Source: Elusimicrobia bacterium GWA2_69_24 (GTDB lineage: Bacteria; Elusimicrobiota; Elusimicrobia; UBA1565). From it: 64,000 nucleotides of DNA. A program made the position numbers and the translations under genes. Location: the NCBI GenBank assembly GCA_001799695.1, contig MGTY01000110.1, positions 1 through 64,000 of the forward strand. The letters are read 5' to 3'. Positions within the stretch are counted from its first letter, which is position 1; each line of letters opens with the position of its first letter. Of this stretch, positions 1 to 64,000 are shown in pieces. The notes under the pieces were generated by a model. That model was not told where the DNA came from, searched no databases, and saw nothing but the letters and a program-made list of their open reading frames with translations.

Positions 1-9
1 AGCCCCTGG

Positions 10-45
10 ATAAGAAAACTAAAGAGGGCCTCAAGGAGGCCCTCT
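10..45 (-). terminator. Rho-independent terminator of tRNA-Gln
   Basis: A perfect 10-bp stem (23-32 with 36-45, loop AAG) is followed on the minus strand by TTTAGTTTTCTTA. It lies just downstream of the tRNA-Gln gene, so it is probably that gene's terminator. Confidence 0.7.
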
Positions 46-98
46 CTGTTCCTGAACCTGCTGGTGTCAGTTCAGGTTCGTTGAGTCGTAATAAGACG

Positions 99-169
99 CT
101 GCCGGACTAGGATTTGAACCTAGACTAAGCGGTCCAGAGCCGCTTGTGCTACCATTACACCATCCGGCA
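99..169 (-). tRNA. tRNA-Gln (anticodon CTG)
   Basis: The reverse complement folds as a cloverleaf. The acceptor arm TGCCGGA/TCCGGCA has the U1-A72 pair usual for tRNA-Gln. The anticodon stem AGCGG/CCGCT encloses CTCTGGA (anticodon CTG), and the T-loop is GGTTCAAATCC. The discriminator base is G. CCA is not encoded, so it must be added after transcription. Confidence 0.95.
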
Positions 170-189
170 TTGAATGGGAACGACGGGCT

Positions 190-195
190 ATTTTA
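190..195 (-). promoter_or_regulatory. -10 box of tRNA-Gln
   Basis: TAAAAT on the minus strand lies 20 bp upstream of the mature tRNA-Gln 5' end. No good -35 box is visible, because the upstream sequence is G-rich. Confidence 0.4.
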
Positions 196-236
196 GCACA
201 TCTTTTGGAGGGGGGGACAAGCGCACGGGGGGGGGT

Positions 237-284
237 GTTACGGCTTGTAACAACTATTTAACATCTCCGTAACATGGGGGTAAC
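237..284. repeat. GTAAC repeat cluster
   Basis: GTTAC (237-241) and GTAAC (247-251) form an inverted pair with a 5-nt gap. GTAAC recurs at 269-273 and 280-284. The cluster lies between divergent tRNA-Gln and the exported protein gene and could be an operator. This is inference from the pattern alone. Confidence 0.3.
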
Positions 285-399
285 GGCCGGGGGCTAGCCT
301 ATCAGCATGAAGCGCCGAGGAACAATCTGGGCCCTTGGTCCCACCTCCCAGAGGGTCTCCAGCCCCAGGCCTTCAGCCGCGCTGCGGGGTACACTTTCC

Positions 400-1029
400 A
401 TGAACGCTATGAAACGGGCGCTCTTCGCTGTCTGCGCGTGCATCGCGCTGGCGGGCTCCGCCGCCGCGGCCGAGCGGTTCTCGGTCACGGACAAGGGCGG
501 GTTCGGCAACACCGGCCGCTTGGTCGAGTTCGCCAACCGCTACGCCTGGCAGTCCTACGAGATCAAGTACGAATTCGGCCTGGACATGGAATCGCGCTCT
601 CTTACCCGCAAGTCCCAGCTGAACCTGACGGTGCACCGGACCGATGGCAGCAAGTGGGAGTACCGCTGCCGCGCCAGCGAGGCGGGCGCCATGTGGGCCA
701 ACGTCAACATGATCTACGGCAAGGGCGTGTCGGTGCTCACCGAGTGCCGCATCTCCCCCAAGAAGTTCGCGAAGGCCGTCACCCTCAACGAGGAACTGGT
801 GGGCGAGCCCACCTTAGTCTTCCACGTCATGATCAAGGACGGGCAGGCCACCGCCGGCCTCCACAAGGGCTTCTACTTCACGGGCGACTCCGAGATCGCG
901 GCGGGGGGGATGAACCAGTACGCCACCGAGGGCGCGGATCCCTCCAACCTTGGCGTGCTCTTCGCCTCGGCCATGATGCCCTACCCGCATCACCCGTACT
1001 TCGCCGCGACCCCGCGCTTCATGCCCTGA
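400..1029 (+). CDS. exported protein of unknown function
   Basis: A 209-residue protein with an N-terminal signal peptide: MNAMKRALFAV, a hydrophobic core, and a probable cleavage site after SAAAA near residue 24. The mature part is soluble, moderately basic and carries two cysteines (YRCRAS and TECRI) that could form a disulfide. I do not recognise the family. I chose ATG 400 because it puts the signal peptide at the N-terminus. An in-frame ATG at 307 would add 31 unlikely residues, although TAGCCT sits 6 nt before it. The gene stands alone, divergent from tRNA-Gln. Confidence 0.65.
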   Translation: MNAMKRALFAVCACIALAGSAAAAERFSVTDKGGFGNTGRLVEFANRYAWQSYEIKYEFGLDMESRSLTRKSQLNLTVHRTDGSKWEYRCRASEAGAMWANVNMIYGKGVSVLTECRISPKKFAKAVTLNEELVGEPTLVFHVMIKDGQATAGLHKGFYFTGDSEIAAGGMNQYATEGADPSNLGVLFASAMMPYPHHPYFAATPRFMP

Positions 1030-1046
1030 CCTAGGCCTATTGGGCA

Positions 1047-1075
1047 TTGCGCTCCCTAAGCTTCCCTGTTAAGAT
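1047..1075 (+). promoter_or_regulatory. promoter of the 1085 gene
   Basis: TTGCGC (1047-1052), a 17-bp spacer and TAAGAT (1070-1075). The start codon is 9 nt after the -10 box, leaving almost no 5' leader. Confidence 0.5.
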
Positions 1076-1084
1076 TGTCTGATT

Positions 1085-1798
1085 ATGGACAAACCCGGTC
1101 CGAGTCCTTTGCGTTTCGAATACCGCTTCCACCTCCCGGACGGGGTGATCAAGACCTTTGAGGTCCGTCTGGACGGGGAGACCCTGGCGCTCCAGCATAA
1201 GCCTCGGGCGAGCTACCCGCATTGGGCGAAGCTGGAGTTCGGGCAATGCCCGGGCTGTCCCCTGCGCCCGGAGAAGCATCCCAATTGCCCCATCGCGATG
1301 AGCCTGGTGGACGTGCTGGAATTCTTCAAGGATTCCCTGTCGAGCGACGAGCTGCTGGTCGAGATCGTCACCGACGCCCGGACCTATTCGAAGCGCACGT
1401 CCCTGTCCAACGGCATCAGCGGGATCGTCGGCCTGCAGATGGCCACCAGCGGCTGTCCATTGTTCAACAAGCTCAAGCCCATGGCCCTGACCCATCTGCC
1501 CTTCGCCAACCTGCGCGAGACCATGTACCGCTATCTCGCCATGTACATGCTGGCTCAGCACTTCCTGGCCAAGAGGAAGAAGCCGACCGATATCGGGATG
1601 GAGAAGTTCACGGAGATGCTGGAGGGCCTGCGCGCGGCCAACCGGGCCTTCGTGAAGCGGCTTTACGAGGTCTGCCGCAAGGACGCCAGCCTCAATGCCA
1701 TCGTGCACCTGGACTGCTTCGCCGACAACACCGCCTTCTCCCTCAAGACCTTGGGCCTCGACGGGGTCGAGCGCCTGTTCGACGGCTACTTCGATTGA
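1085..1798 (+). CDS. conserved cysteine-motif protein of unknown function
   Basis: A 237-residue soluble protein without a signal peptide. Residues 54-71 contain four cysteines in the pattern CPGCPLRPEKHPNC, which looks like a small metal-binding knuckle. The rest is mainly helical (ALTHLPFANLRETMYRYLAM). It resembles a family of uncharacterised proteins seen in several phyla, but I cannot name it with certainty. ATG 1085 lies 9 nt after TAAGAT and no Shine-Dalgarno sequence is visible. It converges with the HEAT-repeat gene downstream. Confidence 0.7.
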   Translation: MDKPGPSPLRFEYRFHLPDGVIKTFEVRLDGETLALQHKPRASYPHWAKLEFGQCPGCPLRPEKHPNCPIAMSLVDVLEFFKDSLSSDELLVEIVTDARTYSKRTSLSNGISGIVGLQMATSGCPLFNKLKPMALTHLPFANLRETMYRYLAMYMLAQHFLAKRKKPTDIGMEKFTEMLEGLRAANRAFVKRLYEVCRKDASLNAIVHLDCFADNTAFSLKTLGLDGVERLFDGYFD

Positions 1799-1818
1799 CC
1801 CGATGCCCCCCATCCCGA

Positions 1819-1841
1819 CCTTCCCCCACTGGGGGGGAAGG
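1819..1841. terminator. GC-rich hairpin between convergent genes
   Basis: CCTTCCCCC (1819-1827) pairs with GGGGGAAGG (1833-1841). It lies between two convergent stop codons but has no T-tract on either side, so its role as a terminator is only probable. Confidence 0.35.
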
Positions 1842-1858
1842 GGGGTTAAGGAAGGGCC

Positions 1859-3292
1859 TTAATCTTTCTTATAGGATTCCAGCGCCTTGAGGGCTTTTTC
1901 CGTGCCGATCCGTTCGAGGGCGGTCGCGGCGCTGTAGCGCACGTCCGCGTTCTTGTCGCGCAGGGCCTTCTTGAGCAGGCGCACGGCCTGCTCCGCGCCC
2001 GGGCCGATGTTCCCCAGCGCCAGGGCGGAGCTGGAGCGGACCCGGTCGGAGCGATCCTTGAGGGATTTGATGAGGGGCTCCACGGCTTCCGTGGCCGGAG
2101 GCCGGACCTGGCCCAGGGCGTCGGCCGCCCGGAAGCGCAGGTTATCGTCGCCCTTCTGCAGGGCCTTGACCAGATCCGGCACCGCGTCGTGGGTCAAAAG
2201 CGTGGTCTTCCCTTCCAGCAGGATGGCCAGGGCCCGCACGGGGATGTCAGGCCGGGGGGCCGTGCCTTCCGGAGAAGGGAGGCCTTCCTGGTCGCCCAGC
2301 TGGTTGAGCGCTTCGACAGTGGATTTCGGCATCTGCCGGGTGACGGGGTGCAGGGACGGGTCGCCCCGCTCCGATTTTTCGGACCGGCTCAAACCCGGCT
2401 GGGAGCCGCCCAGGGACTCCGGTGAACCCTTGCGCGGGGCCGGTCCCGGGGCCGGCTCGGGCATCGTCGGCTCCGGGGTCAGCCGGGTGGGCCGCTGGAC
2501 CGGTTCCGTCGGCTGGGTCCAGACCGCGCGCACCGAGTCCGCCGGGGTCTTTTCCGGCGCGTCCGCCGTCTTTATGGCGCCGCCCAGCGGGATGTCCGGC
2601 TCCACGGGGAAAGGGCAGGCGAGGGTGGGTCGGTCTTCCACCGGCGGGGCCTTGGCCTTCTTCTCCTGGCGGTAGTGGGGGATCTCGAACACCGCTCCGG
2701 TGAAGCAGCCCTGGAAGGAGTTCTCCCGCATGCCGGTGGCGCAGCGGATGCCCTGGATCATGGTCCGAAAATCCTCGCCCCGGACGCGCATGCCTTTCTC
2801 CCAGGAGTACCCGTACCCGCAGGCCTTCTCCATGGAGCGGCGGAACACCGGGATGTCCGAAGAGACGCCCCGGAGCTTAGGCTCGCCGCCTCCCTGGAGG
2901 ATGATCAAGGACACGTCGGCGGTCTGGTTCAAGGTGACATCCCATAGGACGGGCTTGTAGGCGCTGAGCACGAGCACCGCGGGCTTCTTGGTCTTATAGA
3001 CGACGACGCGGACCGAGGTCTCGGGCATGTCCCTGCCGCTCTGGCCGGTCTGGGCCGGGAAGCTGCCCTCGTAGACCCCGACCACGTGCAGCTCGAACTG
3101 GGAGGATGGATCCCCCGGCAGGACGTAGTTCGAGGCATCGGCGCCCGCCGCGCCGCAGTTGAGCAGGTTGGGGTCGGAGGTGGCGAAATTCAGCTTGATG
3201 TCGGCGGCCGCGGCCTTGATCTTCTTGCAGGGGACCGTCTCCGCGCGGAGGGGGACCGCCAACAGGAATGGGAGGATGAGCGCGGTCCGCAT
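1859..3292 (-). CDS. exported HEAT-repeat protein
   Basis: 477 residues. A signal peptide (MRTALILPFLLAVPLRAE) is followed by a cysteine-containing domain (residues ~20-230), a Pro/Glu-rich linker (~230-330) and about three C-terminal HEAT/PBS-lyase-type repeats (VPDLVKALQKGDDNLRFRAA, VEPLIKSLKDRSDRVRSSSA and a third ending at the C-terminus). HEAT repeats normally act as protein-binding scaffolds, so an envelope scaffold is likely. The partner is unknown. ATG 3292 is preceded by GGAGGACAC and by a TTGACG-17-TATCCT promoter whose expected start site is only about 4 nt upstream. Confidence 0.75.
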   Translation of the reverse strand: MRTALILPFLLAVPLRAETVPCKKIKAAAADIKLNFATSDPNLLNCGAAGADASNYVLPGDPSSQFELHVVGVYEGSFPAQTGQSGRDMPETSVRVVVYKTKKPAVLVLSAYKPVLWDVTLNQTADVSLIILQGGGEPKLRGVSSDIPVFRRSMEKACGYGYSWEKGMRVRGEDFRTMIQGIRCATGMRENSFQGCFTGAVFEIPHYRQEKKAKAPPVEDRPTLACPFPVEPDIPLGGAIKTADAPEKTPADSVRAVWTQPTEPVQRPTRLTPEPTMPEPAPGPAPRKGSPESLGGSQPGLSRSEKSERGDPSLHPVTRQMPKSTVEALNQLGDQEGLPSPEGTAPRPDIPVRALAILLEGKTTLLTHDAVPDLVKALQKGDDNLRFRAADALGQVRPPATEAVEPLIKSLKDRSDRVRSSSALALGNIGPGAEQAVRLLKKALRDKNADVRYSAATALERIGTEKALKALESYKKD

Positions 3293-3302
3293 GTGTCCTC
3301 CG

Positions 3303-3331
3303 AGGATAGCACGCAATCTCCGCCGCGTCAA
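3303..3331 (-). promoter_or_regulatory. promoter of the HEAT-repeat gene
   Basis: On the minus strand TTGACG (3326-3331), a 17-bp spacer and TATCCT (3303-3308). Expected initiation is near 3296, just before the start codon at 3292. It is back to back with the plus-strand promoter at 3335. Confidence 0.6.
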
Positions 3332-3334
3332 ATC

Positions 3335-3364
3335 TTGACAGGGAGGGGGGAGGGGTCACATACT
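3335..3364 (+). promoter_or_regulatory. promoter of the 3371 lipoprotein
   Basis: Exact TTGACA (3335-3340), an 18-bp spacer and CATACT (3359-3364). ATG follows after 6 nt, which predicts a leaderless mRNA. Confidence 0.6.
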
Positions 3365-3370
3365 AGTCGG

Positions 3371-3718
3371 ATGAAAATCCGCTCCGCCTGGCTGCCGTGC
3401 CTGTTGCTTCCGCTGATGGGCTGCGTCCTTCCTCAGGGTGGGAATCCCGGCGCGTCCGCGAACTTCGTCCAACGGCCCTATGCCGCGCCTCGTTCCGAGC
3501 CGGCCTGGGCGGACATCCCGACGATCCAAAGATGCCGGGCCGCTACCCGGCGAGATTCCGCCTTGAATGATTGCGGCGCGGTCTTCGGTTGCCTGGAATC
3601 CATGAGCCGGGCTGAATGCGTCCTCAAGATCGAGGAGTACCACCGGGACTTTGAGAAGAGGAAAGCTGCCTGGACGGAAGCCGATGAGAGAGCCGTCATG
3701 GAGGCCTGGAGCGAGTGA
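3371..3718 (+). CDS. small lipoprotein
   Basis: 115 residues with a lipoprotein signal (MKIRSAWLPCLLLPLMGC). The lipobox LMGC places the lipidated cysteine at residue 18. The mature part has four more cysteines (RCRAAT, NDCGAV, GCLES, AECVLK), which suggests disulfides. The C-terminus is helical and charged. No family is recognised. The start is set by the lipoprotein signal and by the promoter 6 nt upstream; there is no properly placed Shine-Dalgarno sequence. Confidence 0.7.
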   Translation: MKIRSAWLPCLLLPLMGCVLPQGGNPGASANFVQRPYAAPRSEPAWADIPTIQRCRAATRRDSALNDCGAVFGCLESMSRAECVLKIEEYHRDFEKRKAAWTEADERAVMEAWSE

Positions 3719-3761
3719 TCGCAGCGCCGCATCCGTGCGGCGGGAAAGGGCTTTGATGGTA

Positions 3762-3790
3762 TTGCCCCTGTCGGGATTTTCGCCTATGCT
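3762..3790 (+). promoter_or_regulatory. promoter of the 3797 gene
   Basis: TTGCCC (3762-3767), a 17-bp spacer and TATGCT (3785-3790). GTG 3797 follows after 6 nt, which supports that start codon. Confidence 0.5.
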
Positions 3791-3796
3791 CTTGGG

Positions 3797-4165
3797 GTGG
3801 CCCGTTTGATGTCCACATTGGCGCTGACCCTCTTGGCCGCGACCGGCGCGGGCTGGGCGGCTGAGCTCCCGGCTCCCCGGCCGGCCGGGGACCACTTCGC
3901 GGCCATGAGCTGGGAGGAGTTCTCCCGGGACCGGGGTTTCTCCACGGGCATGCAAGCGTGCCCCAAGCTGGACCTGCTCTGCCGGCCGGTGCGCTGGGGG
4001 GACGCGGTCGAGTTCAAAGCCGCCGCCCCGCGCTTCCAGGAGAACGCCATCACCCTCCGCTTCGGGGCCCGGACCGAGCCGTCACCCTCGAAGATCGAGG
4101 TCCAGGTCGGCAGTTTCCTCAAGACCGCCCTTTTCGTCGCCGCCCTCGTCGCCTTCATCCTCTAG
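3797..4165 (+). CDS. exported protein with C-terminal membrane anchor
   Basis: 122 residues. The N-terminus (LMSTLALTLLAATGAGWAAE) is a signal peptide, and the C-terminus (FLKTALFVAALVAFIL) is a transmembrane helix ending at the stop codon, so the central ~80 residues should face the periplasm. Two cysteines (ACPKLDLLC) could bond. GTG 3797 is chosen because a promoter ends 6 nt upstream; ATG 3809 is the alternative. The family is unknown. Confidence 0.55.
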   Translation: MARLMSTLALTLLAATGAGWAAELPAPRPAGDHFAAMSWEEFSRDRGFSTGMQACPKLDLLCRPVRWGDAVEFKAAAPRFQENAITLRFGARTEPSPSKIEVQVGSFLKTALFVAALVAFIL

Positions 4166-4203
4166 CCCGGCATCCGCGCGGGCACATGATATATCATAGG
4201 CGC

Positions 4204-4863
4204 ATGAGACACTCTCTTTGCCTGGTCGCGGCGGTTCTGGCGAACTGGTCCATCGTGTCCTGCGCAGCCGTCGCCATGGCTGGGATGGAGAATCATCGGA
4301 CCTCCTGTCTGTCGGGGTCCGACCTCCGCGACATCGAGGTCCTCTCGGCCGGGGCGGGCTGCGAGCTGGCCTACAGCAAATCCCTCAAGACCACGGTCGT
4401 GGCCAGCGCCAGGCAGGGTGATGCCTATTGCGACGCCGCGCGGCAGCGCATCGTCGCGAAGCTGGAGCGGGCCGGTTTTTACTGCGTGGCCGACAGCGCC
4501 GCCGAGGCGATGCCGTATGCCATGGACAAGCTCTATCGGAGCCGCCTCCTGACCCTGCGCGCATTCGTCCTGATATTCCGCGACGAACACAAAGGGGCCT
4601 ATCCCCGGAAGCTTCAAGAGCTGGCGCCGGAATACCACTCGGCGCCCATCGGCATCATGAGGACGGGGGCGCACCCTCCGACGATGGAGGTTTCGGCGTA
4701 CGACGGCTCGGTCTGCTCCGCCGACGGGAAGCTGGATCGCTCCAGGGTCCGGGACACGGGCGGTTGGGGCTACGTCGGCGACCCGGCGGCTTCCTGCGCG
4801 GGAACCGTCTTCATCGACTGCACGCACACGGATTCCGAAGGCAAGGTCTGGGCGGCTTACTGA
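4204..4863 (+). CDS. exported protein with pseudopilin-like C-terminal domain
   Basis: 219 residues. An N-terminal hydrophobic segment (HSLCLVAAVLANWSIVSCA) could be a lipoprotein or secretory signal. Residues ~35-95 form a cysteine-containing domain. Residues ~100-219 resemble the globular part of type IV pilin/PulG-like proteins: RAFVLIFRDEHKGAYPRKLQ, then GGWGYVGDP and the ending CTHTDSEGKVW. The methylated prepilin N-terminal helix is absent, so this is probably not a filament subunit. TATCAT ends 6 nt before ATG 4204, and the upstream in-frame ATG 4186 overlaps that box. It precedes the methyltransferase by 17 nt. Confidence 0.6.
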   Translation: MRHSLCLVAAVLANWSIVSCAAVAMAGMENHRTSCLSGSDLRDIEVLSAGAGCELAYSKSLKTTVVASARQGDAYCDAARQRIVAKLERAGFYCVADSAAEAMPYAMDKLYRSRLLTLRAFVLIFRDEHKGAYPRKLQELAPEYHSAPIGIMRTGAHPPTMEVSAYDGSVCSADGKLDRSRVRDTGGWGYVGDPAASCAGTVFIDCTHTDSEGKVWAAY

Positions 4864-4880
4864 ACGGAGGTATCCGGGAC

Positions 4881-5603
4881 ATGACTACCGATATCCTTAC
4901 TGAGGCAACCGGGACGCCGGGAGGCGTTGCTCCCGCCGTGGTCCCCACCGAAGAGGGCTATGACCGCTGGGCCGAGGTCTATGACTCGGACGGCAATCCC
5001 CTCATCGCCATGGAGGAGCCCGTCGTAGACGAGCTCCTGGGACCGGTCAAGGGGCTCGCGGTCGCGGACATCGGCTGCGGCACGGGCCGCCACGCCCTGC
5101 GCCTGGCGGCGAAGGGGGCTGCGGTCACGGGTGTCGATTTCTCGGAGGGGATGCTGGCCAAGGCCCGCGCCAAGCCCGGCGCCGAGGCCGTGCGCTTCAT
5201 CCGGCACGACCTCGCCCGGCCCCTGCCCCTGCGGGCCGGCAGCTGCGATCGCGTGGTCTGCGCCCTGGTCCTCGAGCATATCGCGGACCTCGAGAAGTTC
5301 TTCCGGGACCTCAAGCGCATCTGCCGGCGGGATGGGCGCATCGTCCTCACCGCCATGCATCCCGCCCTCTGGCTCAAGGGGCAGTCCGCGCGCTTCTACG
5401 ACCCCCAGACCGGACGGGAGGTCCGGCCGCACAGCCACCGCCAGAGTCTGTCCGACTACGTCATGGCCGCGGCCGCGGCGGGCCTGCGCATCGAGCGCAT
5501 GAGCGAACACGCGCCCGACTCGGAGCTGGCCCGGCGCTTCCCCCGGGCCGCCAAGCACGTGGGCTGGCCGCTGCTCGTCGCGCTGCGCCTGCGCAAGGAC
5601 TAG
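4881..5603 (+). CDS. class I SAM-dependent methyltransferase
   Basis: 240 residues. The SAM-binding motif I is ADIGCGTGRHALRLA, followed by VTGVDFSEGMLAKA (acidic loop) and DRVVCALVLEHI (motif IV, typical of methyltransf_11/25 enzymes). The C-terminal part (TAMHPALWLKGQSARFYDP) resembles small-molecule methyltransferases. The substrate cannot be told from sequence. A Shine-Dalgarno CGGAGG lies 9 nt before ATG 4881. It is 17 nt downstream of the pseudopilin-like gene, so they may be cotranscribed. Confidence 0.8.
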   Translation: MTTDILTEATGTPGGVAPAVVPTEEGYDRWAEVYDSDGNPLIAMEEPVVDELLGPVKGLAVADIGCGTGRHALRLAAKGAAVTGVDFSEGMLAKARAKPGAEAVRFIRHDLARPLPLRAGSCDRVVCALVLEHIADLEKFFRDLKRICRRDGRIVLTAMHPALWLKGQSARFYDPQTGREVRPHSHRQSLSDYVMAAAAAGLRIERMSEHAPDSELARRFPRAAKHVGWPLLVALRLRKD

Positions 5604-5631
5604 CCTAGTTATCTAGCGGCGGTCCCCCCCG

Positions 5632-5651
5632 GACTGTGCCCGGGCACAGTC
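5632..5651. repeat. dispersed 20-bp palindrome, copy A
   Basis: GACTGTGCCCGGGCACAGTC, a perfect palindrome preceded by CCCCCCG and followed by GCCCAGAAGGTT. The same core recurs at 20398, 20946 and 38289, always between genes. Confidence 0.75.
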
Positions 5652-5663
5652 GCCCAGAAGGTT

Positions 5664-5792
5664 GGACCCCGGCCTTCGCCGGGGTGACGGCTGGCGCCTG
5701 GACCGCGGCCTTCGCCGGGGTGACGGCTGGCGCCTGGACCGCGGCCTTCGCCGGGGTGACGAATGTGATTGGGCTTATGCCTCACCACCTAG
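5664..5792. repeat. 36-bp tandem repeat array (3 units)
   Basis: Three 36-bp units, each with a CCCCGGCCTTCGCCGGGG-type hairpin, end in GTGACGAATGTGATTGGGCTTATGCCTCA. They match the arrays near 38.1-38.7 kb. The array directly abuts palindrome copy A and overlaps the stop codon of the next minus-strand gene. Confidence 0.8.
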
Positions 5793-7570
5793 GTCCGCTC
5801 GCGGAGCTCGGGGGCTGCGACCGCCAGGTTCAGACAGCCTTCGATGAGCTCCCCGGGCCTGGAGCGGCGGGCGGGGAGGAGCAGGAGTTCGGTCGCCAGG
5901 ACCTCTACCCGCATCTGCTCCACTTGGCGCAGGACCGACTCGTTGAGGGTCACGATCCCCAGCAGGATCAGCGGCGGCAGGCGTCCGGCGTCCTCGGGGC
6001 CGAGGATGGCCCGCTCGACGGTCCCGAACCTGGCCTCCGCCGCGGCCAGCGCGGGCTGCTTGCGGGTGTACATCAGCGCGACCCGGCTGAGGCGGGGGCA
6101 GGTCAGGCTGCCCCAGGCCGGGACGTAGATGTGGACGGGCTTGTCCGCCTCGGCAGAAGGCCGCGTGTAGGAGAGGTCCGGCACGAGCCGGCGGAGCTCC
6201 CGCTCGTACTCGATGCGGCTCCCCGGGGACGCCAGCGCCGCGCGCAGGCGCCAGAGCGGGAGCCAGGTCCCGTCCTGGGGGACCTGGCCGTCCTTCCCCG
6301 CGACCAGCTTGAAGTCCTGCCGTACGAGCTTCTCGCCCGAGAGGCGCCAGGCTCCCTGGCAGCCGCCGCAGAAGAACAGGACCTGGAAGGGCTCCACGCG
6401 CAGCGGCTTGCCGCAATCCGGGCACGCCGCCACCAGGCAGCGCGGCGGTTCCGCCCACGCCTGGGGGGGCTGGCCGCCGGCCGGCTCCGGGTCGGGCGGG
6501 GGCGACTGCGCCGGGCCGCCGTCCAAGCCGTCGAGGATCGGCCCGATGCCGTCCTTTCGGGGAAAGGTCCAGAAGGGGAAATACACGAGGGAGACGTGCT
6601 CGATGAGCTTGCCGCTGCGCTCGATCTCAGTCGGCGCATCCGGGCCGCCCCCGATGCGGAAGGTCCCGGCAGCGGTCCCCGCGGCTTCGTGGTCCGGCGC
6701 CAGGTCGATCGGCGCCAGGCGCCCCAGGCTTTCGAGGGTGCCGCGGTCGAACGGGCGCAGGGTCACGCGCTCCAGACGCGAATCCAGGCGCAGATAGCCG
6801 ATAGGCTCCCGGGTGGCCCGCTCGCTGCGGTCCAGCCTCTCGGACTCGGACCGGCGTTCCAGTTCCCGGACCGTGAACGCGCCGGGCTGCAGCACGCCCG
6901 ATTCGCGGAGCAGCTGTTGCGCCTGGGAGTCGGGGCCGAAATCCGCGGTCTTCCGCGTCTCCGACCAGATCCTCCAGGAGAGGGTCACGCCGGTGCGCCT
7001 CCAATAGGGCACGAACACGAGCTCCGCGATGCGCTCCAGCTCGGCGGGGTCGCCGCGTCCCAGGATCTTCGCGGCGTTCTTGGCCGCGCGGCCGCGGTCC
7101 ACGCGCGGCAGGATGTGGAAGCGGAACACCCGGCTGTCGCCGACGATCAGGAGGCTGGTATCGCAGTAGGGGCAGTGCGCGGTGCGGGAATGCTCGGGGT
7201 ATCCGAGCGCCACCCCGCAGGAGGGACAGTCCGTGGCGACGAGTCCGTCCGCTTCGGCGCCGGCGGTCAGCGGGGAGGCGCAGAAGGGACAGCGCGCCCG
7301 CGCTTCTTCCGCCGCGACGGGGACATCGCCGCCGCACTTCGGGCAGACCCGGAACGAGGCGGGCCCCGGCCGGGGCTGCGCCGCGGACGGCGGCGCCGGG
7401 AAGAGCGCCGCGAGTTCCCCGACCTGCCGGGCCGGCCGCCAGAACTGCTCCCCGCCGCCGGCCTCGGCGACCTCGGTGTCGGGGGTGAAGCCCGGCAGGG
7501 CCAGAATCCCCTCGGCGGGGAGCGGCCCCTTCAAGGCGCGGCCGATGTAGGCGTACCAGGTGCGCGGCAT
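5789..7570 (-). CDS. GYF-like and zinc-ribbon protein
   Basis: 593 residues, no signal peptide. Residues 1-50 (WYAYIGRALKGPLPAEGIL...FWRPARQ) look like a GYF_2/DUF4339 module. Two zinc ribbons follow (CPKC at 76, CPFC at 94; CPSC at 115, CPYC at 133), and a third pair (CPDC...CGGC) lies near residues 385-405. The intervening regions are beta-rich with aromatic strands (SLVYFPFWTF, VHIYVPAWGSL). The layout suggests a cytosolic adaptor, but the partner is unknown. A second GYF-like protein is at 20982-21809. Its stop codon overlaps the repeat array. Confidence 0.65.
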   Translation of the reverse strand: MPRTWYAYIGRALKGPLPAEGILALPGFTPDTEVAEAGGGEQFWRPARQVGELAALFPAPPSAAQPRPGPASFRVCPKCGGDVPVAAEEARARCPFCASPLTAGAEADGLVATDCPSCGVALGYPEHSRTAHCPYCDTSLLIVGDSRVFRFHILPRVDRGRAAKNAAKILGRGDPAELERIAELVFVPYWRRTGVTLSWRIWSETRKTADFGPDSQAQQLLRESGVLQPGAFTVRELERRSESERLDRSERATREPIGYLRLDSRLERVTLRPFDRGTLESLGRLAPIDLAPDHEAAGTAAGTFRIGGGPDAPTEIERSGKLIEHVSLVYFPFWTFPRKDGIGPILDGLDGGPAQSPPPDPEPAGGQPPQAWAEPPRCLVAACPDCGKPLRVEPFQVLFFCGGCQGAWRLSGEKLVRQDFKLVAGKDGQVPQDGTWLPLWRLRAALASPGSRIEYERELRRLVPDLSYTRPSAEADKPVHIYVPAWGSLTCPRLSRVALMYTRKQPALAAAEARFGTVERAILGPEDAGRLPPLILLGIVTLNESVLRQVEQMRVEVLATELLLLPARRSRPGELIEGCLNLAVAAPELRERT

Positions 7571-7630
7571 GGCTCTTGCAGGCCCTATTCAGCCCCGGGC
7601 CCGGTCAAATCTTATGATAATCGGACTGCC

Positions 7631-8269
7631 TCAGTAGACGGGCTTGTAGTCGGTGTAGTTCTGCAGATACCAGATGACGAAGCGCTTTTCGTCACGCTCA
7701 AGACCCGGAGCGAGCTGGAACTGCCAGCTATAGCCTGACGCGCTGCCCTTGTTCTTGAAGATATAGGAGGTCAAGGACGTCTTCTTCGCCGGCAAGGCCT
7801 CCTCCAGGCAACGGGCGGCTTGGGCCGCGTCGGCCGAAACGAGCTGGCGGTAGAGCTCGGGTGTGGGCATAGCCCTGAGGGCGGCGAAATCCAAGACGAC
7901 GGGGGCCGCCGCGGGCGCGGGCTGCGCGGCGGCCGCGCCAGGACCGCAGTCGAAAACGATCAGCCAGTAGTTCTCCTCGGAATTCTGGACCGAGAACCCG
8001 TACTCGCCCGCGGGTACCACATCAGCGCCCGCTTCCAAGACGCGGTAGGGTCCCTCCGTGACCACATGATGGGGCCCTGAACAGTAGGAATCCATGAGTT
8101 TCTGAGCGCCTTCGCGGCTGCTCTGGCGGGCCGCGCCGCCGCCCGCGCCCGCGTAGCGGACGATCCCGCCCTTGGGCTGCCGCGTGGAGGCGTACAGCTG
8201 GGAGCGGCCGGAGACGCAGCCGGCCAGGCAGAAGGTCGAAGCGCACAAGGCCGCGAGCTTCATCTTCAT
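7631..8269 (-). CDS. lipoprotein of unknown function
   Basis: About 212 residues. The signal MKMKLAALCASTFCLAGC has the lipobox LAGC. The mature N-terminal part (~residues 35-90) has SYCSGPHHVVTEGPY, a pattern common in small bacterial lipoproteins. An Ala/Pro linker and an acidic, aromatic C-terminal domain (WYLQNYTDYKPVY) follow. The start is uncertain among ATGs 8278, 8269 and 8263. I use 8269 because TAGTAT (8280-8285) predicts transcription starting near 8273. The family is not recognised. Confidence 0.65.
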   Translation of the reverse strand: MKMKLAALCASTFCLAGCVSGRSQLYASTRQPKGGIVRYAGAGGGAARQSSREGAQKLMDSYCSGPHHVVTEGPYRVLEAGADVVPAGEYGFSVQNSEENYWLIVFDCGPGAAAAQPAPAAAPVVLDFAALRAMPTPELYRQLVSADAAQAARCLEEALPAKKTSLTSYIFKNKGSASGYSWQFQLAPGLERDEKRFVIWYLQNYTDYKPVY

Positions 8270-8340
8270 CCCGTTCATGATACTACATGGCAGCGGGGCA
8301 TCTTTCAGCTCCTGAGGCATCGCCGGCTGGGTCATGGGCC

Positions 8341-8378
8341 GATTTAGTTCCAGGATTTGGTTGAGTGACAGGCACCGG
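8341..8378 (+). repeat. short dispersed repeat, copy 1
   Basis: GATTTAGTTCCAGGA...TTGAGTGACAGGCACCG recurs on the opposite strand at 51415-51452 with a few differences. Here it lies between a lipoprotein gene and tRNA-Pro. Confidence 0.6.
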
Positions 8379-8401
8379 GTGGTCCGGGTCCGTGACCCTG
8401 G

Positions 8402-8417
8402 CTCTGTCCGGACAGAG
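8402..8417. repeat. diverged dispersed palindrome
   Basis: CTCTGTCCGGACAGAG is a perfect palindrome followed by TCGCC. It keeps the layout of the GACTGTGCCCGGGCACAGTC element but with a different core. It lies just upstream of the tRNA-Pro -10 box (TATCAT, 8429-8434). Confidence 0.45.
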
Positions 8418-8445
8418 TCGCCTTTAGGTATCATAGCGGGCACAA

Positions 8446-8519
8446 CGGGGCGTAGCTCAATCGGCTAGAGCGCCTGCTTTGGGAGCAGGAGGTTCTGGGT
8501 TCAAGTCCCAGCGCCCCGA
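8446..8519 (+). tRNA. tRNA-Pro (anticodon TGG)
   Basis: A cloverleaf with acceptor CGGGGCG/CGCCCCG, anticodon stem CCTGC/GCAGG around TTTGGGA (anticodon TGG) and T-arm CTGGGTTCAAGTCCCAG. The C1-G72 pair and A73 are usual for tRNA-Pro. CCA is not encoded. Confidence 0.95.
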
Positions 8520-8558
8520 ATCCTTCCGACGGGGCCGCGGTTTGCTAGAATAGGGTTG

Positions 8559-9059
8559 ATGCGGCCCGTAGACGACTTCATCCGGAACCATCCCATCTTC
8601 CAGGACTTCCGGCCCGACCATCTCGAGCTGGTGACCTCCGTGGCCGAGGAGATGCGCTTCACCCGCGACCAGTACCTCCTGCGCCAGGGGCAGGGCGCCG
8701 AGCGCTTCTTCATCATCCGCAAAGGGCTGGTGCGCATCGAGCTCCTCTCGAAAGAAGGGGAAACCATCCCCATCCAGGAGGTCGGGCCGGGGGACCTGCT
8801 GGGCTGGTCCTGGCTCCTGCCGCCCTACAAGTGGGGCTTCGACGCGCGCGCGGCGGAGACCACGCTGGCCCTGGTCTTCGACGGGGCGAGCCTGCGCAAG
8901 AAGTGCGAGCAGAACTTCGAGTTCGGCTTCCGCTTCCTTCAGGTCATCAGCATGGCCCTCTCCCGGCGACTGGACGTCACACGCGCGCACCTGCTGGAGT
9001 ACTACTCCCAGAGGCCGCACCCCTGGGACGGCGATGACCGGCGTTCCGCCCCGGATTGA
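8559..9059 (+). CDS. cyclic-nucleotide-binding-domain protein
   Basis: 166 residues forming one cNMP-binding fold of the Crp/Fnr type: HPIFQDFRPDHLELV, a beta-roll with FFIIRKGLVRIE and the loop EVGPGDLLGWSWLLPPY. The C-terminal helix (SMALSRRLDVTRAHLLE) follows, but there is no helix-turn-helix, so it is not a DNA-binding regulator by itself. It may sense a ligand or be a degenerate family member. ATG 8559 follows TAGAAT by 7 nt. It overlaps the YggU gene by 26 nt. Confidence 0.8.
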   Translation: MRPVDDFIRNHPIFQDFRPDHLELVTSVAEEMRFTRDQYLLRQGQGAERFFIIRKGLVRIELLSKEGETIPIQEVGPGDLLGWSWLLPPYKWGFDARAAETTLALVFDGASLRKKCEQNFEFGFRFLQVISMALSRRLDVTRAHLLEYYSQRPHPWDGDDRRSAPD

Positions 9060-9291
9060 GGCCGCCGTGTTTTTGAAGCTCCGCGTCCATCCCGGCTCCA
9101 AGAAGGATTCCATCGCAAAGACCGGTCCCGACCGCTACGAGATCAGCGTCCGGGCCCCGGCCGAGAACGGGCGGGCCAACGCGGCCTGCCTGGACCTGCT
9201 GGGCCGCGAGCTGGGCGTGCCCCCGCGCTCCATCCGCCTCATCAAGGGCGGGAAGTCGCCCAGCAAGATCGTCGAAGTCCTCCAGCGATGA
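9034..9291 (+). CDS. YggU/DUF167 family protein
   Basis: 85 residues matching the DUF167 family in length and motifs: LKLRVHPGSKKDSI, ISVRAPAENGRANAA and LIKGGKSPSKIVEV. The biochemical role of the family is unknown. It overlaps the preceding gene by 26 nt and nth by 4 nt (ATGA), so the three are probably translated together. Confidence 0.85.
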   Translation: MTGVPPRIEAAVFLKLRVHPGSKKDSIAKTGPDRYEISVRAPAENGRANAACLDLLGRELGVPPRSIRLIKGGKSPSKIVEVLQR

Positions 9292-9926
9292 GCCCCGCCG
9301 TCCGGGCCCGGGCGCTGGCCGTGGCGGGTGGGCTCCGGAAGCTCTACCCCGACGCCCATTGCGAGCTCGATTTCAAGACCCCGCTGCAGATGCTCGCGGC
9401 CGTGATCCTATCCGCGCAGTGCACCGACAAGCGGGTCAACCTGGTGACGCCGGCCCTGTTCCAGAGGTATCGCCGCGCGGAGGACTTCGCGGACGCCGAG
9501 CCCGCGGAGCTCGAGTCGCTCATCCGTTCGACGGGGTTCTTCCGCGCGAAGGCCAGGTCCATCCGCGAGGCGGCGCGGGCCCTCGTGGAGCGCCACGGCG
9601 GGCGCGTGCCCGGCACGATGGCGGAGCTCCTGGAGCTGCGCGGGGTGGCGCGCAAGACGGCCAACGTGATATTGGGGACGGTGTTCGGCAAGGCCGAGGG
9701 CGTGGTCGTGGACACCCACGTCAAACGCCTGGCCTTCCGGCTGGGGTTGACCCGGCGGACGGACCCTGTGCGCATCGAGCGCGACCTGATGGCCTGCCTG
9801 CCCCGCGAGGACTGGGTCTTCTTCGGGCATGCCCTGGTCTGGCACGGGCGGCGGGTCTGCCATGCCCGCAAGCCCGATTGCGGCGGGTGCGGCCTGGCGC
9901 GGGTCTGCCCGCAACGCGGAGTGTGA
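9288..9926 (+). CDS. nth: endonuclease III
   Basis: 212 residues, the usual length. This bifunctional DNA glycosylase/AP lyase removes oxidised pyrimidines. The helix-hairpin-helix LELRGVARKTANVIL carries the catalytic lysine (residue 123), and the catalytic aspartate is in VDTHVKR (residue 142). The C-terminal C-x6-C-x2-C-x5-C motif (CHARKPDCGGCGLARVC) holds the [4Fe-4S] cluster. The start overlaps the yggU stop (ATGA). It converges with the HD-GYP gene. Confidence 0.95.
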   Translation: MSPAVRARALAVAGGLRKLYPDAHCELDFKTPLQMLAAVILSAQCTDKRVNLVTPALFQRYRRAEDFADAEPAELESLIRSTGFFRAKARSIREAARALVERHGGRVPGTMAELLELRGVARKTANVILGTVFGKAEGVVVDTHVKRLAFRLGLTRRTDPVRIERDLMACLPREDWVFFGHALVWHGRRVCHARKPDCGGCGLARVCPQRGV

Positions 9927-9943
9927 CCGGGGGAGGGAACCCC

Positions 9944-11161
9944 CTAGCTGCGCCCGGGTTTCCCGGTAGGGCTCAGCATCCGCAGGGTCAGGCCGAGGAA
10001 GGCGTTCCAGACTTCGGGTGAGAATCGGAGGTCGGCATCCATCGACATGATGGATACGGCCTTCTCCCAGGTCATGCCCTGCCGGTAAGGACGGTGCTCC
10101 ATCAACGCGTCGAAGATGTCCGCGACGGCTGTGATCCGCGCTTCCAGCGGGATGTCCGTGCCGCGCAGCTTCCTCGGATAGCCTTTCCCGTCGTAGCGCT
10201 CATGATGGTTCAAGGCCACGGATATCGCGAGCTCCCTCAGCCCCTCGGGGAGGTGGGCGCGAGGGTAGAGCTTGCGGGCGCCGATGCTCGCGTGAGCCTC
10301 CATGACCTGGCGCTCCTCCGCACTGAGTTTCCCCGGCTTCTTGACCGTCTGGAGCACGTCCGCGCGCATCTTGCCGAGGTCATGGAAGGCGGCGGCCCAG
10401 GACAACCGGGCGGCGTAGTCCCGCGGGAGGCCCAGCTCCAGGGCCAGCATCCCCGAGAGGAGCCCGACCCGGACCATGTGCGAATAGGTGTCGGGATCGC
10501 CTCGGCGGATGCGCTCGAGCAGGGCGTTGCGGGCCGCGAGCCGCAGCCGTTCCCTCGGCGAGCTCAGGGACTGGGGTTCGGAGGACATCAGGTGCCAGGA
10601 ATCCTCGAGGAGGGCGGCGTAGCGCGCGTCCTGGATGTGGGCGTCTTCGTAGACCTGCGGCTCGAATCTGTCGTTGACGAGGGTATCGATGAGGCTGCCG
10701 ACCGAGCCCCCTCCGTCGAAAAACTCCGAGAGCTCCGCCTGCCTGCCCGAGGACCCCGCGCCCAGATCCCGGGATTCGCGCTTCCACCGGGAGACCACCG
10801 GCAGCTCCTGGTCGAAAGCGGTCGTATTGCGGGCCGGTGCGGCCCCGCCCCGGATGGACGGCGCGGCAGCCTGCGGCGACGCGGCCGCCGTCGGCCTGAC
10901 CGCGGGGGACTCGGGCAGGGAAGGGAGGCTCACGGCGGGCAGGGCCAGGGAGGGGGAGGAGAGGAGAGGCTGGGGGAGGGTCGTGCCCGGCAGCGAGCCC
11001 GGCGCGGCGGACCCCGTCAAGCCCGCGAGGGGGGTCCCCAGCGGAGCGGAGACGAAGGGGGTCTGGATGACCTGCGCGAAGGGGGATGCGGGGAGGGCGA
11101 GCGCCAGGATGAGCGGCAGGAACGGCCTGGAGAACGCGGGCGCGCGCCTAATGTCATCCAT
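9944..11161 (-). CDS. exported HD-GYP domain protein
   Basis: 405 residues. The N-terminus (FLPLILALALPASPFAQ) is a signal peptide, followed by a ~90-residue Pro/Ala/Leu-rich low-complexity region. The C-terminal half (~residues 215-390) is an HD-GYP domain with AAFHDLGKMR, NHHERYDGKGYP and DIFDALMEHRPYR. HD-GYP enzymes hydrolyse cyclic di-GMP in the cytosol, so a secreted copy without a receiver domain is odd. Its substrate may differ. It is the last gene of the minus-strand block. TATATA lies 7 nt before ATG 11161. Confidence 0.8.
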   Translation of the reverse strand: MDDIRRAPAFSRPFLPLILALALPASPFAQVIQTPFVSAPLGTPLAGLTGSAAPGSLPGTTLPQPLLSSPSLALPAVSLPSLPESPAVRPTAAASPQAAAPSIRGGAAPARNTTAFDQELPVVSRWKRESRDLGAGSSGRQAELSEFFDGGGSVGSLIDTLVNDRFEPQVYEDAHIQDARYAALLEDSWHLMSSEPQSLSSPRERLRLAARNALLERIRRGDPDTYSHMVRVGLLSGMLALELGLPRDYAARLSWAAAFHDLGKMRADVLQTVKKPGKLSAEERQVMEAHASIGARKLYPRAHLPEGLRELAISVALNHHERYDGKGYPRKLRGTDIPLEARITAVADIFDALMEHRPYRQGMTWEKAVSIMSMDADLRFSPEVWNAFLGLTLRMLSPTGKPGRS

Positions 11162-11168
11162 CGTTCAA

Positions 11169-11174
11169 TATATA
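11169..11174 (-). promoter_or_regulatory. -10 box before the HD-GYP gene
   Basis: TATATA on the minus strand, 7 nt before ATG 11161. There is no clear -35 box. The 89-bp gap after the upstream gene makes a separate promoter plausible. Confidence 0.35.
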
Positions 11175-11250
11175 GGCGGTTATCCGGTCGGCGGGGAGTG
11201 TCGAAGGTACCGGACGTCCCTGGGACCCTTGGGCAGGGTCCCGGAACCCG

Positions 11251-12429
11251 CTACTCGATGCGGATCTTCTCGGGCGCGGCGGGAAGGTCGTTGAGCAGCT
11301 CCCCGAAGCATTCCAGCAGCATCCCGGAATTCCAGCTCGAAGGCGCCGCGGGATGGTAGAGCCGGGTCTGCACCGGCCGCCCGTCCTCCGGGTGGTAGAC
11401 CTCCCGGATACCTCCCTGACCCTTCGCCATTGCGGCGACGCGCTCCGTGAGTTCCGACAGCATGGCGGGCTTGTCCAGCCGGCGCAGGGCGCCGATAGCC
11501 AAGGCGGAGATCCAGGGCCAGACGAACGCGTCGTGGAAGCCGGCGACCCCGGAGGCTACGCAGAGGCAGTTCTTGCGCCCCAGGGGGACCGCTTCCCCGG
11601 CCTTGGGTCCCCACGGGGTCCACAGCTCCCTGCGGTCGGCGGTGCGCAGGATGAGCGAGCACTGCGCCTCGTCGGCGAAGCCCCAGGCCGCGGCGGCCAT
11701 GTTGGCTTCGGTGGGGAAGGACCGGTCCTCCAGGGAGTCGAGGAAATAGCCCGCGTCCGCGTCCCAGAAATGACGCTGGGCGTCCCGCGCGCAGGACCGG
11801 GCCCCGCTCTTCCAGGAATCCGCGGCGCGCTGGCGGCCGAGCAGGCGGCAGAGCTCCTCCATGGAGCGCAGGGCCTGCCAGCGCAGGAGCTGGGTGAAGA
11901 AGAAGGCTCCGGACCGGCCGCTCAAGGTGTTCTTCCAATCGCTGCCCGCGGGCTGGTGCAGTAGCCCCGCGCGGAGGAACTGGCTGAGATAGGCCATCCC
12001 GCGCTCGAGCGCGGGGAGCGCGAGCCCGGCCCAGGCGATGTTGTCGGCGGCGCGGACGTAGCGCGCGGCCGCCCAGACGGTCAGGCAGTTCTCCTCGATG
12101 GAGACGGGGGAGCGCTTGAGGAAGTGCTTGCGGAGGTGCCGGGCCATGCCGCGGGGGGGGCGGCAGGGGAAGCTCCTCGGGAACTGTCCGTCCGGCTGCT
12201 GGCGCTCCAGGAGCTCGTCGAGCGTGTCCCGCGCGGCCTGGGCCTCGCCGGCGGACAGGAGGCCGCCGACGGCGAAGCAGAAGTCCCGGGCGCGTACCGT
12301 GTCCGCGTCGGACCCGCCCGCGGCCAAAACGGTCCGGCGGCGGTCCTGGGGGCCGTCCAGACGGACTAAGTTGGCGCGCAGGCTCCGGGCGGCGGCGACC
12401 GAGGCGGCGAGGAGGAGTTCCCGGTCCAT
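11251..12429 (-). CDS. six-hairpin glycosidase-like protein
   Basis: 392 residues, soluble. The repeated helical hairpins (LDELLERQQPDGQFPRSFP, SIEENCLTVWAAARYVRA, SDWKNTLSGRSGAFFFTQLL, FHDAFVWPWISALAIGAL) and the ending SSWNSGMLLECF resemble (alpha/alpha)6-barrel enzymes such as neutral invertase (GH100) and glycogen-debranching amylo-1,6-glucosidase. The substrate is not known. It starts 2 nt after the stop of the GAF-PAS gene. Confidence 0.6.
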   Translation of the reverse strand: MDRELLLAASVAAARSLRANLVRLDGPQDRRRTVLAAGGSDADTVRARDFCFAVGGLLSAGEAQAARDTLDELLERQQPDGQFPRSFPCRPPRGMARHLRKHFLKRSPVSIEENCLTVWAAARYVRAADNIAWAGLALPALERGMAYLSQFLRAGLLHQPAGSDWKNTLSGRSGAFFFTQLLRWQALRSMEELCRLLGRQRAADSWKSGARSCARDAQRHFWDADAGYFLDSLEDRSFPTEANMAAAAWGFADEAQCSLILRTADRRELWTPWGPKAGEAVPLGRKNCLCVASGVAGFHDAFVWPWISALAIGALRRLDKPAMLSELTERVAAMAKGQGGIREVYHPEDGRPVQTRLYHPAAPSSWNSGMLLECFGELLNDLPAAPEKIRIE

Positions 12430-12431
12430 CG

Positions 12432-13310
12432 TCAGCGCTTGAGGGCGGTAATGTCTTGGAACGTGATGCCGGCGCCGGCGAAGGCGCCCTGGGTGTCCTT
12501 GATGAGGAGCGTGCTGTAGCCCAGGAGCCGTGCGTCCCCGCCCGCCTGCCAGGGCAGTTCCGCGCGCTTGACCGTCTTTTGGGAGGAGAGCGCGGTGCGC
12601 AGCACGCCGGCGAGGTCGGGGATCTCGGTCAGCGCCTTCTCGACCGGGACGTCGGTCACCTCGCCCCGGATGCCGAGGATGCGGCGCGCCGCCGGGTTGC
12701 AGATCATGATCCGACCCAGCAGGTCCACGGCCAGGAAGCCGCCCGAGAGGTTCTCGAGGATGCTCGCGTTGTAGGTGGTCACCCGGTTCACCATGTTCTC
12801 GAGCTGGAGGCGGCGGATGGCGTGCGAGGCCTGCTCGGCGACGGCCTTGGCCAGACGCAGGTCTTCGCGGTCGAAAGCCCCGCCGGCGGGGGCGGAGAAC
12901 TGGAACACCCCGACGAATTCCAGGCCGATGAAGAGGGGCAGGACGAGCAGGGGCAGCGGCGCTCCCGCCGGGGCCTGGGGCGGCCGGTCGACCGAGTCCA
13001 GGAAGCGCGGGTCCCGCCCCGCGTCGGGCAGGAGCAGCGGCTCGTGGAACTTGGCGACCCAGCCGATCAGGCCGGAGCCCGCGGCCGCGGCCGGAGCGGC
13101 GGCGCCGGGCTGGCCTTCCCCCAGCCGGTAGGAGAGGAGCAGCCGGCGCGAGACCGCGTCGTAGGAGAAGTAGGCGGCCTGCTCGGCGCCCAGGGCCGCG
13201 GCCAGTTTTTCGGCGAGGCGGGGCCAGAGGTGCGCGTCGCCGGGCTCCCGGAGGGAGAGGAGGAAGTCGAGCGCGTCGTACAGGGCGTTGAGGCGGTCGC
13301 TCTCGTTCAT
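12432..13310 (-). CDS. GAF-PAS sensory protein
   Basis: 292 residues. Residues ~20-170 form a GAF domain (AALGAEQAAYFSYDAVSRRL, GLIGWVAKFHEPLLLPD, LPLFIGLEFVGVFQF). Residues ~185-290 form a PAS domain (ILENLSGGFLAVDLLGRIMI, CNPAARRILGI) that ends right after FQDITALKR. This is where a histidine kinase or GGDEF domain normally begins, but none follows, so the output is probably by protein contact. The start overlaps the stop of the double-peptidase gene (ATGA). Confidence 0.75.
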   Translation of the reverse strand: MNESDRLNALYDALDFLLSLREPGDAHLWPRLAEKLAAALGAEQAAYFSYDAVSRRLLLSYRLGEGQPGAAAPAAAAGSGLIGWVAKFHEPLLLPDAGRDPRFLDSVDRPPQAPAGAPLPLLVLPLFIGLEFVGVFQFSAPAGGAFDREDLRLAKAVAEQASHAIRRLQLENMVNRVTTYNASILENLSGGFLAVDLLGRIMICNPAARRILGIRGEVTDVPVEKALTEIPDLAGVLRTALSSQKTVKRAELPWQAGGDARLLGYSTLLIKDTQGAFAGAGITFQDITALKR

Positions 13311-15235
13311 GCCAGGAACCCGCCGAAATAGATGCGGCGGCGGAAGGGGCTGCGCTTGGTCCGGTCCGTGACCATGTCCCCGGACTCGATCCGCTCCAGG
13401 GCCCGCCCGAAGCGGTCGAGGAAGGTGGTGCGCAGGGTCCGTCCGCCCGCCTCGCTGCTCTCCAGCAGGCCGTCGCTCCCGGCGTACAGGAGGACGTGCG
13501 TGATCAGGGGCGATTGCGCGGAGCGGGTCAAAAAGACCAGGTCGCCCACCTGGAGGGCGCGGCGGCGGACGGGACACGACTTCCGCCACTGGGCCTCGGC
13601 GTCGCGCGGGATGAGCAGGCCGACGGAGCGGTAGGCGAGGTTGGTGAGCCCGGAGCAGTCCACGCCCCAGCCGGGCTTGCGCTGGTAGCTGGACCGGCCG
13701 CCCCAGACGTAGGTGTCCCCCAGGAAGAGGGCGGCGGTCTCGATGATGGCGCGGCGGTCGATGGGCTTGAGGGCGCGCAGGCGCGGGTCCGCGGCCGCGG
13801 CGAAGACCAGCTCGCTGGTGTGGATGACCGCGGTCCGGCCTTCCAGAAGGCGGACGGAGGTCCGGGGCCCGGGTCCGACGCGCGCCTCCAAAGAGGAACC
13901 CAGGGGCAAGGTCAGGGTCTCCGCCAGCCCCTGGGATTGCTGCCAGCGCAGTTCGGCCCGCTTAGTGCGCACTACCGAATTGGGCCTGTAGGGGATGGGT
14001 GGCATGCGCAGGGCGTCCGCCTTCATCCAGCCGGGATACGGGCCCCAAGAGCTGCCCATGCGGTGCGGCTGTTCCAGGGCCTTCACCCGGACCCAGTCGC
14101 CCCGGGCCTCCAGCACGCGCACGCGCTCCCCGTACAGGAGCTGGGAGAGCCGCGCCGGGTCCATGGCCGAGAAACGGCGGGTCAGCCGGGGCCGGGTGCG
14201 CAGGTCCGCGGTCGGGATCCCGACGACGAGGTCCGCCGGGAAGCGGGGGGCGAGCATGTACGCGAGGCCGAACTTGCGCAGCAGCCAGGCTTTCTCGAAC
14301 TGCCGCCGCCGGTAGACCCGGCGCACGCTGCGCCGGTCCGGCGCCGCCGGGTCGTGGACGATGACGTCGCCCTCGGGCGTGAAGCCGCTGACGACCACCA
14401 GGTGCCCCCGGGTGCGGCGCACGGGCGCTCCGGCGAGCTGGCCGGCGTCGTAGGAGATGGAGACGACGATCGGGTGGCCCGCGGCGATCTCGTCCTGGAG
14501 GGAGCGCAGGGAGGTCAGGCGCGCCACCTGGCCGACCAGGCCCCAGGAGGCGGCGGCCGCGACGTTCAGGGTCCAGTTGCCGTAGATCCCGGCCGACCGG
14601 TCCCGGACCGCTTCCAGCACGTCGGCCGTGCTGCGCCGGATGCCCCAGAATTCGAGGACCATGGATAGGGCGGTGGGGCTGCATACGTCGTTGCGGTACT
14701 GCTCAACCTCGTCCATCTGGGAGCGCGGGACGATGCGCAGTTCCCGGACCCAGGGGCCCGGCTCGAAGGGTCCGGAATGCGCCGGGAGGCGGGTCGTGTC
14801 CTCGTAGGCCACGGCCACCTGGAACAGGCGGGCCTCCCGCGCTCCGGCGGAGTGCATGCGGAGCCGGTAGCGGAACGCGTCCGCTTTGCGGGTGAGCCGG
14901 AGGGTGTCGACCTCCACGCAGCCGTTCCGGTCGGCCTGGCGGGGGAAGCTTCGGGGGGCGCCCGGTTCCCAGCGGGGGAGGCGGTACCATTTCGACCATT
15001 TCCCGCCCTGGCGGACCTGCGCCTCCATCTCGATGGCGGCGCCGCGGGGGCAGTGCGCGGACCACGAGCCCACGAGGTCGTCGAAGGGGACGACGGACTC
15101 GATGACGGGGGATTCCAGCGTCCCGGTGCCCTGGAGCAGTCCCCGGTCGAAGGGGATGGGGGACAGGCCCTCGATCCGGGCTTCCTTGAGGTCGCGCGGG
15201 GAGAGATGGACGACGGTCAGCCCGGAGTCCGGCAT
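13307..15235 (-). CDS. C39-like plus NlpC/P60 double peptidase
   Basis: 642 residues. Residues ~1-165 are a beta-rich N-terminal domain. Residues ~170-330 are a C39_2-type papain-fold domain: VEQYRNDVCSPTALSMVLEF (Cys), TRGHLVVVSGF (His) and VIVHDPAA (Asp). Residues ~335-500 contain SH3-like segments (VRVLEARGDWVRVKAL). The C-terminus is NlpC/P60: DTYVWGGRS, GVDCSGLTNLAYR (Cys) and ITHVLLYAG (His). NlpC/P60 enzymes cut peptidoglycan stem peptides. No signal peptide is visible, which is unusual for a wall enzyme. Both catalytic centres look intact. Confidence 0.8.
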   Translation of the reverse strand: MPDSGLTVVHLSPRDLKEARIEGLSPIPFDRGLLQGTGTLESPVIESVVPFDDLVGSWSAHCPRGAAIEMEAQVRQGGKWSKWYRLPRWEPGAPRSFPRQADRNGCVEVDTLRLTRKADAFRYRLRMHSAGAREARLFQVAVAYEDTTRLPAHSGPFEPGPWVRELRIVPRSQMDEVEQYRNDVCSPTALSMVLEFWGIRRSTADVLEAVRDRSAGIYGNWTLNVAAAASWGLVGQVARLTSLRSLQDEIAAGHPIVVSISYDAGQLAGAPVRRTRGHLVVVSGFTPEGDVIVHDPAAPDRRSVRRVYRRRQFEKAWLLRKFGLAYMLAPRFPADLVVGIPTADLRTRPRLTRRFSAMDPARLSQLLYGERVRVLEARGDWVRVKALEQPHRMGSSWGPYPGWMKADALRMPPIPYRPNSVVRTKRAELRWQQSQGLAETLTLPLGSSLEARVGPGPRTSVRLLEGRTAVIHTSELVFAAAADPRLRALKPIDRRAIIETAALFLGDTYVWGGRSSYQRKPGWGVDCSGLTNLAYRSVGLLIPRDAEAQWRKSCPVRRRALQVGDLVFLTRSAQSPLITHVLLYAGSDGLLESSEAGGRTLRTTFLDRFGRALERIESGDMVTDRTKRSPFRRRIYFGGFLA

Positions 15236-15239
15236 GGAG

Positions 15240-15554
15240 CTACTTCACCAGCTTGTTGCCGGGCTTGCGCGGCGGATCGTTGGCCGGACGCACGGGGGCC
15301 TTGGGGTTGCTCTTGAACTGGGGCGCCAGCTCCGCGTTGATCTTGGCCCATTCCGGGGAATCGTCGGTGGAGCCGACGATGGCGCCGATCGGGCACTCGG
15401 GCAGGCAGACGCCGCAATCGATGCAGGTGTCGGGGTCGATGGTCATGAAGGCCTCGCCCTGGTATTGCCCGGGATGGATGGCGTCCACGGGGCAGACCTC
15501 CGCGCACGTCGCGTAGACTTCGCCCAGACATTTCTCATTGATGACGTGTGGCAC
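15240..15554 (-). CDS. ferredoxin, two-cluster type
   Basis: 104 residues. The first cluster motif is CLGEVYATCAEVCPVDAI (C-x7-C-x3-CP) and the second is CIDCGVCLPECPIGAI, a standard [4Fe-4S] motif. The wider first spacing resembles the seven-iron ferredoxins ([3Fe-4S] plus [4Fe-4S]). A charged, proline-rich tail follows. The start is GTG 15554 with GGAG upstream. It lies 4 nt before the double-peptidase gene and 9 nt after the membrane-protein gene. No obvious redox partner is encoded nearby. Confidence 0.85.
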   Translation of the reverse strand: MPHVINEKCLGEVYATCAEVCPVDAIHPGQYQGEAFMTIDPDTCIDCGVCLPECPIGAIVGSTDDSPEWAKINAELAPQFKSNPKAPVRPANDPPRKPGNKLVK

Positions 15555-15563
15555 AGGGGTCTC

Positions 15564-16565
15564 CTATTTCTTCTTGCCCATGTATTGCTGGAGCATCTCC
15601 GGATCCACTCCGGCGGGCAGGTTCTTCATCAGGTCGGCGGAGTTCCCGCCGCCTTTCCCGCTCGGGGCCGATCCCTGGTCCTCCGCGCCGGGCTTATGGA
15701 AGCCGGTGAAGCCGCCTCCCGACATCTCCTTGAGCCGCGGGCGGGCGCCCCCCTTGGCCGCCGTGCGGGAGCCGGGAGGACCGGCCTCGGCCGGCGGGGC
15801 GCCGGCTTCCAGTCCGCAGTAGGCGAAGAACTTGGCCGGGAGGCCGGCCGGGCTCCCGTAGTAGCTGACGAGCTTGGCGAAGAACTCGTCCTTTCCCTTC
15901 TCCTCGAAGACCCGCTGGATCAGGGGGCCGTTCTGTCTGTCGGTGAGCAGGCGCTTGGTCAGGGCGCGCATGCCGCTGGCGGCGGAGTGCTTCTTCAGCA
16001 TCCGATGGAACGGCTTCGAAGTCCCGAGGAAGCGGATGAACTTGATGAAATCCTTCTCGCGGTCATAGCGGTCGGCGATGGCCTTCAGGTTCTCGTCCTC
16101 CAGGAACGCGTCGTACCAGTCCGGCTGCGCGGAGTGGACCGTGTCCACGACGAACTGCATGACCTCGCGGATGTCGCTGTTGGAGAGGCCCTGGCCGGGC
16201 CCCTTCCCTCCGGTCAGCCCCTGGATGACCCCTTTGGCGTCGCCCGCCGCGGCGGAGCCCTCGGCTTCCGGGGAAGCGCCGAAGCCGGCTCCGCCTCCGG
16301 GGCCCCCGACGGCGCCGGAGCCTTTCAGGAAGTTGAGGGACGAGCCTTGGACCGGGTCGGCCTTGAGACGGGCGGCCTCGTTGGAGGCCGGCGGGGCCGG
16401 CTCCGTGCTGGGCTGGCCGGCGGCGGGAAAATTGAAGGCGGCCGAGCCCGCCTGGTCGGCTTCGCGCAGGCTCTCGGGCTTGAGGAGCACGAGCAGGCCG
16501 TAGAGGAGTCCGATGGACCCTATGAGGAGGACGACTCCCAGGGCGATGAGGAGCTTCTTGTCCAT
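15564..16565 (-). CDS. membrane-anchored protein, paralog 1
   Basis: 333 residues. One N-terminal transmembrane helix (LLIALGVVLLIGSIGLLYGL) is followed by a Gly/Pro/Ala-rich linker and a helical domain (~residues 110-225: DIREVMQFVVDTVHSAQPDW, IRFLGTSKPFHRMLKK). A flexible tail ends in LPAGVDPEMLQQYMGKKK. The helical domain resembles the product of the next upstream gene. The promoter is TTGACA-17-CATACT, ending 6 nt before ATG 16565. Function is unknown. Confidence 0.65.
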   Translation of the reverse strand: MDKKLLIALGVVLLIGSIGLLYGLLVLLKPESLREADQAGSAAFNFPAAGQPSTEPAPPASNEAARLKADPVQGSSLNFLKGSGAVGGPGGGAGFGASPEAEGSAAAGDAKGVIQGLTGGKGPGQGLSNSDIREVMQFVVDTVHSAQPDWYDAFLEDENLKAIADRYDREKDFIKFIRFLGTSKPFHRMLKKHSAASGMRALTKRLLTDRQNGPLIQRVFEEKGKDEFFAKLVSYYGSPAGLPAKFFAYCGLEAGAPPAEAGPPGSRTAAKGGARPRLKEMSGGGFTGFHKPGAEDQGSAPSGKGGGNSADLMKNLPAGVDPEMLQQYMGKKK

Positions 16566-16571
16566 GAATGG

Positions 16572-16600
16572 AGTATGACTCTGATTTTCGACGCTGTCAA
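16572..16600 (-). promoter_or_regulatory. promoter of paralog 1
   Basis: On the minus strand exact TTGACA (16595-16600), a 17-bp spacer and CATACT (16572-16577). ATG follows 6 nt later, so a leaderless mRNA is predicted. It could drive the whole block down to 9944. Confidence 0.65.
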
Positions 16601-16640
16601 CCCTCGCCGCGGTCCCGCGCACGAGGAGGAACGCCGAGGC

Positions 16641-17435
16641 TCATGGCGAGACTTCCGGGGCCTCGGAATCCTCGATCCACTTGCCGAACTTGGGGTGCTG
16701 GCGGAGCTTCCCCATCTCCGAAGGGCCCCGGCGCGAGCCCGCGGCGGTCCCCGAAGCCGCGTCGAAAGCCGCGAGGTCGCGGATGGCGGCCCCCAGGTTC
16801 GCCTTGGCGATGATGGTGTCCGAGCCCGCCGTCACGTCGGGAGCGGCCGCCAGCAGGCCGATGAAGGCCTGGAGGTCCGGCGCGTTCAGGTACTTCCGGC
16901 GCAGGCGCAGGAAATGGGGGGACGCGGTCATGTCGGCGAGGAACCGGATGGGGTTGCGGTCCTTCTGGTAGCGCTCGTGGATGGCGCGGAGGTCCGGGTA
17001 GGTCAGGAAATCCCGGGTCCAATCCCGGATCGCCCGGGAGGAGGCGAACCGCGGGTCGCCCTTGATGCGGTAATACGCCCGCACGGAAGTCTGGATCCGC
17101 TCGCGTTCTTCGGGAGTCACCCGGGTGTCCGGGCCGGGGGCCGCGGGGAGAGCGGCGCCGCCCTCCTCCTTGATCAGATAGCCCAGGCCGTCGGGCCCGC
17201 GCTGCGTCCGGGGCCCCTGGGGAGCGGCGAAGGGGGAAGTCGTCTCCTGTTCGGGAGCCTTGGCGACATTCACGGCCGAGAACTCCCGCCGCTGGCGGCG
17301 CTTCTCCTGATAGACGTTCCAGCCCCATATGCCGAAGCCGACGTCGGCCATGATGACGATGAGCAGCAGTATGGGCCCAGCGAGGCTCTTCTGCCGCGGC
17401 GGTGCGGGATTCTCTTCCGAAGGGTCCTCGGACAT
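16641..17435 (-). CDS. membrane-anchored protein, paralog 2
   Basis: 264 residues. The N-terminal cytosolic segment is followed by one transmembrane helix (GPILLLIVIMADVGFGIW), a charged linker and a helical domain (~residues 110-215). The segment DLRAIHERYQKDRNPIRFLA matches NLKAIADRYDREKDFIKFIR of the neighbouring protein, so the two are paralogs. The pair may form a complex in the envelope. The start ATG 17435 follows a TTGACA-17-CATACT promoter with a leader of about 9 nt. Function is unknown. Confidence 0.65.
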   Translation of the reverse strand: MSEDPSEENPAPPRQKSLAGPILLLIVIMADVGFGIWGWNVYQEKRRQRREFSAVNVAKAPEQETTSPFAAPQGPRTQRGPDGLGYLIKEEGGAALPAAPGPDTRVTPEERERIQTSVRAYYRIKGDPRFASSRAIRDWTRDFLTYPDLRAIHERYQKDRNPIRFLADMTASPHFLRLRRKYLNAPDLQAFIGLLAAAPDVTAGSDTIIAKANLGAAIRDLAAFDAASGTAAGSRRGPSEMGKLRQHPKFGKWIEDSEAPEVSP

Positions 17436-17451
17436 GGTGTCCCCGGATGGG

Positions 17452-17480
17452 AGTATGCCCCGCAATAACACGCTTGTCAA
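17452..17480 (-). promoter_or_regulatory. promoter of paralog 2, divergent
   Basis: On the minus strand exact TTGACA (17475-17480), a 17-bp spacer and CATACT (17452-17457). Its -35 box lies inside the palindrome CTTGTCAAG shared with the plus-strand promoter region. Confidence 0.65.
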
Positions 17481-17499
17481 GCGGGCGATAATGTATAAT
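17474..17499 (+). promoter_or_regulatory. promoter of the barrel-LysM gene, divergent
   Basis: Exact TATAAT (17494-17499) lies 8 nt before ATG 17508. TTGTCA (17474-17479) is present but only 14 bp away, so the -35 contact may be weak or need an activator. It overlaps the minus-strand -35 box. Confidence 0.5.
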
Positions 17500-17507
17500 G
17501 CCCGCGC

Positions 17508-18881
17508 ATGACCGAGATATTCCACCGCCTTTTGCTGGTTTTTTCGATAATTTCCACCGGTGGTACGGCGTTCGGCGCCGTGTTCAACGACCTGGTCCCC
17601 GGGACGCGCGCCGCGGGCATGGGCATGGCCTATACGGCCGTTTCCGACGACCTGAACGCCCTGTACTACAATCCGGCCGGTCTGGCCAAGAGCCAGTTCG
17701 CCGAGTCCCGGGCGGAATTGGGACGCCAGGTCTCCCCGATCGGGATGGCGGGCTTCTATTCCTTCTCTTACGCCCGGCCGCTCCCCATCCTCCCCGGAGC
17801 CACGGTCGGGACCGGGCTGTTCCGGCTGCGGCAAGCGGACGTGGGAGAGAAGACGTCCTTCCTCCTGCATTTCTCCCATTCCCTGAACCTCCCCCAGTTC
17901 TATCTCCGCAAGCCTCTGCAGGTGGGAGGCAACGTGAAGCTGGTCCAGGTGAAGCCGCGGGACGGGCGCAACAAGGTCTCGCTCGGCGCCGACGCGGGCG
18001 TCCTTCTGGACCTGGGCTGGGACATCCGCACCGGCATCTCCCTGACCGACCTGACTCCGGACCTGGGCGTGGACAACCCCTCCCTCAACCTGGGAGTCTC
18101 CTACCGTTGGATGCGCCGCGTGACCGCCGCCGCGGACATCCGCGTGCGGCCGAACCTGACCCAGGTGTTCCCCGGCGTCGAAGTCGATTTCTTCCAGCGT
18201 CTCCTGCGCGTGCGGGTGGGGAAAGGCCTCCCGCTCGACGGCGTCAGCGGGATCGTCATGGGGGTCGGAGCCTACTTCTCCCCGCTGGTCGTCGATTTCG
18301 CGATGACCGTTCCGTGGAACGGGATCAACCGCCCCGGGGGCGGCTCCATGCTGTCGGTGGGCTACCGGTTCGGGGCTCCGGCATTCTATGGAAGGTTCGT
18401 GGGTTCGGCCGCCCGGGAGGCGGAAGACCTCCGGGCCGAGATCCTGTCTCTGGAGCAGAAGAAGCGGGACCTGGAGGCCGAGAAGTCCACGGCCGAGACC
18501 GAAAGGACCAGCATGGAAGGGCGGCTCCAGGCCGAGGAGGAGCGCCTCCGATCCGTCCAGGAGCAGATACGGACCCTCGAAGACCGGGCGGCCCGCAAGG
18601 AGTACGACGCGGGCCACCCGCAGCCCGAGAAGAAGCCGGAGCCGCCGCCCGCGCCCAAGCCCAAGGCGGCTCCCGCCGCTCCGGCCAAGCGGGAGACCCC
18701 GCATCAATTCCCCCTGCGGCACGCGGTGCAGCCCGGCGACACCCTGCGCGGGCTTTCCCAGAAGTATTACGGGGACCCCACGCTGTGGGAGACCCTCTAC
18801 GAGGCGAACCGGGACAAGGTCGAACGGGGCCTGCCCATCGAAGGGACGACGCTGCTCGTCCCCGAGCCGAAGCGGCGCTGA
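17508..18881 (+). CDS. outer-membrane barrel, coiled-coil and LysM fusion
   Basis: 457 residues. A signal peptide ends near GGTAFGA. Residues ~25-300 look like a PorV/UPF0164-type outer-membrane barrel (GTRAAGMGMAYTAVSDDLNA, LYYNPAGLA). Residues ~300-365 are a coiled coil (LEQKKRDLEAEKSTAETERT). A Pro/Lys/Ala spacer is followed by a C-terminal LysM domain (HAVQPGDTLRGLSQKYYGDP), which binds peptidoglycan. The fusion would tether a barrel to the wall. The start ATG 17508 lies 8 nt after TATAAT. The next gene overlaps its stop (TGATG). Confidence 0.8.
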   Translation: MTEIFHRLLLVFSIISTGGTAFGAVFNDLVPGTRAAGMGMAYTAVSDDLNALYYNPAGLAKSQFAESRAELGRQVSPIGMAGFYSFSYARPLPILPGATVGTGLFRLRQADVGEKTSFLLHFSHSLNLPQFYLRKPLQVGGNVKLVQVKPRDGRNKVSLGADAGVLLDLGWDIRTGISLTDLTPDLGVDNPSLNLGVSYRWMRRVTAAADIRVRPNLTQVFPGVEVDFFQRLLRVRVGKGLPLDGVSGIVMGVGAYFSPLVVDFAMTVPWNGINRPGGGSMLSVGYRFGAPAFYGRFVGSAAREAEDLRAEILSLEQKKRDLEAEKSTAETERTSMEGRLQAEEERLRSVQEQIRTLEDRAARKEYDAGHPQPEKKPEPPPAPKPKAAPAAPAKRETPHQFPLRHAVQPGDTLRGLSQKYYGDPTLWETLYEANRDKVERGLPIEGTTLLVPEPKRR

Positions 18882-20071
18882 TGGCCGTCGTCCTCATCAT
18901 CGCCAAGGAAGAGCAGGCCCGGGCGGCATTGCGGCTCGCGGTGGAGGAACTCGGCCACACCGCGGCCCTCGCTATGGACCTCAAGAACGCGGTCGAGCTC
19001 ATCCCCGCGCAGCGGCCGCGGCTGTTCCTGATCGCCCAGGACCCCGGGGATTCCATCGCGGATTCCGCGCTCGTGGAGCTGGAGCGCGAGGCCCCGCTTT
19101 TGCCCATCGTGGTGACGCTGACCCGCCGCGACGCGCCCCGGGCCATGGAGCTCCTGAAGGCCGGGGTACTCGAGGTCGTCGCGCCGCCGTGGACCCCGGA
19201 GAACCTGGCCGCCTGCCTCTCCAAGGCCCTGCGCTTCAAGGGCACCGCCCTCGAGTCCTTCCGCCTGCCGGTCGAGGCTTCGCGCGGGCTCTGGATCTAC
19301 GTGGCCGCCGCGGTCCTGCTCTTCGCCCTCGCCGCGGGCTACGGGCTCCTCCGCCGCCGGGAGCGGCTCGCGGCGCTCGCCGCCGAGGCCGTCCGTCCCC
19401 GGGCCTGGGACCTGCCGTCGGCGTATCCCGCCGGGTTCGCCTTCGACGGCCGGGACTTCTGGGTCGCGGACTGGTACGCGCAGTCCTTGTCCCGCCATCG
19501 CCGCTCCGACCTGCGCGTCGAATGGACCCGGCACCTTCCCAAGGAGGTCCCGGGGGCCATCGCCTTCGCCGGGGACGCCCTGTGGGTCGCCGCGGCGCCC
19601 CGGAGCATCGTCAAGCACATGCTCGACGACCGGCTGACCGTCCTCACCCAGGTGCGCGACGCGGCGCCTCAGACGGTCGGCATGGCCTACGACGGCCTCT
19701 ATCTCTGGACCTGCGACGCCGCGGAGGGGAAGCTCCACAAGCGCATCCTCGATTCGGAGCTGACGGTGGCCGCCTCCTATCCCTATCCCGGGAAGAATCC
19801 CGCCGCGCTGGCCTACGACGGGCGCGCCCTATGGTCTTTGGACGCCGGGAACCGGGAGCTCCTGCGCCACGACCTTGCCATGCCGGAGCGCGTCACCGCG
19901 CGCCTGCCGCTGCCCGAGTACCAGTCCGGCGATTGGAAGCCGACCGGGCTCGCCTTCGACGGCGAAAGCTTCTGGAGCGTGGGCGAGCGGCGGGGCAAGG
20001 GCGAGGGCTCGGGGCGGGTCTTCCTCCACCGCCTCCCGCCCGAGCTGCTCAAGACCCTCCGCAACCCATGA
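18881..20071 (+). CDS. degenerate receiver, transmembrane and beta-propeller protein
   Basis: 396 residues. Residues 1-~125 resemble a response-regulator receiver (VVLIIAKEEQARAALRLAVE), but alanine stands where the phosphoacceptor aspartate is expected (RPRLFLIAQDPGD). One transmembrane helix (GLWIYVAAAVLLFALAAGYG) follows near residue 135. The remainder repeats motifs such as GFAFDGRDFWVADW, AIAFAGDALWVA and GMAYDGLYLWTCD, a YncE/SMP-30-like propeller in the periplasm. It is translationally coupled to both neighbours. Confidence 0.6.
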   Translation: MAVVLIIAKEEQARAALRLAVEELGHTAALAMDLKNAVELIPAQRPRLFLIAQDPGDSIADSALVELEREAPLLPIVVTLTRRDAPRAMELLKAGVLEVVAPPWTPENLAACLSKALRFKGTALESFRLPVEASRGLWIYVAAAVLLFALAAGYGLLRRRERLAALAAEAVRPRAWDLPSAYPAGFAFDGRDFWVADWYAQSLSRHRRSDLRVEWTRHLPKEVPGAIAFAGDALWVAAAPRSIVKHMLDDRLTVLTQVRDAAPQTVGMAYDGLYLWTCDAAEGKLHKRILDSELTVAASYPYPGKNPAALAYDGRALWSLDAGNRELLRHDLAMPERVTARLPLPEYQSGDWKPTGLAFDGESFWSVGERRGKGEGSGRVFLHRLPPELLKTLRNP

Positions 20072-20382
20072 GGGTCGACTCCGCCCGCTTCATCCCCGTC
20101 CTCATCCGGTTCGCGGACGGCGAGGTGGAGGATTCCTGGGGCCGCTTCATCGAACTCGGTCCGGGCGGAGGCCGGCTGATCACCCGCCGCCGGGTGCGCG
20201 ACGCCGACCCGCTCCTGCTCAGCTTCGACCTGCCGGGAGAGCGGCTGGAAGGGCTCCCGGCCCGGGTGCGCCGCTCCTGGACCGACGCCGACGGGTACTG
20301 CGTGGCCTCCTTCGGCTTCCCCGACGCCGAGGTCAAGGAGAAGCTCGGGCGCATCCTGCGCCGCATCCTCTCCACCGCCTAG
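20068..20382 (+). CDS. PilZ-like domain protein
   Basis: 104 residues. The pattern RFIPVLIRFADGEVEDS, FIELGPGGGRLITRR and LSFDLPGERLEGLPARVRRS fits a single PilZ-type beta-barrel with a short C-terminal helix. The canonical c-di-GMP motif (RxxxR, then D/NxSxxG) is not clear, so nucleotide binding is uncertain. ATG 20068 overlaps the propeller gene stop (ATGA). With the HD-GYP gene nearby it hints at c-di-GMP signalling, but this is inference. Confidence 0.55.
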   Translation: MRVDSARFIPVLIRFADGEVEDSWGRFIELGPGGGRLITRRRVRDADPLLLSFDLPGERLEGLPARVRRSWTDADGYCVASFGFPDAEVKEKLGRILRRILSTA

Positions 20383-20397
20383 CGACGGGCCCCCCCG

Positions 20398-20417
20398 GAC
20401 TGTGCCCGGGCACAGTC
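20398..20417. repeat. dispersed 20-bp palindrome, copy B
   Basis: Identical to copy A (GACTGTGCCCGGGCACAGTC), preceded by CCCCCCG and followed by GCCTAGAA. It forms the left border of the toxin-antitoxin remnant. Confidence 0.75.
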
Positions 20418-20466
20418 GCCTAGAATCCGTAATCGATGAGGGGCGATCGTACTTTAGAGTAGTTCC

Positions 20467-20703
20467 TTGAGATTTTTATCATCGGCCCCTGGCCCCATAT
20501 GGGACGAAACTCACGTCATCCTCCCCGCCAAGAACGTAACCGGCGAAATTCGCCTCCTGCTGCTGGCGAGGATGGATGGTAAATGTTACGCCGCAGTTTT
20601 CACTAGGCGAGGGGAAGCGATACGACTCATCAGCTGCCATAGGGCAGATCGCCGATTGGAGAGAATATATGAAAGCCATATCCGGGGCCAAGAAGATGCG
20701 TAA
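20467..20703 (+). pseudogene. BrnT-like toxin remnant, N-terminally truncated
   Basis: The readable frame (TTG start, 78 codons) keeps the C-terminal half of a BrnT-type RNase toxin: TGEIRLLLLARMDGK, AVFTRRGEAIRLISCHRADR and LERIYE. The N-terminal part with WD-x-K-N and HG-x-x-F motifs is missing, and a stop codon lies at 20455-20457. It overlaps the antitoxin gene in the usual toxin-antitoxin order. Loss of the N-terminal half probably inactivates it. An unusual short variant cannot be excluded. Base composition is clearly lower in GC than the neighbours. Confidence 0.55.
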
Positions 20704-20932
20704 GACCATCAGCGCCGCGGCCTTTGATAGGAAGTTTGATCGCGCCGAGGATATCTCGGGGTTTCTCGACCTCAAGAATGCCACCGTTGTTCAGAGAGTC
20801 AATGTGGATTTCCCGTCATGGATGGTCGAGATGCTCGACCAAGAGGCGGTCAAGCTGAACGTCTCTCGACAGGCCATCATCAAGATGTGGATTCGAGAGC
20901 GGCTCGATCCCTCACATCGGATTACACTTTGA
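20669..20932 (+). CDS. BrnA/CopG-like antitoxin
   Basis: 87 residues. The N-terminal part (AAFDRKFDRAEDISGFLDLK) is the acidic toxin-binding region. The C-terminal part (RVNVDFPSWMVEMLDQEAVK, then SRQAIIKMWIRERL) is a ribbon-helix-helix DNA-binding domain. ATG 20669 has GGAGAG 6 nt upstream and lies inside the toxin frame. Antitoxins of this type normally repress their own operon. The toxin looks broken, so it may be an orphan. Confidence 0.75.
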   Translation: MKAISGAKKMRKTISAAAFDRKFDRAEDISGFLDLKNATVVQRVNVDFPSWMVEMLDQEAVKLNVSRQAIIKMWIRERLDPSHRITL

Positions 20933-20945
20933 TCATTTGTCCCCG

Positions 20946-20965
20946 GACTGTGCCCGGGCACAGTC
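20946..20965. repeat. dispersed 20-bp palindrome, copy C
   Basis: Identical core GACTGTGCCCGGGCACAGTC followed by GCCCGGAAGGTTCGGGCTA. It forms the right border of the toxin-antitoxin remnant. Confidence 0.75.
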
Positions 20966-20981
20966 GCCCGGAAGGTTCGGG

Positions 20982-21809
20982 CTAAAGACCGTCGATGGAG
21001 GTCGGGTCCGGGAAGTCCAGGTCGCCCGGGGCGGACGGGGGCCGGGGGGAGCGGCGGGACTTGCCGGGCTTCCGGCGCGCCAGGCGTTCCGCCGCGGCGG
21101 CCCGCATCTCCGTCTTCGACGCGGCGTCCAAGGCCTCGGCCGCGGCGCGCAGGGCCGCTTCGACCTGGCCTTGGGCTTCCGCCACGAGGGCGCGGGCCTC
21201 GGCCGCCGTGCGGCGCGCCGCCTCCTCGGCGGTGCTCAGCGCCGCGGCGGTCTCCAGCCGGATGCCGTGGAGGCGTTGGCGGAAGTCGTCCAGCGTATCC
21301 CCCTGGGAGCCGATGCGTTCCTGCGTGGCCCGGAGGGCCTCGTGCATCCCCGCCAGCGCCTGCAGCCTTTCCGTGAGGGCCGAGAGCACCCGGCGCAGGG
21401 CGTTGAGCGCGGTCTCCTTGCGGCGGATGTCCCGCTTCAGGGCGGCCTGCTCGACGTCGCGATTGCGCAGGCGTTCCAGAGCCGCGGTCAGCCGCGCCTC
21501 CAAGGCGCGGATGCCGTCCTCCAGGGAGTGCGCGGCGGCCGCGTCCGAGATGGTGGGGTCGCGCGGCAGCCAGGCCGGTTCCCGGCCGCCGCCGGGGGTC
21601 GTCAGGTGATAATCGGGCGGCAGGACGGAGCGGAGTCCGTCCAAGCGGTCGGCCCGGGTCCAGGGCTGGGCGCGGTCGGGCCGTTCCTCCGGGCACACGA
21701 GCGCGGCGGCCCGGAAATCCGGGTTCGCGGCGAGTTCCTCGGGGGAGAACGGGCCGCTCACGCGGCCGCGGACGCAGAGCCAATAGCGCACGGCTCTAGG
21801 GTACGGCAT
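20982..21809 (-). CDS. GYF-like coiled-coil protein
   Basis: 275 residues. Residues ~8-55 ([20 protein letters not shown]...QPWTRADRL) are a GYF_2/DUF4339-like module, similar to the N-terminus of the 5789-7570 protein. Residues ~95-245 form a long coiled coil ([20 protein letters not shown], then Ala/Glu/Arg-rich repeats), followed by a basic, proline-rich tail. A scaffold or polar adaptor role is possible, but no function is established. It diverges from gcvT with a 65-bp gap. Confidence 0.55.
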
Positions 21810-21825
21810 GGATGTTACGCCGTCT

Positions 21826-21852
21826 TTGCGGCCGCGCGTTTTTTGTGATACT
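21826..21852 (+). promoter_or_regulatory. promoter of the gcvT operon
   Basis: TTGCGG (21826-21831) and GATACT (21847-21852), 15 bp apart, are followed by a 22-nt stretch containing GAGAGGT before ATG 21875. No glycine-riboswitch fold is evident in this short leader. Confidence 0.35.
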
Positions 21853-21874
21853 GTTTTCCCGAGAGGTATCCACC

Positions 21875-22978
21875 ATGACAACGGCCAGCGCAGCGCGGCG
21901 GACCCCGCTGTACGAGCTCCACAAGGAAGCCGGCGGGAAGATCGTGGATTTCCATGGCTGGGAGCTCCCGGTGCAGTACTCCAGCATCGTCAAGGAGCAT
22001 CAGGCCGTTCGGACCGCCTGCGGAATCTTCGACGTCTCCCACATGGGGCAGGTGACGGTTTCGGGTCCCCAGGCGCTGGAATTCGTCCAGAAGATCAATT
22101 CCAACGACGCGGAGCGGCTCAAGCCCGGCGACGCGATGTACTCCCACATGCCCAACGAGCGCGGCGGGATCGTCGACGACATCATCGTCTCCCGCCTGGC
22201 CGCCGACCGCTTCTTCATCGTCGTGAACGCGGCGACGCGCGAGAAGGACTTCGCATGGATGACCCTGCAGGCCAAGGGCCTGGACGTCCGCCTGGCGGAC
22301 CGCGGCGACGACTACGGCATGGTGGCCCTGCAGGGCCCGCGCGCCGCGGAGCTCATGGACGTCATCGCTCCCGGCAGCGCGAAGCTCAAGCGCTTCGGGG
22401 CGTTGGAACTGGAGCTTTTCGGCGAGCCCTCGCTCATCACCCGCACCGGCTACACGGGAGAGGACGGGTGCGAGTTCATCGTGCCCACGGCCGTCACCCC
22501 GCTGGTCTGGCAGGCCCTGATGGCCAAGGGGAGCGCCTTCGGCCTGCTGCCCTGCGGGCTGGGCGCGCGCGACACGCTCCGGCTCGAGGCCGGGTACCTG
22601 CTCTACGGCTCGGACATCGACGACGAGCATTCCCCTTTCGAGGCCGGCTACGGCTGGGTGGTGAAGCTGACCAAGAAGGATTTCATCGGCAAGAAGTGGC
22701 TGGAGGCCCAGAAGGACTCGGGCATCCGCCGGCGCTTGACGGGGATCCGGATGCTGGAGGGCGGGGTGCCCCGCGCGGGCATGGCCGTGACGCTCGACGG
22801 CCGGCGGCTGGGGACGCTGTCGAGCGCGTCGTTCTCTCCGACGTTCCGGATCGGCATCGGCATGGGCTACTTCGACCGGACCGACCTGGCGGCCGGGACG
22901 CGCGTGGCCTTGGACATGCACGGGCGGACCGTGGCCGCCGAGGTCGCGGCGCTTCCGTTCTATCGGCTTCCCAAATAG
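21875..22978 (+). CDS. gcvT: glycine cleavage system aminomethyltransferase (T protein)
   Basis: 367 residues, full length. The T protein releases ammonia from the aminomethyl group on lipoylated H protein and passes the one-carbon unit to tetrahydrofolate. Motifs: [42 protein letters not shown] and [18 protein letters not shown], with the C-terminal barrel after residue ~280. The start follows GAGAGGT. gcvH is 11 nt downstream. The glycine dehydrogenase (P protein) genes are not in this window. Confidence 0.95.
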
Positions 22979-22989
22979 GAGAGGTGATC

Positions 22990-23379
22990 ATGACGAATGC
23001 TGACGCATGTCGGTACACGAAATCCCACGAGTGGGCGGCCTCCGCCGGCGACGTCGTGACCGTCGGCGTGTCGGACCACGCCCAGAAGGAGATCACGGAC
23101 GTCGTGTTCGTGGACCTGCCCAAGGTCGGGCGGAAGGTCTCCAAGGGCGAGGCGGTCGCGGTCGTGGAGTCGGTCAAGGCGGCGTTCGACATCTACGCCC
23201 CGATATCCGGGGAGATCGTCGCCGTGAACGGCGAGCTGGCCAAGGCGCCCGGACTGGTCAACGAGTCGCCCCAGGACAAGGGCTGGTTCTTCCGGGTGAA
23301 GCCCGCGAACGCCGGCGAGCTCGGGGAGCTCATGGACGCCGCGGCGTACGATAAGTTCCTCAAAGCCGGCGGTCACTGA
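22990..23379 (+). CDS. gcvH: glycine cleavage system H protein
   Basis: 129 residues. The lipoyl carrier that shuttles intermediates between P, T and L proteins. The lipoyl lysine is residue 63 in [14 protein letters not shown], and the motifs YTKSHEWA and KGWFFRVK are typical. AGGAGAGGTGATC precedes ATG 22990. The lipoate ligase two genes downstream could modify this lysine. Confidence 0.95.
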
Positions 23380-23385
23380 CCGGGG

Positions 23386-23805
23386 ATGCCGCGCAACGAG
23401 CTGCAGCTGCTGGTGGACAATCCCTCGATCCTGCGCAGGCCCTTCTGGATCCTCGGCGCGGTATCCCTGGTCTGCACGGGCCTGGCGGCCGCGGCCCTGG
23501 TGCACGTCGCGGCGCTCCTCCTGTGCCTCGCCGGCCTGGTGTTCGGGATCTGGCTGGCGGTCGACACGGCCGCGGTGGAGTACGTCGTGACGGACCGCCG
23601 GGTCCTGCGCCAGGGCGGCTTCCCGGCCCGGCGCGGGGGGGAGGTCCCCCTGGAATTCGTCCGCGAGGTGCGGCTGCTGCGGACCCCGCTGCAGACGGCC
23701 TTGGGGATCGGGGACGTGGAGGTGGTCTCGACGAAAGGGACGCTGCGTCTGGAGGGGTTGGAAGCCCCGGAGCGCCTGCAGGAGAAGATCCGCTCCCTGA
23801 TCTGA
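23386..23805 (+). CDS. bacterial PH-domain membrane protein
   Basis: 139 residues. Two transmembrane helices (~residues 22-60: FWILGAVSLVCTGLAAAALV, LLLCLAGLVFGIWLAV) precede a bPH_2-type domain (YVVTDRRVLRQGGF, EVPLEFVREVRLLRTPLQ, GIGDVEVVS). Proteins of this layout sit in the inner membrane; their role is mostly unknown. It lies 6 nt after gcvH and before the lipoate ligase, so it is likely cotranscribed without an obvious link to glycine cleavage. Confidence 0.75.
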   Translation: MPRNELQLLVDNPSILRRPFWILGAVSLVCTGLAAAALVHVAALLLCLAGLVFGIWLAVDTAAVEYVVTDRRVLRQGGFPARRGGEVPLEFVREVRLLRTPLQTALGIGDVEVVSTKGTLRLEGLEAPERLQEKIRSLI

Positions 23806-23815
23806 CCCGGGCACC

Positions 23816-24589
23816 ATGCGCGCGGTTCTCCTGCAGACGGGGCCGATGGATGTCTTCGCCCACATGGCGATGGACGAGGCGGTCCTGGAAACGGCCTGCG
23901 GCCAAGGGGCCGAGGCCCTCGCAGGGCGGTCGTCCTCCGCTCCCGGAGAGGGCGGGAGCCCCGGGGAGTGCGTGCTGCGCTTCTTCGCGTGGGCCGGGGA
24001 GGCGCCGTTCGGCGCGACGTTCGGTTACTCCCAGCGCCACGAGGCGGTCGCGGCGGCCGTGCGGCTGCGCTGGCCCGGGAAGCAGGTGCCCCTCACGCGG
24101 CGCTCGACGGGGGGCGGGATCGTGTTCCACGACGGGGACGTGACGTTTTCGCTGGTCTTCCCGTGGCCGGAGCTCTCGACGCCGGTCTTCGTGTACCGCG
24201 AGATCCACATGGCGGTGCAGCTGGGCCTCAAGGCGCACGGCTTCTGGTCGCGGCTCTGGAGACCCGGGCCGCCCGAAGGGGGCGCGGGGCCGCGGCAGGA
24301 ATGCTTCTCGGGTCCGGAGCCCGAGGACCTGGTCGACGCCGGCGGGGGGAAGGTGCTGGGCGGTGCCCTGCGGCGGCGCCGGGGGATGGGCCTCTATCAG
24401 GGGTCGCTGCGCCCCGAGGGCTTCGCCCCGGCTCCCCGGGAGCGTCTGGCGCGGGCGGTGCTGGAGGGGTTCAGCCTGCAGAAAGGGACGATCTTCGTAC
24501 CGCGCGAGCCCCGGCCGGCCACGGCGGCGGAGGCGCAGCGCCTGAGAGGCGAGCGGTACGGCGCGGAGCATTGGAACAAAAAAAGATAA
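23816..24589 (+). CDS. lipoate-protein ligase A-like protein
   Basis: 257 residues of the BPL/LplA/LipB fold. The motif RRSTGGGIVFHDGDVTFSLV matches the lipoate-binding RRxTGGGxVxHxxD, and the catalytic-lysine region is AGGGKVLGGALRR. It lacks the C-terminal accessory domain of E. coli LplA, as many LplA/LipL/LipM enzymes do. It could be a ligase, an octanoyltransferase or an amidotransferase. Its place behind gcvH suggests the H protein is the target. Confidence 0.8.
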   Translation: MRAVLLQTGPMDVFAHMAMDEAVLETACGQGAEALAGRSSSAPGEGGSPGECVLRFFAWAGEAPFGATFGYSQRHEAVAAAVRLRWPGKQVPLTRRSTGGGIVFHDGDVTFSLVFPWPELSTPVFVYREIHMAVQLGLKAHGFWSRLWRPGPPEGGAGPRQECFSGPEPEDLVDAGGGKVLGGALRRRRGMGLYQGSLRPEGFAPAPRERLARAVLEGFSLQKGTIFVPREPRPATAAEAQRLRGERYGAEHWNKKR

Positions 24590-24601
24590 GAGAGGAACAC
24601 C

Positions 24602-24832
24602 ATGAAAGCCTTCGTATTATGCAAGCTGATCGCCGGTCTCGAGCAGAAGGCCGTCAATCAGATCCGCACCATCAAGGGGATCAACGACGTGTTCCTGACC
24701 TTCGGGTCCTGGGACGCGATCCTGACGGCGGAAGCGGACACCATCGACAAGCTGAGCGGCCTGATCGTCCGGGAGATCCGGGGCATCCACGGGGTCCAGA
24801 ACACCGAGACCCTGGTCACTACGAACCTCTAA
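24602..24832 (+). CDS. stand-alone Lrp/AsnC ligand-binding domain
   Basis: 76 residues forming one RAM/AsnC_trans_reg domain (AFVLCKLIAGLEQKAVNQIR, IKGINDVFLTFGSWDAILTA, VREIRGIHGVQNTETLVTT) without the helix-turn-helix. Such proteins bind amino acids as oligomers or act as co-regulators. GAGAGGAACACC precedes ATG 24602. Next to glycine cleavage genes it could sense an amino acid; this is inference. Confidence 0.85.
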   Translation: MKAFVLCKLIAGLEQKAVNQIRTIKGINDVFLTFGSWDAILTAEADTIDKLSGLIVREIRGIHGVQNTETLVTTNL

Positions 24833-24900
24833 GGGATCCTCGGCGTAAGCGGATTGCAGAGACGGGCCGATTTTGGTACCGTTTTGCGTCCAGCCGATTT

Positions 24901-25317
24901 ATGGAGGGAGCACCACAAGAGCGCGCTGATCCCAAGACCAAGTTCATCCTCGTCGCCGACGATGATGAGGGGATCCGCGAGCTCATGAAGGTGATCCTGG
25001 GCAAGGAAGGGTTCGAGGTCGGCGTGGCCGAGGACGGGCGCGAGGCCCTCTCGGCGGTGCAGGCCCGGCGGCCCGACCTGATCATGCTGGACCTCATGAT
25101 GCCGGGGATGGGGGGCTACGAGGTCCTGCGGGCCCTCCAGGACGGGCCGACTTCCGGGATCCCGGTGATCCTGATGACGGGGCGGACCACGGATCTTTCG
25201 ATGGTGGACATGATCCGACAGGAGCCGAATGTGGTCGAATATTACGACAAGCCGATCCGCGCGGCCGTCCTGGCGATGACGGTGCACCGGATCTTGAACA
25301 CCCGCAAGCCGGCTTGA
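24901..25317 (+). CDS. single-domain response regulator, copy 1
   Basis: 138 residues, a receiver domain only. Acidic pocket VADDDEG, phosphoacceptor Asp64 in LIMLDLMMPG, Thr in LMTGR and Lys117 in YYDKPI are all present. There is no output domain, so it acts through partner proteins. It is about half identical to the next gene by eye, which indicates tandem duplication. No cognate histidine kinase is in the window. Confidence 0.85.
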   Translation: MEGAPQERADPKTKFILVADDDEGIRELMKVILGKEGFEVGVAEDGREALSAVQARRPDLIMLDLMMPGMGGYEVLRALQDGPTSGIPVILMTGRTTDLSMVDMIRQEPNVVEYYDKPIRAAVLAMTVHRILNTRKPA

Positions 25318-25340
25318 ATTGACTTCAGACGGAGCGCGCG

Positions 25341-25808
25341 ATGGAAGATGACGGCATGCAGATCCCGCAGTTGGCCGACCCGTCGACGAAGCGGGTCCTC
25401 ATCGTCGATGACGATGAGAGCATCCTGGACCTGCTGGAACACCTGGTCAAGCGCGAGGGCTTCCAGGTGGACCGCGCCTCCGACGGCGCGGAAGCGCTGC
25501 GCAAGGTGGAGGCCGTCACCCCGGACCTGATCATCCTGGACTTCATGCTTCCCGGCATGGGGGGCTTCGAGGTCGTCAAGGAACTCCAGATGGGCGACGC
25601 GCGGGGCACTCCCATCGTCGTCATCACGGGACGGCGGATCGACCGCCAGACCGTGGAGATGATCCGTCAGGAAGCCAACGTGCGGGAGTACCTCGAGAAG
25701 CCCGTCCGCCCCGCGATGCTGGGTGCCCTGCTCCACCGCCTGCTGCAGACGCGTCCCCCCGAGGTCCGCCGGACCACGGACCGGGGACCCATGTCCAGCG
25801 GCTGGTAG
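25341..25808 (+). CDS. single-domain response regulator, copy 2
   Basis: 155 residues. The receiver domain has IVDDDES, Asp67 in LIILDFMLPG, VITGR and Lys120 in YLEKPV. A short basic C-terminal tail (RPPEVRRTTDRGPMSSGW) has no recognisable output domain. It is the tandem partner of the preceding regulator, sharing MIRQE-x-NV-x-EY near the C-terminus. Confidence 0.85.
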   Translation: MEDDGMQIPQLADPSTKRVLIVDDDESILDLLEHLVKREGFQVDRASDGAEALRKVEAVTPDLIILDFMLPGMGGFEVVKELQMGDARGTPIVVITGRRIDRQTVEMIRQEANVREYLEKPVRPAMLGALLHRLLQTRPPEVRRTTDRGPMSSGW

Positions 25809-25810
25809 CG

Positions 25811-26269
25811 GTGCCGACCGTCCTGCGCTGGGCCAAGTTCGCCGTCGCCGCGGCCCTCGCGGTGACTGCCCTGGTCTACCTGGATCTCGTCCTGCGGGCC
25901 CGGTCCGCCTATCTCGAGGGGGAGCGCTTCCTGGAATGGCACCGCGACCCCGAGGCCAAGAAATCCCATTTCGAGGCGGAATTCCAGCGAGAGTCCCGGC
26001 GGCTCGACGCGGAGAAGTCCGCGGGGCGCTTGTCCGAACCGGAATTCCTGCAGCGCATGGAGCTGGAGCGCTTCCGCCGCGACGAGGCCGTGGCCGAGAG
26101 TTCCGTGAAATATGCCTACCACTGGTACAAGACCGCGGTGGAGCTCTTCTCTCCGCCCGAGAGCCGGTGGGTGCGGCTCTCCCGCGAGAAGATGGCCCTG
26201 ACCAAGGACCTCTGGAAGCAGGAGCTGGACCGCCGGAAGATCCCCTACGAAGAGTACATGCTCGAGTGA
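25811..26269 (+). CDS. membrane-anchored helical protein
   Basis: 152 residues, GTG start. One N-terminal transmembrane helix (FAVAAALAVTALVYLDLVLR) is followed by an all-helical, highly charged domain (KKSHFEAEFQRESRRLDAEK, ERFRRDEAVAESSVKYAYHW). The family is not recognised. It overlaps the next gene by 4 nt (GTGA) and lies 2 nt after the response regulator, which suggests one operon. Confidence 0.6.
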   Translation: MPTVLRWAKFAVAAALAVTALVYLDLVLRARSAYLEGERFLEWHRDPEAKKSHFEAEFQRESRRLDAEKSAGRLSEPEFLQRMELERFRRDEAVAESSVKYAYHWYKTAVELFSPPESRWVRLSREKMALTKDLWKQELDRRKIPYEEYMLE

Positions 26270-27015
26270 GCCGCTCACGGCGGCCCGCGGGGCGCCGATT
26301 CGGGCTCTCCATCGGCGGCTGGCTCCGGACCGCTCTGGGCCTGGCGCTGATGCCGACGGCGGTCTTGTCGGTCGTCGCCCTGGCCCGGTCCTTCGGGGAC
26401 CTGGCCCAGGCCGCGGCCGCCCGGGACGGGGCGCTGCGCGGGATCGGCCCGTTCGTCGCGGGCTTCGCCGGCTACGCCGCGCTCCATCTGCTGGGGATCG
26501 TCCGCCTGAGCCGCCTCTACGTCCTGGGCCATGAGCTGACGCACGCCGCGGCGGTCTGGGCGGGAGGGGGCAAGGTGTACCGGATCGTGGTCGCTTCCGA
26601 CAGCGGGCGCGTCGACCTTTCGCATATGAGCGCCTTCGTGGCGCTCGCCCCCTATTGGATCCCCTTCTACGGGCTGGTCGTGGCGGGGGCCTACCGCCTG
26701 GCCCTGTGGGCGGGCGCGGCTCCCGGAGCCCGCGGGCTCTTTCTGGCCCTGATGGGAGCCGCGCTCTCGTTCCATTGGATGCACACCGTACGCTCCCTCT
26801 GGGTCACGCGGCAGAGCGACCTGGACCAGGCGGGGCTGGCGCTGTCCTTGGCGCTCATCGCCCTGCTCAACGCCCTGGTCATGCTCGCGGCGCTCAAGTG
26901 CCTGTTCCCGGTCTCGGTGTCCCTGGCCGGGAGACTGCGCTGGGTGGCGGGCTCGAGCGTGCATTTCTGGTCGGGACTCGGAGGGCTCCTGCAGCCCGCC
27001 TGGGGGGGGCCGTGA
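26266..27015 (+). CDS. membrane protein with HExxH motif (M50-like)
   Basis: 249 residues, GTG start overlapping the preceding stop. Five to six hydrophobic helices. The motif LGHELTHAAAVW (HELTH, near residue 88) lies at the start of a membrane segment, as in site-2-protease-type (M50) enzymes. The second-ligand NPDG-like motif of S2P is not clear (VALAPYWIPFYG is in a comparable place), so activity is uncertain. It overlaps the kinase-like gene by 4 nt. Confidence 0.55.
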   Translation: MSRSRRPAGRRFGLSIGGWLRTALGLALMPTAVLSVVALARSFGDLAQAAAARDGALRGIGPFVAGFAGYAALHLLGIVRLSRLYVLGHELTHAAAVWAGGGKVYRIVVASDSGRVDLSHMSAFVALAPYWIPFYGLVVAGAYRLALWAGAAPGARGLFLALMGAALSFHWMHTVRSLWVTRQSDLDQAGLALSLALIALLNALVMLAALKCLFPVSVSLAGRLRWVAGSSVHFWSGLGGLLQPAWGGP

Positions 27016-27602
27016 GCGCGCGGCCGGAGCTCCTGAAGGAATTCAAACGCAAGGCCTTCCACTGCCTGAGCCTGCTCTATCTCGCCGCGTATCATCGGTT
27101 CGGGGCTCGGACGACGCTCACGCTCATGGCGGTCTGGATCCTCCTGGAAGGCTGCGTCGAGTGGGTCCGGCTGCGCTATCCCCGGGTCAACGGGACCCTC
27201 ATGCGGCTGGTCGGGAACATCCATCGTCCCGATGAGGAGCATCGCGTCAGCGGCATCCTCTGGACCACGCTGGGCTGCTGGTTGACCCTCTTCCTGTTCG
27301 GCGACCGGCCGATGGTCGTGAGCGCGGCCATCCTCTACCTGGCCCTGGGGGATGGGGCCGCGGCCCTGGTCGGCCGCGCCTGGGGCCGGACCCAGATCGG
27401 CTTCGGGGGGCGGCGCAAGACCTTGGAGGGCTCCCTCGGCTGCTTCGCCGCCTGCCTGGCGGCCGGCTGGGCCGTGGGCCTGCGCGGGGTCCCGCTGGCC
27501 GCGGGAGCCGCGGTCGCGACCCTCCTGGAGCTGGTGCCCCTGCCGCTCGACGACAACCTCTGGCTGCCCCTGTTGTCGGCGGCGGTCCTGTCCTCTTTCT
27601 GA
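27012..27602 (+). CDS. CDP-DG synthase/dolichol kinase-like membrane protein
   Basis: 196 residues, GTG start. Five to six membrane helices and the family motif AILYLALGDGAAALVGRAWG followed by RRKTLEGSLGCF, which fits the CTP-dependent phytol/dolichol/diacylglycerol kinase branch (DGK1/SEC59/VTE5). The substrate is a lipid alcohol of unknown type. The preceding gene overlaps its start. Confidence 0.7.
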   Translation: MSARPELLKEFKRKAFHCLSLLYLAAYHRFGARTTLTLMAVWILLEGCVEWVRLRYPRVNGTLMRLVGNIHRPDEEHRVSGILWTTLGCWLTLFLFGDRPMVVSAAILYLALGDGAAALVGRAWGRTQIGFGGRRKTLEGSLGCFAACLAAGWAVGLRGVPLAAGAAVATLLELVPLPLDDNLWLPLLSAAVLSSF

Positions 27603-27630
27603 GTTCGCGCGCCTGCGCGAACAAAAAAGT

Positions 27631-27636
27631 TAAAAT
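27631..27636 (+). promoter_or_regulatory. -10 box of the AsmA gene
   Basis: TAAAAT lies 8 nt before ATG 27645. There is no -35 box at proper spacing. The short A/T-rich stretch stands out between GC-rich genes. Confidence 0.4.
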
Positions 27637-27644
27637 AGCGTCCC

Positions 27645-29924
27645 ATGTCGCGCGCCCGGCGCTGGACCTTATTCAGATTCCTTTACGCCTTCTTCCGCCG
27701 GTCCGTGCGCCTGCTCGTGGGGCTGTGGATACTCCTGGTCTGCCTCGGGGTCCTGGCGGCCGTGGCGGTCAAGGTCTACGTCACACCGGAAGCCCTCAAG
27801 TCGCGCATCATCGCCGAGCTGGAGCAGACCTTCCAGCGTCCGGTGCGCATCCGCCATGTGACCCTGGTGCTCCATCAGGGGATCAAGGTCAGCGGCCTCG
27901 AGGTCAGCGACAGCCCCGAGTCCCCCGACTCCCCCTTCCTCTCCAGCGATTTCCTGCTGGTCACGGTGAAGCTGTCCCCGCTCCTGCAGGGCAAGATCGA
28001 GCTGAGCCGGGTCCTGCTCATGTCCCCGCGCATCCATGTGGTCCGCCGCAAGGACGGGACCTGGAATTTCTCGAGCCTGCTGGAGGCTCTGGCCAAGCGG
28101 GCCCCCCGGAAGGGGCGGCTGTCCTTGCCTCCCCTGGAGGCCGCCGACCGCATCTCCATCGAGCGCGGCACGGTGGTCTACGAGGACCTGACGCGGGACC
28201 TTTCCCTGGTCTTCGAGGACCTCGGCCTGAACGCGGACCGGTTCAGCCTGGACGCCCCTTTCGCGGTCCGCTTCGGTTTCCGCAACTCCAGCCGCGTCGC
28301 CGGCAAGGCGGTGCAGGCGGTCGTCTCCCTCGAGGGGAACGCGTCGCTGGGACGCTTCCGGCTGGAATCGGCGGCATTGGCCGCGGAGAAGTTGTCTTTG
28401 CGCCTCAACGGCCAGCCCTTCCAGGTCTCCGGGACCGTGCGCAATTTCCTGCGGCCCGCGCTCAATCTCCAGATCGACGCGCCGCGCCTGACCTCCGAGA
28501 CCCTCTCCCCCTACGGGGCGGTGCCCCCCGGCATCGACTTCCCGGCCAGCCGCTGGGAGCTGCGCGCCGAGCCGGCCCCGGGGGAGGGGCTGGCCCGGGT
28601 GTTCCACATCGGGCACCTGGGTTTCGCGGCGAACGGACTGCGCCTGGCCTCCTTCGGGAATGTGGACTTCGCGAAGGGGCGGTTCCGCCTGAAGCTCCAG
28701 ACCCCGGGCCTGCCCCTGGAGAAGGTCATCGCGGTGTATCCCGGGTGGGGCGGCCACGGCATCGAGGGGACCGCGGCCGGTTCCGTCATCGTGGAGGGGC
28801 CCTACGCGAAGCCGTCCTTGGCCCAGGTCGCGCTGCAGCTGCGCGGCTTCGCGATGTCGTTCAAGAACCAGAAGCGGATGTCCAAGATGGACCTCTCCAT
28901 CCGGGCGGAGGAGGGGCTCAAGACCTGGGAGCTGCGCGCCGCCAAGGGCACCTACGTGGCCTACGCCAACGCCCTCTCCGACGTGGACGTCTCGGCCCGG
29001 ATCGACAAGGGGAACATGGCCGTGCCCAGGCTCGCGGTCACCTGGAACGGGTCGCGCATCGACCTGCGCGGCTGCGTCGAGCACCTGGCGGCGCCCAAGG
29101 CCGTCTACTTCGACGGGACGGTGGATTCCCTGCGCTCCGACGAGCTCTATTCCGCCATCATGAACCTCATCGAGCTGCGCCGCGCCGAGAAGGGGGAGGC
29201 TCCGGGCCCCAAGACCTCCAACGACTGGTCGCGCGTGTTCAAGTACGCCATCCCGGAGAAGTTCCCCGACCTGATCGGCCGCCTGAAGGTCCAGCGCGCG
29301 CATAGCCCCAATTTCGACACCCAGAGCCTCGACGTGGTCTGCGACATCAAGAACATCTCCAAGGGGCTGACGGACGTGGACGGGCATTTCACGGCCGGGT
29401 TCGGCCCGGGGCGGATCTCCAACATCCCGACCATGCAGAAAGCCCACCCCCTGCTCAACGTCCTGCTGCTGCCCTTCGTGGAGATGCAGAAGATCGAGCG
29501 GAAGGCGGTCTTGAGCCTGGACACCGCCGTCCCGCTGACGCTCGATTTCACGCGGACCTACGGGGACTTCGGGGTCAACGACGGCATCGTCGACGTACGC
29601 TACGTGCATTTCGACAGCAACCAGTTCCTCTGCTTCGCCGACGGCCGCGTGGACTTCCCGAAGGAGGGGCTGGACCTGCACGTGCTCCTGCGCATCCCCA
29701 AGCCCCGGGGCAACCTCCCCTTCCATCTCACGGACACGAAGGGGCGGCCGGCCATCGACCTGTCTTTGAAGAAGAACCTCAACGATCCGGACATGGAGTT
29801 CAACAGCCGGAAGATGGGGGACAACGACATCGAGGATTCCCTGGCCGGGGGCTTCAAGCGGGCGGCGCCCTTCGCGCCGCTCGAGGAAAAGCTTTCCTGC
29901 GGGATGCCGAGGGGGACGCCATGA
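27645..29924 (+). CDS. AsmA-family envelope protein
   Basis: 759 residues. One N-terminal transmembrane helix (LLVGLWILLVCLGVLAAVAV) and an AsmA N-terminal domain (TPEALKSRIIAELEQTFQRP, ISIERGTVVYEDLT). A long beta-rich region follows, with the AsmA C-terminal segment near residues 580-720 (FTAGFGPGRISNIP, VDVRYVHFDSNQFLCFADGR). Relatives (TamB, YhdP, AsmA) form bridges that move phospholipid to the outer membrane. The start follows TAAAAT by 8 nt. The stop overlaps purB (ATGA). Confidence 0.8.
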   Translation: MSRARRWTLFRFLYAFFRRSVRLLVGLWILLVCLGVLAAVAVKVYVTPEALKSRIIAELEQTFQRPVRIRHVTLVLHQGIKVSGLEVSDSPESPDSPFLSSDFLLVTVKLSPLLQGKIELSRVLLMSPRIHVVRRKDGTWNFSSLLEALAKRAPRKGRLSLPPLEAADRISIERGTVVYEDLTRDLSLVFEDLGLNADRFSLDAPFAVRFGFRNSSRVAGKAVQAVVSLEGNASLGRFRLESAALAAEKLSLRLNGQPFQVSGTVRNFLRPALNLQIDAPRLTSETLSPYGAVPPGIDFPASRWELRAEPAPGEGLARVFHIGHLGFAANGLRLASFGNVDFAKGRFRLKLQTPGLPLEKVIAVYPGWGGHGIEGTAAGSVIVEGPYAKPSLAQVALQLRGFAMSFKNQKRMSKMDLSIRAEEGLKTWELRAAKGTYVAYANALSDVDVSARIDKGNMAVPRLAVTWNGSRIDLRGCVEHLAAPKAVYFDGTVDSLRSDELYSAIMNLIELRRAEKGEAPGPKTSNDWSRVFKYAIPEKFPDLIGRLKVQRAHSPNFDTQSLDVVCDIKNISKGLTDVDGHFTAGFGPGRISNIPTMQKAHPLLNVLLLPFVEMQKIERKAVLSLDTAVPLTLDFTRTYGDFGVNDGIVDVRYVHFDSNQFLCFADGRVDFPKEGLDLHVLLRIPKPRGNLPFHLTDTKGRPAIDLSLKKNLNDPDMEFNSRKMGDNDIEDSLAGGFKRAAPFAPLEEKLSCGMPRGTP

Positions 29925-31234
29925 TACTTCGCTATTCACGGCCGGAGATGGTGGGGATCTGGGAGACGGAGGCCCGCCTGCGCCGGATGCTGGAGGTGGA
30001 GCTCGCCTGGACCGAGGCCATCGCCCATCTCAAGCGCCTGCCCCGCGCGGAGATCGGGGTCTTCCGTTCCCTGCTGCGCGCCGGGGGCCTGGAGGGCCGG
30101 GTCCTGAAAAAGGAGGAGGAGAGCGGCCACGACGTCGTCGCCCTGCTGCAGGTGGTCTCGGACGCCCTGCGGCGCAAGGCCCCGCGCATCGCCCAGTACC
30201 TCCATTACGGCCTGACCTCCTCGGATGTGCTCGACACCGCGCTGGCCCTGCAGCTGCGCGACGCGGCCGGTCTCCTGATCGCCGATTGGGAGGCCCTGCT
30301 GGCCGCGATCCGGACCCTGTCGCGCCGGCACGCGCGGACCTGGATGGCGGGGCGCACGCACGGCGTGCACGCCGAGCCCACCACCTTCGGGCTCAAGCTC
30401 GCGGGCTGGCACGCCGAGGGCCGCCGCAACCTGCTCCGGCTCCGGCGGGCGCGGGAGGCGGTCTCCTTCGGGAAGCTCTCCGGGGCCGTGGGCAGCTACG
30501 CCCATTTCCCGCCCCGGCTGGAAACCGCGGTGCTGCGGCGGCTGGGGCTCGCGCCCGAGCCGGTATCCACCCAGGTCGTGCCCCGCGACCGGCACGCCGA
30601 ATTCTTCGCCGCGCTGGCCCTCTCGGCGGGGGCCATCGAGCGGTTCGCCACGGAGATCCGGCACCTCCAGCGCACCGAGGTGCTCGAGGCGGAGGAGCCC
30701 TTCGGCAAGGGCCAGAAAGGCTCGTCGGCCATGCCGCACAAGCGCAACCCCATCCTCTGCGAGAACCTCTGCGGGCTGGCGCGGCTGATCCGGGGGCACG
30801 CGGTCCCCATGCTCGAGGACATCGCGCTCTGGCACGAGCGCGACATCAGCCATTCGTCCGTGGAGCGCGTGGCCCTGCCGGACGCCGCCATCCTGCTGGA
30901 TTTCATGCTGCAGCGCTTCACCCGGGTCGTGGCGGGGCTCCAGGTGTATCCCGCGGCCATGCGGCGCAACCTGGACGCCTCCTGCGGCCTGGTGTTCAGC
31001 CAGCGGGTCCTCCTGAACCTGATCGACCGCGGCCTGAGCCGCATGGACGCCTACGACATCGTCCAGCGCGGCGCCATGGAGACCTGGCGCACCCGGGAGC
31101 CCTTCCAGGAGGTCCTCTGGAAGGACCCCGCCATCCGCGCCCGCTTCACCCGGAAGGGCTTGTCCCGCTGCTTCGACCTCGCCCCTTACGGCGGGGCCGT
31201 CCGGCAGGTGCTGCGCCGGGAGGGCATCCTGTGA
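29921..31234 (+). CDS. purB: adenylosuccinate lyase
   Basis: 437 residues, full length. It catalyses two fumarate-releasing steps of purine synthesis. The fumarase-superfamily signature GSSAMPHKRNP is intact. LHYGLTSSDVLDTA (substrate binding) and MAGRTHGVHAEPTTFG (catalytic His) are also present. It overlaps the AsmA gene and the next gene by 4 nt each, so it is read within one operon. Confidence 0.95.
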   Translation: MILRYSRPEMVGIWETEARLRRMLEVELAWTEAIAHLKRLPRAEIGVFRSLLRAGGLEGRVLKKEEESGHDVVALLQVVSDALRRKAPRIAQYLHYGLTSSDVLDTALALQLRDAAGLLIADWEALLAAIRTLSRRHARTWMAGRTHGVHAEPTTFGLKLAGWHAEGRRNLLRLRRAREAVSFGKLSGAVGSYAHFPPRLETAVLRRLGLAPEPVSTQVVPRDRHAEFFAALALSAGAIERFATEIRHLQRTEVLEAEEPFGKGQKGSSAMPHKRNPILCENLCGLARLIRGHAVPMLEDIALWHERDISHSSVERVALPDAAILLDFMLQRFTRVVAGLQVYPAAMRRNLDASCGLVFSQRVLLNLIDRGLSRMDAYDIVQRGAMETWRTREPFQEVLWKDPAIRARFTRKGLSRCFDLAPYGGAVRQVLRREGIL

Positions 31235-31998
31235 GCCCGCTCATCGCCCTGCTGACCGATTTCGGGAGCCGCGACCCCTACGTCGGCGTCATGAAGGGCG
31301 TGCTCCTGGGTCGGGCTCCGGGCGCGCGGATCGTGGACCTGTGCCACGAGGTCCCGCCGCAGGACGTGCGCATGGGGGCCCTGCACCTGCTGGCCGCGGC
31401 GCCGTTCTTCCCGGCCGGCACCCTGTTCGTCTGCGTGGTGGACCCCGGCGTGGGCACGGCGCGCGCGGTCCTGTGGGCGAGCGACGGGCGCCGCCAGTAC
31501 CTGGCGCCGGACAACGGACTGCTCAGCTGGACGCTGCGCGGCGCGGCGGGCCTGGAACTGCGGCGGGTGACCAACCGCTCCCTGTTCCTGCCCGAGGTCA
31601 GCCGCACCTTCCAGGGGCGGGACGTGTTCGCTCCGGTGGCCGCCGCCCTCGCGGGAGGGCTGTCTCCGGAGGAGCTCGGCCCGCGCTGCGTCTCCTGCAA
31701 GCGGCTCCCTTTTCCCGCGGTGCGCCGCCGCGGGGGCGCGGTCCGGGGGGAAGTCATCGCCGTGGACGGGTTCGGCAACGCGGTCACCAACATCCGGGCC
31801 GCGGACCTGGGGCCGGGCAAGGCGTTCTCCGCCCGCGGGGTGCAGTTCGGCGCTTTGCGGGAAAGCTACGCCTCGGCGCGGCCGGGCCGTCCCCTGGCGC
31901 TCACGGGGTCGCTCGGTTTCGTCGAGTTCGCGCTGCGGGACGGGAATCTGGCGGAGTCGCACGATATCAGGATCGGGGAGGTAGTTCATGCCCGTTGA
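31231..31998 (+). CDS. SAM hydrolase/hydroxide adenosyltransferase (DUF62)
   Basis: 255 residues, GTG start overlapping the purB stop. Family motifs: IALLTDFGSRDPYVGVMKG, VVDPGVGT, LAPDNGLLS and VDGFGNAVTNI. These enzymes split SAM into adenosine and methionine using hydroxide, and relatives act as fluorinases or chlorinases. The halogenase insertion loops are not evident, so plain SAM hydrolysis is the likely role. It overlaps the methyltransferase gene by 11 nt. Confidence 0.85.
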   Translation: MSPLIALLTDFGSRDPYVGVMKGVLLGRAPGARIVDLCHEVPPQDVRMGALHLLAAAPFFPAGTLFVCVVDPGVGTARAVLWASDGRRQYLAPDNGLLSWTLRGAAGLELRRVTNRSLFLPEVSRTFQGRDVFAPVAAALAGGLSPEELGPRCVSCKRLPFPAVRRRGGAVRGEVIAVDGFGNAVTNIRAADLGPGKAFSARGVQFGALRESYASARPGRPLALTGSLGFVEFALRDGNLAESHDIRIGEVVHAR

Positions 31999-33190
31999 GG
32001 GATCGGTCGCGCCGTCGCTGTCTTTGAGCCTGAAACCCAGGGAAGAATCACGCTTGCTGGGGGGGCACCCCTGGATATTCTCCAACGAGCTCGCCGCCGT
32101 GCCCAAGACCATCCCGCCGGGGACGCTCGCGGTCCTGCGCGGCTCGGCGGGCGCTCTCCTCGGCATGGGGTTCTTCAATCCGCGCAGTCTTATCGCGTTC
32201 CGGCTCCTGACCCGCGAGCCCGTGAGAGTGGATGCGGCCTTCTTTCGGGAGCGCCTGCAGCGCTGCGCGGACTACCGCCGCCGGCATCTCGGCGAGGTCC
32301 GTTCCTGCCGGCTCGTGTTCGGGGAGTCCGACGGCCTGCCCGGCCTCGTGGTGGACCGCTACGAAGACGTGCTGGTCGTCCAGGTCCTGGCCGCCGGGAT
32401 GGAGCTCCAGCTGGACGCCATCGGGGAGGCCCTCAACGAGGTTTTCCATCCCCAGGGCATCCTGCTCAAGAACGACCACCCGACCCGCGCGCTGGAGGGC
32501 CTGACCTCCTACACCCGCGTGCTCTCCGGGGAGGTCCCGGACCGGGTGATGATCGAGGAGGGGGGGCTCAAGTTCCTGGTGGCCCTCGCCGGCGGACAGA
32601 AGACGGGCTTCTACTTCGACCAGCGGGAGAACCGGGCCCTCCTGCAGACTTATTGCAAGGGACGCAACGTGCTGGACCTCCACTGCTACGTGGGCGCCTT
32701 CAGCTTGCGCGCGGCGCAGGCGGGCGCGGCCCGCGTCATCGGCGTGGACAGCTCCGAGGCCGCGCTGGAACTGGCCCGCGAGAACGCCAAGCTCAACGGC
32801 CTGGAGCGCTGCGTGTTCGAGGCGGGGGACGCCGAGGAGTTCCTGGCGGGGTTCTCCGACACGCGCCGGGAACTGCGGCCGGACCTGCTGCTCCTCGACC
32901 CGCCGAGCCTGGTCCCATCGAAGAAGGTCCTGGCCAAGGCGCTGCGCGCCTATGAGCGCATGAACTCCAACGCCCTGCGCTGTCTCGGGCGCGGGGGGCT
33001 GCTCGCGACGAGCACCTGTTCCCATCACGTCTCGCGGGAGCTCTTCGTGTCGATGCTCCGGGGCGCCGCCTCCAAGGCCCAGAAGTCTTCCCGCCTGATC
33101 GAGCTGCGGGGGCCGGGCAAGGACCACCCGGTCCTGCTGAGCATGCCGGAGACGGAATACCTCAACTTCGCCCTCGTCGAGGTCGGCTAG
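31988..33190 (+). CDS. rlmI: RlmI-like 23S rRNA (cytosine-5) methyltransferase
   Basis: 400 residues. An N-terminal PUA domain (residues ~12-85: RLLGGHPWIFSNELA) precedes the Rossmann domain. SAM-binding motifs are VLDLHCYVGAFSLRAAQAGA and GVDSSEAALELA. LLLDPPSLV and the catalytic cysteine motif ATSTCSHHV match RlmI, which makes m5C1962. The segment GGQKTGFYFDQRENR is a family hallmark. GGGGAGG precedes ATG 31988. Confidence 0.85.
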   Translation: MPVEGSVAPSLSLSLKPREESRLLGGHPWIFSNELAAVPKTIPPGTLAVLRGSAGALLGMGFFNPRSLIAFRLLTREPVRVDAAFFRERLQRCADYRRRHLGEVRSCRLVFGESDGLPGLVVDRYEDVLVVQVLAAGMELQLDAIGEALNEVFHPQGILLKNDHPTRALEGLTSYTRVLSGEVPDRVMIEEGGLKFLVALAGGQKTGFYFDQRENRALLQTYCKGRNVLDLHCYVGAFSLRAAQAGAARVIGVDSSEAALELARENAKLNGLERCVFEAGDAEEFLAGFSDTRRELRPDLLLLDPPSLVPSKKVLAKALRAYERMNSNALRCLGRGGLLATSTCSHHVSRELFVSMLRGAASKAQKSSRLIELRGPGKDHPVLLSMPETEYLNFALVEVG

Positions 33191-33200
33191 GGAGGAGGGC

Positions 33201-35237
33201 ATGGCCGAAGCAGGGGATTGGGTCCCGGAGACGCGGGAGATCTCGGACCTGGTGTCGTCGATGGAGCGCGAGCAGTCCGCCCATCTGCAGGGGCGGGAGG
33301 CCGCCTACGACCGTCCCCTGGAAGAGCGCGTGGCCGCCGGCACGACCGTCGTGGACGCTTATTTCCGGGGGACCGAGGAGGGTTCGGGCAAGCCGGTCTA
33401 CGTGTTCTGCGCCGAGCGCAACGACTCCCGCTTCCGGCCCGGGACGCGGGTGCGCCTGAGCCGGGGCGACCCGCGCTGCGCGGCGGCCCGGCTGGAGCTC
33501 CTCGACGACCGCTACGACGGCGCCCATTATTGGTTCCGGCTGGGCGGCCATGTGGAGCAGCCGGAAAGCCTCGAGTCGAGCGAGCCCTGGGTCCTCGACG
33601 AGGACGTCTTCGATCTGCTGGATACCCAGCTCTCCATCCTCCGGGAGGCTGAATCGGAGGGGCTCGCGGCCTGGCTCGCCGGGACCGAACACCGCGAGCC
33701 CGCCGCGGGGGATGCCGTGTCCCGGCCGGGGCTGGACGGGACCCTCGCGGAGGCCTTCGACCTGGCGGTGCGGACGCCGCGCTGGTCCGCGATCCAGGGG
33801 CCCCCCGGCTCCGGCAAGACGCATCTCCTCGCCCATCTCGCCCTGCATTTCGCCCTGGTCGAGAACTGCCGGGTGCTGGTGACCGCGGTCTCCCATCAGG
33901 CCATCCATCAGGCCCTGGGCGAGATCGGCCTTCTGGCCCGCCGGTACGCGGAGTCCGATCCCGCCGCCGAGCGGCTCCTGGGGGAGGGCTTCCTCAAGCT
34001 GGCCGCGTCGCGCGGCAACAACGAGGGCCTTCCGGAGGGGGTCCGGCCGGTGCCGCGCCTGGGCGGCCGCAAGCGGCCGGTCGTGGTCGGGGCCACGGTC
34101 TACGCGGCCGTGCACGCCGCCGCGGCCCTCCCCGCTTTCCGCATGTTCGACGTGGCCCTTTTCGACGAGGCGGGGCAGGCTCCGCTGGTCCTGGCGCTGG
34201 GCGCGCGCCTGCTCGCCGCCCAGACGGTGTTCATCGGGGACGACGCCCAGCTGCCTCCGATCATGGAGCGGTCATCGGAGGACGCAGCCGGCTCCTCGGC
34301 GCGCTGGTCGGCCTTGGAGTTCATCCGGCGGCGCTACGGCGACCCCCACCTCCTGCGGGAGACGCGGCGCCTCAACGCGGAGCTCTGCTCCGTGGTCTCG
34401 GACTGTTTCTACGGCTCGGCGCTGGAGCCCACGTCGGCGTCGGCGGGGCGCGCCCTCGTCCTGCGCTCGCGGCCGCGCGGCCCCTTCGCCGAGATCCTGC
34501 GCTCCGACCGGAGCCTGGTGTTCGTGGACGTCCCCCATGAAGGCTGCCGCGGGTTCTCCGAGCCGGAGGCCCTGTGGGCCTCCGCGGTCGCGATGGAGGC
34601 GGTCCGCTGCGGCCTGGCGGCCGAGGAGATCGGCGTGATCGCGCCTTACCGGGCGCAGGCCAACCGCATCCGCTTCCTCCTGGGCCGGCGCGGCCCGGCA
34701 GCCTCGACGGTGGAGCGCTTCCAGGGTCAGGAGCGGGAGATGATCGTCGTATCCCTGACCTCCTCGGACCTGCGCTACCTCGGGCGCCTGGCGGCCTTCC
34801 TCTTCAACCCGAACCGGATCAACGTGGCGGTCAGCCGGGCCCGGACCAAGGTCGTGCTCCTGGGGTCGCGCCAGGCCCTGATGACCGCGGCCGAGGCCGC
34901 CGAGGACGCCGGCGGCGACCTGGAGGGGGGCAACGGCCTGCAGGTGTTCAAGCGGATCATGGACCGCGCGCACCTGATCCGGACCAGCGGGGCGCCGCCG
35001 GCCGCGGGAGCCGGCGGGCCGGAACCAGCGGAGCGGGAAACGGAAGGGGCGGAGGAGGCTTTCTCACCTGGGGACCTCGTGGAGCACGGGGTCTACGGGC
35101 CCGGGCGGGTGCTCTCCAAATCCCTGGAGGTCTTCGACGAGCGGCGGGAATGGGTCAACCGGGTGCAGTTCCAGGACGGGACCGTGCGCATGATCATCCC
35201 GCGCTTGAGCGAGCCCAGGATGCGGAGGAGCGACTGA
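33201..35237 (+). CDS. superfamily 1 Upf1-like helicase with UvrD-type tail
   Basis: 678 residues. Walker A is AIQGPPGSGKTHLL (~residue 200) and Walker B is LFDEAGQAP. GDDAQLPPI (motif III) and the C-terminal AAA_12 motifs GVIAPYRAQANRIR, VERFQGQEREMIVVS and NRINVAVSRARTK are present. Residues ~620-678 (GDLVEHGVYGPGRVLSKSLE, VQFQDGTVRMI) resemble the beta-barrel tail of PcrA/UvrD, which binds RNA polymerase. The N-terminal ~190 residues are beta-rich and not recognised. The next gene overlaps its stop. Confidence 0.8.
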   Translation: MAEAGDWVPETREISDLVSSMEREQSAHLQGREAAYDRPLEERVAAGTTVVDAYFRGTEEGSGKPVYVFCAERNDSRFRPGTRVRLSRGDPRCAAARLELLDDRYDGAHYWFRLGGHVEQPESLESSEPWVLDEDVFDLLDTQLSILREAESEGLAAWLAGTEHREPAAGDAVSRPGLDGTLAEAFDLAVRTPRWSAIQGPPGSGKTHLLAHLALHFALVENCRVLVTAVSHQAIHQALGEIGLLARRYAESDPAAERLLGEGFLKLAASRGNNEGLPEGVRPVPRLGGRKRPVVVGATVYAAVHAAAALPAFRMFDVALFDEAGQAPLVLALGARLLAAQTVFIGDDAQLPPIMERSSEDAAGSSARWSALEFIRRRYGDPHLLRETRRLNAELCSVVSDCFYGSALEPTSASAGRALVLRSRPRGPFAEILRSDRSLVFVDVPHEGCRGFSEPEALWASAVAMEAVRCGLAAEEIGVIAPYRAQANRIRFLLGRRGPAASTVERFQGQEREMIVVSLTSSDLRYLGRLAAFLFNPNRINVAVSRARTKVVLLGSRQALMTAAEAAEDAGGDLEGGNGLQVFKRIMDRAHLIRTSGAPPAAGAGGPEPAERETEGAEEAFSPGDLVEHGVYGPGRVLSKSLEVFDERREWVNRVQFQDGTVRMIIPRLSEPRMRRSD

Positions 35238-36796
35238 TGCGCGGCTGGCTGGCCGCGGCCATGGCGTTCTATGTGGGGGCGGCCCTGAGCTTCCGCCTGG
35301 GCTCGTTCCCCGCCCTGCACGGAGACGAGGCCTGGATAGGCCTGTTCCCGCGGGAATTGGCGCGCCTGGGCTTCTTCACTTTTCACGGGATGACCGACTA
35401 CGTCGGGGTCCTCTTCGGGCTCCTCGTGGCCGGGGTGTTCGCGGTGCTGACGCCGAGCGCAGCCGCCCTCCGGCTCCTGGGGGTCGCCGCCAACGGCGCG
35501 GCGGGGCTCATCGTGCTGGCGCATCTCTGGAAGCGCTTCGGTTCCGCGAGCGGGCTCTCCTGGCTGTACCTGTTGGGGACCTCCGCCTTCTTCCTGTTCG
35601 AATCCCGGCTGGCCTGGGAGGTGTGCGCGCTGCAGAATCTGCTGCTCGCCCTCGTCCTTACGGCCTGCGGCCGTCTGGTCGCCGACGAGGACTTCGGCTT
35701 CCCGGCGGTCTGGCTGCTGCTGCAGGCGACCGCCTTGGGGGTGCACAACCATTTCATTTTCGTCTCCGTGCCCCTTTCCCTGTTCGTCCTGTCGGCTGGG
35801 GCGCTCGCGCTGGAGAAGGACTGGAGCCTGCTCCGCTTCTTCCGCCTGGCGTCCGCGGCCCTGGCCATGACGGCCCTCCTGGCGGCCTGCCAGCTGCTGC
35901 TGACGGACGCGCGCTGGCAGGAACTGCGCTGGGCGGCCGGTCCCTTCCTGCTGCTGCTCCCCGCCCTGGCCGCCGCCGCCTTCGTCCGGTTCCGGGACCG
36001 CGGCGACGGCGTCCTCCGCGCCCTCTTCGGCGACGGGCTGTTCGGCGGCGCCCGCGCGGCGCGGGCCTTCCGGGTCTTCCTGGCGCTCGGGCTGCTCGCG
36101 TTCGCCGTATACCACGCGGCGCCCCTGCTGCAGATCTGGTCGAACGTGGCCCTGTTCAAGCGCATGGTCTCCTGGGATCCTCCCGTGTGGGTCAGCGTTC
36201 CGCTGCACCTCTGGGCCGCGGTCCTTTTGGGAGCCTTCGTCCTGTACGCCGCGGAGCGGCTGAAGGGGACGCGCTTGCGTCAGCTGCCCAGGTATGAGCG
36301 CTTTCTTCTGTACTGGCTGTTGTGCTACGGGGCGATCTTCATCGCATTCCGGCATACGAGCTCCATCCGGTACTACCTGATCCCCTCGTTCCTCCTGATG
36401 GCGGGCACGGCGGTGGCCATGCCCAGGGTGGGCTGGCTGAGCTCGCGGCGGGCCCTCCTGGCCCTGGCGGGGATGGCGCTGTGCTGCAACATCCTCTTCT
36501 GGAGGGAGATGCTCGGTTCCTTCGAGCGGCGGCCTTTCCGCTTCCGCGTCGGCTGGCGCCAGGAGAATTCCGGGGACTTCATGCCCAAGGGACGGCTGCG
36601 CGAAGTCATGCGGCGGGAGGGGATCTGCGCGTTCGTGAGCAACAGCACCTTCATCGACCTGCCTCTGGAATTCATGATGCGGGTGGAAGACCTCGAATGC
36701 CGGTCGCCCGGGAAGAAGCTCTGGAGCCGCCTCTGCTACGAATGCGAAGGGCCGCCGTATTTCACCTGGGAGGTGCGTGATGCCGCCGCGCGCTGA
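35237..36796 (+). CDS. GT-C fold glycosyltransferase-like membrane protein
   Basis: 519 residues with about 11-12 transmembrane helices. The first periplasmic loop has the acidic motif ALHGDEAWIGLFPRELA typical of ArnT/PMT-type GT-C enzymes, which use polyprenyl-phosphate sugars. The C-terminal soluble domain (~residues 440-519) has four cysteines (LECRSPGKKLWSRLCYEC). The GT2 gene downstream overlaps it by 17 nt and could supply the donor. The acceptor is unknown. Confidence 0.7.
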   Translation: MRGWLAAAMAFYVGAALSFRLGSFPALHGDEAWIGLFPRELARLGFFTFHGMTDYVGVLFGLLVAGVFAVLTPSAAALRLLGVAANGAAGLIVLAHLWKRFGSASGLSWLYLLGTSAFFLFESRLAWEVCALQNLLLALVLTACGRLVADEDFGFPAVWLLLQATALGVHNHFIFVSVPLSLFVLSAGALALEKDWSLLRFFRLASAALAMTALLAACQLLLTDARWQELRWAAGPFLLLLPALAAAAFVRFRDRGDGVLRALFGDGLFGGARAARAFRVFLALGLLAFAVYHAAPLLQIWSNVALFKRMVSWDPPVWVSVPLHLWAAVLLGAFVLYAAERLKGTRLRQLPRYERFLLYWLLCYGAIFIAFRHTSSIRYYLIPSFLLMAGTAVAMPRVGWLSSRRALLALAGMALCCNILFWREMLGSFERRPFRFRVGWRQENSGDFMPKGRLREVMRREGICAFVSNSTFIDLPLEFMMRVEDLECRSPGKKLWSRLCYECEGPPYFTWEVRDAAAR

Positions 36797-37520
36797 AGCC
36801 GGGGGCGGTCCCCCGTGGGTGAGCGTGGTCGTCCCCACCTACAACGAAGCCCAGAGCGTCCCCATACTCCTCGAGCGGCTGGAGGGACTGCTGTGCGGGA
36901 CCCCCCATGAGATCATCGTGGCCGACGACGACTCTCCGGACCGCACCTGGGAGGTCGCGGAGCGCCTTACGGCGCGCGTCCCGGGGCTGCGCGTCCTGCG
37001 GCGGAGCGGGGAGCGGGGGCTCTATCCCGCGGTACTGGAAGGCTTCGCCTCTTCCTCCGGGGAGTGGCTGCTGGTCATGGACGCCGACCTCCAGCACGAT
37101 GAGACCATCATCCCGGCCATGCTCGAGACCGCCCGGCTGCAGGGACCGGGCGTGGTGATCGGGTCGCGCTACGCGGCCGGCGGGGGGGTGGAGGATTGGA
37201 GCCGGACGCGACTGTGGGGCAGCCGGGTCGCGACCGCGCTGGCGCGGGCGGTGCTGCGGGTGCGGGTCGCCGACCCCATGAGCGGATTTTTCGCGGTACA
37301 CCGCGATGTGTACCGGACGGTCCTGCCCCGGCTCCGGCCCAAGGGCTTCAAGATACTCTTCGACATCCTCCAGCACCTGCCGGAGGGCGCCCCGGCGAGC
37401 GAGGTCCCCTACGTGTTTCGCAACCGCAAGCTGGGGGCGAGCAAGCTCAACGGCGAGGTCGCCTGGTGCGTCCTGACCGCACTGGCCTCGGCCGGGTGGA
37501 ACCGCTTCAGAGCTTCTTGA
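36780..37520 (+). CDS. GT2 polyprenyl-phosphate glycosyltransferase (DPM1-like)
   Basis: 246 residues, a GT-A fold. Motifs: VVVPTYNEAQSVPILLERL, IIVADDDSPDRTWEVAERL (nucleotide-sugar site) and WLLVMDADLQHDE (DxD-like metal site). DPMSGFFAVHR is characteristic of dolichol-phosphate mannosyltransferase-like enzymes. No C-terminal membrane helices are present. It probably loads a sugar onto undecaprenyl phosphate for the preceding GT-C protein. ATG 36780 is chosen; GTG 36777 is possible. Confidence 0.85.
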   Translation: MPPRAEAGGGPPWVSVVVPTYNEAQSVPILLERLEGLLCGTPHEIIVADDDSPDRTWEVAERLTARVPGLRVLRRSGERGLYPAVLEGFASSSGEWLLVMDADLQHDETIIPAMLETARLQGPGVVIGSRYAAGGGVEDWSRTRLWGSRVATALARAVLRVRVADPMSGFFAVHRDVYRTVLPRLRPKGFKILFDILQHLPEGAPASEVPYVFRNRKLGASKLNGEVAWCVLTALASAGWNRFRAS

Positions 37521-37737
37521 CTTCCGGCGGCTTCTGAGGCGGGAGCTTCTCCGGGGCGGGCGTCTCGGGGGCGGGGCCGGACGGGGTCTTCACGGCCACG
37601 AACAGGAACACGGGGAGCAGGAGCACCATGATCCACTGGTGTACCTGGGCGTGCGGCTTGTTCAGGAGGTGCGGGAGCGACATTCCTGCGATGGCTCCCA
37701 GCACGACCGCGGCAAAGAGTAGCTTCCCTGTCGTCAT
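37507..37737 (-). CDS. small two-helix membrane protein
   Basis: 76 residues. Two hydrophobic segments (LLFAAVVLGAIAGMSLPHLL and IMVLLLPVFLFVAV) and a Pro/Lys/Glu-rich tail ending EVKKL. Its 3' end overlaps the convergent GT2 gene by 14 nt. CATAAT lies about 15 nt before ATG 37737 with TTGCCA 18 bp further up. Function is unknown. Confidence 0.55.
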   Translation of the reverse strand: MTTGKLLFAAVVLGAIAGMSLPHLLNKPHAQVHQWIMVLLLPVFLFVAVKTPSGPAPETPAPEKLPPQKPPEVKKL

Positions 37738-37753
37738 ATGGGGTCCCGACTCA

Positions 37754-38020
37754 TTATGGCAAAAGCGGAGCCCGGCTGGCAAAGATCCGCACCCCTTCCC
37801 CATCGTTGCGGTAGACCAGCGCGAACAGGTCGGCGCGCTTGAGGTACGCCGCCAGGCGCCGCTGCTGGACGCTGGCGGGGTCGAGGGAGCCGTGGAGCAT
37901 GTTCTCGCTCAAAAGGAACCAGACAAGGTCATCGGCGTAGTGGCCGAAGTGGACGGCGTTGCAGCAGAGCAGGGCCAGGGCCCCGCCCGCCGCCAGCCAG
38001 ATCTGCTCTCCCCGGTTCAT
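37754..38020 (-). CDS. short membrane protein, possibly a truncated GT-C glycosyltransferase
   Basis: 88 residues. One transmembrane helix (IWLAAGGALALLCCNAVHFG) is followed by YADDLVWFLLSENMLHGSLD, which resembles the first loop of ArnT/PMT-type GT-C enzymes with its acidic pair. The reading frame then ends after 88 codons. Either it is the surviving N-terminal piece of a larger enzyme or a genuine small protein. The start follows TATACT (38030-38035) by 9 nt. The repeat island begins immediately upstream. Confidence 0.45.
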   Translation of the reverse strand: MNRGEQIWLAAGGALALLCCNAVHFGHYADDLVWFLLSENMLHGSLDPASVQQRRLAAYLKRADLFALVYRNDGEGVRIFASRAPLLP

Positions 38021-38029
38021 CCGAGGGCC

Positions 38030-38035
38030 AGTATA
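38030..38035 (-). promoter_or_regulatory. -10 box of the 38020 gene
   Basis: TATACT on the minus strand, 9 nt before ATG 38020. There is no convincing -35 box. Confidence 0.35.
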
Positions 38036-38048
38036 TCGTATCCTGAGT

Positions 38049-38246
38049 CCAGTGTAGTGAGTCCAGCGCTTCTTGCATTCGAAAAACCGTCATACCGGCG
38101 AAAGCCGGTAGCCAGCGTGTGGAACGGATTAAAAAAACCCGTTCTGATGCCTGGACCCCGGCCTTCGCCGGGGTGACGGCCGGCGACTGGACCCCGGCCT
38201 TCGCCGGGGTGACGAATGCAATTGGACTTATGACTCACTACACTGG
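38049..38246. mobile_element. short inverted-repeat element with two 36-bp units
   Basis: CCAGTGTAGTGAGTC (38049-38063) and its exact reverse complement (38232-38246) bound a 198-bp element. Further in, TGCATTCG/CGAATGCA also pair. The interior has CCGGCGAAAGCCGG, a poly-A stretch and two 36-bp hairpin units. It encodes no protein, so it looks like a non-autonomous MITE or REP-type element. Confidence 0.65.
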
Positions 38247-38288
38247 GGGTTGCCGGCTCATCCATTTTATCCAACGGCGGGCCCCCCG

Positions 38289-38308
38289 GACTGTGCCCGG
38301 GCACAGTC
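38289..38308. repeat. dispersed 20-bp palindrome, copy D
   Basis: Identical core to copies A-C, preceded by CCCCCCG and followed by GCCCAGAAGGTTCGGGCTAG. It lies between the two 36-bp-unit arrays. Confidence 0.75.
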
Positions 38309-38329
38309 GCCCAGAAGGTTCGGGCTAGC

Positions 38330-38657
38330 CGTCATACCGGCGAAAGCCGGTAGCCAGCGTGTGGAACGGATTAAAAAAACCCGTTCTGATGCCTGGACCC
38401 CGGCTTTCGCCGGGGTGACGGCCGGCGACTGGACCCCGGCTTTCGCCGGGGTGACGGCCGGCGACTGGACCCCGGCTTTTGCCGGGGTGACGGCCGGCGA
38501 CTGGACCCCGGCCTTCGCCGGGGTGACGGCCGGCGACTGGACCCCGGCTTTCGCCGGGGTGACGGCTGGCGACTGGACCCCGGCTTTCGCCGGGGTGACG
38601 GCCGGCGACTGGACCCCGGCCTTCGCCGGGGTGACGAATGCAATTGGACTTATGACT
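38330..38657. repeat. 36-bp tandem repeat array (7 units)
   Basis: The left arm (CCGGCGAAAGCCGG through AACCCGTTCTGATGCC) repeats that of the element at 38049. Seven 36-bp units follow, each with CCCCGGC-TTTC-GCCGGGG or a close variant. The right arm GAATGCAATTGGACTTATGACTC is the same as at 38214-38236. Units are nearly identical with no unique spacers. The long frame through the array is a by-product of the 36-bp period. Confidence 0.85.
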
Positions 38658-38669
38658 CTAGGAGGGACC

Positions 38670-39020
38670 ATGCCCGGTAAGTTCGACCACATCGAAGCCC
38701 ACGTCTCGGACATCCCGAAGTACTGCGCGTTCCTCAAGGTCATCTTCGAAGGCGGCGCTTACGAAGTGATCAGCGCCTCGGGGACGTCCATGTTCGCGTC
38801 GCCGGAAGGTCTGCGCATCGAGGTCAAAGCCAAGAAGACGGCCGCTGCGCCGGCGTCGAGCGGGTTCTGCAATCCCTGCCTGCGCCGGCCGGGCGCCGAA
38901 GAGTTCATCGCCAAGACCCTCGGTCTGGCGATCGAGGAGGCGGTGGATTCCCCCCAGGGCAGGGTCTATTTCTTTCTGGACCACGAAGGCGTGCGCTGGC
39001 ACATCAAGGACTTCGCTTAG
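38670..39020 (+). CDS. VOC/glyoxalase-like protein
   Basis: 116 residues. FDHIEAHVSDIPKYCAFLKV, then YEVISASGTSMFASPEGLRI and YFFLDHEGVRWHIKDF suggest a single paired beta-alpha-beta3 (VOC-like) fold. A CNPC pair in GFCNPCLRRPGAEEFI may bind metal or form a disulfide. TAGGAGGGACC precedes ATG 38670, so the repeat array ends right at the translation signals. The substrate is unknown. Confidence 0.6.
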   Translation: MPGKFDHIEAHVSDIPKYCAFLKVIFEGGAYEVISASGTSMFASPEGLRIEVKAKKTAAAPASSGFCNPCLRRPGAEEFIAKTLGLAIEEAVDSPQGRVYFFLDHEGVRWHIKDFA

Positions 39021-39024
39021 CGGC

Positions 39025-39417
39025 ATGCGCAACTACCTCGTGGATGGGACCAACGCCGCCCGCCGCGGCGGCTTCGACCCGCGCTTCCCCCAAGTCGAGC
39101 AAGGGCGCACGCAGGACCTCTTGGAGAAGTGGAGCCGCCTGGCCGAACCCCTGAACGGCCGCATCCGCATCGAGGTGTTCTTCGACGGTCCCCGCCGCGA
39201 AGTCGGAAGCTTCAGTCCCCCGGTCTTCGTGCGCTTCCCCACCGACCAGAGCGCGGACGACGCCATCCTGGGCTCGGCCCGGCGCCTGCTCAATGAAGGG
39301 AAGGGCGCGGTGGTGGTCACCGCCGACGGCGCCCTGGCGCGTGAAGCCGAGGACGAGGGCGCCCGGGTCCTGAGCGTCAGCGCTTTCGAGCAGCGCCTGC
39401 GCGATGACCGTGCGTAG
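39025..39417 (+). CDS. NYN/PIN-like ribonuclease (YacP type)
   Basis: 130 residues. YLVDGTNAARRGG, IEVFFDGPRREVG, SADDAILGSA and VVVTADGALAREAEDEGARV give the acidic residues of the NYN/YacP (Rae1-like) nuclease fold. Members cut RNA, in some cases mRNA on the ribosome. It starts 4 nt after the VOC-like stop, so the two are probably cotranscribed. Confidence 0.75.
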   Translation: MRNYLVDGTNAARRGGFDPRFPQVEQGRTQDLLEKWSRLAEPLNGRIRIEVFFDGPRREVGSFSPPVFVRFPTDQSADDAILGSARRLLNEGKGAVVVTADGALAREAEDEGARVLSVSAFEQRLRDDRA

Positions 39418-39432
39418 CTCCGCGCCTGACCT

Positions 39433-40407
39433 TCAGCGGATCGCTATCTGCAGCAGTTCGGAGAACCCGCCGTAGCGGTACCCGGCCACATGGGTCTTGG
39501 AGGCGATGAACTCCGCCGACACCTGGAGTTCGACCCGGCGGTGGAGGCGGATGATGATTCCGGCATCGAAATGGGGGACGACCTCGTGCCAGGACCTTTG
39601 CGGTTCGTATGTCGAGATAGTGTTGTAGTTGAAGAGATAGGCGTGATGTTCTCGGGAATTCAAGCGGTAGAGTCCGATGCCTCCCCCTAGGCGCAGACTC
39701 GCAGGGATGATCCCGATAAGGCTCCGCAGATATCCGAATTCGCCCAGTCCGATGAGGCGACCGCAGCTGGCTCGAAGGAACTTTATGTTCGCCCATTGGG
39801 TGTGGGTTTCGGAATCATTCGCGGAATAGATGGAAGAGCGTCGTTCGTGCGTGAACATACCGCCCTCAAGTCTCCCTTCCCATCGTTCGGAAGCCGGCCG
39901 GAAAGAGAAGCCGGCATCCCATCCCAGGACCTGGGATGGACGACGGGCTGCCCCCCCGAATACACCACCGGCCTTGTAGGCCCGCGCCACGAGTGGTTCC
40001 GCCAGCGGCTTCGGCGGCGGAGATGCAGCGGCTGCAGCCGAGGCCTGAGGCGGTTCAGGCGGGGGCTGGGGCGCGGCGACAGGGACATCCAGCGTTCCGG
40101 TCACGAACTCGATCTTCTGCAGGAGATCCGCTGAAGTGTGAAGCGGGCCTTGCGGCAGGTCCAACACGAGGCTGCCCGCCCGCCAGCGGCCCTCCAGCTT
40201 CGTCCCGTCCTTGAAGTGGAAGGTCACGGGAACGGATTCCGGGGTGGACTCGGTGATGGAGGAGATATTGACCGCGGTTGGAACGGTCGAAACGATGGGC
40301 GCTTCAGCCGAAGGCTGCGGAGCTTCCGTCGCAGGGGAGAGGCTTACTTCCGCCGACACCGGCAGCGCCAGAACGGCCAGGCAGATCCAAAGCATGGGGG
40401 CCCCCAT
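39433..40407 (-). CDS. exported beta-barrel-like protein
   Basis: 324 residues. A signal peptide (MLWICLAVLALPVSAEV), then a small beta domain (~residues 55-110: VTFHFKDGTKLEGRWRAGSL) and a Pro/Ala linker. The C-terminal ~180 residues have alternating aromatic strands (GLYRLNSREHHAYLFNYNTI, RVELQVSAEFIASKTHVAGY), consistent with an outer-membrane barrel. TATGTT (40414-40419) lies 6 nt before ATG 40407; ATG 40395 is an alternative. The family is unknown. Confidence 0.6.
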   Translation of the reverse strand: MGAPMLWICLAVLALPVSAEVSLSPATEAPQPSAEAPIVSTVPTAVNISSITESTPESVPVTFHFKDGTKLEGRWRAGSLVLDLPQGPLHTSADLLQKIEFVTGTLDVPVAAPQPPPEPPQASAAAAASPPPKPLAEPLVARAYKAGGVFGGAARRPSQVLGWDAGFSFRPASERWEGRLEGGMFTHERRSSIYSANDSETHTQWANIKFLRASCGRLIGLGEFGYLRSLIGIIPASLRLGGGIGLYRLNSREHHAYLFNYNTISTYEPQRSWHEVVPHFDAGIIIRLHRRVELQVSAEFIASKTHVAGYRYGGFSELLQIAIR

Positions 40408-40413
40408 GCCCGC

Positions 40414-40419
40414 AACATA
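40414..40419 (-). promoter_or_regulatory. -10 box of the 40407 gene
   Basis: TATGTT on the minus strand, 6 nt before ATG 40407. There is no clear -35 box. Confidence 0.3.
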
Positions 40420-40422
40420 CCA

Positions 40423-41109
40423 CTATTCCGGCTTGGATTCCAGGCGGGCGAACTTCTGGTGCTCGAGCGCGGCGACGCGGTCCAGGGCTTCCCGGGCGGC
40501 CTGCTCCCAGCGCTGGGCCCGGGCGATGAGCTCCCCCTTCTCCATGGAGAACACCCGCTGCATGCGCTCGCAGTCGCGGCGGAAGTCGTCCGCCAGCACC
40601 TTGGCGCGCTGATCCAGCTCGGCTTCCGCCGCGGCGCGGCGGGCGGCCAGGTCCCGCTCGGCCTTCTCGACCCGTGCGCTCAGCTCCGCCTCGCCCTTCG
40701 CGGTGACCTCTTCCCGCGACTCGAGCGCCTTTTCGCGGTGGCGCAGGAGGGCCTCGGTGGCCCGGAGGGCGAGTTCCCGGGAGAGGTAGGTGCGGTCCAT
40801 CTGCGCGCAGCGTTCCGAGAGCGCGCGCTCCAGGTCGCCTTCCTGCTTGCGGTCGGCCGAGAGGACGGAGGTCTTGAGGCCCGCGGCCTGGCGTTCGAGT
40901 TCGGCTTGGCGCGCGGACAGGTCCCGCTCGATCTGCGCTTCGCGGGCCTTGAGCTCGCGGGAGATGCGGTCGAGCTCCTGCTCGCGCTCCAGGAGGAGGC
41001 GCAGGTCAAGCGTCCCCGCGCAATAGTCGGAGACGATCTTCTCGAGGCCGCGGTAATAGGCCTCGCGGCCGGCCGGGTAGACTTCCGCGGGTTCCGTGGG
41101 CACCATCAT
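40423..41109 (-). CDS. long coiled-coil protein
   Basis: 228 residues, soluble. From residue ~40 to ~215 it is one continuous charged coiled coil (ELDRISRELKAREAQIERDL, REKALESREEVTAKGEAELS). The short N-terminal part has YPAGREAYYRGLEKIVSDYC. It may be a structural or adaptor protein; no family is recognised. GGAGG lies 7 nt before ATG 41109, which decides the start over downstream ATG 41106. Confidence 0.6.
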   Translation of the reverse strand: MMVPTEPAEVYPAGREAYYRGLEKIVSDYCAGTLDLRLLLEREQELDRISRELKAREAQIERDLSARQAELERQAAGLKTSVLSADRKQEGDLERALSERCAQMDRTYLSRELALRATEALLRHREKALESREEVTAKGEAELSARVEKAERDLAARRAAAEAELDQRAKVLADDFRRDCERMQRVFSMEKGELIARAQRWEQAAREALDRVAALEHQKFARLESKPE

Positions 41110-41184
41110 GAGCTTACCTCCGGAAGCCCGGGACTGCAATGTCCTGAGTGTTACGGGGGGAAGGGGTCAAGAATCCGCGATGCC

Positions 41185-42189
41185 TCACGCCTTCAGGACC
41201 ATGCGGTAGCGGGCCTTGTTGGCGCGCACGCGCTCGAGGGCGTCGTTGACCCGGTCCATGGGCAGGGTCTCGATCTGGGCCGCGATCTGGTGGCGCGCCG
41301 AGAACTCCAGCATCTCGCGGATGGCGGCCGGGCTGCCGATGGGGCTGCCGCAGAGGGAGCGGCGGCCCACGATGAGGGAAAAGGCGTTGAGCTGGATGGG
41401 CTCAGGCACGGCTCCCACCACACAGAGGCGGCCGTCCGGGCGCAGGAGGCCCATGACCGAGTCCCAGTCCATGCCGTGGGGCGCGGTCGCGAATAGGAAG
41501 TCCAGGGAGCGGGCGGCCCTTTGGAATGCGGCTTTATCCTTCAGGGACACGAAGCCGTGGGCGCCGAACTTTCGGGCCTCGGCTTCCTTCTCGGGGCTGG
41601 AGGAGAAGGCCGTGACCTCGCAGCCGAAGGCGCGGGAGAACTGCAGGGCCAGGTGCCCCAGGCCGCCGATGCCCATGACCCCGACCCGCATGGCGGGGCG
41701 CACGCCGTAATGGACCAGGGGCGAGTACACCGTGATGCCGCCGCAGAATAGGGGGGAGACCGCCGCCGAGTCCAGGGCGTCCGGGATGGGGAACACGAAG
41801 CGCGCGTCCGCGCGGCAGGCGTCGGCGAAGCCGCCGTGCTGGTCCGCGCAGGTGCCCAGGCTCTCGGGACAGAGGTTGTGGTCGCCGCGCACGCAGGAGT
41901 CGCACTGCATGCAGGACCCGCACTGCCAGCCGATGCCCACGCGCTGGCCCGCGCTCAGGCCCCGGACCGCGGCGCCCAGGGCCCGGACAGTGCCCACGAC
42001 CTCGTGGCCGGGGACGAGAGGGTAGCGGTCAGTATGCCAGTCGTTGTCGATGAGATGGATGTCGGAGTGGCAGATGCCGCAGTGCGTGACCGCGATCTCG
42101 ACCTCGTTGCCGCCCAGGGGACCCGCCTCGTACGCGAAGGGCTCGAGCCGTCCGCCCGCCTGCTGGGCCGCAAAAGCATGGATCTTCAT
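41185..42189 (-). CDS. zinc-dependent alcohol dehydrogenase (cinnamyl-alcohol type)
   Basis: 334 residues, a medium-chain dehydrogenase. The catalytic zinc site is HCGICHSDIH with PLVPGHEVVG. The structural zinc site is CGSCMQCDSCVRGDHNLC (C-x2-C-x2-C-x7-C), and the NADP-binding motif is GVMGIGGLGHLALQF. It resembles the YahK/CAD group, which reduces broad aldehydes with NADPH. AGGAGG precedes ATG 42189. It is separated from the cytochrome gene by a terminator, so it has its own transcript. Confidence 0.9.
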   Translation of the reverse strand: MKIHAFAAQQAGGRLEPFAYEAGPLGGNEVEIAVTHCGICHSDIHLIDNDWHTDRYPLVPGHEVVGTVRALGAAVRGLSAGQRVGIGWQCGSCMQCDSCVRGDHNLCPESLGTCADQHGGFADACRADARFVFPIPDALDSAAVSPLFCGGITVYSPLVHYGVRPAMRVGVMGIGGLGHLALQFSRAFGCEVTAFSSSPEKEAEARKFGAHGFVSLKDKAAFQRAARSLDFLFATAPHGMDWDSVMGLLRPDGRLCVVGAVPEPIQLNAFSLIVGRRSLCGSPIGSPAAIREMLEFSARHQIAAQIETLPMDRVNDALERVRANKARYRMVLKA

Positions 42190-42255
42190 GGGAATCCTCC
42201 TGGAGGCTTCATTCTATCGCCTCGGGCTGTCCTTGTCGAGCCGGGGGAAAAGAGC

Positions 42256-42278
42256 AGGACCCCCGACGCGGGGGTCCT
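42256..42278 (-). terminator. Rho-independent terminator of the cytochrome gene
   Basis: AGGACCCCCG (42256-42265) pairs with CGGGGGTCCT (42269-42278) around ACG. On the minus strand CTCTTTTCCC follows the stem. It ends the cytochrome transcript before the dehydrogenase gene. Confidence 0.75.
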
Positions 42279-42305
42279 ACTCGATCGAATGGCGGCAGAA
42301 GCGCC

Positions 42306-42797
42306 TTATTTGGCGGGTTTTTCTTTCTTATGGCACTTCATGCACATCTTGGACGAGAAGACCTTCTTGTGGTCCCCGTGGTCCTTGCCGTCGTGGCAGG
42401 AGCCGCAGCCCTTGCCCGCGTACATGTCGGCCATCTTCATGGCCGCCGCGGGATCGATCTTGTTCGGGAACAGCGGTTTCTCGTCGGCATGGCAGGCCTT
42501 GCAGCCGAACGTCTTGGCGTGGACGTGGTGAGGGAACTTCACCGGTCCCAGCTTGGCCTTCTCGTACTTGATGAACTCAGGAGCGTCCTTGAGCTCTTCT
42601 TCGGTCGCCAGAGACGGGGCGGCCTGCGCATCCTCCGCCTTCTTCTCGGCGGCGGGAGCGGCCTTCGGGTCGGCAGCCTTCTTCTCTTCCACCGCCGGCG
42701 CGGCCTTCTTGTCCTCGCCGGCCGGGGCGTTCTTCACGATCAGTCCTGCGACGATCAGAACAGCGAACAGTGCCGCGAACGACAGCTTCTTTGGCAT
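42306..42797 (-). CDS. exported multihaem cytochrome c
   Basis: 163 residues. An uncleaved or cleaved N-terminal hydrophobic segment (LSFAALFAVLIVAGLIV) is followed by a Lys/Ala/Glu-rich spacer. The C-terminal ~80 residues have three CXXCH haem sites (CKACH, CGSCH, CMKCH) and extra histidines (KFPHHVHAKT), as in class III/c7-type cytochromes. It should act in periplasmic electron transfer. GGAAGGACATTCC precedes ATG 42797. No redox partner genes lie alongside. Confidence 0.9.
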   Translation of the reverse strand: MPKKLSFAALFAVLIVAGLIVKNAPAGEDKKAAPAVEEKKAADPKAAPAAEKKAEDAQAAPSLATEEELKDAPEFIKYEKAKLGPVKFPHHVHAKTFGCKACHADEKPLFPNKIDPAAAMKMADMYAGKGCGSCHDGKDHGDHKKVFSSKMCMKCHKKEKPAK

Positions 42798-42914
42798 GGA
42801 ATGTCCTTCCTCCACCGGCGCTTCGAATTATTCGAAGCTTGGTACGGGTAATATATCAGGGAAGCAAGGCGGCTGGCAAGAGGGTTGGCAGGTCCGCTCC
42901 TCGGAAAAAACGGC

Positions 42915-42920
42915 TATACT
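42915..42920 (+). promoter_or_regulatory. -10 box of the wall operon
   Basis: TATACT lies 7 nt before ATG 42928. The preceding A-rich stretch (GGAAAAAACGG) is the only low-GC feature. There is no good -35 box. It would drive mtgA to the MepK-like gene. Confidence 0.45.
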
Positions 42921-42927
42921 GGACGCT

Positions 42928-43698
42928 ATGGCCGGGAGGACTTTCTTCTGGGTGGGAACCGTGCTGCTGGCCTCGGCGCTGGGGGTACTCGGGTATTGGG
43001 CCTGGCTGCCGGACGTGTCGGAACTGGGCGGGCGGAACCCCATGGCCACCCAATACGTGAAGCTGTTCGTCCGCCGCACCCTGCGCAAGGGGGAGCGCCC
43101 CGCGGTCGCCATGAAGTGGGTGCCGCTCGAGCGCATATCGCCCTATCTTCGGGCCAGCGTCCTCATCGCCGAGGACGACCGGTTCTACCAGCACAAGGGG
43201 GTGGACTGGCACGCCCTGGAGGAGGCCATGGACTACAACCTCCGCAACCGCCGCTGGGCCCGCGGCGCGAGCACCATCACCCAGCAGGTGGCCCGGAACA
43301 TCTTCCTCTCGCCCTCGCGGAGCCTCGGCCGCAAGGTCCGGGAGGTCCTCATCGCGCGGCATATGGAGCGCTGTCTGGGCAAGGACCGCATCCTGGAGAT
43401 CTACCTGAACATCGTGGAATGGGGGAAGGGAGTTTTCGGCGCCGAGGCGGCCAGCCAGGCCTATTTCCATAAGGCCGCGGCCGACCTCACCGCCGAGGAG
43501 GCGGTGTCTTTGGCGGCGGCCCTTCCGAGTCCGTATGAGCGCAATCCGGCCCTTCCTCCCGACGAGCGGATGAACCGTTTGCGCCAGGTCTACCTGGAAA
43601 GACTGGAGAAAGCGCTGCCGCGAGGAATAAAGCTGGATTCCTCAGCGCAAATTGAAGATAATACGGGACCTGCGCCGGACGGGGCGGATGATGATTGA
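42928..43698 (+). CDS. mtgA: monofunctional peptidoglycan glycosyltransferase
   Basis: 256 residues. One N-terminal membrane anchor ([20 protein letters not shown]) and a GT51 domain polymerising lipid II. The catalytic Glu motif is [43 protein letters not shown] and [18 protein letters not shown] follow. There is no transpeptidase domain. It overlaps mreB by 11 nt, tying wall polymerisation to the elongation cytoskeleton. Confidence 0.92.
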
Positions 43699-44749
43699 TT
43701 GGTTATTCGGATTGTTCTCCAACGACATGGGCATCGACCTCGGGACCTCCAACACGCTCGTCTGCGTGCAGGGGAAGGGAATCGTCCTGCGCGAGCCCTC
43801 CGTGGTGGCGATCGACATCGAGACCCGCAAGGTCCTGGCCGTCGGCAGCGAGGCCAAGAAGATGCTCGGGCGCACCCCCAGCCACATCCAGACCGTGCGG
43901 CCCCTGCGCAACGGAGTCATCGCGGACTTCGCCGTGACGCAGGAGATGATCAAGTACTTCATCCGCAAGGTCCACCAGCGCTCCAGCCTGCTCCATCCCC
44001 GCATCGTGGTCAGCGTCCCCTCCGGCATCACGGAAGTGGAGCGCCGCGCGGTCCAGGAGTCGGCCGAACAGGCCGGCGCGCGCGAGGTGTTCCTCATCGA
44101 CGAGGCCATGGCCTCCGCCATCGGGGTCGGCCTGCCCATCGCCGAACCCCACGCGAGCATGGTCGTGGACATCGGCGGCGGCGCCACCGAGGCCGCGGTC
44201 ATCTCGCTGGGCGGCATGGTCGTCTCGAAGTGCATCGGGATCGCGGGCGACGAGCTCGACGAGGCGGTCCAGCAGTTCCTGCGCCGCAAGCACAACCTCA
44301 TCATCGGGGAGTCCACCGCGGAGAACATCAAGATCCGCATCGGCTCGGTGTTCCCTCTGCGCGAGGAGATGACCCTGGAGGTCAAGGGGCGGGACCAGGC
44401 CAACGGCCTGCCCCGCACCGTGATCATCACCTCGGAGGAGGTCCGGCAGGCCCTCAAGGAGCCCGTGACCGCCATCGTGGACATGGTGAAGGAGGCCTTG
44501 GAGGAGACCCCCGCCGAGCTCTCCGCGGACCTGGTGGACCGGGGCATCGTCCTGTGCGGGGGCGGCGCGCTCCTGCGCGGGCTGCCCGACCTCATCCGGC
44601 AGGAGACCGAGCTGCCGGTGCAGCGCGCGGAGGACCCGCTGACCACCGTCGCGGTCGGCACGGCGCGCTACCTCGACCTCATCGACGAGATGGACCGGGG
44701 CGGCCGCGTCAGCCTGACCGGCATGCGCCGGTCCTTCAAGGGCATCTAG
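43688..44749 (+). CDS. mreB: rod-shape-determining protein MreB
   Basis: 353 residues, an actin-like ATPase that guides elongation-phase wall synthesis. Phosphate-1 motif is [17 protein letters not shown], phosphate-2 is [18 protein letters not shown], and the adenosine motif is [17 protein letters not shown]. The N-terminal hydrophobic patch ([12 protein letters not shown]) is a membrane-binding segment. mreC and mreD do not follow here. The start could be ATG 43688 or 43691. The stop overlaps namZ. Confidence 0.96.
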
Positions 44750-45918
44750 TGGTTGAGACCGGCCTCGATCTGCTGGTCCAAGAAGACTTCCGATCCCTGA
44801 AGGGGCGCCGCGTCGGCCTGCTCGTCCACCCCGCTTCCGTCGACCGCTCCCTCGTCCACGCCGCGGACCGCTTCCTGTCCTCCGACCGCCTGAAGGTCGT
44901 GCGGCTCTTCGGTCCCCAGCACGGCATCCGCGGGGAGACCCAGGACAACATGATCGAATGGCAGGGCTTCACGGACCCCAAGACGGGCATCCAGACCTGC
45001 TCGCTCTACGGGGAGCACCGCAAGCCCACCCCCGCCATGCTGGAGGGCCTCGACGACCTGATCATCGACCTGCAGGACGCGGGCTCCCGGGTCTACACCT
45101 TCAATTGGACCATGCTGCTTTGCATGGAGGCCTGCGCCGCGCAGGGGGTCCGGGTGATCGTGCTGGACCGCCCCAACCCCGTGTCCCCGCAGGGGCGGGA
45201 CGGGCCCATGCTGGACATGGGCTTCAAGTCCTTCGTGGGCCTGGCGCCCATCCCGCTGCTGCACGGCCTCACCAGCGGCGAGCTCGCCGTGTTCTGCAAC
45301 CGCGTGCTTAAGGTCGGCGCGGAGCTCGAGGTCCGCTGGATGCGGGGCTATCGCCGCTCCCAATGGTTCGAGGACACCGGGCTCCCGTACGTGTTCCCGT
45401 CGCCGAACCTGCCCACCCTGGATTCCTGCGTCGCGTATCCGGGCTTCGTCCTGCTCGAGGGGACGAACATCTCCGAGGGCCGGGGCACCACCCGCCCCTT
45501 CGAGGTGTTCGGGGCGCCCTTCGTGGACGCCGACGCGCTGGCGCACCGGCTCGCGGACTGGGAGCTCCCCGGCGCGGCCTTCCGGCCCATGTACTTCCAG
45601 CCCGCCTTCCAGAAATGGGCGGGCGAGGTCTGCGGCGGAGTCCAACTGCACCTGCTCGACCGGCACGTCTTCCGCCCGGTGCTCACCGCCGTGGCCGCGC
45701 TCTGCGCCCTGCGCGAACTCCATCCCGACGGCCTGGCCTGGAAGCAGCCTCCCTACGAGTACGAGCGGGTCAAGCTCCCCTTCGACATCCTGGCCGGCGG
45801 CGCCGGCCTGCGCTCGGCGATCGACGCGGGGAAGGACCCGCGCGCCATCGCCGCGGGCTGGAAGGCGGGCCTCGCCGGCTTCTCCCGCCAGGCCGCCGCG
45901 GACCTGCACTATGACTGA
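44749..45918 (+). CDS. namZ: exo-beta-N-acetylmuramidase NamZ (DUF1343, GH171)
   Basis: 389 residues, GTG start overlapping the mreB stop. Family motifs: RLFGPQHGIRGE, DLQDAGSRVYTF, VLDRPNPVSPQG and EGTNISEGRGTTRPFEVFGA. NamZ enzymes release MurNAc from the non-reducing end of peptidoglycan fragments. No signal peptide is present, so it probably acts in the cytosol on imported muropeptides. The downstream kinase-uridylyltransferase fusion would use the MurNAc it makes. Confidence 0.88.
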   Translation: MVETGLDLLVQEDFRSLKGRRVGLLVHPASVDRSLVHAADRFLSSDRLKVVRLFGPQHGIRGETQDNMIEWQGFTDPKTGIQTCSLYGEHRKPTPAMLEGLDDLIIDLQDAGSRVYTFNWTMLLCMEACAAQGVRVIVLDRPNPVSPQGRDGPMLDMGFKSFVGLAPIPLLHGLTSGELAVFCNRVLKVGAELEVRWMRGYRRSQWFEDTGLPYVFPSPNLPTLDSCVAYPGFVLLEGTNISEGRGTTRPFEVFGAPFVDADALAHRLADWELPGAAFRPMYFQPAFQKWAGEVCGGVQLHLLDRHVFRPVLTAVAALCALRELHPDGLAWKQPPYEYERVKLPFDILAGGAGLRSAIDAGKDPRAIAAGWKAGLAGFSRQAAADLHYD

Positions 45919-47932
45919 GGCCGCGGGAGGGACGCTCAAGGGCAAGCGCGCCATGGTGCTCGCCGCGGGCCTGGGCACGCGCCTGCGGCCCATGACCGAG
46001 CACATCCCCAAGCCCCTGGTGCCGGTGGGCGGCCGGCCGCTCCTGAAGAACGTGCTCATGAACCTGCAGGCCTGCGGCGTCAGCGAGATCGCCGTGAACA
46101 CCCATCACCTGGCCGACCAGGTCCGGGATTTCGTGCGCGGCTTCGCCGGGGGGGAGGGCATCCGGCTCTTCCATGAGCCCCGCATCCTCGGGACGGGGGG
46201 CGCCCTGGTGAACGCCCGGGAGTTCCTCCTCCGGGACCGGTTCTTCCTCCTGCACAACGCCGACGTGCTCACGGACCTCGACCTGACCGCCCTCTCCGCC
46301 GCGCATCGGGACGACGCGGTCGCGACCCTGGCCCTGACCGACTTCGCCCCGGAGAACAAGGTGCTGGTCTCGGGCGAGGGGGTCGTCCTGGACATCCTGG
46401 GACGGCTCGGCGCCAAGCCCCGGGAAGACTGCCGCCTGTTGACCTACACCGGCGTGGCCGTGCTCTCGCGGGAGCTGCTGGCCTTCCTGCCGGCCCAGGG
46501 CCCGGCGTCTTTGACCGAAGCCCTCATCCGCGTCGCGGCGGAACAGCCGGGTCGGGTCCGGGCCTTCGTCCCGGAGCGCGTCTATTGGAACGACCTCGGA
46601 ACCCTGCGCTCGTATCGGAGGGCGCACGAGGACCTGCTCGTCCGGCGCAGCATCGCGCTCCGGGGCATCGAGCTGCCGAAGGAACCCATCCTGGTCCGCG
46701 AGGGAGCCAAGGTCGCCCGCGGGGCCAAGCTCTCGGGCTTCGTCTGCGTGGGGAAGGGCGCGCGGGTGGAGGCCGGGGCCGAGGTGGAGGACTCCATCCT
46801 GCTCGACGGGGCCGTGGCCGCCCGGGGCCGGCGGTACCGCCTGGCGGTGATCGGCCGCGATTTCAGCATCAGCCAGGAGTGGGCGCCTCCCGCCCAGCGC
46901 CGCATCCTGCGCGAGGCGGGTTTCGGGGCCGACGTCCAGTGCGTGCCCCTGGTCGAGCAGGGCTCCGACCGGCAGTTCTACCGCGTCGTGGAGGGCAAAC
47001 GCAGCGCGGTGCTGATGATCACCCCTCCGGACGATCCGGATTTCGCCCGCTACCTCCAGATCGGCCGCTACCTGCATCAGCGGGACCTGGGCGTCCCGGA
47101 GATCCTCCGCGTGGACGAGGCGGACCACTGCGTCCTCCTCGAGGACCTCGGCGACGCGACGTTGTATCTCATGGCGCGGCAGGAGCGCGACGAAATGGAC
47201 CTCAAGCGGCTCTACGGCGGGGTCATCGACCTGCTGGTGGGGCTCCAATTGCGGGCCACCGCGGCGCTCGGCGAATGCCCCGCGGCGGGTGAGCGGGCCC
47301 TGGATTACGGCCAGCTGCGCTGGGAGACGAACTATTTCCGCGAGAACTTCCTGGAGAGCTTCCTGGGGCTCCCGAGGGAGCGCTCCGCCGCTCTCGATGG
47401 GGAGTTCCATCGTCTGGCCGAGCGGGCGGCGAGCCAGCCCGAGGTGTTCATCCATCGCGATTTCCAGTCGCAGAACATCCTCATGAAGGGCGGCCGGGCC
47501 AGGATCGTGGATTTCCAGGGAGGGCGCCGGGGCCCCATCGCCTACGACCTGGCCTCGCTGCTGCGCGACCCTTACGTCCGCCTGCCCGCCGGCGTGCGGG
47601 ACTCGCTGGCGGAGCGTTATCGCACGGGCCTCGCCGCGGCGGGGGGGCCGGCCCTGTCCGCCGAGGAACTTCGCCTTTGTCTGCTGTCGGCGGGACTGCA
47701 GAGGAACATGCAGGCCCTGGGCGCCTACTGCTTCCTCTGGCTGAACAAGGGCAAGCCGCAGTTCCGGAAGTTCATCCTGCCGGGTCTGACCCATCTCGAG
47801 GAGGGCCTGGCGGAGTTCAACCGTTTGGGGGAAGATCCCCTGCCCAAGCTGGCGGCCGCGCTCGCCCAGGCGCGGGAAGGGATCGACGCCTCCCTGCGGC
47901 GGGAACCTCGGGAGACGGGGGCCGTGCGATGA
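45911..47932 (+). CDS. MurU-AmgK fusion (MurNAc-1-P uridylyltransferase and MurNAc kinase)
   Basis: 673 residues. Residues ~12-240 are a sugar nucleotidyltransferase (MVLAAGLGTRLRPMTEHIPK, LVPVGGRPL, FLLHNADVLTDLDL). Residues ~255-310 have hexapeptide-like turns (GAKVARGAKLSGFVCVGKGA). Residues ~325-640 are an aminoglycoside-phosphotransferase-type kinase with VFIHRDFQSQNILM and IVDFQGGRRGPIAYDLASLL, very like AmgK. In Pseudomonas, AmgK and MurU are separate proteins that turn MurNAc into UDP-MurNAc. Fused here and following namZ, the assignment is strong but sugar specificity is inferred. Confidence 0.8.
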   Translation: MTEAAGGTLKGKRAMVLAAGLGTRLRPMTEHIPKPLVPVGGRPLLKNVLMNLQACGVSEIAVNTHHLADQVRDFVRGFAGGEGIRLFHEPRILGTGGALVNAREFLLRDRFFLLHNADVLTDLDLTALSAAHRDDAVATLALTDFAPENKVLVSGEGVVLDILGRLGAKPREDCRLLTYTGVAVLSRELLAFLPAQGPASLTEALIRVAAEQPGRVRAFVPERVYWNDLGTLRSYRRAHEDLLVRRSIALRGIELPKEPILVREGAKVARGAKLSGFVCVGKGARVEAGAEVEDSILLDGAVAARGRRYRLAVIGRDFSISQEWAPPAQRRILREAGFGADVQCVPLVEQGSDRQFYRVVEGKRSAVLMITPPDDPDFARYLQIGRYLHQRDLGVPEILRVDEADHCVLLEDLGDATLYLMARQERDEMDLKRLYGGVIDLLVGLQLRATAALGECPAAGERALDYGQLRWETNYFRENFLESFLGLPRERSAALDGEFHRLAERAASQPEVFIHRDFQSQNILMKGGRARIVDFQGGRRGPIAYDLASLLRDPYVRLPAGVRDSLAERYRTGLAAAGGPALSAEELRLCLLSAGLQRNMQALGAYCFLWLNKGKPQFRKFILPGLTHLEEGLAEFNRLGEDPLPKLAAALAQAREGIDASLRREPRETGAVR

Positions 47933-48588
47933 GGTCCAGGGCCGCCGCGGTCCTGGCCTGCGCGCTGTCTCCGCTTTCGGCATCCGCTATGGAAGGAGTG
48001 GCTCCGCTCCTGCCGCCCGCGCCGCCCCCCGCGGCGTTCCGGGCCGTGGTCCCGGAGCGCCCTCCCGCCGCGGCCCCCGCCGCGTCCGCGGGCTGGGACA
48101 AGGTCCTTTCCCTCTACAGCCGGCATTGGAACGAGCTGGTCGAGGCCCCCTTCCTGACCGCGGAGGGGGCTCCCGCGGAGGAGAACCTCCGCAAGTTCCG
48201 TCACCTGATGCGCGACAAGCGCACGGGGGGCGAGATCGACGTCCCGGTGGACCTGCTCAACCTCCTCCAGGAGATCCAGGAGCATTTCCACGGCGCCCAG
48301 ATCGAGATCGTCTGCGGCTACCGGAGCCCGAAGACGAACGCGGCCCTGCGCCGCCGCAACCTGACGGCGGCCAGGAACAGCCTGCACATGAAGGATTGGG
48401 CCGCGGACATCCGGCTGCACGGCATCCCGATCGACGCGGTCCACCAGTTCGCGCTCTCCCTGCGCGCGGGCGGGGTGGGGTTCTATCCCCGGCAGGGCTT
48501 CATCCACGTGGACATCGGCGAGGTCCGGCGGTGGGTGGTCGGGCGCAGGGCCGCTCCGGTCAAGCGCCGCCGCCAGCGCCGGCGCTGA
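47929..48588 (+). CDS. MepK-like (DUF882/M15-type) murein endopeptidase
   Basis: 219 residues. A signal peptide (AAAVLACALSPLSASAM) and a Pro/Ala-rich spacer precede the DUF882/YcbK domain. The zinc-site motifs are IVCGYRSPKTNAALR, NSLHMKDWAADIRL and GVGFYPRQGFIHVDIG. E. coli MepK cleaves 3-3 cross-links to open the wall for growth. The basic C-terminal tail (KRRRQRRR) is unusual. ATG overlaps the fusion gene stop. It is the last gene of the wall operon. Confidence 0.85.
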   Translation: MRSRAAAVLACALSPLSASAMEGVAPLLPPAPPPAAFRAVVPERPPAAAPAASAGWDKVLSLYSRHWNELVEAPFLTAEGAPAEENLRKFRHLMRDKRTGGEIDVPVDLLNLLQEIQEHFHGAQIEIVCGYRSPKTNAALRRRNLTAARNSLHMKDWAADIRLHGIPIDAVHQFALSLRAGGVGFYPRQGFIHVDIGEVRRWVVGRRAAPVKRRRQRRR

Positions 48589-48609
48589 CCCGCTGCCGGA
48601 TCGGAGGGC

Positions 48610-49926
48610 TCAGGCCAGGTAGTCCCGCATGGCTTGGAAGCCCTGCGAGCCCCGCAGCTTGCGGATGGCCGCGGCCTGTATCTGGCGGATCCTCTCGCGC
48701 GTGACGCGCACCGTGCGCCCGACCTGGTCGAGGCTCAGCGCGTCGCCGCCGCCGAGCCCGAAGCGCAATCTCAGGATGTGCGACTCGCGCGGGTGCAGCG
48801 TCGAGAGCCAGCGCTCGATCTGGGCGTTGCGATAGTGCTCCCCGGCCCAGCTCTCCGGAAGGGGGGTGTAGGTGTCGGGGATGTTGGTCTCCAGGCTCCG
48901 CTCCTCGTCATCGCCTGCCGGCGCGGATAGGGAGACGGGGGAGACCGTGGACTCGAGCGCCTCCTGAACCCTCTCGACCCGCAGGCGCATGCGTTGCGCG
49001 TATTCCGGCAGGCTCGGCACGCGCCCGGTCTCCCGCTGGAATTCCAGCTCCACCCGCCGGGCCTTGTTCACCCGGTCGTGGATGTGGGCCGGTATGCGGA
49101 TGATCCGGTCTTGGTCGCAGATGGCCCGGTGGATGGCTTGCCGGACCCACCAGGTCGCGTAGGTCGAGAACTTGCAGCCCTTGGCGCTCCGGAACTTCTC
49201 CACGGCGCGCATCAGCCCGAGCCCGCCGGCCTGGACCAGGTCGGAGAATTCCAGGTGGGTGGCCTTGAAGTGGCGCGCGATGGAGACCACGAGGCGCAGG
49301 TTGGCTTGCAGCAACTTGCCCTGGTTCGCGCTGATCCGGTCCTCCAGGGTCGTGACGAGGCGGCCGAGCTCGAGGAGCTCCTGGGGCGGGCAGGGCAGCG
49401 GGTCGACGCGGCGGTCTTCCTCCAGCCTCAGGGCCTGATCCTTGAGGCGGCTGCCCAGCCGCAGAAGCTTCTCCGGGTGCAGGTCGAGCGCGGCGATCCG
49501 GGAGCCGGCGGTCTCGCCGTGGCGCCGCAGGCGGTCCGCGATGCGTCGCTTCTCCTCCGGGTCCCCTCCTGCGCGCTTTAGCTGCGCGCGGAGCCTGGCT
49601 TGGACCGGCTCCATCTTCCTTATCCAGCGCGCCAGGGACCGCACGCGGCGGCCCATGGCCGCGGCTTTGCGGGGGTTCGGGCGGCCCCGCGGCAGGAGTT
49701 CCTTCGGCTCCATTTCGCCGAGGTCCAGCAGTTCCGCCCAGTTCCGGATCTGCCGCATGGCGACGGGGGAACCCAGCACCAGGCGCCGCAGAGCCGCTTT
49801 GTCCTTCTCGATGCTCCGGACCAGGGCCAGTTCTCCCGCCTTGTCCAGCAGCGGCGTCTTTCCGATCTCGAAGAAATAACTGCGGTCCGAACTTTCCGGT
49901 TCCGGAATACGGTCATTCATGTCCAT
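48610..49926 (-). CDS. sigma-70 family RNA polymerase sigma factor (group 2-like)
   Basis: 438 residues. Region 1.2 is SYFFEIGKTPLLDKAGELAL. A ~140-residue helical insert precedes region 2 (NLRLVVSIARHFKATHLEFS, FSTYATWWVRQAIHRAICDQ). Region 3 starts at RIPAHIHDRVNKARRVELEF and region 4.2 at VGRTVRVTRERIRQIQAAAI. Region 1.1 is missing and region 2.2 has VQAGGLGLMRAVEKF where EGNIGLM is usual, so it is probably not the main housekeeping factor. I chose ATG 49926 (GAGGG upstream); starts up to 50019 are possible. Confidence 0.85.
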   Translation of the reverse strand: MDMNDRIPEPESSDRSYFFEIGKTPLLDKAGELALVRSIEKDKAALRRLVLGSPVAMRQIRNWAELLDLGEMEPKELLPRGRPNPRKAAAMGRRVRSLARWIRKMEPVQARLRAQLKRAGGDPEEKRRIADRLRRHGETAGSRIAALDLHPEKLLRLGSRLKDQALRLEEDRRVDPLPCPPQELLELGRLVTTLEDRISANQGKLLQANLRLVVSIARHFKATHLEFSDLVQAGGLGLMRAVEKFRSAKGCKFSTYATWWVRQAIHRAICDQDRIIRIPAHIHDRVNKARRVELEFQRETGRVPSLPEYAQRMRLRVERVQEALESTVSPVSLSAPAGDDEERSLETNIPDTYTPLPESWAGEHYRNAQIERWLSTLHPRESHILRLRFGLGGGDALSLDQVGRTVRVTRERIRQIQAAAIRKLRGSQGFQAMRDYLA

Positions 49927-50118
49927 GTGACGCGCCCTCGCTTCCAGCTCCCCTCTTTCACCCTGCCCAGGTCCCCTGGACGCCTCTGCTGCCATGGACC
50001 CATGCATATTATGTGCCAAAAGAGATTACAAATAGATTGCGTACATGATTAGCATGTGACCTGAAAATGGATGGCTACCATTCTAGCCGGCGCACTGGCG
50101 CCGGAGTCGAGAACCGGC

Positions 50119-50124
50119 TATCCT
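50119..50124 (+). promoter_or_regulatory. -10 box of the 50134 gene
   Basis: TATCCT ends 9 nt before GTG 50134. No clear -35 box is present. Confidence 0.3.
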
Positions 50125-50133
50125 CTTGGTCGA

Positions 50134-50952
50134 GTGAAAATATTGATGCGGCGCAGACCCTGGGGCGTGGCGGTGCTGGTCGGCGTGATGTCCGCCGGCT
50201 GGGGGGGCATGCGCGCTCAGGACAAGACCCGGGATACAGGTCCGCCCGCGGGCCGGGAGCTCATCGACTGGGTCCCCATCTCCAGCGGCACCTTCCTGAT
50301 GGGCGCGGAAGACGCGGGCTTGGAGGAGCGGCCCGTCCATCGCGTGGCGATGCCGGCTTTCGAGATCGCCCGGACGCCCGTCACATTCAAACAGTATTCC
50401 GCCTGCGTCGCGGCCGGAGCCTGCCTGCCGGTCCATGACTGCGCGCCCGCCATGTTCCTGGGACCCGAACAGCCGGTCGTCTGCGTCGATTGGCCGCAGG
50501 CCAAGGCCTTCTCCGAGTGGGTGGGGGGGCGGCTTCCCACGGAGGCGGAGTGGGAATACGCGGCCCGCAGCGGCGGTAAGGAGCGGCAGTATCCGTGGGG
50601 GGACGACCCCGCGACCTGCTCGCGCGCGGTCCTATCCACCAGCCTGGTGAAGGGCTGCGGGCGCAGCGCCACCTGGCCGGTGTGCGCGCTGCCCGACGGG
50701 AACACGGAGCAGGGGCTCTGCGACATGGCGGGGAACGTCTGGCAATGGACCGCGGACTGGCATCACGGCTCCTACGAGGGCGCTCCGGCGGATGGGAGCG
50801 CGTGGGTGAATCCGCCGGGCACCGAGCGCGTGGTCCGGGGCGGGTCCTGGGACCGGCGCGCCCGGCGCGTCCGCACCAGGTCCCGCATCAGCGCGTTTCC
50901 CAGCCTTGCGCTCACGACCACGGGGTTCCGGCCGGTGCGCGTCAGGCGTTAG
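50134..50952 (+). CDS. exported sulfatase-modifying-factor-like protein
   Basis: 272 residues. A signal peptide (RRRPWGVAVLVGVMSAGWGG) precedes an FGE/SUMF1 fold: WVPISSGTFLMGAEDAG, MPAFEIARTPVTFKQY, GGRLPTEAEWEYAARSGG, GNVWQWTADW, VVRGGSWDRR and TTGFRPVR. The active-site cysteines of formylglycine-generating enzymes are not at the expected place (GNVWQWT lacks Cys), so it is more likely a binding or other member of the superfamily. Start GTG 50134 follows TATCCT; ATG 50146 is the alternative. Its stop codon lies in the MITE terminal repeat. Confidence 0.75.
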   Translation: MKILMRRRPWGVAVLVGVMSAGWGGMRAQDKTRDTGPPAGRELIDWVPISSGTFLMGAEDAGLEERPVHRVAMPAFEIARTPVTFKQYSACVAAGACLPVHDCAPAMFLGPEQPVVCVDWPQAKAFSEWVGGRLPTEAEWEYAARSGGKERQYPWGDDPATCSRAVLSTSLVKGCGRSATWPVCALPDGNTEQGLCDMAGNVWQWTADWHHGSYEGAPADGSAWVNPPGTERVVRGGSWDRRARRVRTRSRISAFPSLALTTTGFRPVRVRR

Positions 50953-51335
50953 GGCTCGCAATGAATTAAGTGGTGCATTTCGCCGGAGGCGATTTTGGAG
51001 CGAGCCGAAGCGATGCGAGACGCGCAGGCCTTAAGGCCTGTAAGTCGAGCCGCGCGAAGGCGCAGCCCCTGCGGCGATAGCGCCGCAGGGACCTGCGGCA
51101 GGGAGTAACACCTTTCCGCAGGCCCGAAAGCGCCCCGGCCCTTCGGGGGAGGCCCCTGCCGCTATCGACCGGCAGGGACCGTGCAAGAGAATGTTCTCCT
51201 TACGCACGGCCCGCTATTGGCCGATTTCGTCGTTGCTCGTCGCTTACATAGCTCACGCTATGCGCGCTCCTCGCGCCTAGAAATCGGCTCAACATCGGGC
51301 CTCCGAAATGCGCCACTTAATTCATTGCGAGCCCT
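50951..51335. mobile_element. MITE-like element with 32-bp terminal inverted repeats
   Basis: The first 32 bases (50951-50982) and the reverse complement of the last 32 (51304-51335) differ at one base. TTA at 50949-50951 and 51335-51337 could be a target duplication. The interior has a 16-bp palindrome (51025-51040) and strong hairpins (51067-51090, 51154-51177). It holds no credible gene. This accounts for the ~490 bp between the flanking genes. Confidence 0.75.
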
Positions 51336-51414
51336 TAGGCCGGTTGATGAATGCGAAAGCGCCTAGAGCCACAGCGCGGCGGCGAAGGTGTTGATGGGGG
51401 TGTAGTGTATCAGA

Positions 51415-51452
51415 CGGTGCCTGTCACTCAACCAATTCATGGAACTAAATCC
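51415..51452 (-). repeat. short dispersed repeat, copy 2
   Basis: On the minus strand GATTTAGTTCCATGA...TTGAGTGACAGGCACCG matches 8341-8378. It begins inside the last codons of the M28 peptidase gene. Confidence 0.6.
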
Positions 51453-52302
51453 AGGATTTGAGGGCGGCGGAGAGGGCTTCGACCAGGGCGGCCATGCGGG
51501 GGTAATCCAGGGTCTCCGGGGTGTCATCCGCACCGTGATAGCGGGGGTTGCGATACATGGCGGTGTCGGTGAGCATGGCGGCTGGATAGCCGTGCTTCCA
51601 GAAGGAGGCTTGGTCGGAGAGCCCCACCCCGGGGACCCAGCGCGGCAAGGCGGCCGTCTCCAGGGTTACGCCGCGTGAGTCCAGCGCGCGCGCCATGCTT
51701 CTCATGAAGTCTCGGGATCCGAGGTTCGAGACCAGGGCCAGGAAGTCTCCGGTCGCGGGATAGAAGCGGGACAGGAGCGGGGGATAGCTCTGGGAGCCGG
51801 GCCGGGAGTCGTAGCAGCCCAGCATCTCGAGGCTCAGCATCCCGAGGAGCCGCTCGCCCCGGGAGCGCATCCCCCGGGCGTGCACGAAGGAGCCCATCTC
51901 CGGAGTGCCGAAGTGGGGGGGCTCTTCGCAGGCGAAGGCGGCCAGGCGCACCGGGACCTTCGGGCGTTCCCCGGAGCCGAGACGCGCCGCCACCTCCAGG
52001 AGGACCGCCACCCCGCTGGCGTTGTCGTCCGCGCCGGGGGTCCCGGGGGCGGTGTCGTAGTGCGCGCCGACCAGGAGGAAGGGACGGCCGCCGGGCGCCT
52101 CGGTCTCGGCGACGACGTTCCGGGTGGGCCCGAGCGGGACCTCGAAATCCTCCCGGCGGGTCTCCAGCCCGGAGGCGGTGAGGCACTGCTCTATATAAAG
52201 ACCGGCCCGCCCGAGAGCGTCCGGGCGGGCCAGGTTCCGTTCCCCGATGTAGCCCGCCAAGCGGCGGACGTGGAGTTCGAGGGTCTTCGCGAGCGCTTCC
52301 AC
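51445..52302 (-). CDS. M28-family zinc aminopeptidase
   Basis: 285 residues, GTG start. Zinc ligands are visible in LVGAHYDTAPG (His), GADDNASGVAVLLEVA (bridging Asp), FACEEPPHFG (Glu) and YHGADDTPETLDY (His). It lacks a signal peptide and extra domains. M28 enzymes release N-terminal amino acids or deform glutaminyl peptides. It follows the M36-like gene by 13 nt, so the two peptidases are likely cotranscribed. Confidence 0.88.
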   Translation of the reverse strand: MEALAKTLELHVRRLAGYIGERNLARPDALGRAGLYIEQCLTASGLETRREDFEVPLGPTRNVVAETEAPGGRPFLLVGAHYDTAPGTPGADDNASGVAVLLEVAARLGSGERPKVPVRLAAFACEEPPHFGTPEMGSFVHARGMRSRGERLLGMLSLEMLGCYDSRPGSQSYPPLLSRFYPATGDFLALVSNLGSRDFMRSMARALDSRGVTLETAALPRWVPGVGLSDQASFWKHGYPAAMLTDTAMYRNPRYHGADDTPETLDYPRMAALVEALSAALKSWI

Positions 52303-52315
52303 GGCGCTCTATGGC

Positions 52316-54670
52316 TCAGCCGCGGAAGGCCTGAACCACGCTCTGAGTGAACTTCGCCAGCCAGCTCATGAAGCCGCCGGCGGAGGCGAGCGACACCTCG
52401 GCGTTGCCCGGCTTGGGCTCAGCCACCTTGATGTTGTGCGCGGCGGCCGCGGCCTGGATCTCCTGGAAGTGCGGCGCGACGCCGTTGGCGTCCACGTCGC
52501 GCAGGAGCACGGCCTGGATCGCGGCGGGGATGTCGCGGACGTTGGCGAGGAAGGTCGGGATGACCAGCGCCTCGGCGATGGCCGCGCCCTTCTTCTCGGC
52601 CTCTTCCTGCGTCAGGCCCGCGGCCTTGGCCGACTCGATGAGGGCCTTGCGGAGCTTCCAGCCGAAGCCGCCCCACGCCTGCCCCTGGTCGTGCACCTCG
52701 TCGTCGTCGTTGTACTGGTAGGTGTTCTCGCCGTGGCGGATGTAGTCCTTCTCCTGGCCCTTCAGGAAGCCCTCGCCGAGCACCGGCTGAGCCGTGATGT
52801 ACAGGCTCAGGATGTCGCCGTAGCCCTCGCTCAGGCCCCCGTTGATGATGCCGCCGATCATGTCGTCGACGAAGTGTCCGTACTCGTGGTAGGCGACCGT
52901 GTCGTAGGCCGTGTTGATGCACCGGGCGCTGGAGCTGAAGAAGTTCAGGCTCGGGCTGTACGGGGTGTAGTAGGCGTTGCAGTCGCGCCGGTCGTTGACG
53001 CTGACCGGGATGGGCTGGTTGATGCGGGCGATGTCGATGCCGTTGCGGACGACGTAGTCGTGCACGATGTTGACGTGCTGGTAGCCGTTGACCTGGGCGA
53101 TGGCGAACTCGTCGGCGCCCTGGGGGTTGAAGAGGAGCTGCATCCTCTCGCCCGGCTTTACGCTCGCGGTGACCACCAGGTCCTTCATCCGCTTGTCCGT
53201 GACCACGGCGTACTTGCCCTTGAGCTTGGCCGTCACGGTGACGGCGGCGTCCTCGTCGACGCCCGCGAGCTTCTCGAGCGTGAAGTAGCCGTCCGCGTCC
53301 GTGTAGAACTTGCGGCCGTCCGAGGTGGTGACCTCGGTGTGGCTCATGGGCAGTTCGACGAGGTTGTCGCCGGTCTTGACCGGGTCGAACTTGACGCCGC
53401 GGCCCGAGGTCCGGCCTTCCGCCGCCGCGTTGACGCGGGGGTTCCAGGCGAAGGTCTGGCCCGTGGCCACGTCGACGGCCGCGATGAGCTGCTTGGATTC
53501 GGAGTGGTAGAGCGCGACCGTGCGCCATTGGCCGCCCAGGTGCATGACCCGGGTGCCCACGGGGCGCAGGTCGTCCATGGAGTTGGCCGGCCGGCCGAGC
53601 CGCTCGTAGGCCGACTCGAGCTTCTGCGCGTCATCCAGCGTCCCTTTCGTGTCCACCGCCAGCGACGGGAACAACTGGGCGTTGCTGGACATGAGCACGG
53701 CCTTGCCGTTGACCATCTTGACGCTGAAGCTCAGGTAGGAGCCGTCCACGGTGATGCCGTTGAGGTGCTGGCGCAGCTCGACGTAGACCATGTCGAGCAG
53801 GCCTTCCTTGCCGGCGACCTTCTGGGAGATGACGGTCTGGAACGCGTCGGGGGAGAGGTTGCCGAACTGCGCGGGGTTGGCGCGGATGTGTTCGCGCAGA
53901 GCCGATTCGACCGCGGCGGCGTCCTGCGGGTCGCCGGAGAGGACCGTGGCCTGGAAGGAAAACGGCCGGAACATCCGCTGCAGGAGGCTGCGCTGCGCTC
54001 CGGGCACGTTGACGCGCTGCCAGGAGACGCCCGCGACCTCGGTCTTCGTCGGCTGCACCGGGGCCGGGTCGAGGCGGACGTCGCTCTGGAATTCCTTGTC
54101 CTGGACGATCCCCATGCCGATGCCGCCCTCGAAGAGGGTCTCGGTGCGTCCCGTGCGGAGGGCCTTGCCGATGGAGGAGAGGACGCGCTGGAAGCCGTTC
54201 TGTTCCTTATTAGAAGTCTCCGCGACGGTCTGGGGGACCGCCTGCGGGGCGGTCTGGACGCGGGAGGCGCTCTGTGTGGTCGGAAGCTGGCGGGCTGGGA
54301 CGACCTGGAGGCCGCCGGTCTCCGCGGACACGGCGCCGGCCTGGAGCGAGGCCGCCGGGGTCCCTGATGGGAGTACCGCGGCGGAGGGCGCCGCGGCGCG
54401 TCCGTCCTGGGTCCGAGCCTGCGGCAGGGAAAGGGAAGGCAGCCGGCTTTGGAGGGCGACCTGGCCCGACAGCGAGGCCGCACCCGACAGCCCCGTGTTC
54501 AGGGAGACGGGCAGGATCGCGGCGCCGGCGGCGCCGCCCGGCATGACGACGCTGCCGGTCTGGCTGACGGCGACGACGTTGGCCAGGGCGGGAGCGGTCG
54601 GATAGGAGAGCAGCAGGGCGGCCAGCGCCGAGGCGGCGACGGACCGTAGACGAGGGGCGGCGTTATGCAT
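52316..54670 (-). CDS. secreted M36/M4-like metallopeptidase
   Basis: 784 residues. Signal peptide (SVAASALAALLLSYPTAPAL), then a ~150-residue Ala/Ser/Gln-rich low-complexity prodomain and a propeptide-like region (~residues 170-400: LSPDAFQTVISQKVAGKEGL, SYLSFSVKMVNGKAVLMSS). The catalytic site is TVAYHEYGHFVDDMIGG (HEYGH) with the third ligand in GLSEGYGD, as in fungalysin-type gluzincins. CYS pairs (RRDCNAYY, ARCINTAY) may bond. GGAGGAATCCCCCC precedes ATG 54670. Confidence 0.8.
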   Translation of the reverse strand: MHNAAPRLRSVAASALAALLLSYPTAPALANVVAVSQTGSVVMPGGAAGAAILPVSLNTGLSGAASLSGQVALQSRLPSLSLPQARTQDGRAAAPSAAVLPSGTPAASLQAGAVSAETGGLQVVPARQLPTTQSASRVQTAPQAVPQTVAETSNKEQNGFQRVLSSIGKALRTGRTETLFEGGIGMGIVQDKEFQSDVRLDPAPVQPTKTEVAGVSWQRVNVPGAQRSLLQRMFRPFSFQATVLSGDPQDAAAVESALREHIRANPAQFGNLSPDAFQTVISQKVAGKEGLLDMVYVELRQHLNGITVDGSYLSFSVKMVNGKAVLMSSNAQLFPSLAVDTKGTLDDAQKLESAYERLGRPANSMDDLRPVGTRVMHLGGQWRTVALYHSESKQLIAAVDVATGQTFAWNPRVNAAAEGRTSGRGVKFDPVKTGDNLVELPMSHTEVTTSDGRKFYTDADGYFTLEKLAGVDEDAAVTVTAKLKGKYAVVTDKRMKDLVVTASVKPGERMQLLFNPQGADEFAIAQVNGYQHVNIVHDYVVRNGIDIARINQPIPVSVNDRRDCNAYYTPYSPSLNFFSSSARCINTAYDTVAYHEYGHFVDDMIGGIINGGLSEGYGDILSLYITAQPVLGEGFLKGQEKDYIRHGENTYQYNDDDEVHDQGQAWGGFGWKLRKALIESAKAAGLTQEEAEKKGAAIAEALVIPTFLANVRDIPAAIQAVLLRDVDANGVAPHFQEIQAAAAAHNIKVAEPKPGNAEVSLASAGGFMSWLAKFTQSVVQAFRG

Positions 54671-54841
54671 GGGGGGATTCCTCCGAGCGATACGGATCTG
54701 CATTGGGGCTATCGTAGCGCAAAGAGCCGCCGGATCCTCTGAGCCATGCGGGGAGGCCGCCCGTGGAAAATGGACCTAGGTCTTTCTGGGCCCATCGACT
54801 CACTCCGGTCCCGTTCACAAGATTTTAATGTAGAATTGGTA

Positions 54842-54887
54842 CAAGACTGCCTGCCGAGTCGCGGCCCGTCCGGGCGCGAGAGTCTTG
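54842..54887 (+). promoter_or_regulatory. structured leader of the DUF5678-like gene
   Basis: CAAGACT (54842-54848) pairs with AGTCTTG (54881-54887), closing a stem over a GC-rich loop. CTGCCT (54847-54852) can instead pair with AGGCAG (54893-54898), part of the ribosome-binding site. Two exclusive folds are therefore possible. Confidence 0.35.
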
Positions 54888-54902
54888 AAGGGAGGCAGCA
54901 TC

Positions 54903-55064
54903 ATGCCCGTGATCCAAGTGCTGGAACTCAGCAGGCGGTATCGCAACCAATGGGTCGTCCTCGATCAACGCTACAACGTGCTGGACCATGGCGGGAGCCT
55001 GGGCGACCTGCGCGCCAAGCACGCTGCGGAGGGAAGACGGACCTTCATGCTCGTCTCCGGTTAG
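54903..55064 (+). CDS. DUF5678-like microprotein
   Basis: 53 residues, too short for most gene callers. The sequence RRYRNQWVVLDQRYNVLDHG followed by GDLRAKHAAEGRRTFMLVSG fits the DUF5678 family (YxGxWVALD...VLAHG...A...G). The family function is unknown. A strong GGGAGG lies 7 nt before ATG 54903. The gene reads in a different frame from the downstream exported protein, whose 5' region overlaps its 3' half. Confidence 0.75.
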   Translation: MPVIQVLELSRRYRNQWVVLDQRYNVLDHGGSLGDLRAKHAAEGRRTFMLVSG

Positions 55065-55924
55065 GGGCGCTGCTCTTCCTCCTGGCCGCGCCTCCCTGCA
55101 GCGCGGGAGTGCCGTACCGGAAGATGCTGGGACAGGCGCCCTTGCCCTCCCTCGAGCCGGAGGGGGAGCGTTTCCAATCCGGGAGTCTCCGCATCGGGCA
55201 GTTCTTCTCGAGTCCCCACGGTTCCGCCGCGGCCAAGCCCGACGGCACCGGGGAAGCCTCCAGCCTCTATCAATTGAGTTTCGTCGACGCGTCCCCCAGC
55301 TCGGGCGGCGGCGCTCTGGCGGATGTGGTCTTCCTGTCCGACCGCAGCAAGGCCTATTTCTCGCTTCCTACGCAGATGAACTACCTGCTCGGCATGGGCA
55401 CCCGCGGGGAGTCCTGGCGCATCCAGTTCAACCGGGAGGAGATCCTCCCCCTGGAGCACAAGACCCCGGGGGGGTCCCGGTACTGGGACGTGCGGGCCGC
55501 TCTGACTTTCGAGGCCGGCCTGCCCGGCGGCGAGGAAGGGCCGCGCATCCCCCACAACCTCAAGATACATAGCCGGGCTCCGCACCACAACAAGCTGCGC
55601 GGGGAGCTCGGGGCGGGCTACTTCCTCCATAACCAGAGCTTTCCGGCCCGCTTCGATTCGACCGGCCGGGCCTTCATGCGCTATGACGCGCGGGCCACGC
55701 TGTCGATCGGCGACGGGGGACTGCGGCTGTTCGCCGAGGCGGATTTCCTGACCGACCGCTGGCACAAGCGCTACACCCCGGCGAACCTGGACCTGACCGC
55801 GGGCATCGGGCTGTCCTCCGCGCATGTGGGCATCGAGTTCACGCAGGAATCGCAGCAGATGCTCGACCGCGACGGCTACGCCGCCTACTACCTCCTCAAG
55901 GTCCTCGTCCCCTTCACCCTGTAG
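54950..55924 (+). CDS. exported outer-membrane-like protein, start uncertain
   Basis: About 290-324 residues. A signal-peptide core (RLRLGALLFLLAAPPCSAG) lies at about 55040-55095. The mature part is beta-rich with amphipathic strands (DVVFLSDRSKAYFSLPTQMN, GDGGLRLFAEADFLTDRWHK, LTAGIGLSSAHVGIEFTQES) and ends VLVPFTL, consistent with an outer-membrane barrel. The only upstream in-frame ATG (54950) gives a long N-region and lies inside the DUF5678-like gene. A non-ATG start near 55040-55070, coupled to that gene, is likely. Function is unknown. Confidence 0.5.
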   Translation: MGRPRSTLQRAGPWREPGRPARQARCGGKTDLHARLRLGALLFLLAAPPCSAGVPYRKMLGQAPLPSLEPEGERFQSGSLRIGQFFSSPHGSAAAKPDGTGEASSLYQLSFVDASPSSGGGALADVVFLSDRSKAYFSLPTQMNYLLGMGTRGESWRIQFNREEILPLEHKTPGGSRYWDVRAALTFEAGLPGGEEGPRIPHNLKIHSRAPHHNKLRGELGAGYFLHNQSFPARFDSTGRAFMRYDARATLSIGDGGLRLFAEADFLTDRWHKRYTPANLDLTAGIGLSSAHVGIEFTQESQQMLDRDGYAAYYLLKVLVPFTL

Positions 55925-55977
55925 CCGTCGGGGCCTCCTCAACAATATGGGCCCCTCGGCCCAACAAATGAAAAGTC

Positions 55978-56006
55978 TTCCGGCCCAGGCGGGAATTGGG
56001 TACAAT
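55978..56006 (+). promoter_or_regulatory. promoter of the subtilase gene
   Basis: TTCCGG (55978-55983), a 17-bp spacer and TACAAT (56001-56006). Unlike many neighbours it leaves a leader of about 50 nt with GGGAGGAG before ATG 56063. Confidence 0.5.
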
Positions 56007-56062
56007 GGGCACAATAGGGTAGGTCTTAAGGCGATAAGGATTTGGGCGGCTTGGGAGGAGAC

Positions 56063-57262
56063 ATGAGACTACTACTGATCGTCGCGAGCGGGTTTCTGGC
56101 GGCGGCCCCGGCCTGGGCCGGCACCGGCCGGCTCATCGTCGGCTTCATCCCGGAATCGAGCCTGACCGAACGCACCGACATCTTGAACCGCAACGGGATG
56201 ACGGAGGTCGCCGACCTCGGCGAGCTCAGCGCGAAGGTGGTGGAGCTCGAGACCCCCGCGGGGTCTTCCGAATCCCCCATGAAGCTGGCCTCCTTCCGCC
56301 TGATGTCCGAGCCGGGGGTCTTCCACGTGGAGGAGGATTTCTACTACAAGGACTGGCTGCGCGGCGTCTCCTTCCAGGCGTCTCCCCTGCCGGACCTGCC
56401 GGAAGTGATGGGGGTCCTGACCAAGTTCGAGAAGAAGGACGCCACCGAGGACGAGCAGCCCTGGGGCATCCAGCGGGTCAACGCCAAGGGCGCCTGGCCG
56501 CGCACCGAGGGCGCGGGGGTCAAGGTCGCGGTCATCGACACGGGCATCGATTTCAACCACCCCGACCTCAAGGCGAACTACGCGGGCGGCTACAACGCCA
56601 TCGATTCCCAGAAGCCTCCCATGGACGACAACAGCCACGGGACGCACGTCGCGGGAACCATCGCCGGGGTCCGGGACGGCAAAGGGGTGGTCGGGGTCGC
56701 GCCGAAGGCCAAGCTGTACGCGGTGAAGGTGCTTGACGCGGACGGCGGCGGCAGCCTTTCGTCCATAATCAAGGGGCTGGTCTGGACCGCCAACAACGGC
56801 ATGCAGGTCGCCAACATGTCGCTGGGCGCCCCGATGGGCACCGTGTTCATGCGCCTGGCCGTGAAGTACGCCCGGGCGCGGGGCGTGGTCATCATGGCCG
56901 CGGCCGGCAACGAGGGCGGCCCCGTGGGCTACCCGGCGGCGTATGGGGACACGATCGCGATCTCGGCCAGCGACTCCAAGGACAAGATCGCCGAGTTCTC
57001 CAGCCGGGGCAAGGAGGTCGATTTCATCGCCCCGGGCGTGGACGTGAAGTCGAGCGTGCCCGGGGGCGGCTACGACCGTTACTCGGGGACCTCGATGGCG
57101 ACCCCGCACATGACCGGCCTGGCGGCCCTGGCGGTCGCGCAGGGCGCGACGGGGTTCGACGGTGTGATGGCCTCGCTCAAGCGGGCGTCCAAGAAACTGC
57201 CCGGCCTGACGGCCAACGAGCAAGGCAACGGCCTGGTCGACGCCTCTCTGATCAAGAAATAG
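56063..57262 (+). CDS. secreted subtilisin-like serine protease (S8)
   Basis: 399 residues. Signal peptide (LLLIVASGFLAAAPAWAG), an I9-like propeptide (~residues 20-100), and a subtilase domain with the catalytic triad Asp159 (VAVIDTGIDFNHPDL), His192 (NSHGTHVAGT) and Ser344 (SGTSMATPHM). The oxyanion Asn is residue 283 (AAAGNEGG). It is full length without extra C-terminal domains. A Shine-Dalgarno GGGAGGAG precedes ATG 56063. A terminator follows the stop. Confidence 0.95.
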   Translation: MRLLLIVASGFLAAAPAWAGTGRLIVGFIPESSLTERTDILNRNGMTEVADLGELSAKVVELETPAGSSESPMKLASFRLMSEPGVFHVEEDFYYKDWLRGVSFQASPLPDLPEVMGVLTKFEKKDATEDEQPWGIQRVNAKGAWPRTEGAGVKVAVIDTGIDFNHPDLKANYAGGYNAIDSQKPPMDDNSHGTHVAGTIAGVRDGKGVVGVAPKAKLYAVKVLDADGGGSLSSIIKGLVWTANNGMQVANMSLGAPMGTVFMRLAVKYARARGVVIMAAAGNEGGPVGYPAAYGDTIAISASDSKDKIAEFSSRGKEVDFIAPGVDVKSSVPGGGYDRYSGTSMATPHMTGLAALAVAQGATGFDGVMASLKRASKKLPGLTANEQGNGLVDASLIKK

Positions 57263-57285
57263 ACGGGACCGGAGCAGATACGAGC

Positions 57286-57315
57286 GGGGCGCGCCGCGAG
57301 GCGCGCCCCTCTTTG
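57286..57315 (+). terminator. Rho-independent terminator of the subtilase gene
   Basis: GGGGCGCGCC (57286-57295) pairs with GGCGCGCCCC (57300-57309) around GCGA and is followed by TCTTTG. The next gene's -10 box begins 2 nt later. Confidence 0.75.
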
Positions 57316-57316
57316 C

Positions 57317-57322
57317 TACAAT
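57317..57322 (+). promoter_or_regulatory. -10 box of the thioredoxin-like gene
   Basis: TACAAT lies 8 nt before ATG 57331 and directly after the terminator. No -35 box can be separated from the terminator hairpin. Confidence 0.4.
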
Positions 57323-57330
57323 CAATGACC

Positions 57331-57807
57331 ATGAAGGCGTTTTTGCTCGCTCTCGCGGTCGTCGGTCTCTGCTGGGCCGGTCCCCGGCGCCAGGCGCCAG
57401 CGGACGAGGACATCCCGCGCGACAGCGCGACGGGGAGCCTGCAGAACTTCCAGAGCGCCCGCTTCCGCAGCCTGCAGGCGGAAGGCCGGCTGGTATTGCT
57501 CCAGTTCACCTCCGCCGGCAGCGAAATCTGCTCCGTCCAGGAGAAGTCCCTCGAGCGTCTGGCGCAGTCCGGGGACAAGACCACGCCGGTGTTCTTTCAG
57601 GTCGATTCCGACGCGGAAGAGTCGCTGCGCACGCAATATAAGGCCACGCCCAGCACCCTGCTGCTCTTCCGGGGGTCCCAGCTCATCGGGCGGGTGGCCG
57701 GGGTCCATACGGAAGAGGACATCCGGCGCTTCCTGCGCGACACGCTCTCCGCGCTGCGCGGCCAGCCCAAGCTCCGCGCCAAGAGACCCCATCGGCCGAA
57801 GCGATGA
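57331..57807 (+). CDS. exported thioredoxin-fold protein lacking CXXC
   Basis: 158 residues. Signal peptide (AFLLALAVVGLCWAG) and a thioredoxin fold: LVLLQFTSAGSEICSVQEKS at the active site, VFFQVDSDAEESLRTQYKAT and the cis-Pro region ATPSTLLLF. The first cysteine of the CXXC is replaced by serine (SEIC; Cys67 remains), so it cannot do dithiol-disulfide exchange. Monothiol or isomerase-like roles are possible. It overlaps the next gene by 4 nt. Confidence 0.75.
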   Translation: MKAFLLALAVVGLCWAGPRRQAPADEDIPRDSATGSLQNFQSARFRSLQAEGRLVLLQFTSAGSEICSVQEKSLERLAQSGDKTTPVFFQVDSDAEESLRTQYKATPSTLLLFRGSQLIGRVAGVHTEEDIRRFLRDTLSALRGQPKLRAKRPHRPKR

Positions 57808-60800
57808 ACCCCGTCCGGGGGCTGCTGGTCCTGCTGTGCGCCGTCTCCCTCTGCGCCGCTGAGCCTGCCCCGACCGACGCCCCGCCGCAGGCGGCGACGG
57901 AGGCCCCGAGCCTCGGGCCGACGGGCGCCCCGGCCCTCCTTGCCACGGACTCCCTGCATGCGGCGTCCACGGACACCGCCCAGTCGGTCCCGCTGGATGT
58001 CCCGCCCCTCTTGTCGACGGAGACCACGCATCCGGCAGCGACGGACACCGTACGGCCGGCCGCGGCGGACGCCGCGCCGGCCGTCTTGTCCCCGGCCGCC
58101 GCCCGCCCGCCGCAGGCGTCGACCGCCACCTGGCATCTGGCCTCCTTCCGCCGCCCGCAGGTCGCGCTTTCCTTGCCGCTCCTGGAGCCGCTCGAACGCC
58201 TGCTGCGGCAGGGCGAATTCATCCTCGCCGACGTCGAGGGGCAGGTCGGCCACGGCCGCGGGAAGGAATACCTCTATCAGGTGGCCCGCCCGGCGGTGAA
58301 CGGGAGCGCGGTCGACGCGTCCACGGGTCCCGCGACCCGGGATGCGGCGGTCCTAGCCACGGCGGGCGGGTATCTGCTCCTGCCGGAGGATCCCGGGGCC
58401 GCGGAGCGCCTGACGGCGGCGGCGCGCGATCCGCTATCGTACCGTGACGGCCGGGTCCCGAAGCTCGCCGCGCGCCGGGCGCAGCTGACGGCGACCCCGA
58501 TGCTCGACGGCAGCGTGATCTACTCCTTGAAGTTCCTGGAAGGCCGCGGCGCCGAGTCCTCGGGCTGGCAGAACGTCATGGTCCGGATCTATCGTCTCCG
58601 CAAGGGCTTCCAGGACGTCGAAGCCGTGTTCCTTTATACGGCCCTGGGCGGTGAGGGGCGCATCGCCTGGCTGATGGAAGACTATCATCGCCGCTTCGGG
58701 GACTCCCTCCTCGTGCTCAGCCGGGGCGAATTGTTCAGCTACGGCCCCGGTGCCTCGAGCGGCGCCGCGGCCGGCCTCCAGGCCGAGGGGCTGGGGGTCG
58801 ACGCCGCAGCCCTGGGCTCGGGGGAGCTGGCGCGCTTGCGCGACCTGCTCTCGTATCGGGCGACCCGCGGCGACGGCGGAGTGGCCTTCCTGTCCGCCAA
58901 CCTGGTGTTCTCGAGCGATACGAAGCGCTCCTTGCTTCCGGCCTCCCGGCTCTGGAGCGTGGGCGGGAGGACGGCGGCGGTGTTCGGCTTGACCGACCCG
59001 GAATGGGCCCGGTACATCCAACCGGAACTGGCATCCCAGCTGTCCTTGACCGATCCCATCGCGGCCGCGGCCGCCGTCGTGCCCGCTCTGCGCCGGCAGG
59101 CCGACATCGTCGTGGCGCTGTCCAACCTGCCCGCCAGCGACAACGCTCTGCTCCGGCGGCGGGTCCGGGGGATCGACCTTATCGTGGGGGACTCGTTCCC
59201 TTTCGAGACCGAGACCGGGCTTCCCACCATCACGGTGTCCGACCCGGAGCGCGGGCCCTCCGATGAGGCCCTGCTCGTGACCGCGGACGGCACCGCCATC
59301 GTGTCCCATCTCGAGGTCATGCAGGTCTCCGCTCCCGATGGTCGGACCTCCCTCTCAGTCAAGCAGGAGCACGTTTTCCTGGATGAGTCCGTCCCCGAGG
59401 CTCCGGGGCACGCGGCGCTGCAGCCCGAAAACTACGGGGTCTCCTCCGACACGCGGCCCGCGGTCATCCCCTCGGCCCGGCGCCTGTACGCGGGGACACC
59501 GGCTTCGGCGGGGACCGTCCGGCTGCGGCAGCGGGATTTCTGGACCCTCGCGGCCTCCGTGGCCCTGGGGGCTATCGGCGCCGAGGCGGCCTTCGTCCCG
59601 GTCTTCGGCATCTACGACGATCAATGCTTGGGAGACTACCGGGAGGACACGGTCCGGCAATGGTTCCAGCTCGACGACGAGCTCCGGGTCTTCGAGCTCT
59701 CGGGGAGCGATCTGCAGGCCCTGCTCGGGGAGGTCCGCCGGCAGGAACGCGGGGGAGACGTCCCCAAGGGCGGGCTGTCCCTCGCGGCCGCGGGCTTCGG
59801 CGAGGGCGACACCTTGCACGGCACCGAGATCCAGTCCGGCGCCGTCTACCGGGTCGCGGCCACGGACCGGCTGCTGGCGCGCGCGGGGCAGTTCCCCGCC
59901 TTCGGCCGCGCGGAACGCGTCCAGGGGGCGGGGCCGCTGCGGGAGGTGGTCGCGGCGGGGCTGCGACGGGCCGCGGACTCCGGGCTGTCGGTCGAAGAGT
60001 ACCGGAAGCTGCTGAAAGGGCGGACGCTCTCCGACGACGCTTTCTGGGTGGTCAACTTCCGCGACATCAGCATCAAGGCGACCAACACCAAGGTCGTGAG
60101 CGACCCGGCCTTCGACAACGTATCCAACGCCCGCATCCGCGGCTTCGACGAGCAGCTGATCGGGGGCGTGACCAAGGTGGACGTCGAGCGCACCCGGGGG
60201 AAGTTCCGGTGGACCAACATGCTGGAGCTGGAGTACAGCCGCTCCCGCCTGAGCCCGCCGGGCCAGGCCCCCATCCTGAACACGCCGATGAACCGCTCAT
60301 CCTTGCTCTCGCTGGGCACCCTGAAGGTCGGCGACTTCCCCTGGCATTGGATGGCCCGCTCCTTCGGTCCCTCTTTCGGCGCCCAGTACGAGGGGGACAT
60401 CGAGCGCCTGCCGGGCCTGCGCCGCAAGCACGTGTTCAGCCTCTATCCCGGCGTGGAGCTGTTCAACGGCTCCTGGATCCAATCCTTGGGGGTGGCGGCC
60501 AACCTGCGGCGGGACTTCACCCCGCTCAGCCCGCTCAACGCCTACGGTGTGCGCGTGCGCACCGTGGCCTCGCATTCCGTGGGCGCCAACGTCCTGCAGG
60601 CGGAATGCCTGGCCAACTGGTTCATCCGCACCCGCCGGGACACGACGCAGGACCTGCGGCTGGAGGTCAACGCGATCACCAAGCTCCAGATCCCGATCTA
60701 CAAGCGCCTGACCCTCATCCCTTTCCTGGACTTCTACTACTTCATCCTGAAGGTCCGCCCGGTCTCGGGCTACAGCGCCATCATGGGGATGTCCCTCGGC

Positions 60801-60839
60801 TTCACGAGACTCTGGAAGCCCCAGTTCGAATCCTTCTAA
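57804..60839 (+). CDS. UshA-like (degenerate) protein with C-terminal barrel
   Basis: 1011 residues. Signal peptide, then a Thr/Ala/Pro-rich region (~20-110). Residues ~300-560 recall the metallophosphatase of 5'-nucleotidases (ADIVVALSNLPASDNALLRR, GIDLIVGDSFPF), but the DxH and GNHE metal motifs are not found. Residues ~590-720 match a 5'-nucleotidase C-terminal domain (LFGIYD-like FGIYDDQCLGDYREDTVRQW, FELSGSDLQALL). The last ~240 residues alternate polar and aromatic strands and end PQFESF, as outer-membrane barrels do. Enzyme activity is doubtful. Confidence 0.6.
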   Translation: MNPVRGLLVLLCAVSLCAAEPAPTDAPPQAATEAPSLGPTGAPALLATDSLHAASTDTAQSVPLDVPPLLSTETTHPAATDTVRPAAADAAPAVLSPAAARPPQASTATWHLASFRRPQVALSLPLLEPLERLLRQGEFILADVEGQVGHGRGKEYLYQVARPAVNGSAVDASTGPATRDAAVLATAGGYLLLPEDPGAAERLTAAARDPLSYRDGRVPKLAARRAQLTATPMLDGSVIYSLKFLEGRGAESSGWQNVMVRIYRLRKGFQDVEAVFLYTALGGEGRIAWLMEDYHRRFGDSLLVLSRGELFSYGPGASSGAAAGLQAEGLGVDAAALGSGELARLRDLLSYRATRGDGGVAFLSANLVFSSDTKRSLLPASRLWSVGGRTAAVFGLTDPEWARYIQPELASQLSLTDPIAAAAAVVPALRRQADIVVALSNLPASDNALLRRRVRGIDLIVGDSFPFETETGLPTITVSDPERGPSDEALLVTADGTAIVSHLEVMQVSAPDGRTSLSVKQEHVFLDESVPEAPGHAALQPENYGVSSDTRPAVIPSARRLYAGTPASAGTVRLRQRDFWTLAASVALGAIGAEAAFVPVFGIYDDQCLGDYREDTVRQWFQLDDELRVFELSGSDLQALLGEVRRQERGGDVPKGGLSLAAAGFGEGDTLHGTEIQSGAVYRVAATDRLLARAGQFPAFGRAERVQGAGPLREVVAAGLRRAADSGLSVEEYRKLLKGRTLSDDAFWVVNFRDISIKATNTKVVSDPAFDNVSNARIRGFDEQLIGGVTKVDVERTRGKFRWTNMLELEYSRSRLSPPGQAPILNTPMNRSSLLSLGTLKVGDFPWHWMARSFGPSFGAQYEGDIERLPGLRRKHVFSLYPGVELFNGSWIQSLGVAANLRRDFTPLSPLNAYGVRVRTVASHSVGANVLQAECLANWFIRTRRDTTQDLRLEVNAITKLQIPIYKRLTLIPFLDFYYFILKVRPVSGYSAIMGMSLGFTRLWKPQFESF

Positions 60840-60843
60840 CGGT

Positions 60844-60918
60844 CCCTCTCACCGTCCCGGGGATTAAGTTATTTAAGTAATTGCAGTGGGAATAACTTAA
60901 TCCCCGGGACGGAGAGGG
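60844..60918. terminator. long inverted repeat between convergent genes
   Basis: A perfect 20-bp stem (60854-60873 with 60891-60910) is extended outward by CCCTCTC/GAGAGGG. The loop is 17 nt. It may terminate both convergent transcripts, although there is no standard T-tract. A small mobile element is the alternative. Confidence 0.5.
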
Positions 60919-60926
60919 GGGGCGGG

Positions 60927-61493
60927 TCAGCGGAAGGAGAGGGAGGAGACGAAGGCGTCGAGGATGTCCTTGCCCTTGGCCGGGAGCTGGCCGGGGGATA
61001 CGAGCTCGACCACGAACGCGACCCCGTCGCGCTCGAAGCAGAAGAAACGCTGGGTGTAGCCGCCCGTCGCGTAGCTGCGCTTCATGCTGACGAGGAAGCC
61101 GGGGCGGGAGCCCATGGAGGCCTGGGCCATCTGGAGGTCCTTCACGTTGGAGGCTTTCTTGGCCGGCTTGTAGATCTTCTCGTCGATCAGCCACTTCAGC
61201 TTGTTGCCGCCCTTCAGGGCGTGGGCCCGCACGGTCAAGGTGGATTCCTCCCGGGAGGTCCGGGAGCGGCCGACCAGGGTCAGGATCTTCCCGGGGCCGG
61301 GCTGTTCCTCGGTGATGAGGAATCCCGGTGGGGCGACGCAGGTGAAGCCGTAGCCCGGGTGGCTGCAGGGGGTATCGGCGCCCAGGATCGGGGCGGCGGA
61401 GGCGGGCTGCTGGGCGGGCGGGCGCTGGACGAGCTGGGGGGCCTTGGGATTGCAGCCCGAAAGGAGCAGCAGGGTCACGAGGAGCGCGGGCAC
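60927..61493 (-). CDS. lipoprotein of unknown function
   Basis: 188 residues from GTG 61493 (or 194 from GTG 61511). The lipobox is LLSGC within VPALLVTLLLLSGC. The mature part has a C-x7-C pair (PCSHPGYGFTCVAPPGF) and then a mixed domain ending FVVELVSPGQLPAKGKDILD, FVSSLSFR, which recalls small PsbP/DUF1795-like lipoprotein folds. GTG 61493 overlaps the ompA-like stop (TAGTG), which suggests coupled translation. Confidence 0.65.
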   Translation of the reverse strand: MPALLVTLLLLSGCNPKAPQLVQRPPAQQPASAAPILGADTPCSHPGYGFTCVAPPGFLITEEQPGPGKILTLVGRSRTSREESTLTVRAHALKGGNKLKWLIDEKIYKPAKKASNVKDLQMAQASMGSRPGFLVSMKRSYATGGYTQRFFCFERDGVAFVVELVSPGQLPAKGKDILDAFVSSLSFR

Positions 61494-62008
61494 TAGAACA
61501 CCGATTCCCACCAGCGCTTAGTGGGGATGAACTCCACGCGCCGGTTCTTCTTGCGGTTCTCCTCGCAGTCGTTGGGGGCGATGGGCTTGCGTTTGCCGAA
61601 GCCCTTGGCCTTGATGTATTCGCCCATCACGCCGAGCTGGACCAGATAGGATTTGACGGCCTGGGCCCGCTTCTGGGAGAGCCAGAGGTTGTATTCGTCG
61701 CTGCCGACGTCGCAGGTGTGTCCGAAGACCATCAGCTTGAGGTCGGTGTGGCGGAACATGAGGTCGGCGACCATCTCGAGGGCGACCTTGGATTGGGGCT
61801 TCAGGACCGCCTTGTTGAACTCGAACTCGATGGGGGGGATCTCCTTGCGCTCGATCTTGCGCTGGAGCTCCTGGAACTCCTCCTCGGCCTGCTCCAGTTC
61901 GGCGGATTTCTCCTCTTCCTGATCGCGGGTGATGTCCAGCGGCTTTGCGCGCAGGGGGCTGATTCCGGCCAGGAGCAGGCCGGCGGAAAGGAGCAGGGTC
62001 GTCCGCAT
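61493..62008 (-). CDS. OmpA/Pal-domain protein
   Basis: 171 residues. A signal peptide (TTLLLSAGLLLAGISPLRA) is followed by a charged coiled-coil (EEEKSAELEQAEEEFQELQR) and an OmpA C-terminal peptidoglycan-binding domain: IEFEFNKAVLKPQSKVALE, VFGHTCDVGSDEYNLWLSQK, RAQAVKSYLVQLGV and NRKKNRRVEF. The binding Asp/Arg pair positions look intact. No lipobox is seen. A TGAACA-17-TACTCT promoter ends 6 nt before ATG 62008. Confidence 0.88.
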   Translation of the reverse strand: MRTTLLLSAGLLLAGISPLRAKPLDITRDQEEEKSAELEQAEEEFQELQRKIERKEIPPIEFEFNKAVLKPQSKVALEMVADLMFRHTDLKLMVFGHTCDVGSDEYNLWLSQKRAQAVKSYLVQLGVMGEYIKAKGFGKRKPIAPNDCEENRKKNRRVEFIPTKRWWESVF

Positions 62009-62014
62009 GGCTTC

Positions 62015-62043
62015 AGAGTAACAATCGACGGGGGTCCTGTTCA
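62015..62043 (-). promoter_or_regulatory. promoter of the OmpA-like gene
   Basis: On the minus strand TGAACA (62038-62043), a 17-bp spacer and TACTCT (62015-62020). ATG follows 6 nt later. Part overlaps the upstream region of tRNA-Arg, whose -10 is at 62060. Confidence 0.45.
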
Positions 62044-62059
62044 AGGGGCTCCAATGTGG

Positions 62060-62065
62060 TACAAT
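62060..62065 (+). promoter_or_regulatory. -10 box of tRNA-Arg
   Basis: TACAAT lies 18 bp before the mature tRNA-Arg 5' end. TGTTCA (62038-62043) is 16 bp upstream and is the same hexamer used by the divergent OmpA-like promoter. Confidence 0.5.
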
Positions 62066-62083
62066 GGACTCCTTCCATTTTAC

Positions 62084-62155
62084 GCGCCCATGGTGAAATG
62101 GATATCACGACAGCCTCCGGAGCTGTAAGTCTAGGTTCGATTCCTAGTGGGCGCA
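62084..62155 (+). tRNA. tRNA-Arg (anticodon CCG)
   Basis: Acceptor GCGCCCA/TGGGCGC, anticodon stem ACAGC/GCTGT with loop CTCCGGA (anticodon CCG), and T-arm CTAGGTTCGATTCCTAG. The discriminator is A. CCA is not encoded. Confidence 0.95.
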
Positions 62156-62163
62156 ATTCTTCC

Positions 62164-62346
62164 TCACCACCCTTCGAAGGCCCGGACTTCCCTGATGGCC
62201 GCCTGGCATTTGTCCGCCCGCATCTCAGGCGTGCAGTCGAAATAGGCGCCGCACCATTCGAGGTTCTTGCCCCAATGCGCGACGCAGCCCAGCGCAAGGA
62301 GGGTGAACGCCGCAGTCAAGGAGCACGACAGTCGGGTCTTTGGCAT
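62164..62346 (-). CDS. tiny lipoprotein
   Basis: 60 residues. MPKTRLSCSLTAAFTLLALGC gives a signal with lipobox ALGC. The mature 39 residues have three more cysteines (LEWCGAYFDC, DKCQAAI) that could form disulfides. The family is unknown. The start is well supported: an exact TTGACA-17-CATAAT promoter ends 7 nt before ATG 62346. It converges with tRNA-Arg. Confidence 0.7.
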   Translation of the reverse strand: MPKTRLSCSLTAAFTLLALGCVAHWGKNLEWCGAYFDCTPEMRADKCQAAIREVRAFEGW

Positions 62347-62353
62347 CCGGACT

Positions 62354-62382
62354 ATTATGAAAACAGGGCGGGGGTCTGTCAA
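62354..62382 (-). promoter_or_regulatory. near-consensus promoter of the tiny lipoprotein
   Basis: On the minus strand TTGACA (62377-62382), a 17-bp spacer and CATAAT (62354-62359). ATG 62346 follows 7 nt later. It is the clearest leaderless promoter in the window. Confidence 0.7.
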
Positions 62383-62401
62383 GCCGGAACGGAACGGGAG
62401 G

Positions 62402-62563
62402 TCAGCGCAGGGCTAGGGAGCGGCTGGTGTCGGAGGTCCAGCGGTAGCTTCGGTTCGCGGCTTTGAAAGTGAGCAGGGTCCGGGGCCGGTCCGATCCCCG
62501 GACGGCGAGCGCTTCGTCACAGAGGAGTCTGGCTAGGAGGGCGCGCTTTCCGTGTCTTCTCAT
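62402..62563 (-). CDS. small basic protein
   Basis: 53 residues (KRALLARLLCDEALAVRGSD, then RPRTLLTFKAANRSYRW), strongly basic. AAAGGGGTAAG precedes ATG 62563; an upstream in-frame ATG at 62635 is less likely. I see no homology. It could be a small regulatory protein or a chance frame. It lies between alaS and the tiny lipoprotein on the same strand. Confidence 0.4.
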   Translation of the reverse strand: MRRHGKRALLARLLCDEALAVRGSDRPRTLLTFKAANRSYRWTSDTSRSLALR

Positions 62564-62657
62564 CTTACCCCTTTCGACATAAGGCCGATGCAAAACCGTC
62601 AATAAAAGCATACACCCTTGCGGGTCCCGATACATGCGGCTGAGTGCCCAGCGGGCG

Positions 62658-64000
62658 CTAGGTCTTAGGACCCAGGAGGGATTTGACGGTCAGGACGAGT
62701 TCCTCCCAGTCGTGGTCGCTGCCGCCGCCCTGGGCGAAGTCCTTGCGCCCGCCGGCGCGTCCGCCCAGCAGGTCGGAGACGGCCTTGGCCAGGGCGGAGG
62801 CGTCGACCCCCTTGGACGTGAGGTCCTGGGTGACGCTGACCACGAAGGAGAGGCGCTTGTTGTCGCTGGACGCGAGGAACACCACGCCGGTCCCCAGCTC
62901 CCGCTTGTAAGTGTCGGCGAGGCTGCGCAGGGTCTGGACCTCTAGCTGGTCGAACTTCTGGACGGCCAGCTTGAGACCGCCGACTTCGAGCAGGACTCGG
63001 CCGAGATTGGCCTGCTGGATGACGCGCTCGCGCTTGAGGTGCTCGAGCTGGGCCGTCAGTTTCTTCTCGAGGTCCCAGAGGTCGGGCATCACCCGGCGGA
63101 TGTCATCGAGGGGGGCCGCGTCGGGATCGGGGATGTCCCGCAGGACGTTGCGGTAGGGCTTCCCGGTCACGGATTGGATCTTGGAGGTGATCTCGATGAA
63201 GCGCAGGATGGAGTGCTTGAGGCCCTCGCGCAGGGCCGTCTCTTCCTGGCGTTTCAGCTCCTCGAGCGCGGGACCAGCCACGGCCTCGATGCGGCGGATG
63301 CCGGCGGCGACGGAGCTCTCCTTGACGATCTTGAAGGTCTGGATCTCCCCGGTCCGGTGGATGTGGGTGCCCCCGCAGAGCTCGAGGCTGTAGCGGTCCA
63401 TGGGATCGTTCCAGCCCTTGGCCGCGATGAGCAGGAAACGCGGGGTCTTGCCGTATTTCTCGCCCAGCAGGGACACGGCCTTGAGCTTGGAGGATTCCTC
63501 GTAAGGGAGCTCCTTCGCCTCCACGGCGAGATCGCTCCGGATGGCTTCGTTCACGATCTCCTCGATGCGCGCGAGCTCGTCCTTGGTGACCGCCTTGCCG
63601 TAGGTGAAATCGAAACGGAGCCGGTTGGACGCCACCATGGACCCGGCCTGCCGGATGGTCGGGCCCAGGATGCGCCGCAGGGCCTCGTTGAGCAGATGGG
63701 TGGCGGTGTGGTGGTAGGCCGTGGTCCGGCGCCGGTCCTGGTCGATGCAGGCATGGACCCGCATACCGGGGCGGATGGTCTTGAAGGCGGTGACGCGGTG
63801 GACGATCAGCTTGGGGTTCGGACGCTGGGTGTCGGTGACCTCCGCGATCTTGCGGTCCTCGTGCAGGTCGTCGAGGAGCACGCCGGCGTCGCCCATCTGG
63901 CCGCCGCTCTCGGGATAGAACGGGGTGCGCAGGAGGATGAGCTCCCCTTCGTCCCCGGGCTCCAACTGCTGGTCCGGGGCGGTCTCGTAAGTCATGCCGG
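62658..64000 (-). CDS. alaS: alanyl-tRNA synthetase, 3' part
   Basis: The C-terminal ~447 residues are in the window; the catalytic core lies beyond the right edge. Visible: LRTPFYPESGGQMGD, the editing-domain zinc motifs HHTATHLLNEALRRILG and CGGTHIHRTGEIQ, a coiled-coil segment, and the DHHA1/C-Ala domain ending with GGRAGGRKDFAQGGG. The editing domain clears Ser- and Gly-tRNA-Ala. The C-terminus is about where the family normally ends. Confidence 0.93.
   Translation of the reverse strand, partial: GMTYETAPDQQLEPGDEGELILLRTPFYPESGGQMGDAGVLLDDLHEDRKIAEVTDTQRPNPKLIVHRVTAFKTIRPGMRVHACIDQDRRRTTAYHHTATHLLNEALRRILGPTIRQAGSMVASNRLRFDFTYGKAVTKDELARIEEIVNEAIRSDLAVEAKELPYEESSKLKAVSLLGEKYGKTPRFLLIAAKGWNDPMDRYSLELCGGTHIHRTGEIQTFKIVKESSVAAGIRRIEAVAGPALEELKRQEETALREGLKHSILRFIEITSKIQSVTGKPYRNVLRDIPDPDAAPLDDIRRVMPDLWDLEKKLTAQLEHLKRERVIQQANLGRVLLEVGGLKLAVQKFDQLEVQTLRSLADTYKRELGTGVVFLASSDNKRLSFVVSVTQDLTSKGVDASALAKAVSDLLGGRAGGRKDFAQGGGSDHDWEELVLTVKSLLGPKT

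Follow-up and report, generated by a model that had tools for sequence, protein, structure and literature searches.

Many genes of a GC-rich member of the Elusimicrobiota carry a promoter-like TANNNT box immediately before the start codon, and we are confident that leaderless sigma-70 initiation, at or near the start codon of many transcription units, is the best explanation. The window, the whole 64,000-nt stretch of DNA analyzed, comes from a 4.2-Mb draft genome (68% GC; class Elusimicrobia, order UBA1565), where it is contig C110. As we picture the mechanism, the housekeeping sigma-70 RNA polymerase would begin transcription on the first start-codon base, or no more than about 3 nt away, in at least 20–26% of transcription units. 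The TANNNT -10 element, in some cases preceded at 17 bp by a -35 resembling TTGACA, would end 6–9 nt before ATG or GTG, and the mRNA would therefore have neither a 5′ leader nor a Shine-Dalgarno (SD) sequence. The ribosome would then recognize the 5′-terminal AUG or GUG directly with initiator tRNA. Intra-operon genes and many other first genes would instead initiate from an SD, the anti-SD being intact. Sequence-level support covers the promoter elements, their spacing, the start-codon preference, the scarcity of SD motifs, and the spread in UBA1565; from these we infer transcription start at the start codon and direct recognition by the ribosome.

Genes were called in 1.41 Mb, about one third of the draft genome, with a purpose-built hexamer coding model that sets starts from coding potential only and leaves upstream sequence unused. 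We define the gap as the number of nucleotides between the last base of the -10 hexamer and the start codon. Counted per gene, TANNNT is present at a gap of 5–9 in 114 of 467 first-in-operon genes, compared with 20.3 ± 4.2 when dinucleotides are shuffled and 21.2 ± 4.2 when the shuffling is local. Counted as occurrences, the same genes give 117 against 33 expected from other offsets, and TANNNT ranks first of all 64 XYNNNZ patterns by enrichment. The window alone has 17 matches at gaps 6–9 among 33 first-in-operon genes, with about 5.7 expected. Intra-operon genes (n = 554) have a much smaller excess, 28 versus 5.3 expected, part of which may come from upstream stop codons. In a GC-rich genome, intergenic DNA that is A/T-rich might yield TANNNT by composition alone, and the background before first genes is indeed raised, at 6.65 per offset. 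However, the shuffles reach at most 35 and refute this account, the enrichment is position-specific, and the equally GC-rich Burkholderia has none; we give chance practically no credence. The original prediction of promoter-like boxes just before many starts therefore extends genome-wide, and the -10 peak over shuffled sequence that it called for is present. Position-shift and cross-validated PSSM estimates place the leaderless share of first genes at about 17–26%, which, extrapolated to the whole genome by size, would be some 250–350 leaderless transcription units.

To characterize the boxes, 164 candidate genes were aligned on the hexamer; neither the -35 nor the extended -10 was used in choosing them. 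TTG is the most enriched upstream trimer and lies 23 nt before the -10 T, equivalent to a 17-bp spacer (25 of 164 genes versus 1.2 expected, ~20-fold). TGA and GAC are enriched in register with it, and the consensus of the box is TG-N-TATA(A/C)T, which includes an extended -10 TG. By these sequence features the hexamers act like the -10 of sigma-70 promoters.

Normally, about 6 nt separate the -10 hexamer from +1. Genes at gaps of 4, 5, 6, 7, 8, and 9 number 3, 6, 37, 31, 22, and 21, respectively, against the 6.65 background, and given that separation the cliff at gap 6 marks the point where the transcript would start downstream of the start codon. The distance peak is present for ATG and GTG starts only. 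At the peak there are 129 ATG starts versus 35 (3.7-fold) and 25 GTG starts versus 12 (2.0-fold), but TTG starts have no peak, 7 versus 11 (0.6-fold). A purine at +1, together with a need for AUG or GUG as the 5′ codon, would produce this pattern. SD-like 4-mers are found in 3.7% of the leaderless set, as opposed to 37% of the remaining first genes and 41% of genes inside operons, with a background rate of about 14%. The scarcity is partly mechanical, because any A/T-rich hexamer there leaves less room for an SD; with other patterns at that position the SD frequency is 0–28%.

A hexamer at the position of the ribosome-binding site, in genes where SD motifs are rare, could instead act in translation, as an unstructured A/T-rich ribosome site of the Bacteroidota kind. 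Such a role is very unlikely, as it conflicts with the constant 17-bp spacing of the TTG -35, the extended -10 TG, and the near restriction of the boxes to first-in-operon genes. GGAGG is also used elsewhere in the genome and the anti-SD is kept, with CCTCC intact in the 16S rRNA. The intra-operon SD frequency, well above background, differs from the general SD absence of Bacteroidota-type initiation. It is also conceivable that the starts are misassigned, so that the boxes belong to ordinary promoters, the genes have leaders and a true start farther downstream, and the first ATG is spurious. Start-calling is hard for proteins with signal peptides, and the coding-only calls sometimes favor a later start, by 24 nt at 1085 and by 72 nt at 17508. 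Yet the enrichment persists with starts set by coding score alone, the gap-6 cliff and the missing TTG peak are not expected around spurious codons, and the protein start of 8559 aligns with its orthologs at MRP. We consider misassignment very unlikely. Leaderless transcription is by far the best-supported reading of the promoter-proximal boxes on the sequence features: a 17-bp spacer to the -35, a sharp lower limit of 6 nt on the distance, ATG and GTG but not TTG, rare SD motifs, boxes mostly at first-in-operon genes, and a signal in a known leaderless organism with none in SD-led ones. Statistically, the evidence for a promoter-proximal -10 is very strong. The further step to leaderless translation would follow by analogy with experimentally studied groups.

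Candidate leaderless promoters in the window and one doubtful case (gap in nt; -35 spacing in bp where given)
Feature	Span	Strand	-35	-10	Gap	Gene or start	Remark
promoter + gene	1047..1798	+	TTGCGC 1047-1052	TAAGAT 1070-1075	9	gene 1085-1798	DUF6901
promoter + gene	3335..3718	+	TTGACA 3335-3340, 18 bp	CATACT 3359-3364	6	gene 3371-3718	lipobox-like N-terminus
promoter + gene	3762..4165	+	TTGCCC 3762-3767	TATGCT 3785-3790	6	GTG start 3797	
-10 + gene	4192..4863	+		TATCAT 4192-4197	6	gene 4204-4863	
-10 + gene	7631..8282	-		TATCAT 8277-8282	7	start 8269	lipobox-like N-terminus
extended -10 + gene	8546..9059	+		TGCTAGAAT, TAGAAT 8546-8551	7	gene 8559-9059	cNMP-binding
-10 + gene	9944..11172	-		TATATT 11167-11172	5	start 11161	HD-domain; borderline spacing
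promoter + gene	15564..16600	-	TTGACA 16595-16600, 17 bp	CATACT 16572-16577	6	start 16565	
-10 + gene	17494..18881	+		TATAAT 17494-17499	8	gene 17508-18881	
-10 + gene	27631..29924	+		TAAAAT 27631-27636	8	gene 27645-29924	AsmA/DUF748-like
-10 + gene	37754..38035	-		TATACT 38030-38035	9	start 38020	
-10 + gene	39433..40419	-		TATGTT 40414-40419	6	start 40407	TG at -15/-14
-10 + gene	42915..43698	+		TATACT 42915-42920	7	gene 42928-43698	transglycosylase
-10 + gene	50119..50952	+		TATCCT 50119-50124	9	GTG start 50134	FGE-sulfatase-like
extended -10 + gene	57317..57807	+		TGCTACAAT, TACAAT 57317-57322	8	ATG 57331	weak thioredoxin match
-10 + gene	61493..62043	-	-35-like element ~17-18 bp upstream	TACTCT 62015-62020	6	start 62008	OmpA-family
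promoter + gene	62164..62382	-	TTGACA 62377-62382, 17 bp	CATAAT 62354-62359	7	start 62346	small lipobox-like protein
doubtful promoter	1859..3331	-	TTGACG 3326-3331	TATCCT 3303-3308	10	start 3292	GGAGG before start

Eighteen starts in the window had been listed with boxes of the TANNNT type. Fourteen have an exact TANNNT at a gap of 5–9. Three more (3371, 16565, and 62346) carry CATANT with a perfect TTGACA and are the best promoters of the listed set. The remaining start, 3292, with its longer gap and an SD motif, is probably SD-led or mixed in initiation and a poor leaderless example. At 57331, an alternative ATG at 57325 would give a gap of only 2. The nearby genes named as SD-led (4881, 22990, 38670, 41109, and 56063) all have GGAGG or AGGAG, as claimed. 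The suggested over-representation of lipoproteins is not established, as the lipobox is not significantly enriched in the leaderless set (6.1% versus 3.3%, p = 0.16); crude signal peptides are found in 39% versus 26% (p = 0.0045, uncorrected). For annotation, gene callers that expect an SD, and the coding-only caller used here, misplace starts, for example at 1085, 4204, 17508, and 50134.

The same pipeline was applied to control genomes. Plasmid DNA of Deinococcus deserti, which is known for leaderless mRNAs, gave 15 versus 2.1, and the signal here is at least as strong as in that control. There was no peak in E. coli (4 versus 11.6) or Burkholderia (2 versus 3.5). Among relatives, one genome of the same family (G185) and one of the same order (G203) were positive, and a second of the same family (G189) was weaker. 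The signal was weak or absent in Elusimicrobium and Endomicrobium, the comparison genomes being, we take it, Elusimicrobium minutum for the class and Endomicrobium proavitum for the phylum. As a whole-genome proxy, we counted TTG-N20-TANNNT-N6-ATG against the same pattern with N16-ATG, using only the most complete genomes of the larger families. The count for order UBA1565 is 1,826 versus 430 sites in 54 genomes, with 332 versus 77 in the window's own family (8 genomes), 54 versus 19 in family f2, and 1,440 versus 334 in family f3 (43 genomes). Outside the order, family f15 of the same class (G178 and G179) has 56 versus 19; in the other families of the class the N6/N16 ratio is only 1.1–1.5, and in other classes it is 0.95. 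Within UBA1565, no excess was seen in genus g15 (G218, G219, and G220; 26 versus 23) or in G226 (13 versus 13), raising the possibility of secondary loss of leaderless-spaced promoters in these genomes. By these counts, the trait is essentially order-wide in UBA1565, with likely losses. A genome described previously, JAD_PAG50586_1, is likewise an Elusimicrobiota member of GTDB order UBA1565 (SILVA Lineage IV), with a GC content of 68.6% (PMC9476967).

Leaderless status is shared in 5 of 10 ortholog pairs versus 2 of 14, a difference that rests on few pairs (p = 0.085). The ortholog of 8559 in G189 (63% identity) has a different intergenic sequence with TAAAAT at gap 8. The same-order ortholog in L253 has its box ~28 nt upstream; a leader of ~20 nt is apparent for the f2 ortholog. 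Initiation mode appears to switch gene by gene while the genome-wide habit persists.

Leaderless genes led by TA boxes have been described for Mycobacterium tuberculosis among the Actinobacteria (Cortes 2013, PMC3898074). The resemblance lies in high GC, TANNNT ~6–9 nt before ATG or GTG, and coexisting SD-led genes. The Actinobacteria, however, are another phylum, the UBA1565 case is known from sequence, and bS21 is kept in UBA1565 but has no match in the Corynebacterium control. For Deinococcus-Thermus, a 2025 study showed by experiment that the ORF-adjacent TANNNT is the -10 of leaderless genes, and in D. radiodurans genes with the -10 motif make up about one third of genes (PMC12340547). 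Here too 5′-TANNNT-3′ lies a few nucleotides before ORFs at a specific spacing with an optional -35, but the lineage is unrelated, and the trait is phylum-wide there and concentrated in one order in Elusimicrobiota. The original prediction gave these two groups as the known ones. Both are, but leaderless genes have been predicted far more widely: in 207 of 953 bacterial genomes, which span many phyla, Elusimicrobia not among them, with TAnnnT as the high-GC form of the signal (Zheng 2011), and, according to the GeneMarkS-2 work as cited in PMC9581028, in 21.6% of bacterial species and up to 40% of transcripts (Lomsadze 2018). The leaderless genomes of that citation likewise mix leaderless with SD use, and Elusimicrobiota may or may not be included in it.

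Profile searches found bS21 (PF01165) in the genome studied here and in nearly all UBA1565 genomes, and not in the Thermus, Deinobacterium, and Corynebacterium controls. Loss of bS21 as a correlate of leaderless use is ruled out by its presence in the order, which in this respect departs from the actinobacterial and deinococcal type, linked to bS21 loss. Most of the Elusimicrobiota genomes searched have bS21, irrespective of leaderless use.

Full-text searches of the literature returned no paper on Elusimicrobiota with mapped starts or a report of leaderless transcription, in agreement with the earlier statement that it was not described in such organisms. The mechanism is known; as far as the searched literature goes, the novelty is how abundant it is in the UBA1565 lineage. 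We lean toward the view that leaderless transcription became a main route of gene expression in UBA1565 separately from Actinobacteria and Deinococcota, with the complete SD machinery and bS21 retained, and that the relatives of this order, Elusimicrobium in the same class and Endomicrobium in the phylum, stayed SD-led. If so, the phylum would be a natural experiment on gain and loss of leaderless expression. Since close relatives differ, a link to GC content, growth rate, or ribosome make-up could be tested within one phylum.

Two further features of the window were observed. Positions 48610-49926 on the minus strand encode a member of the sigma-70 family that has regions 2, 3, and 4 and is not the housekeeping RpoD, which lies on contig C84; Sigma70_r2 matches number 17 in the genome. 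A dispersed, intergenic repeat with the 19-bp core GGCCTTCGCCGGGGTGACG is present in 14 copies, where 0.11 would be expected by chance, in two clusters (5671-5761 and 38088-38636) with a mostly 36-bp period.
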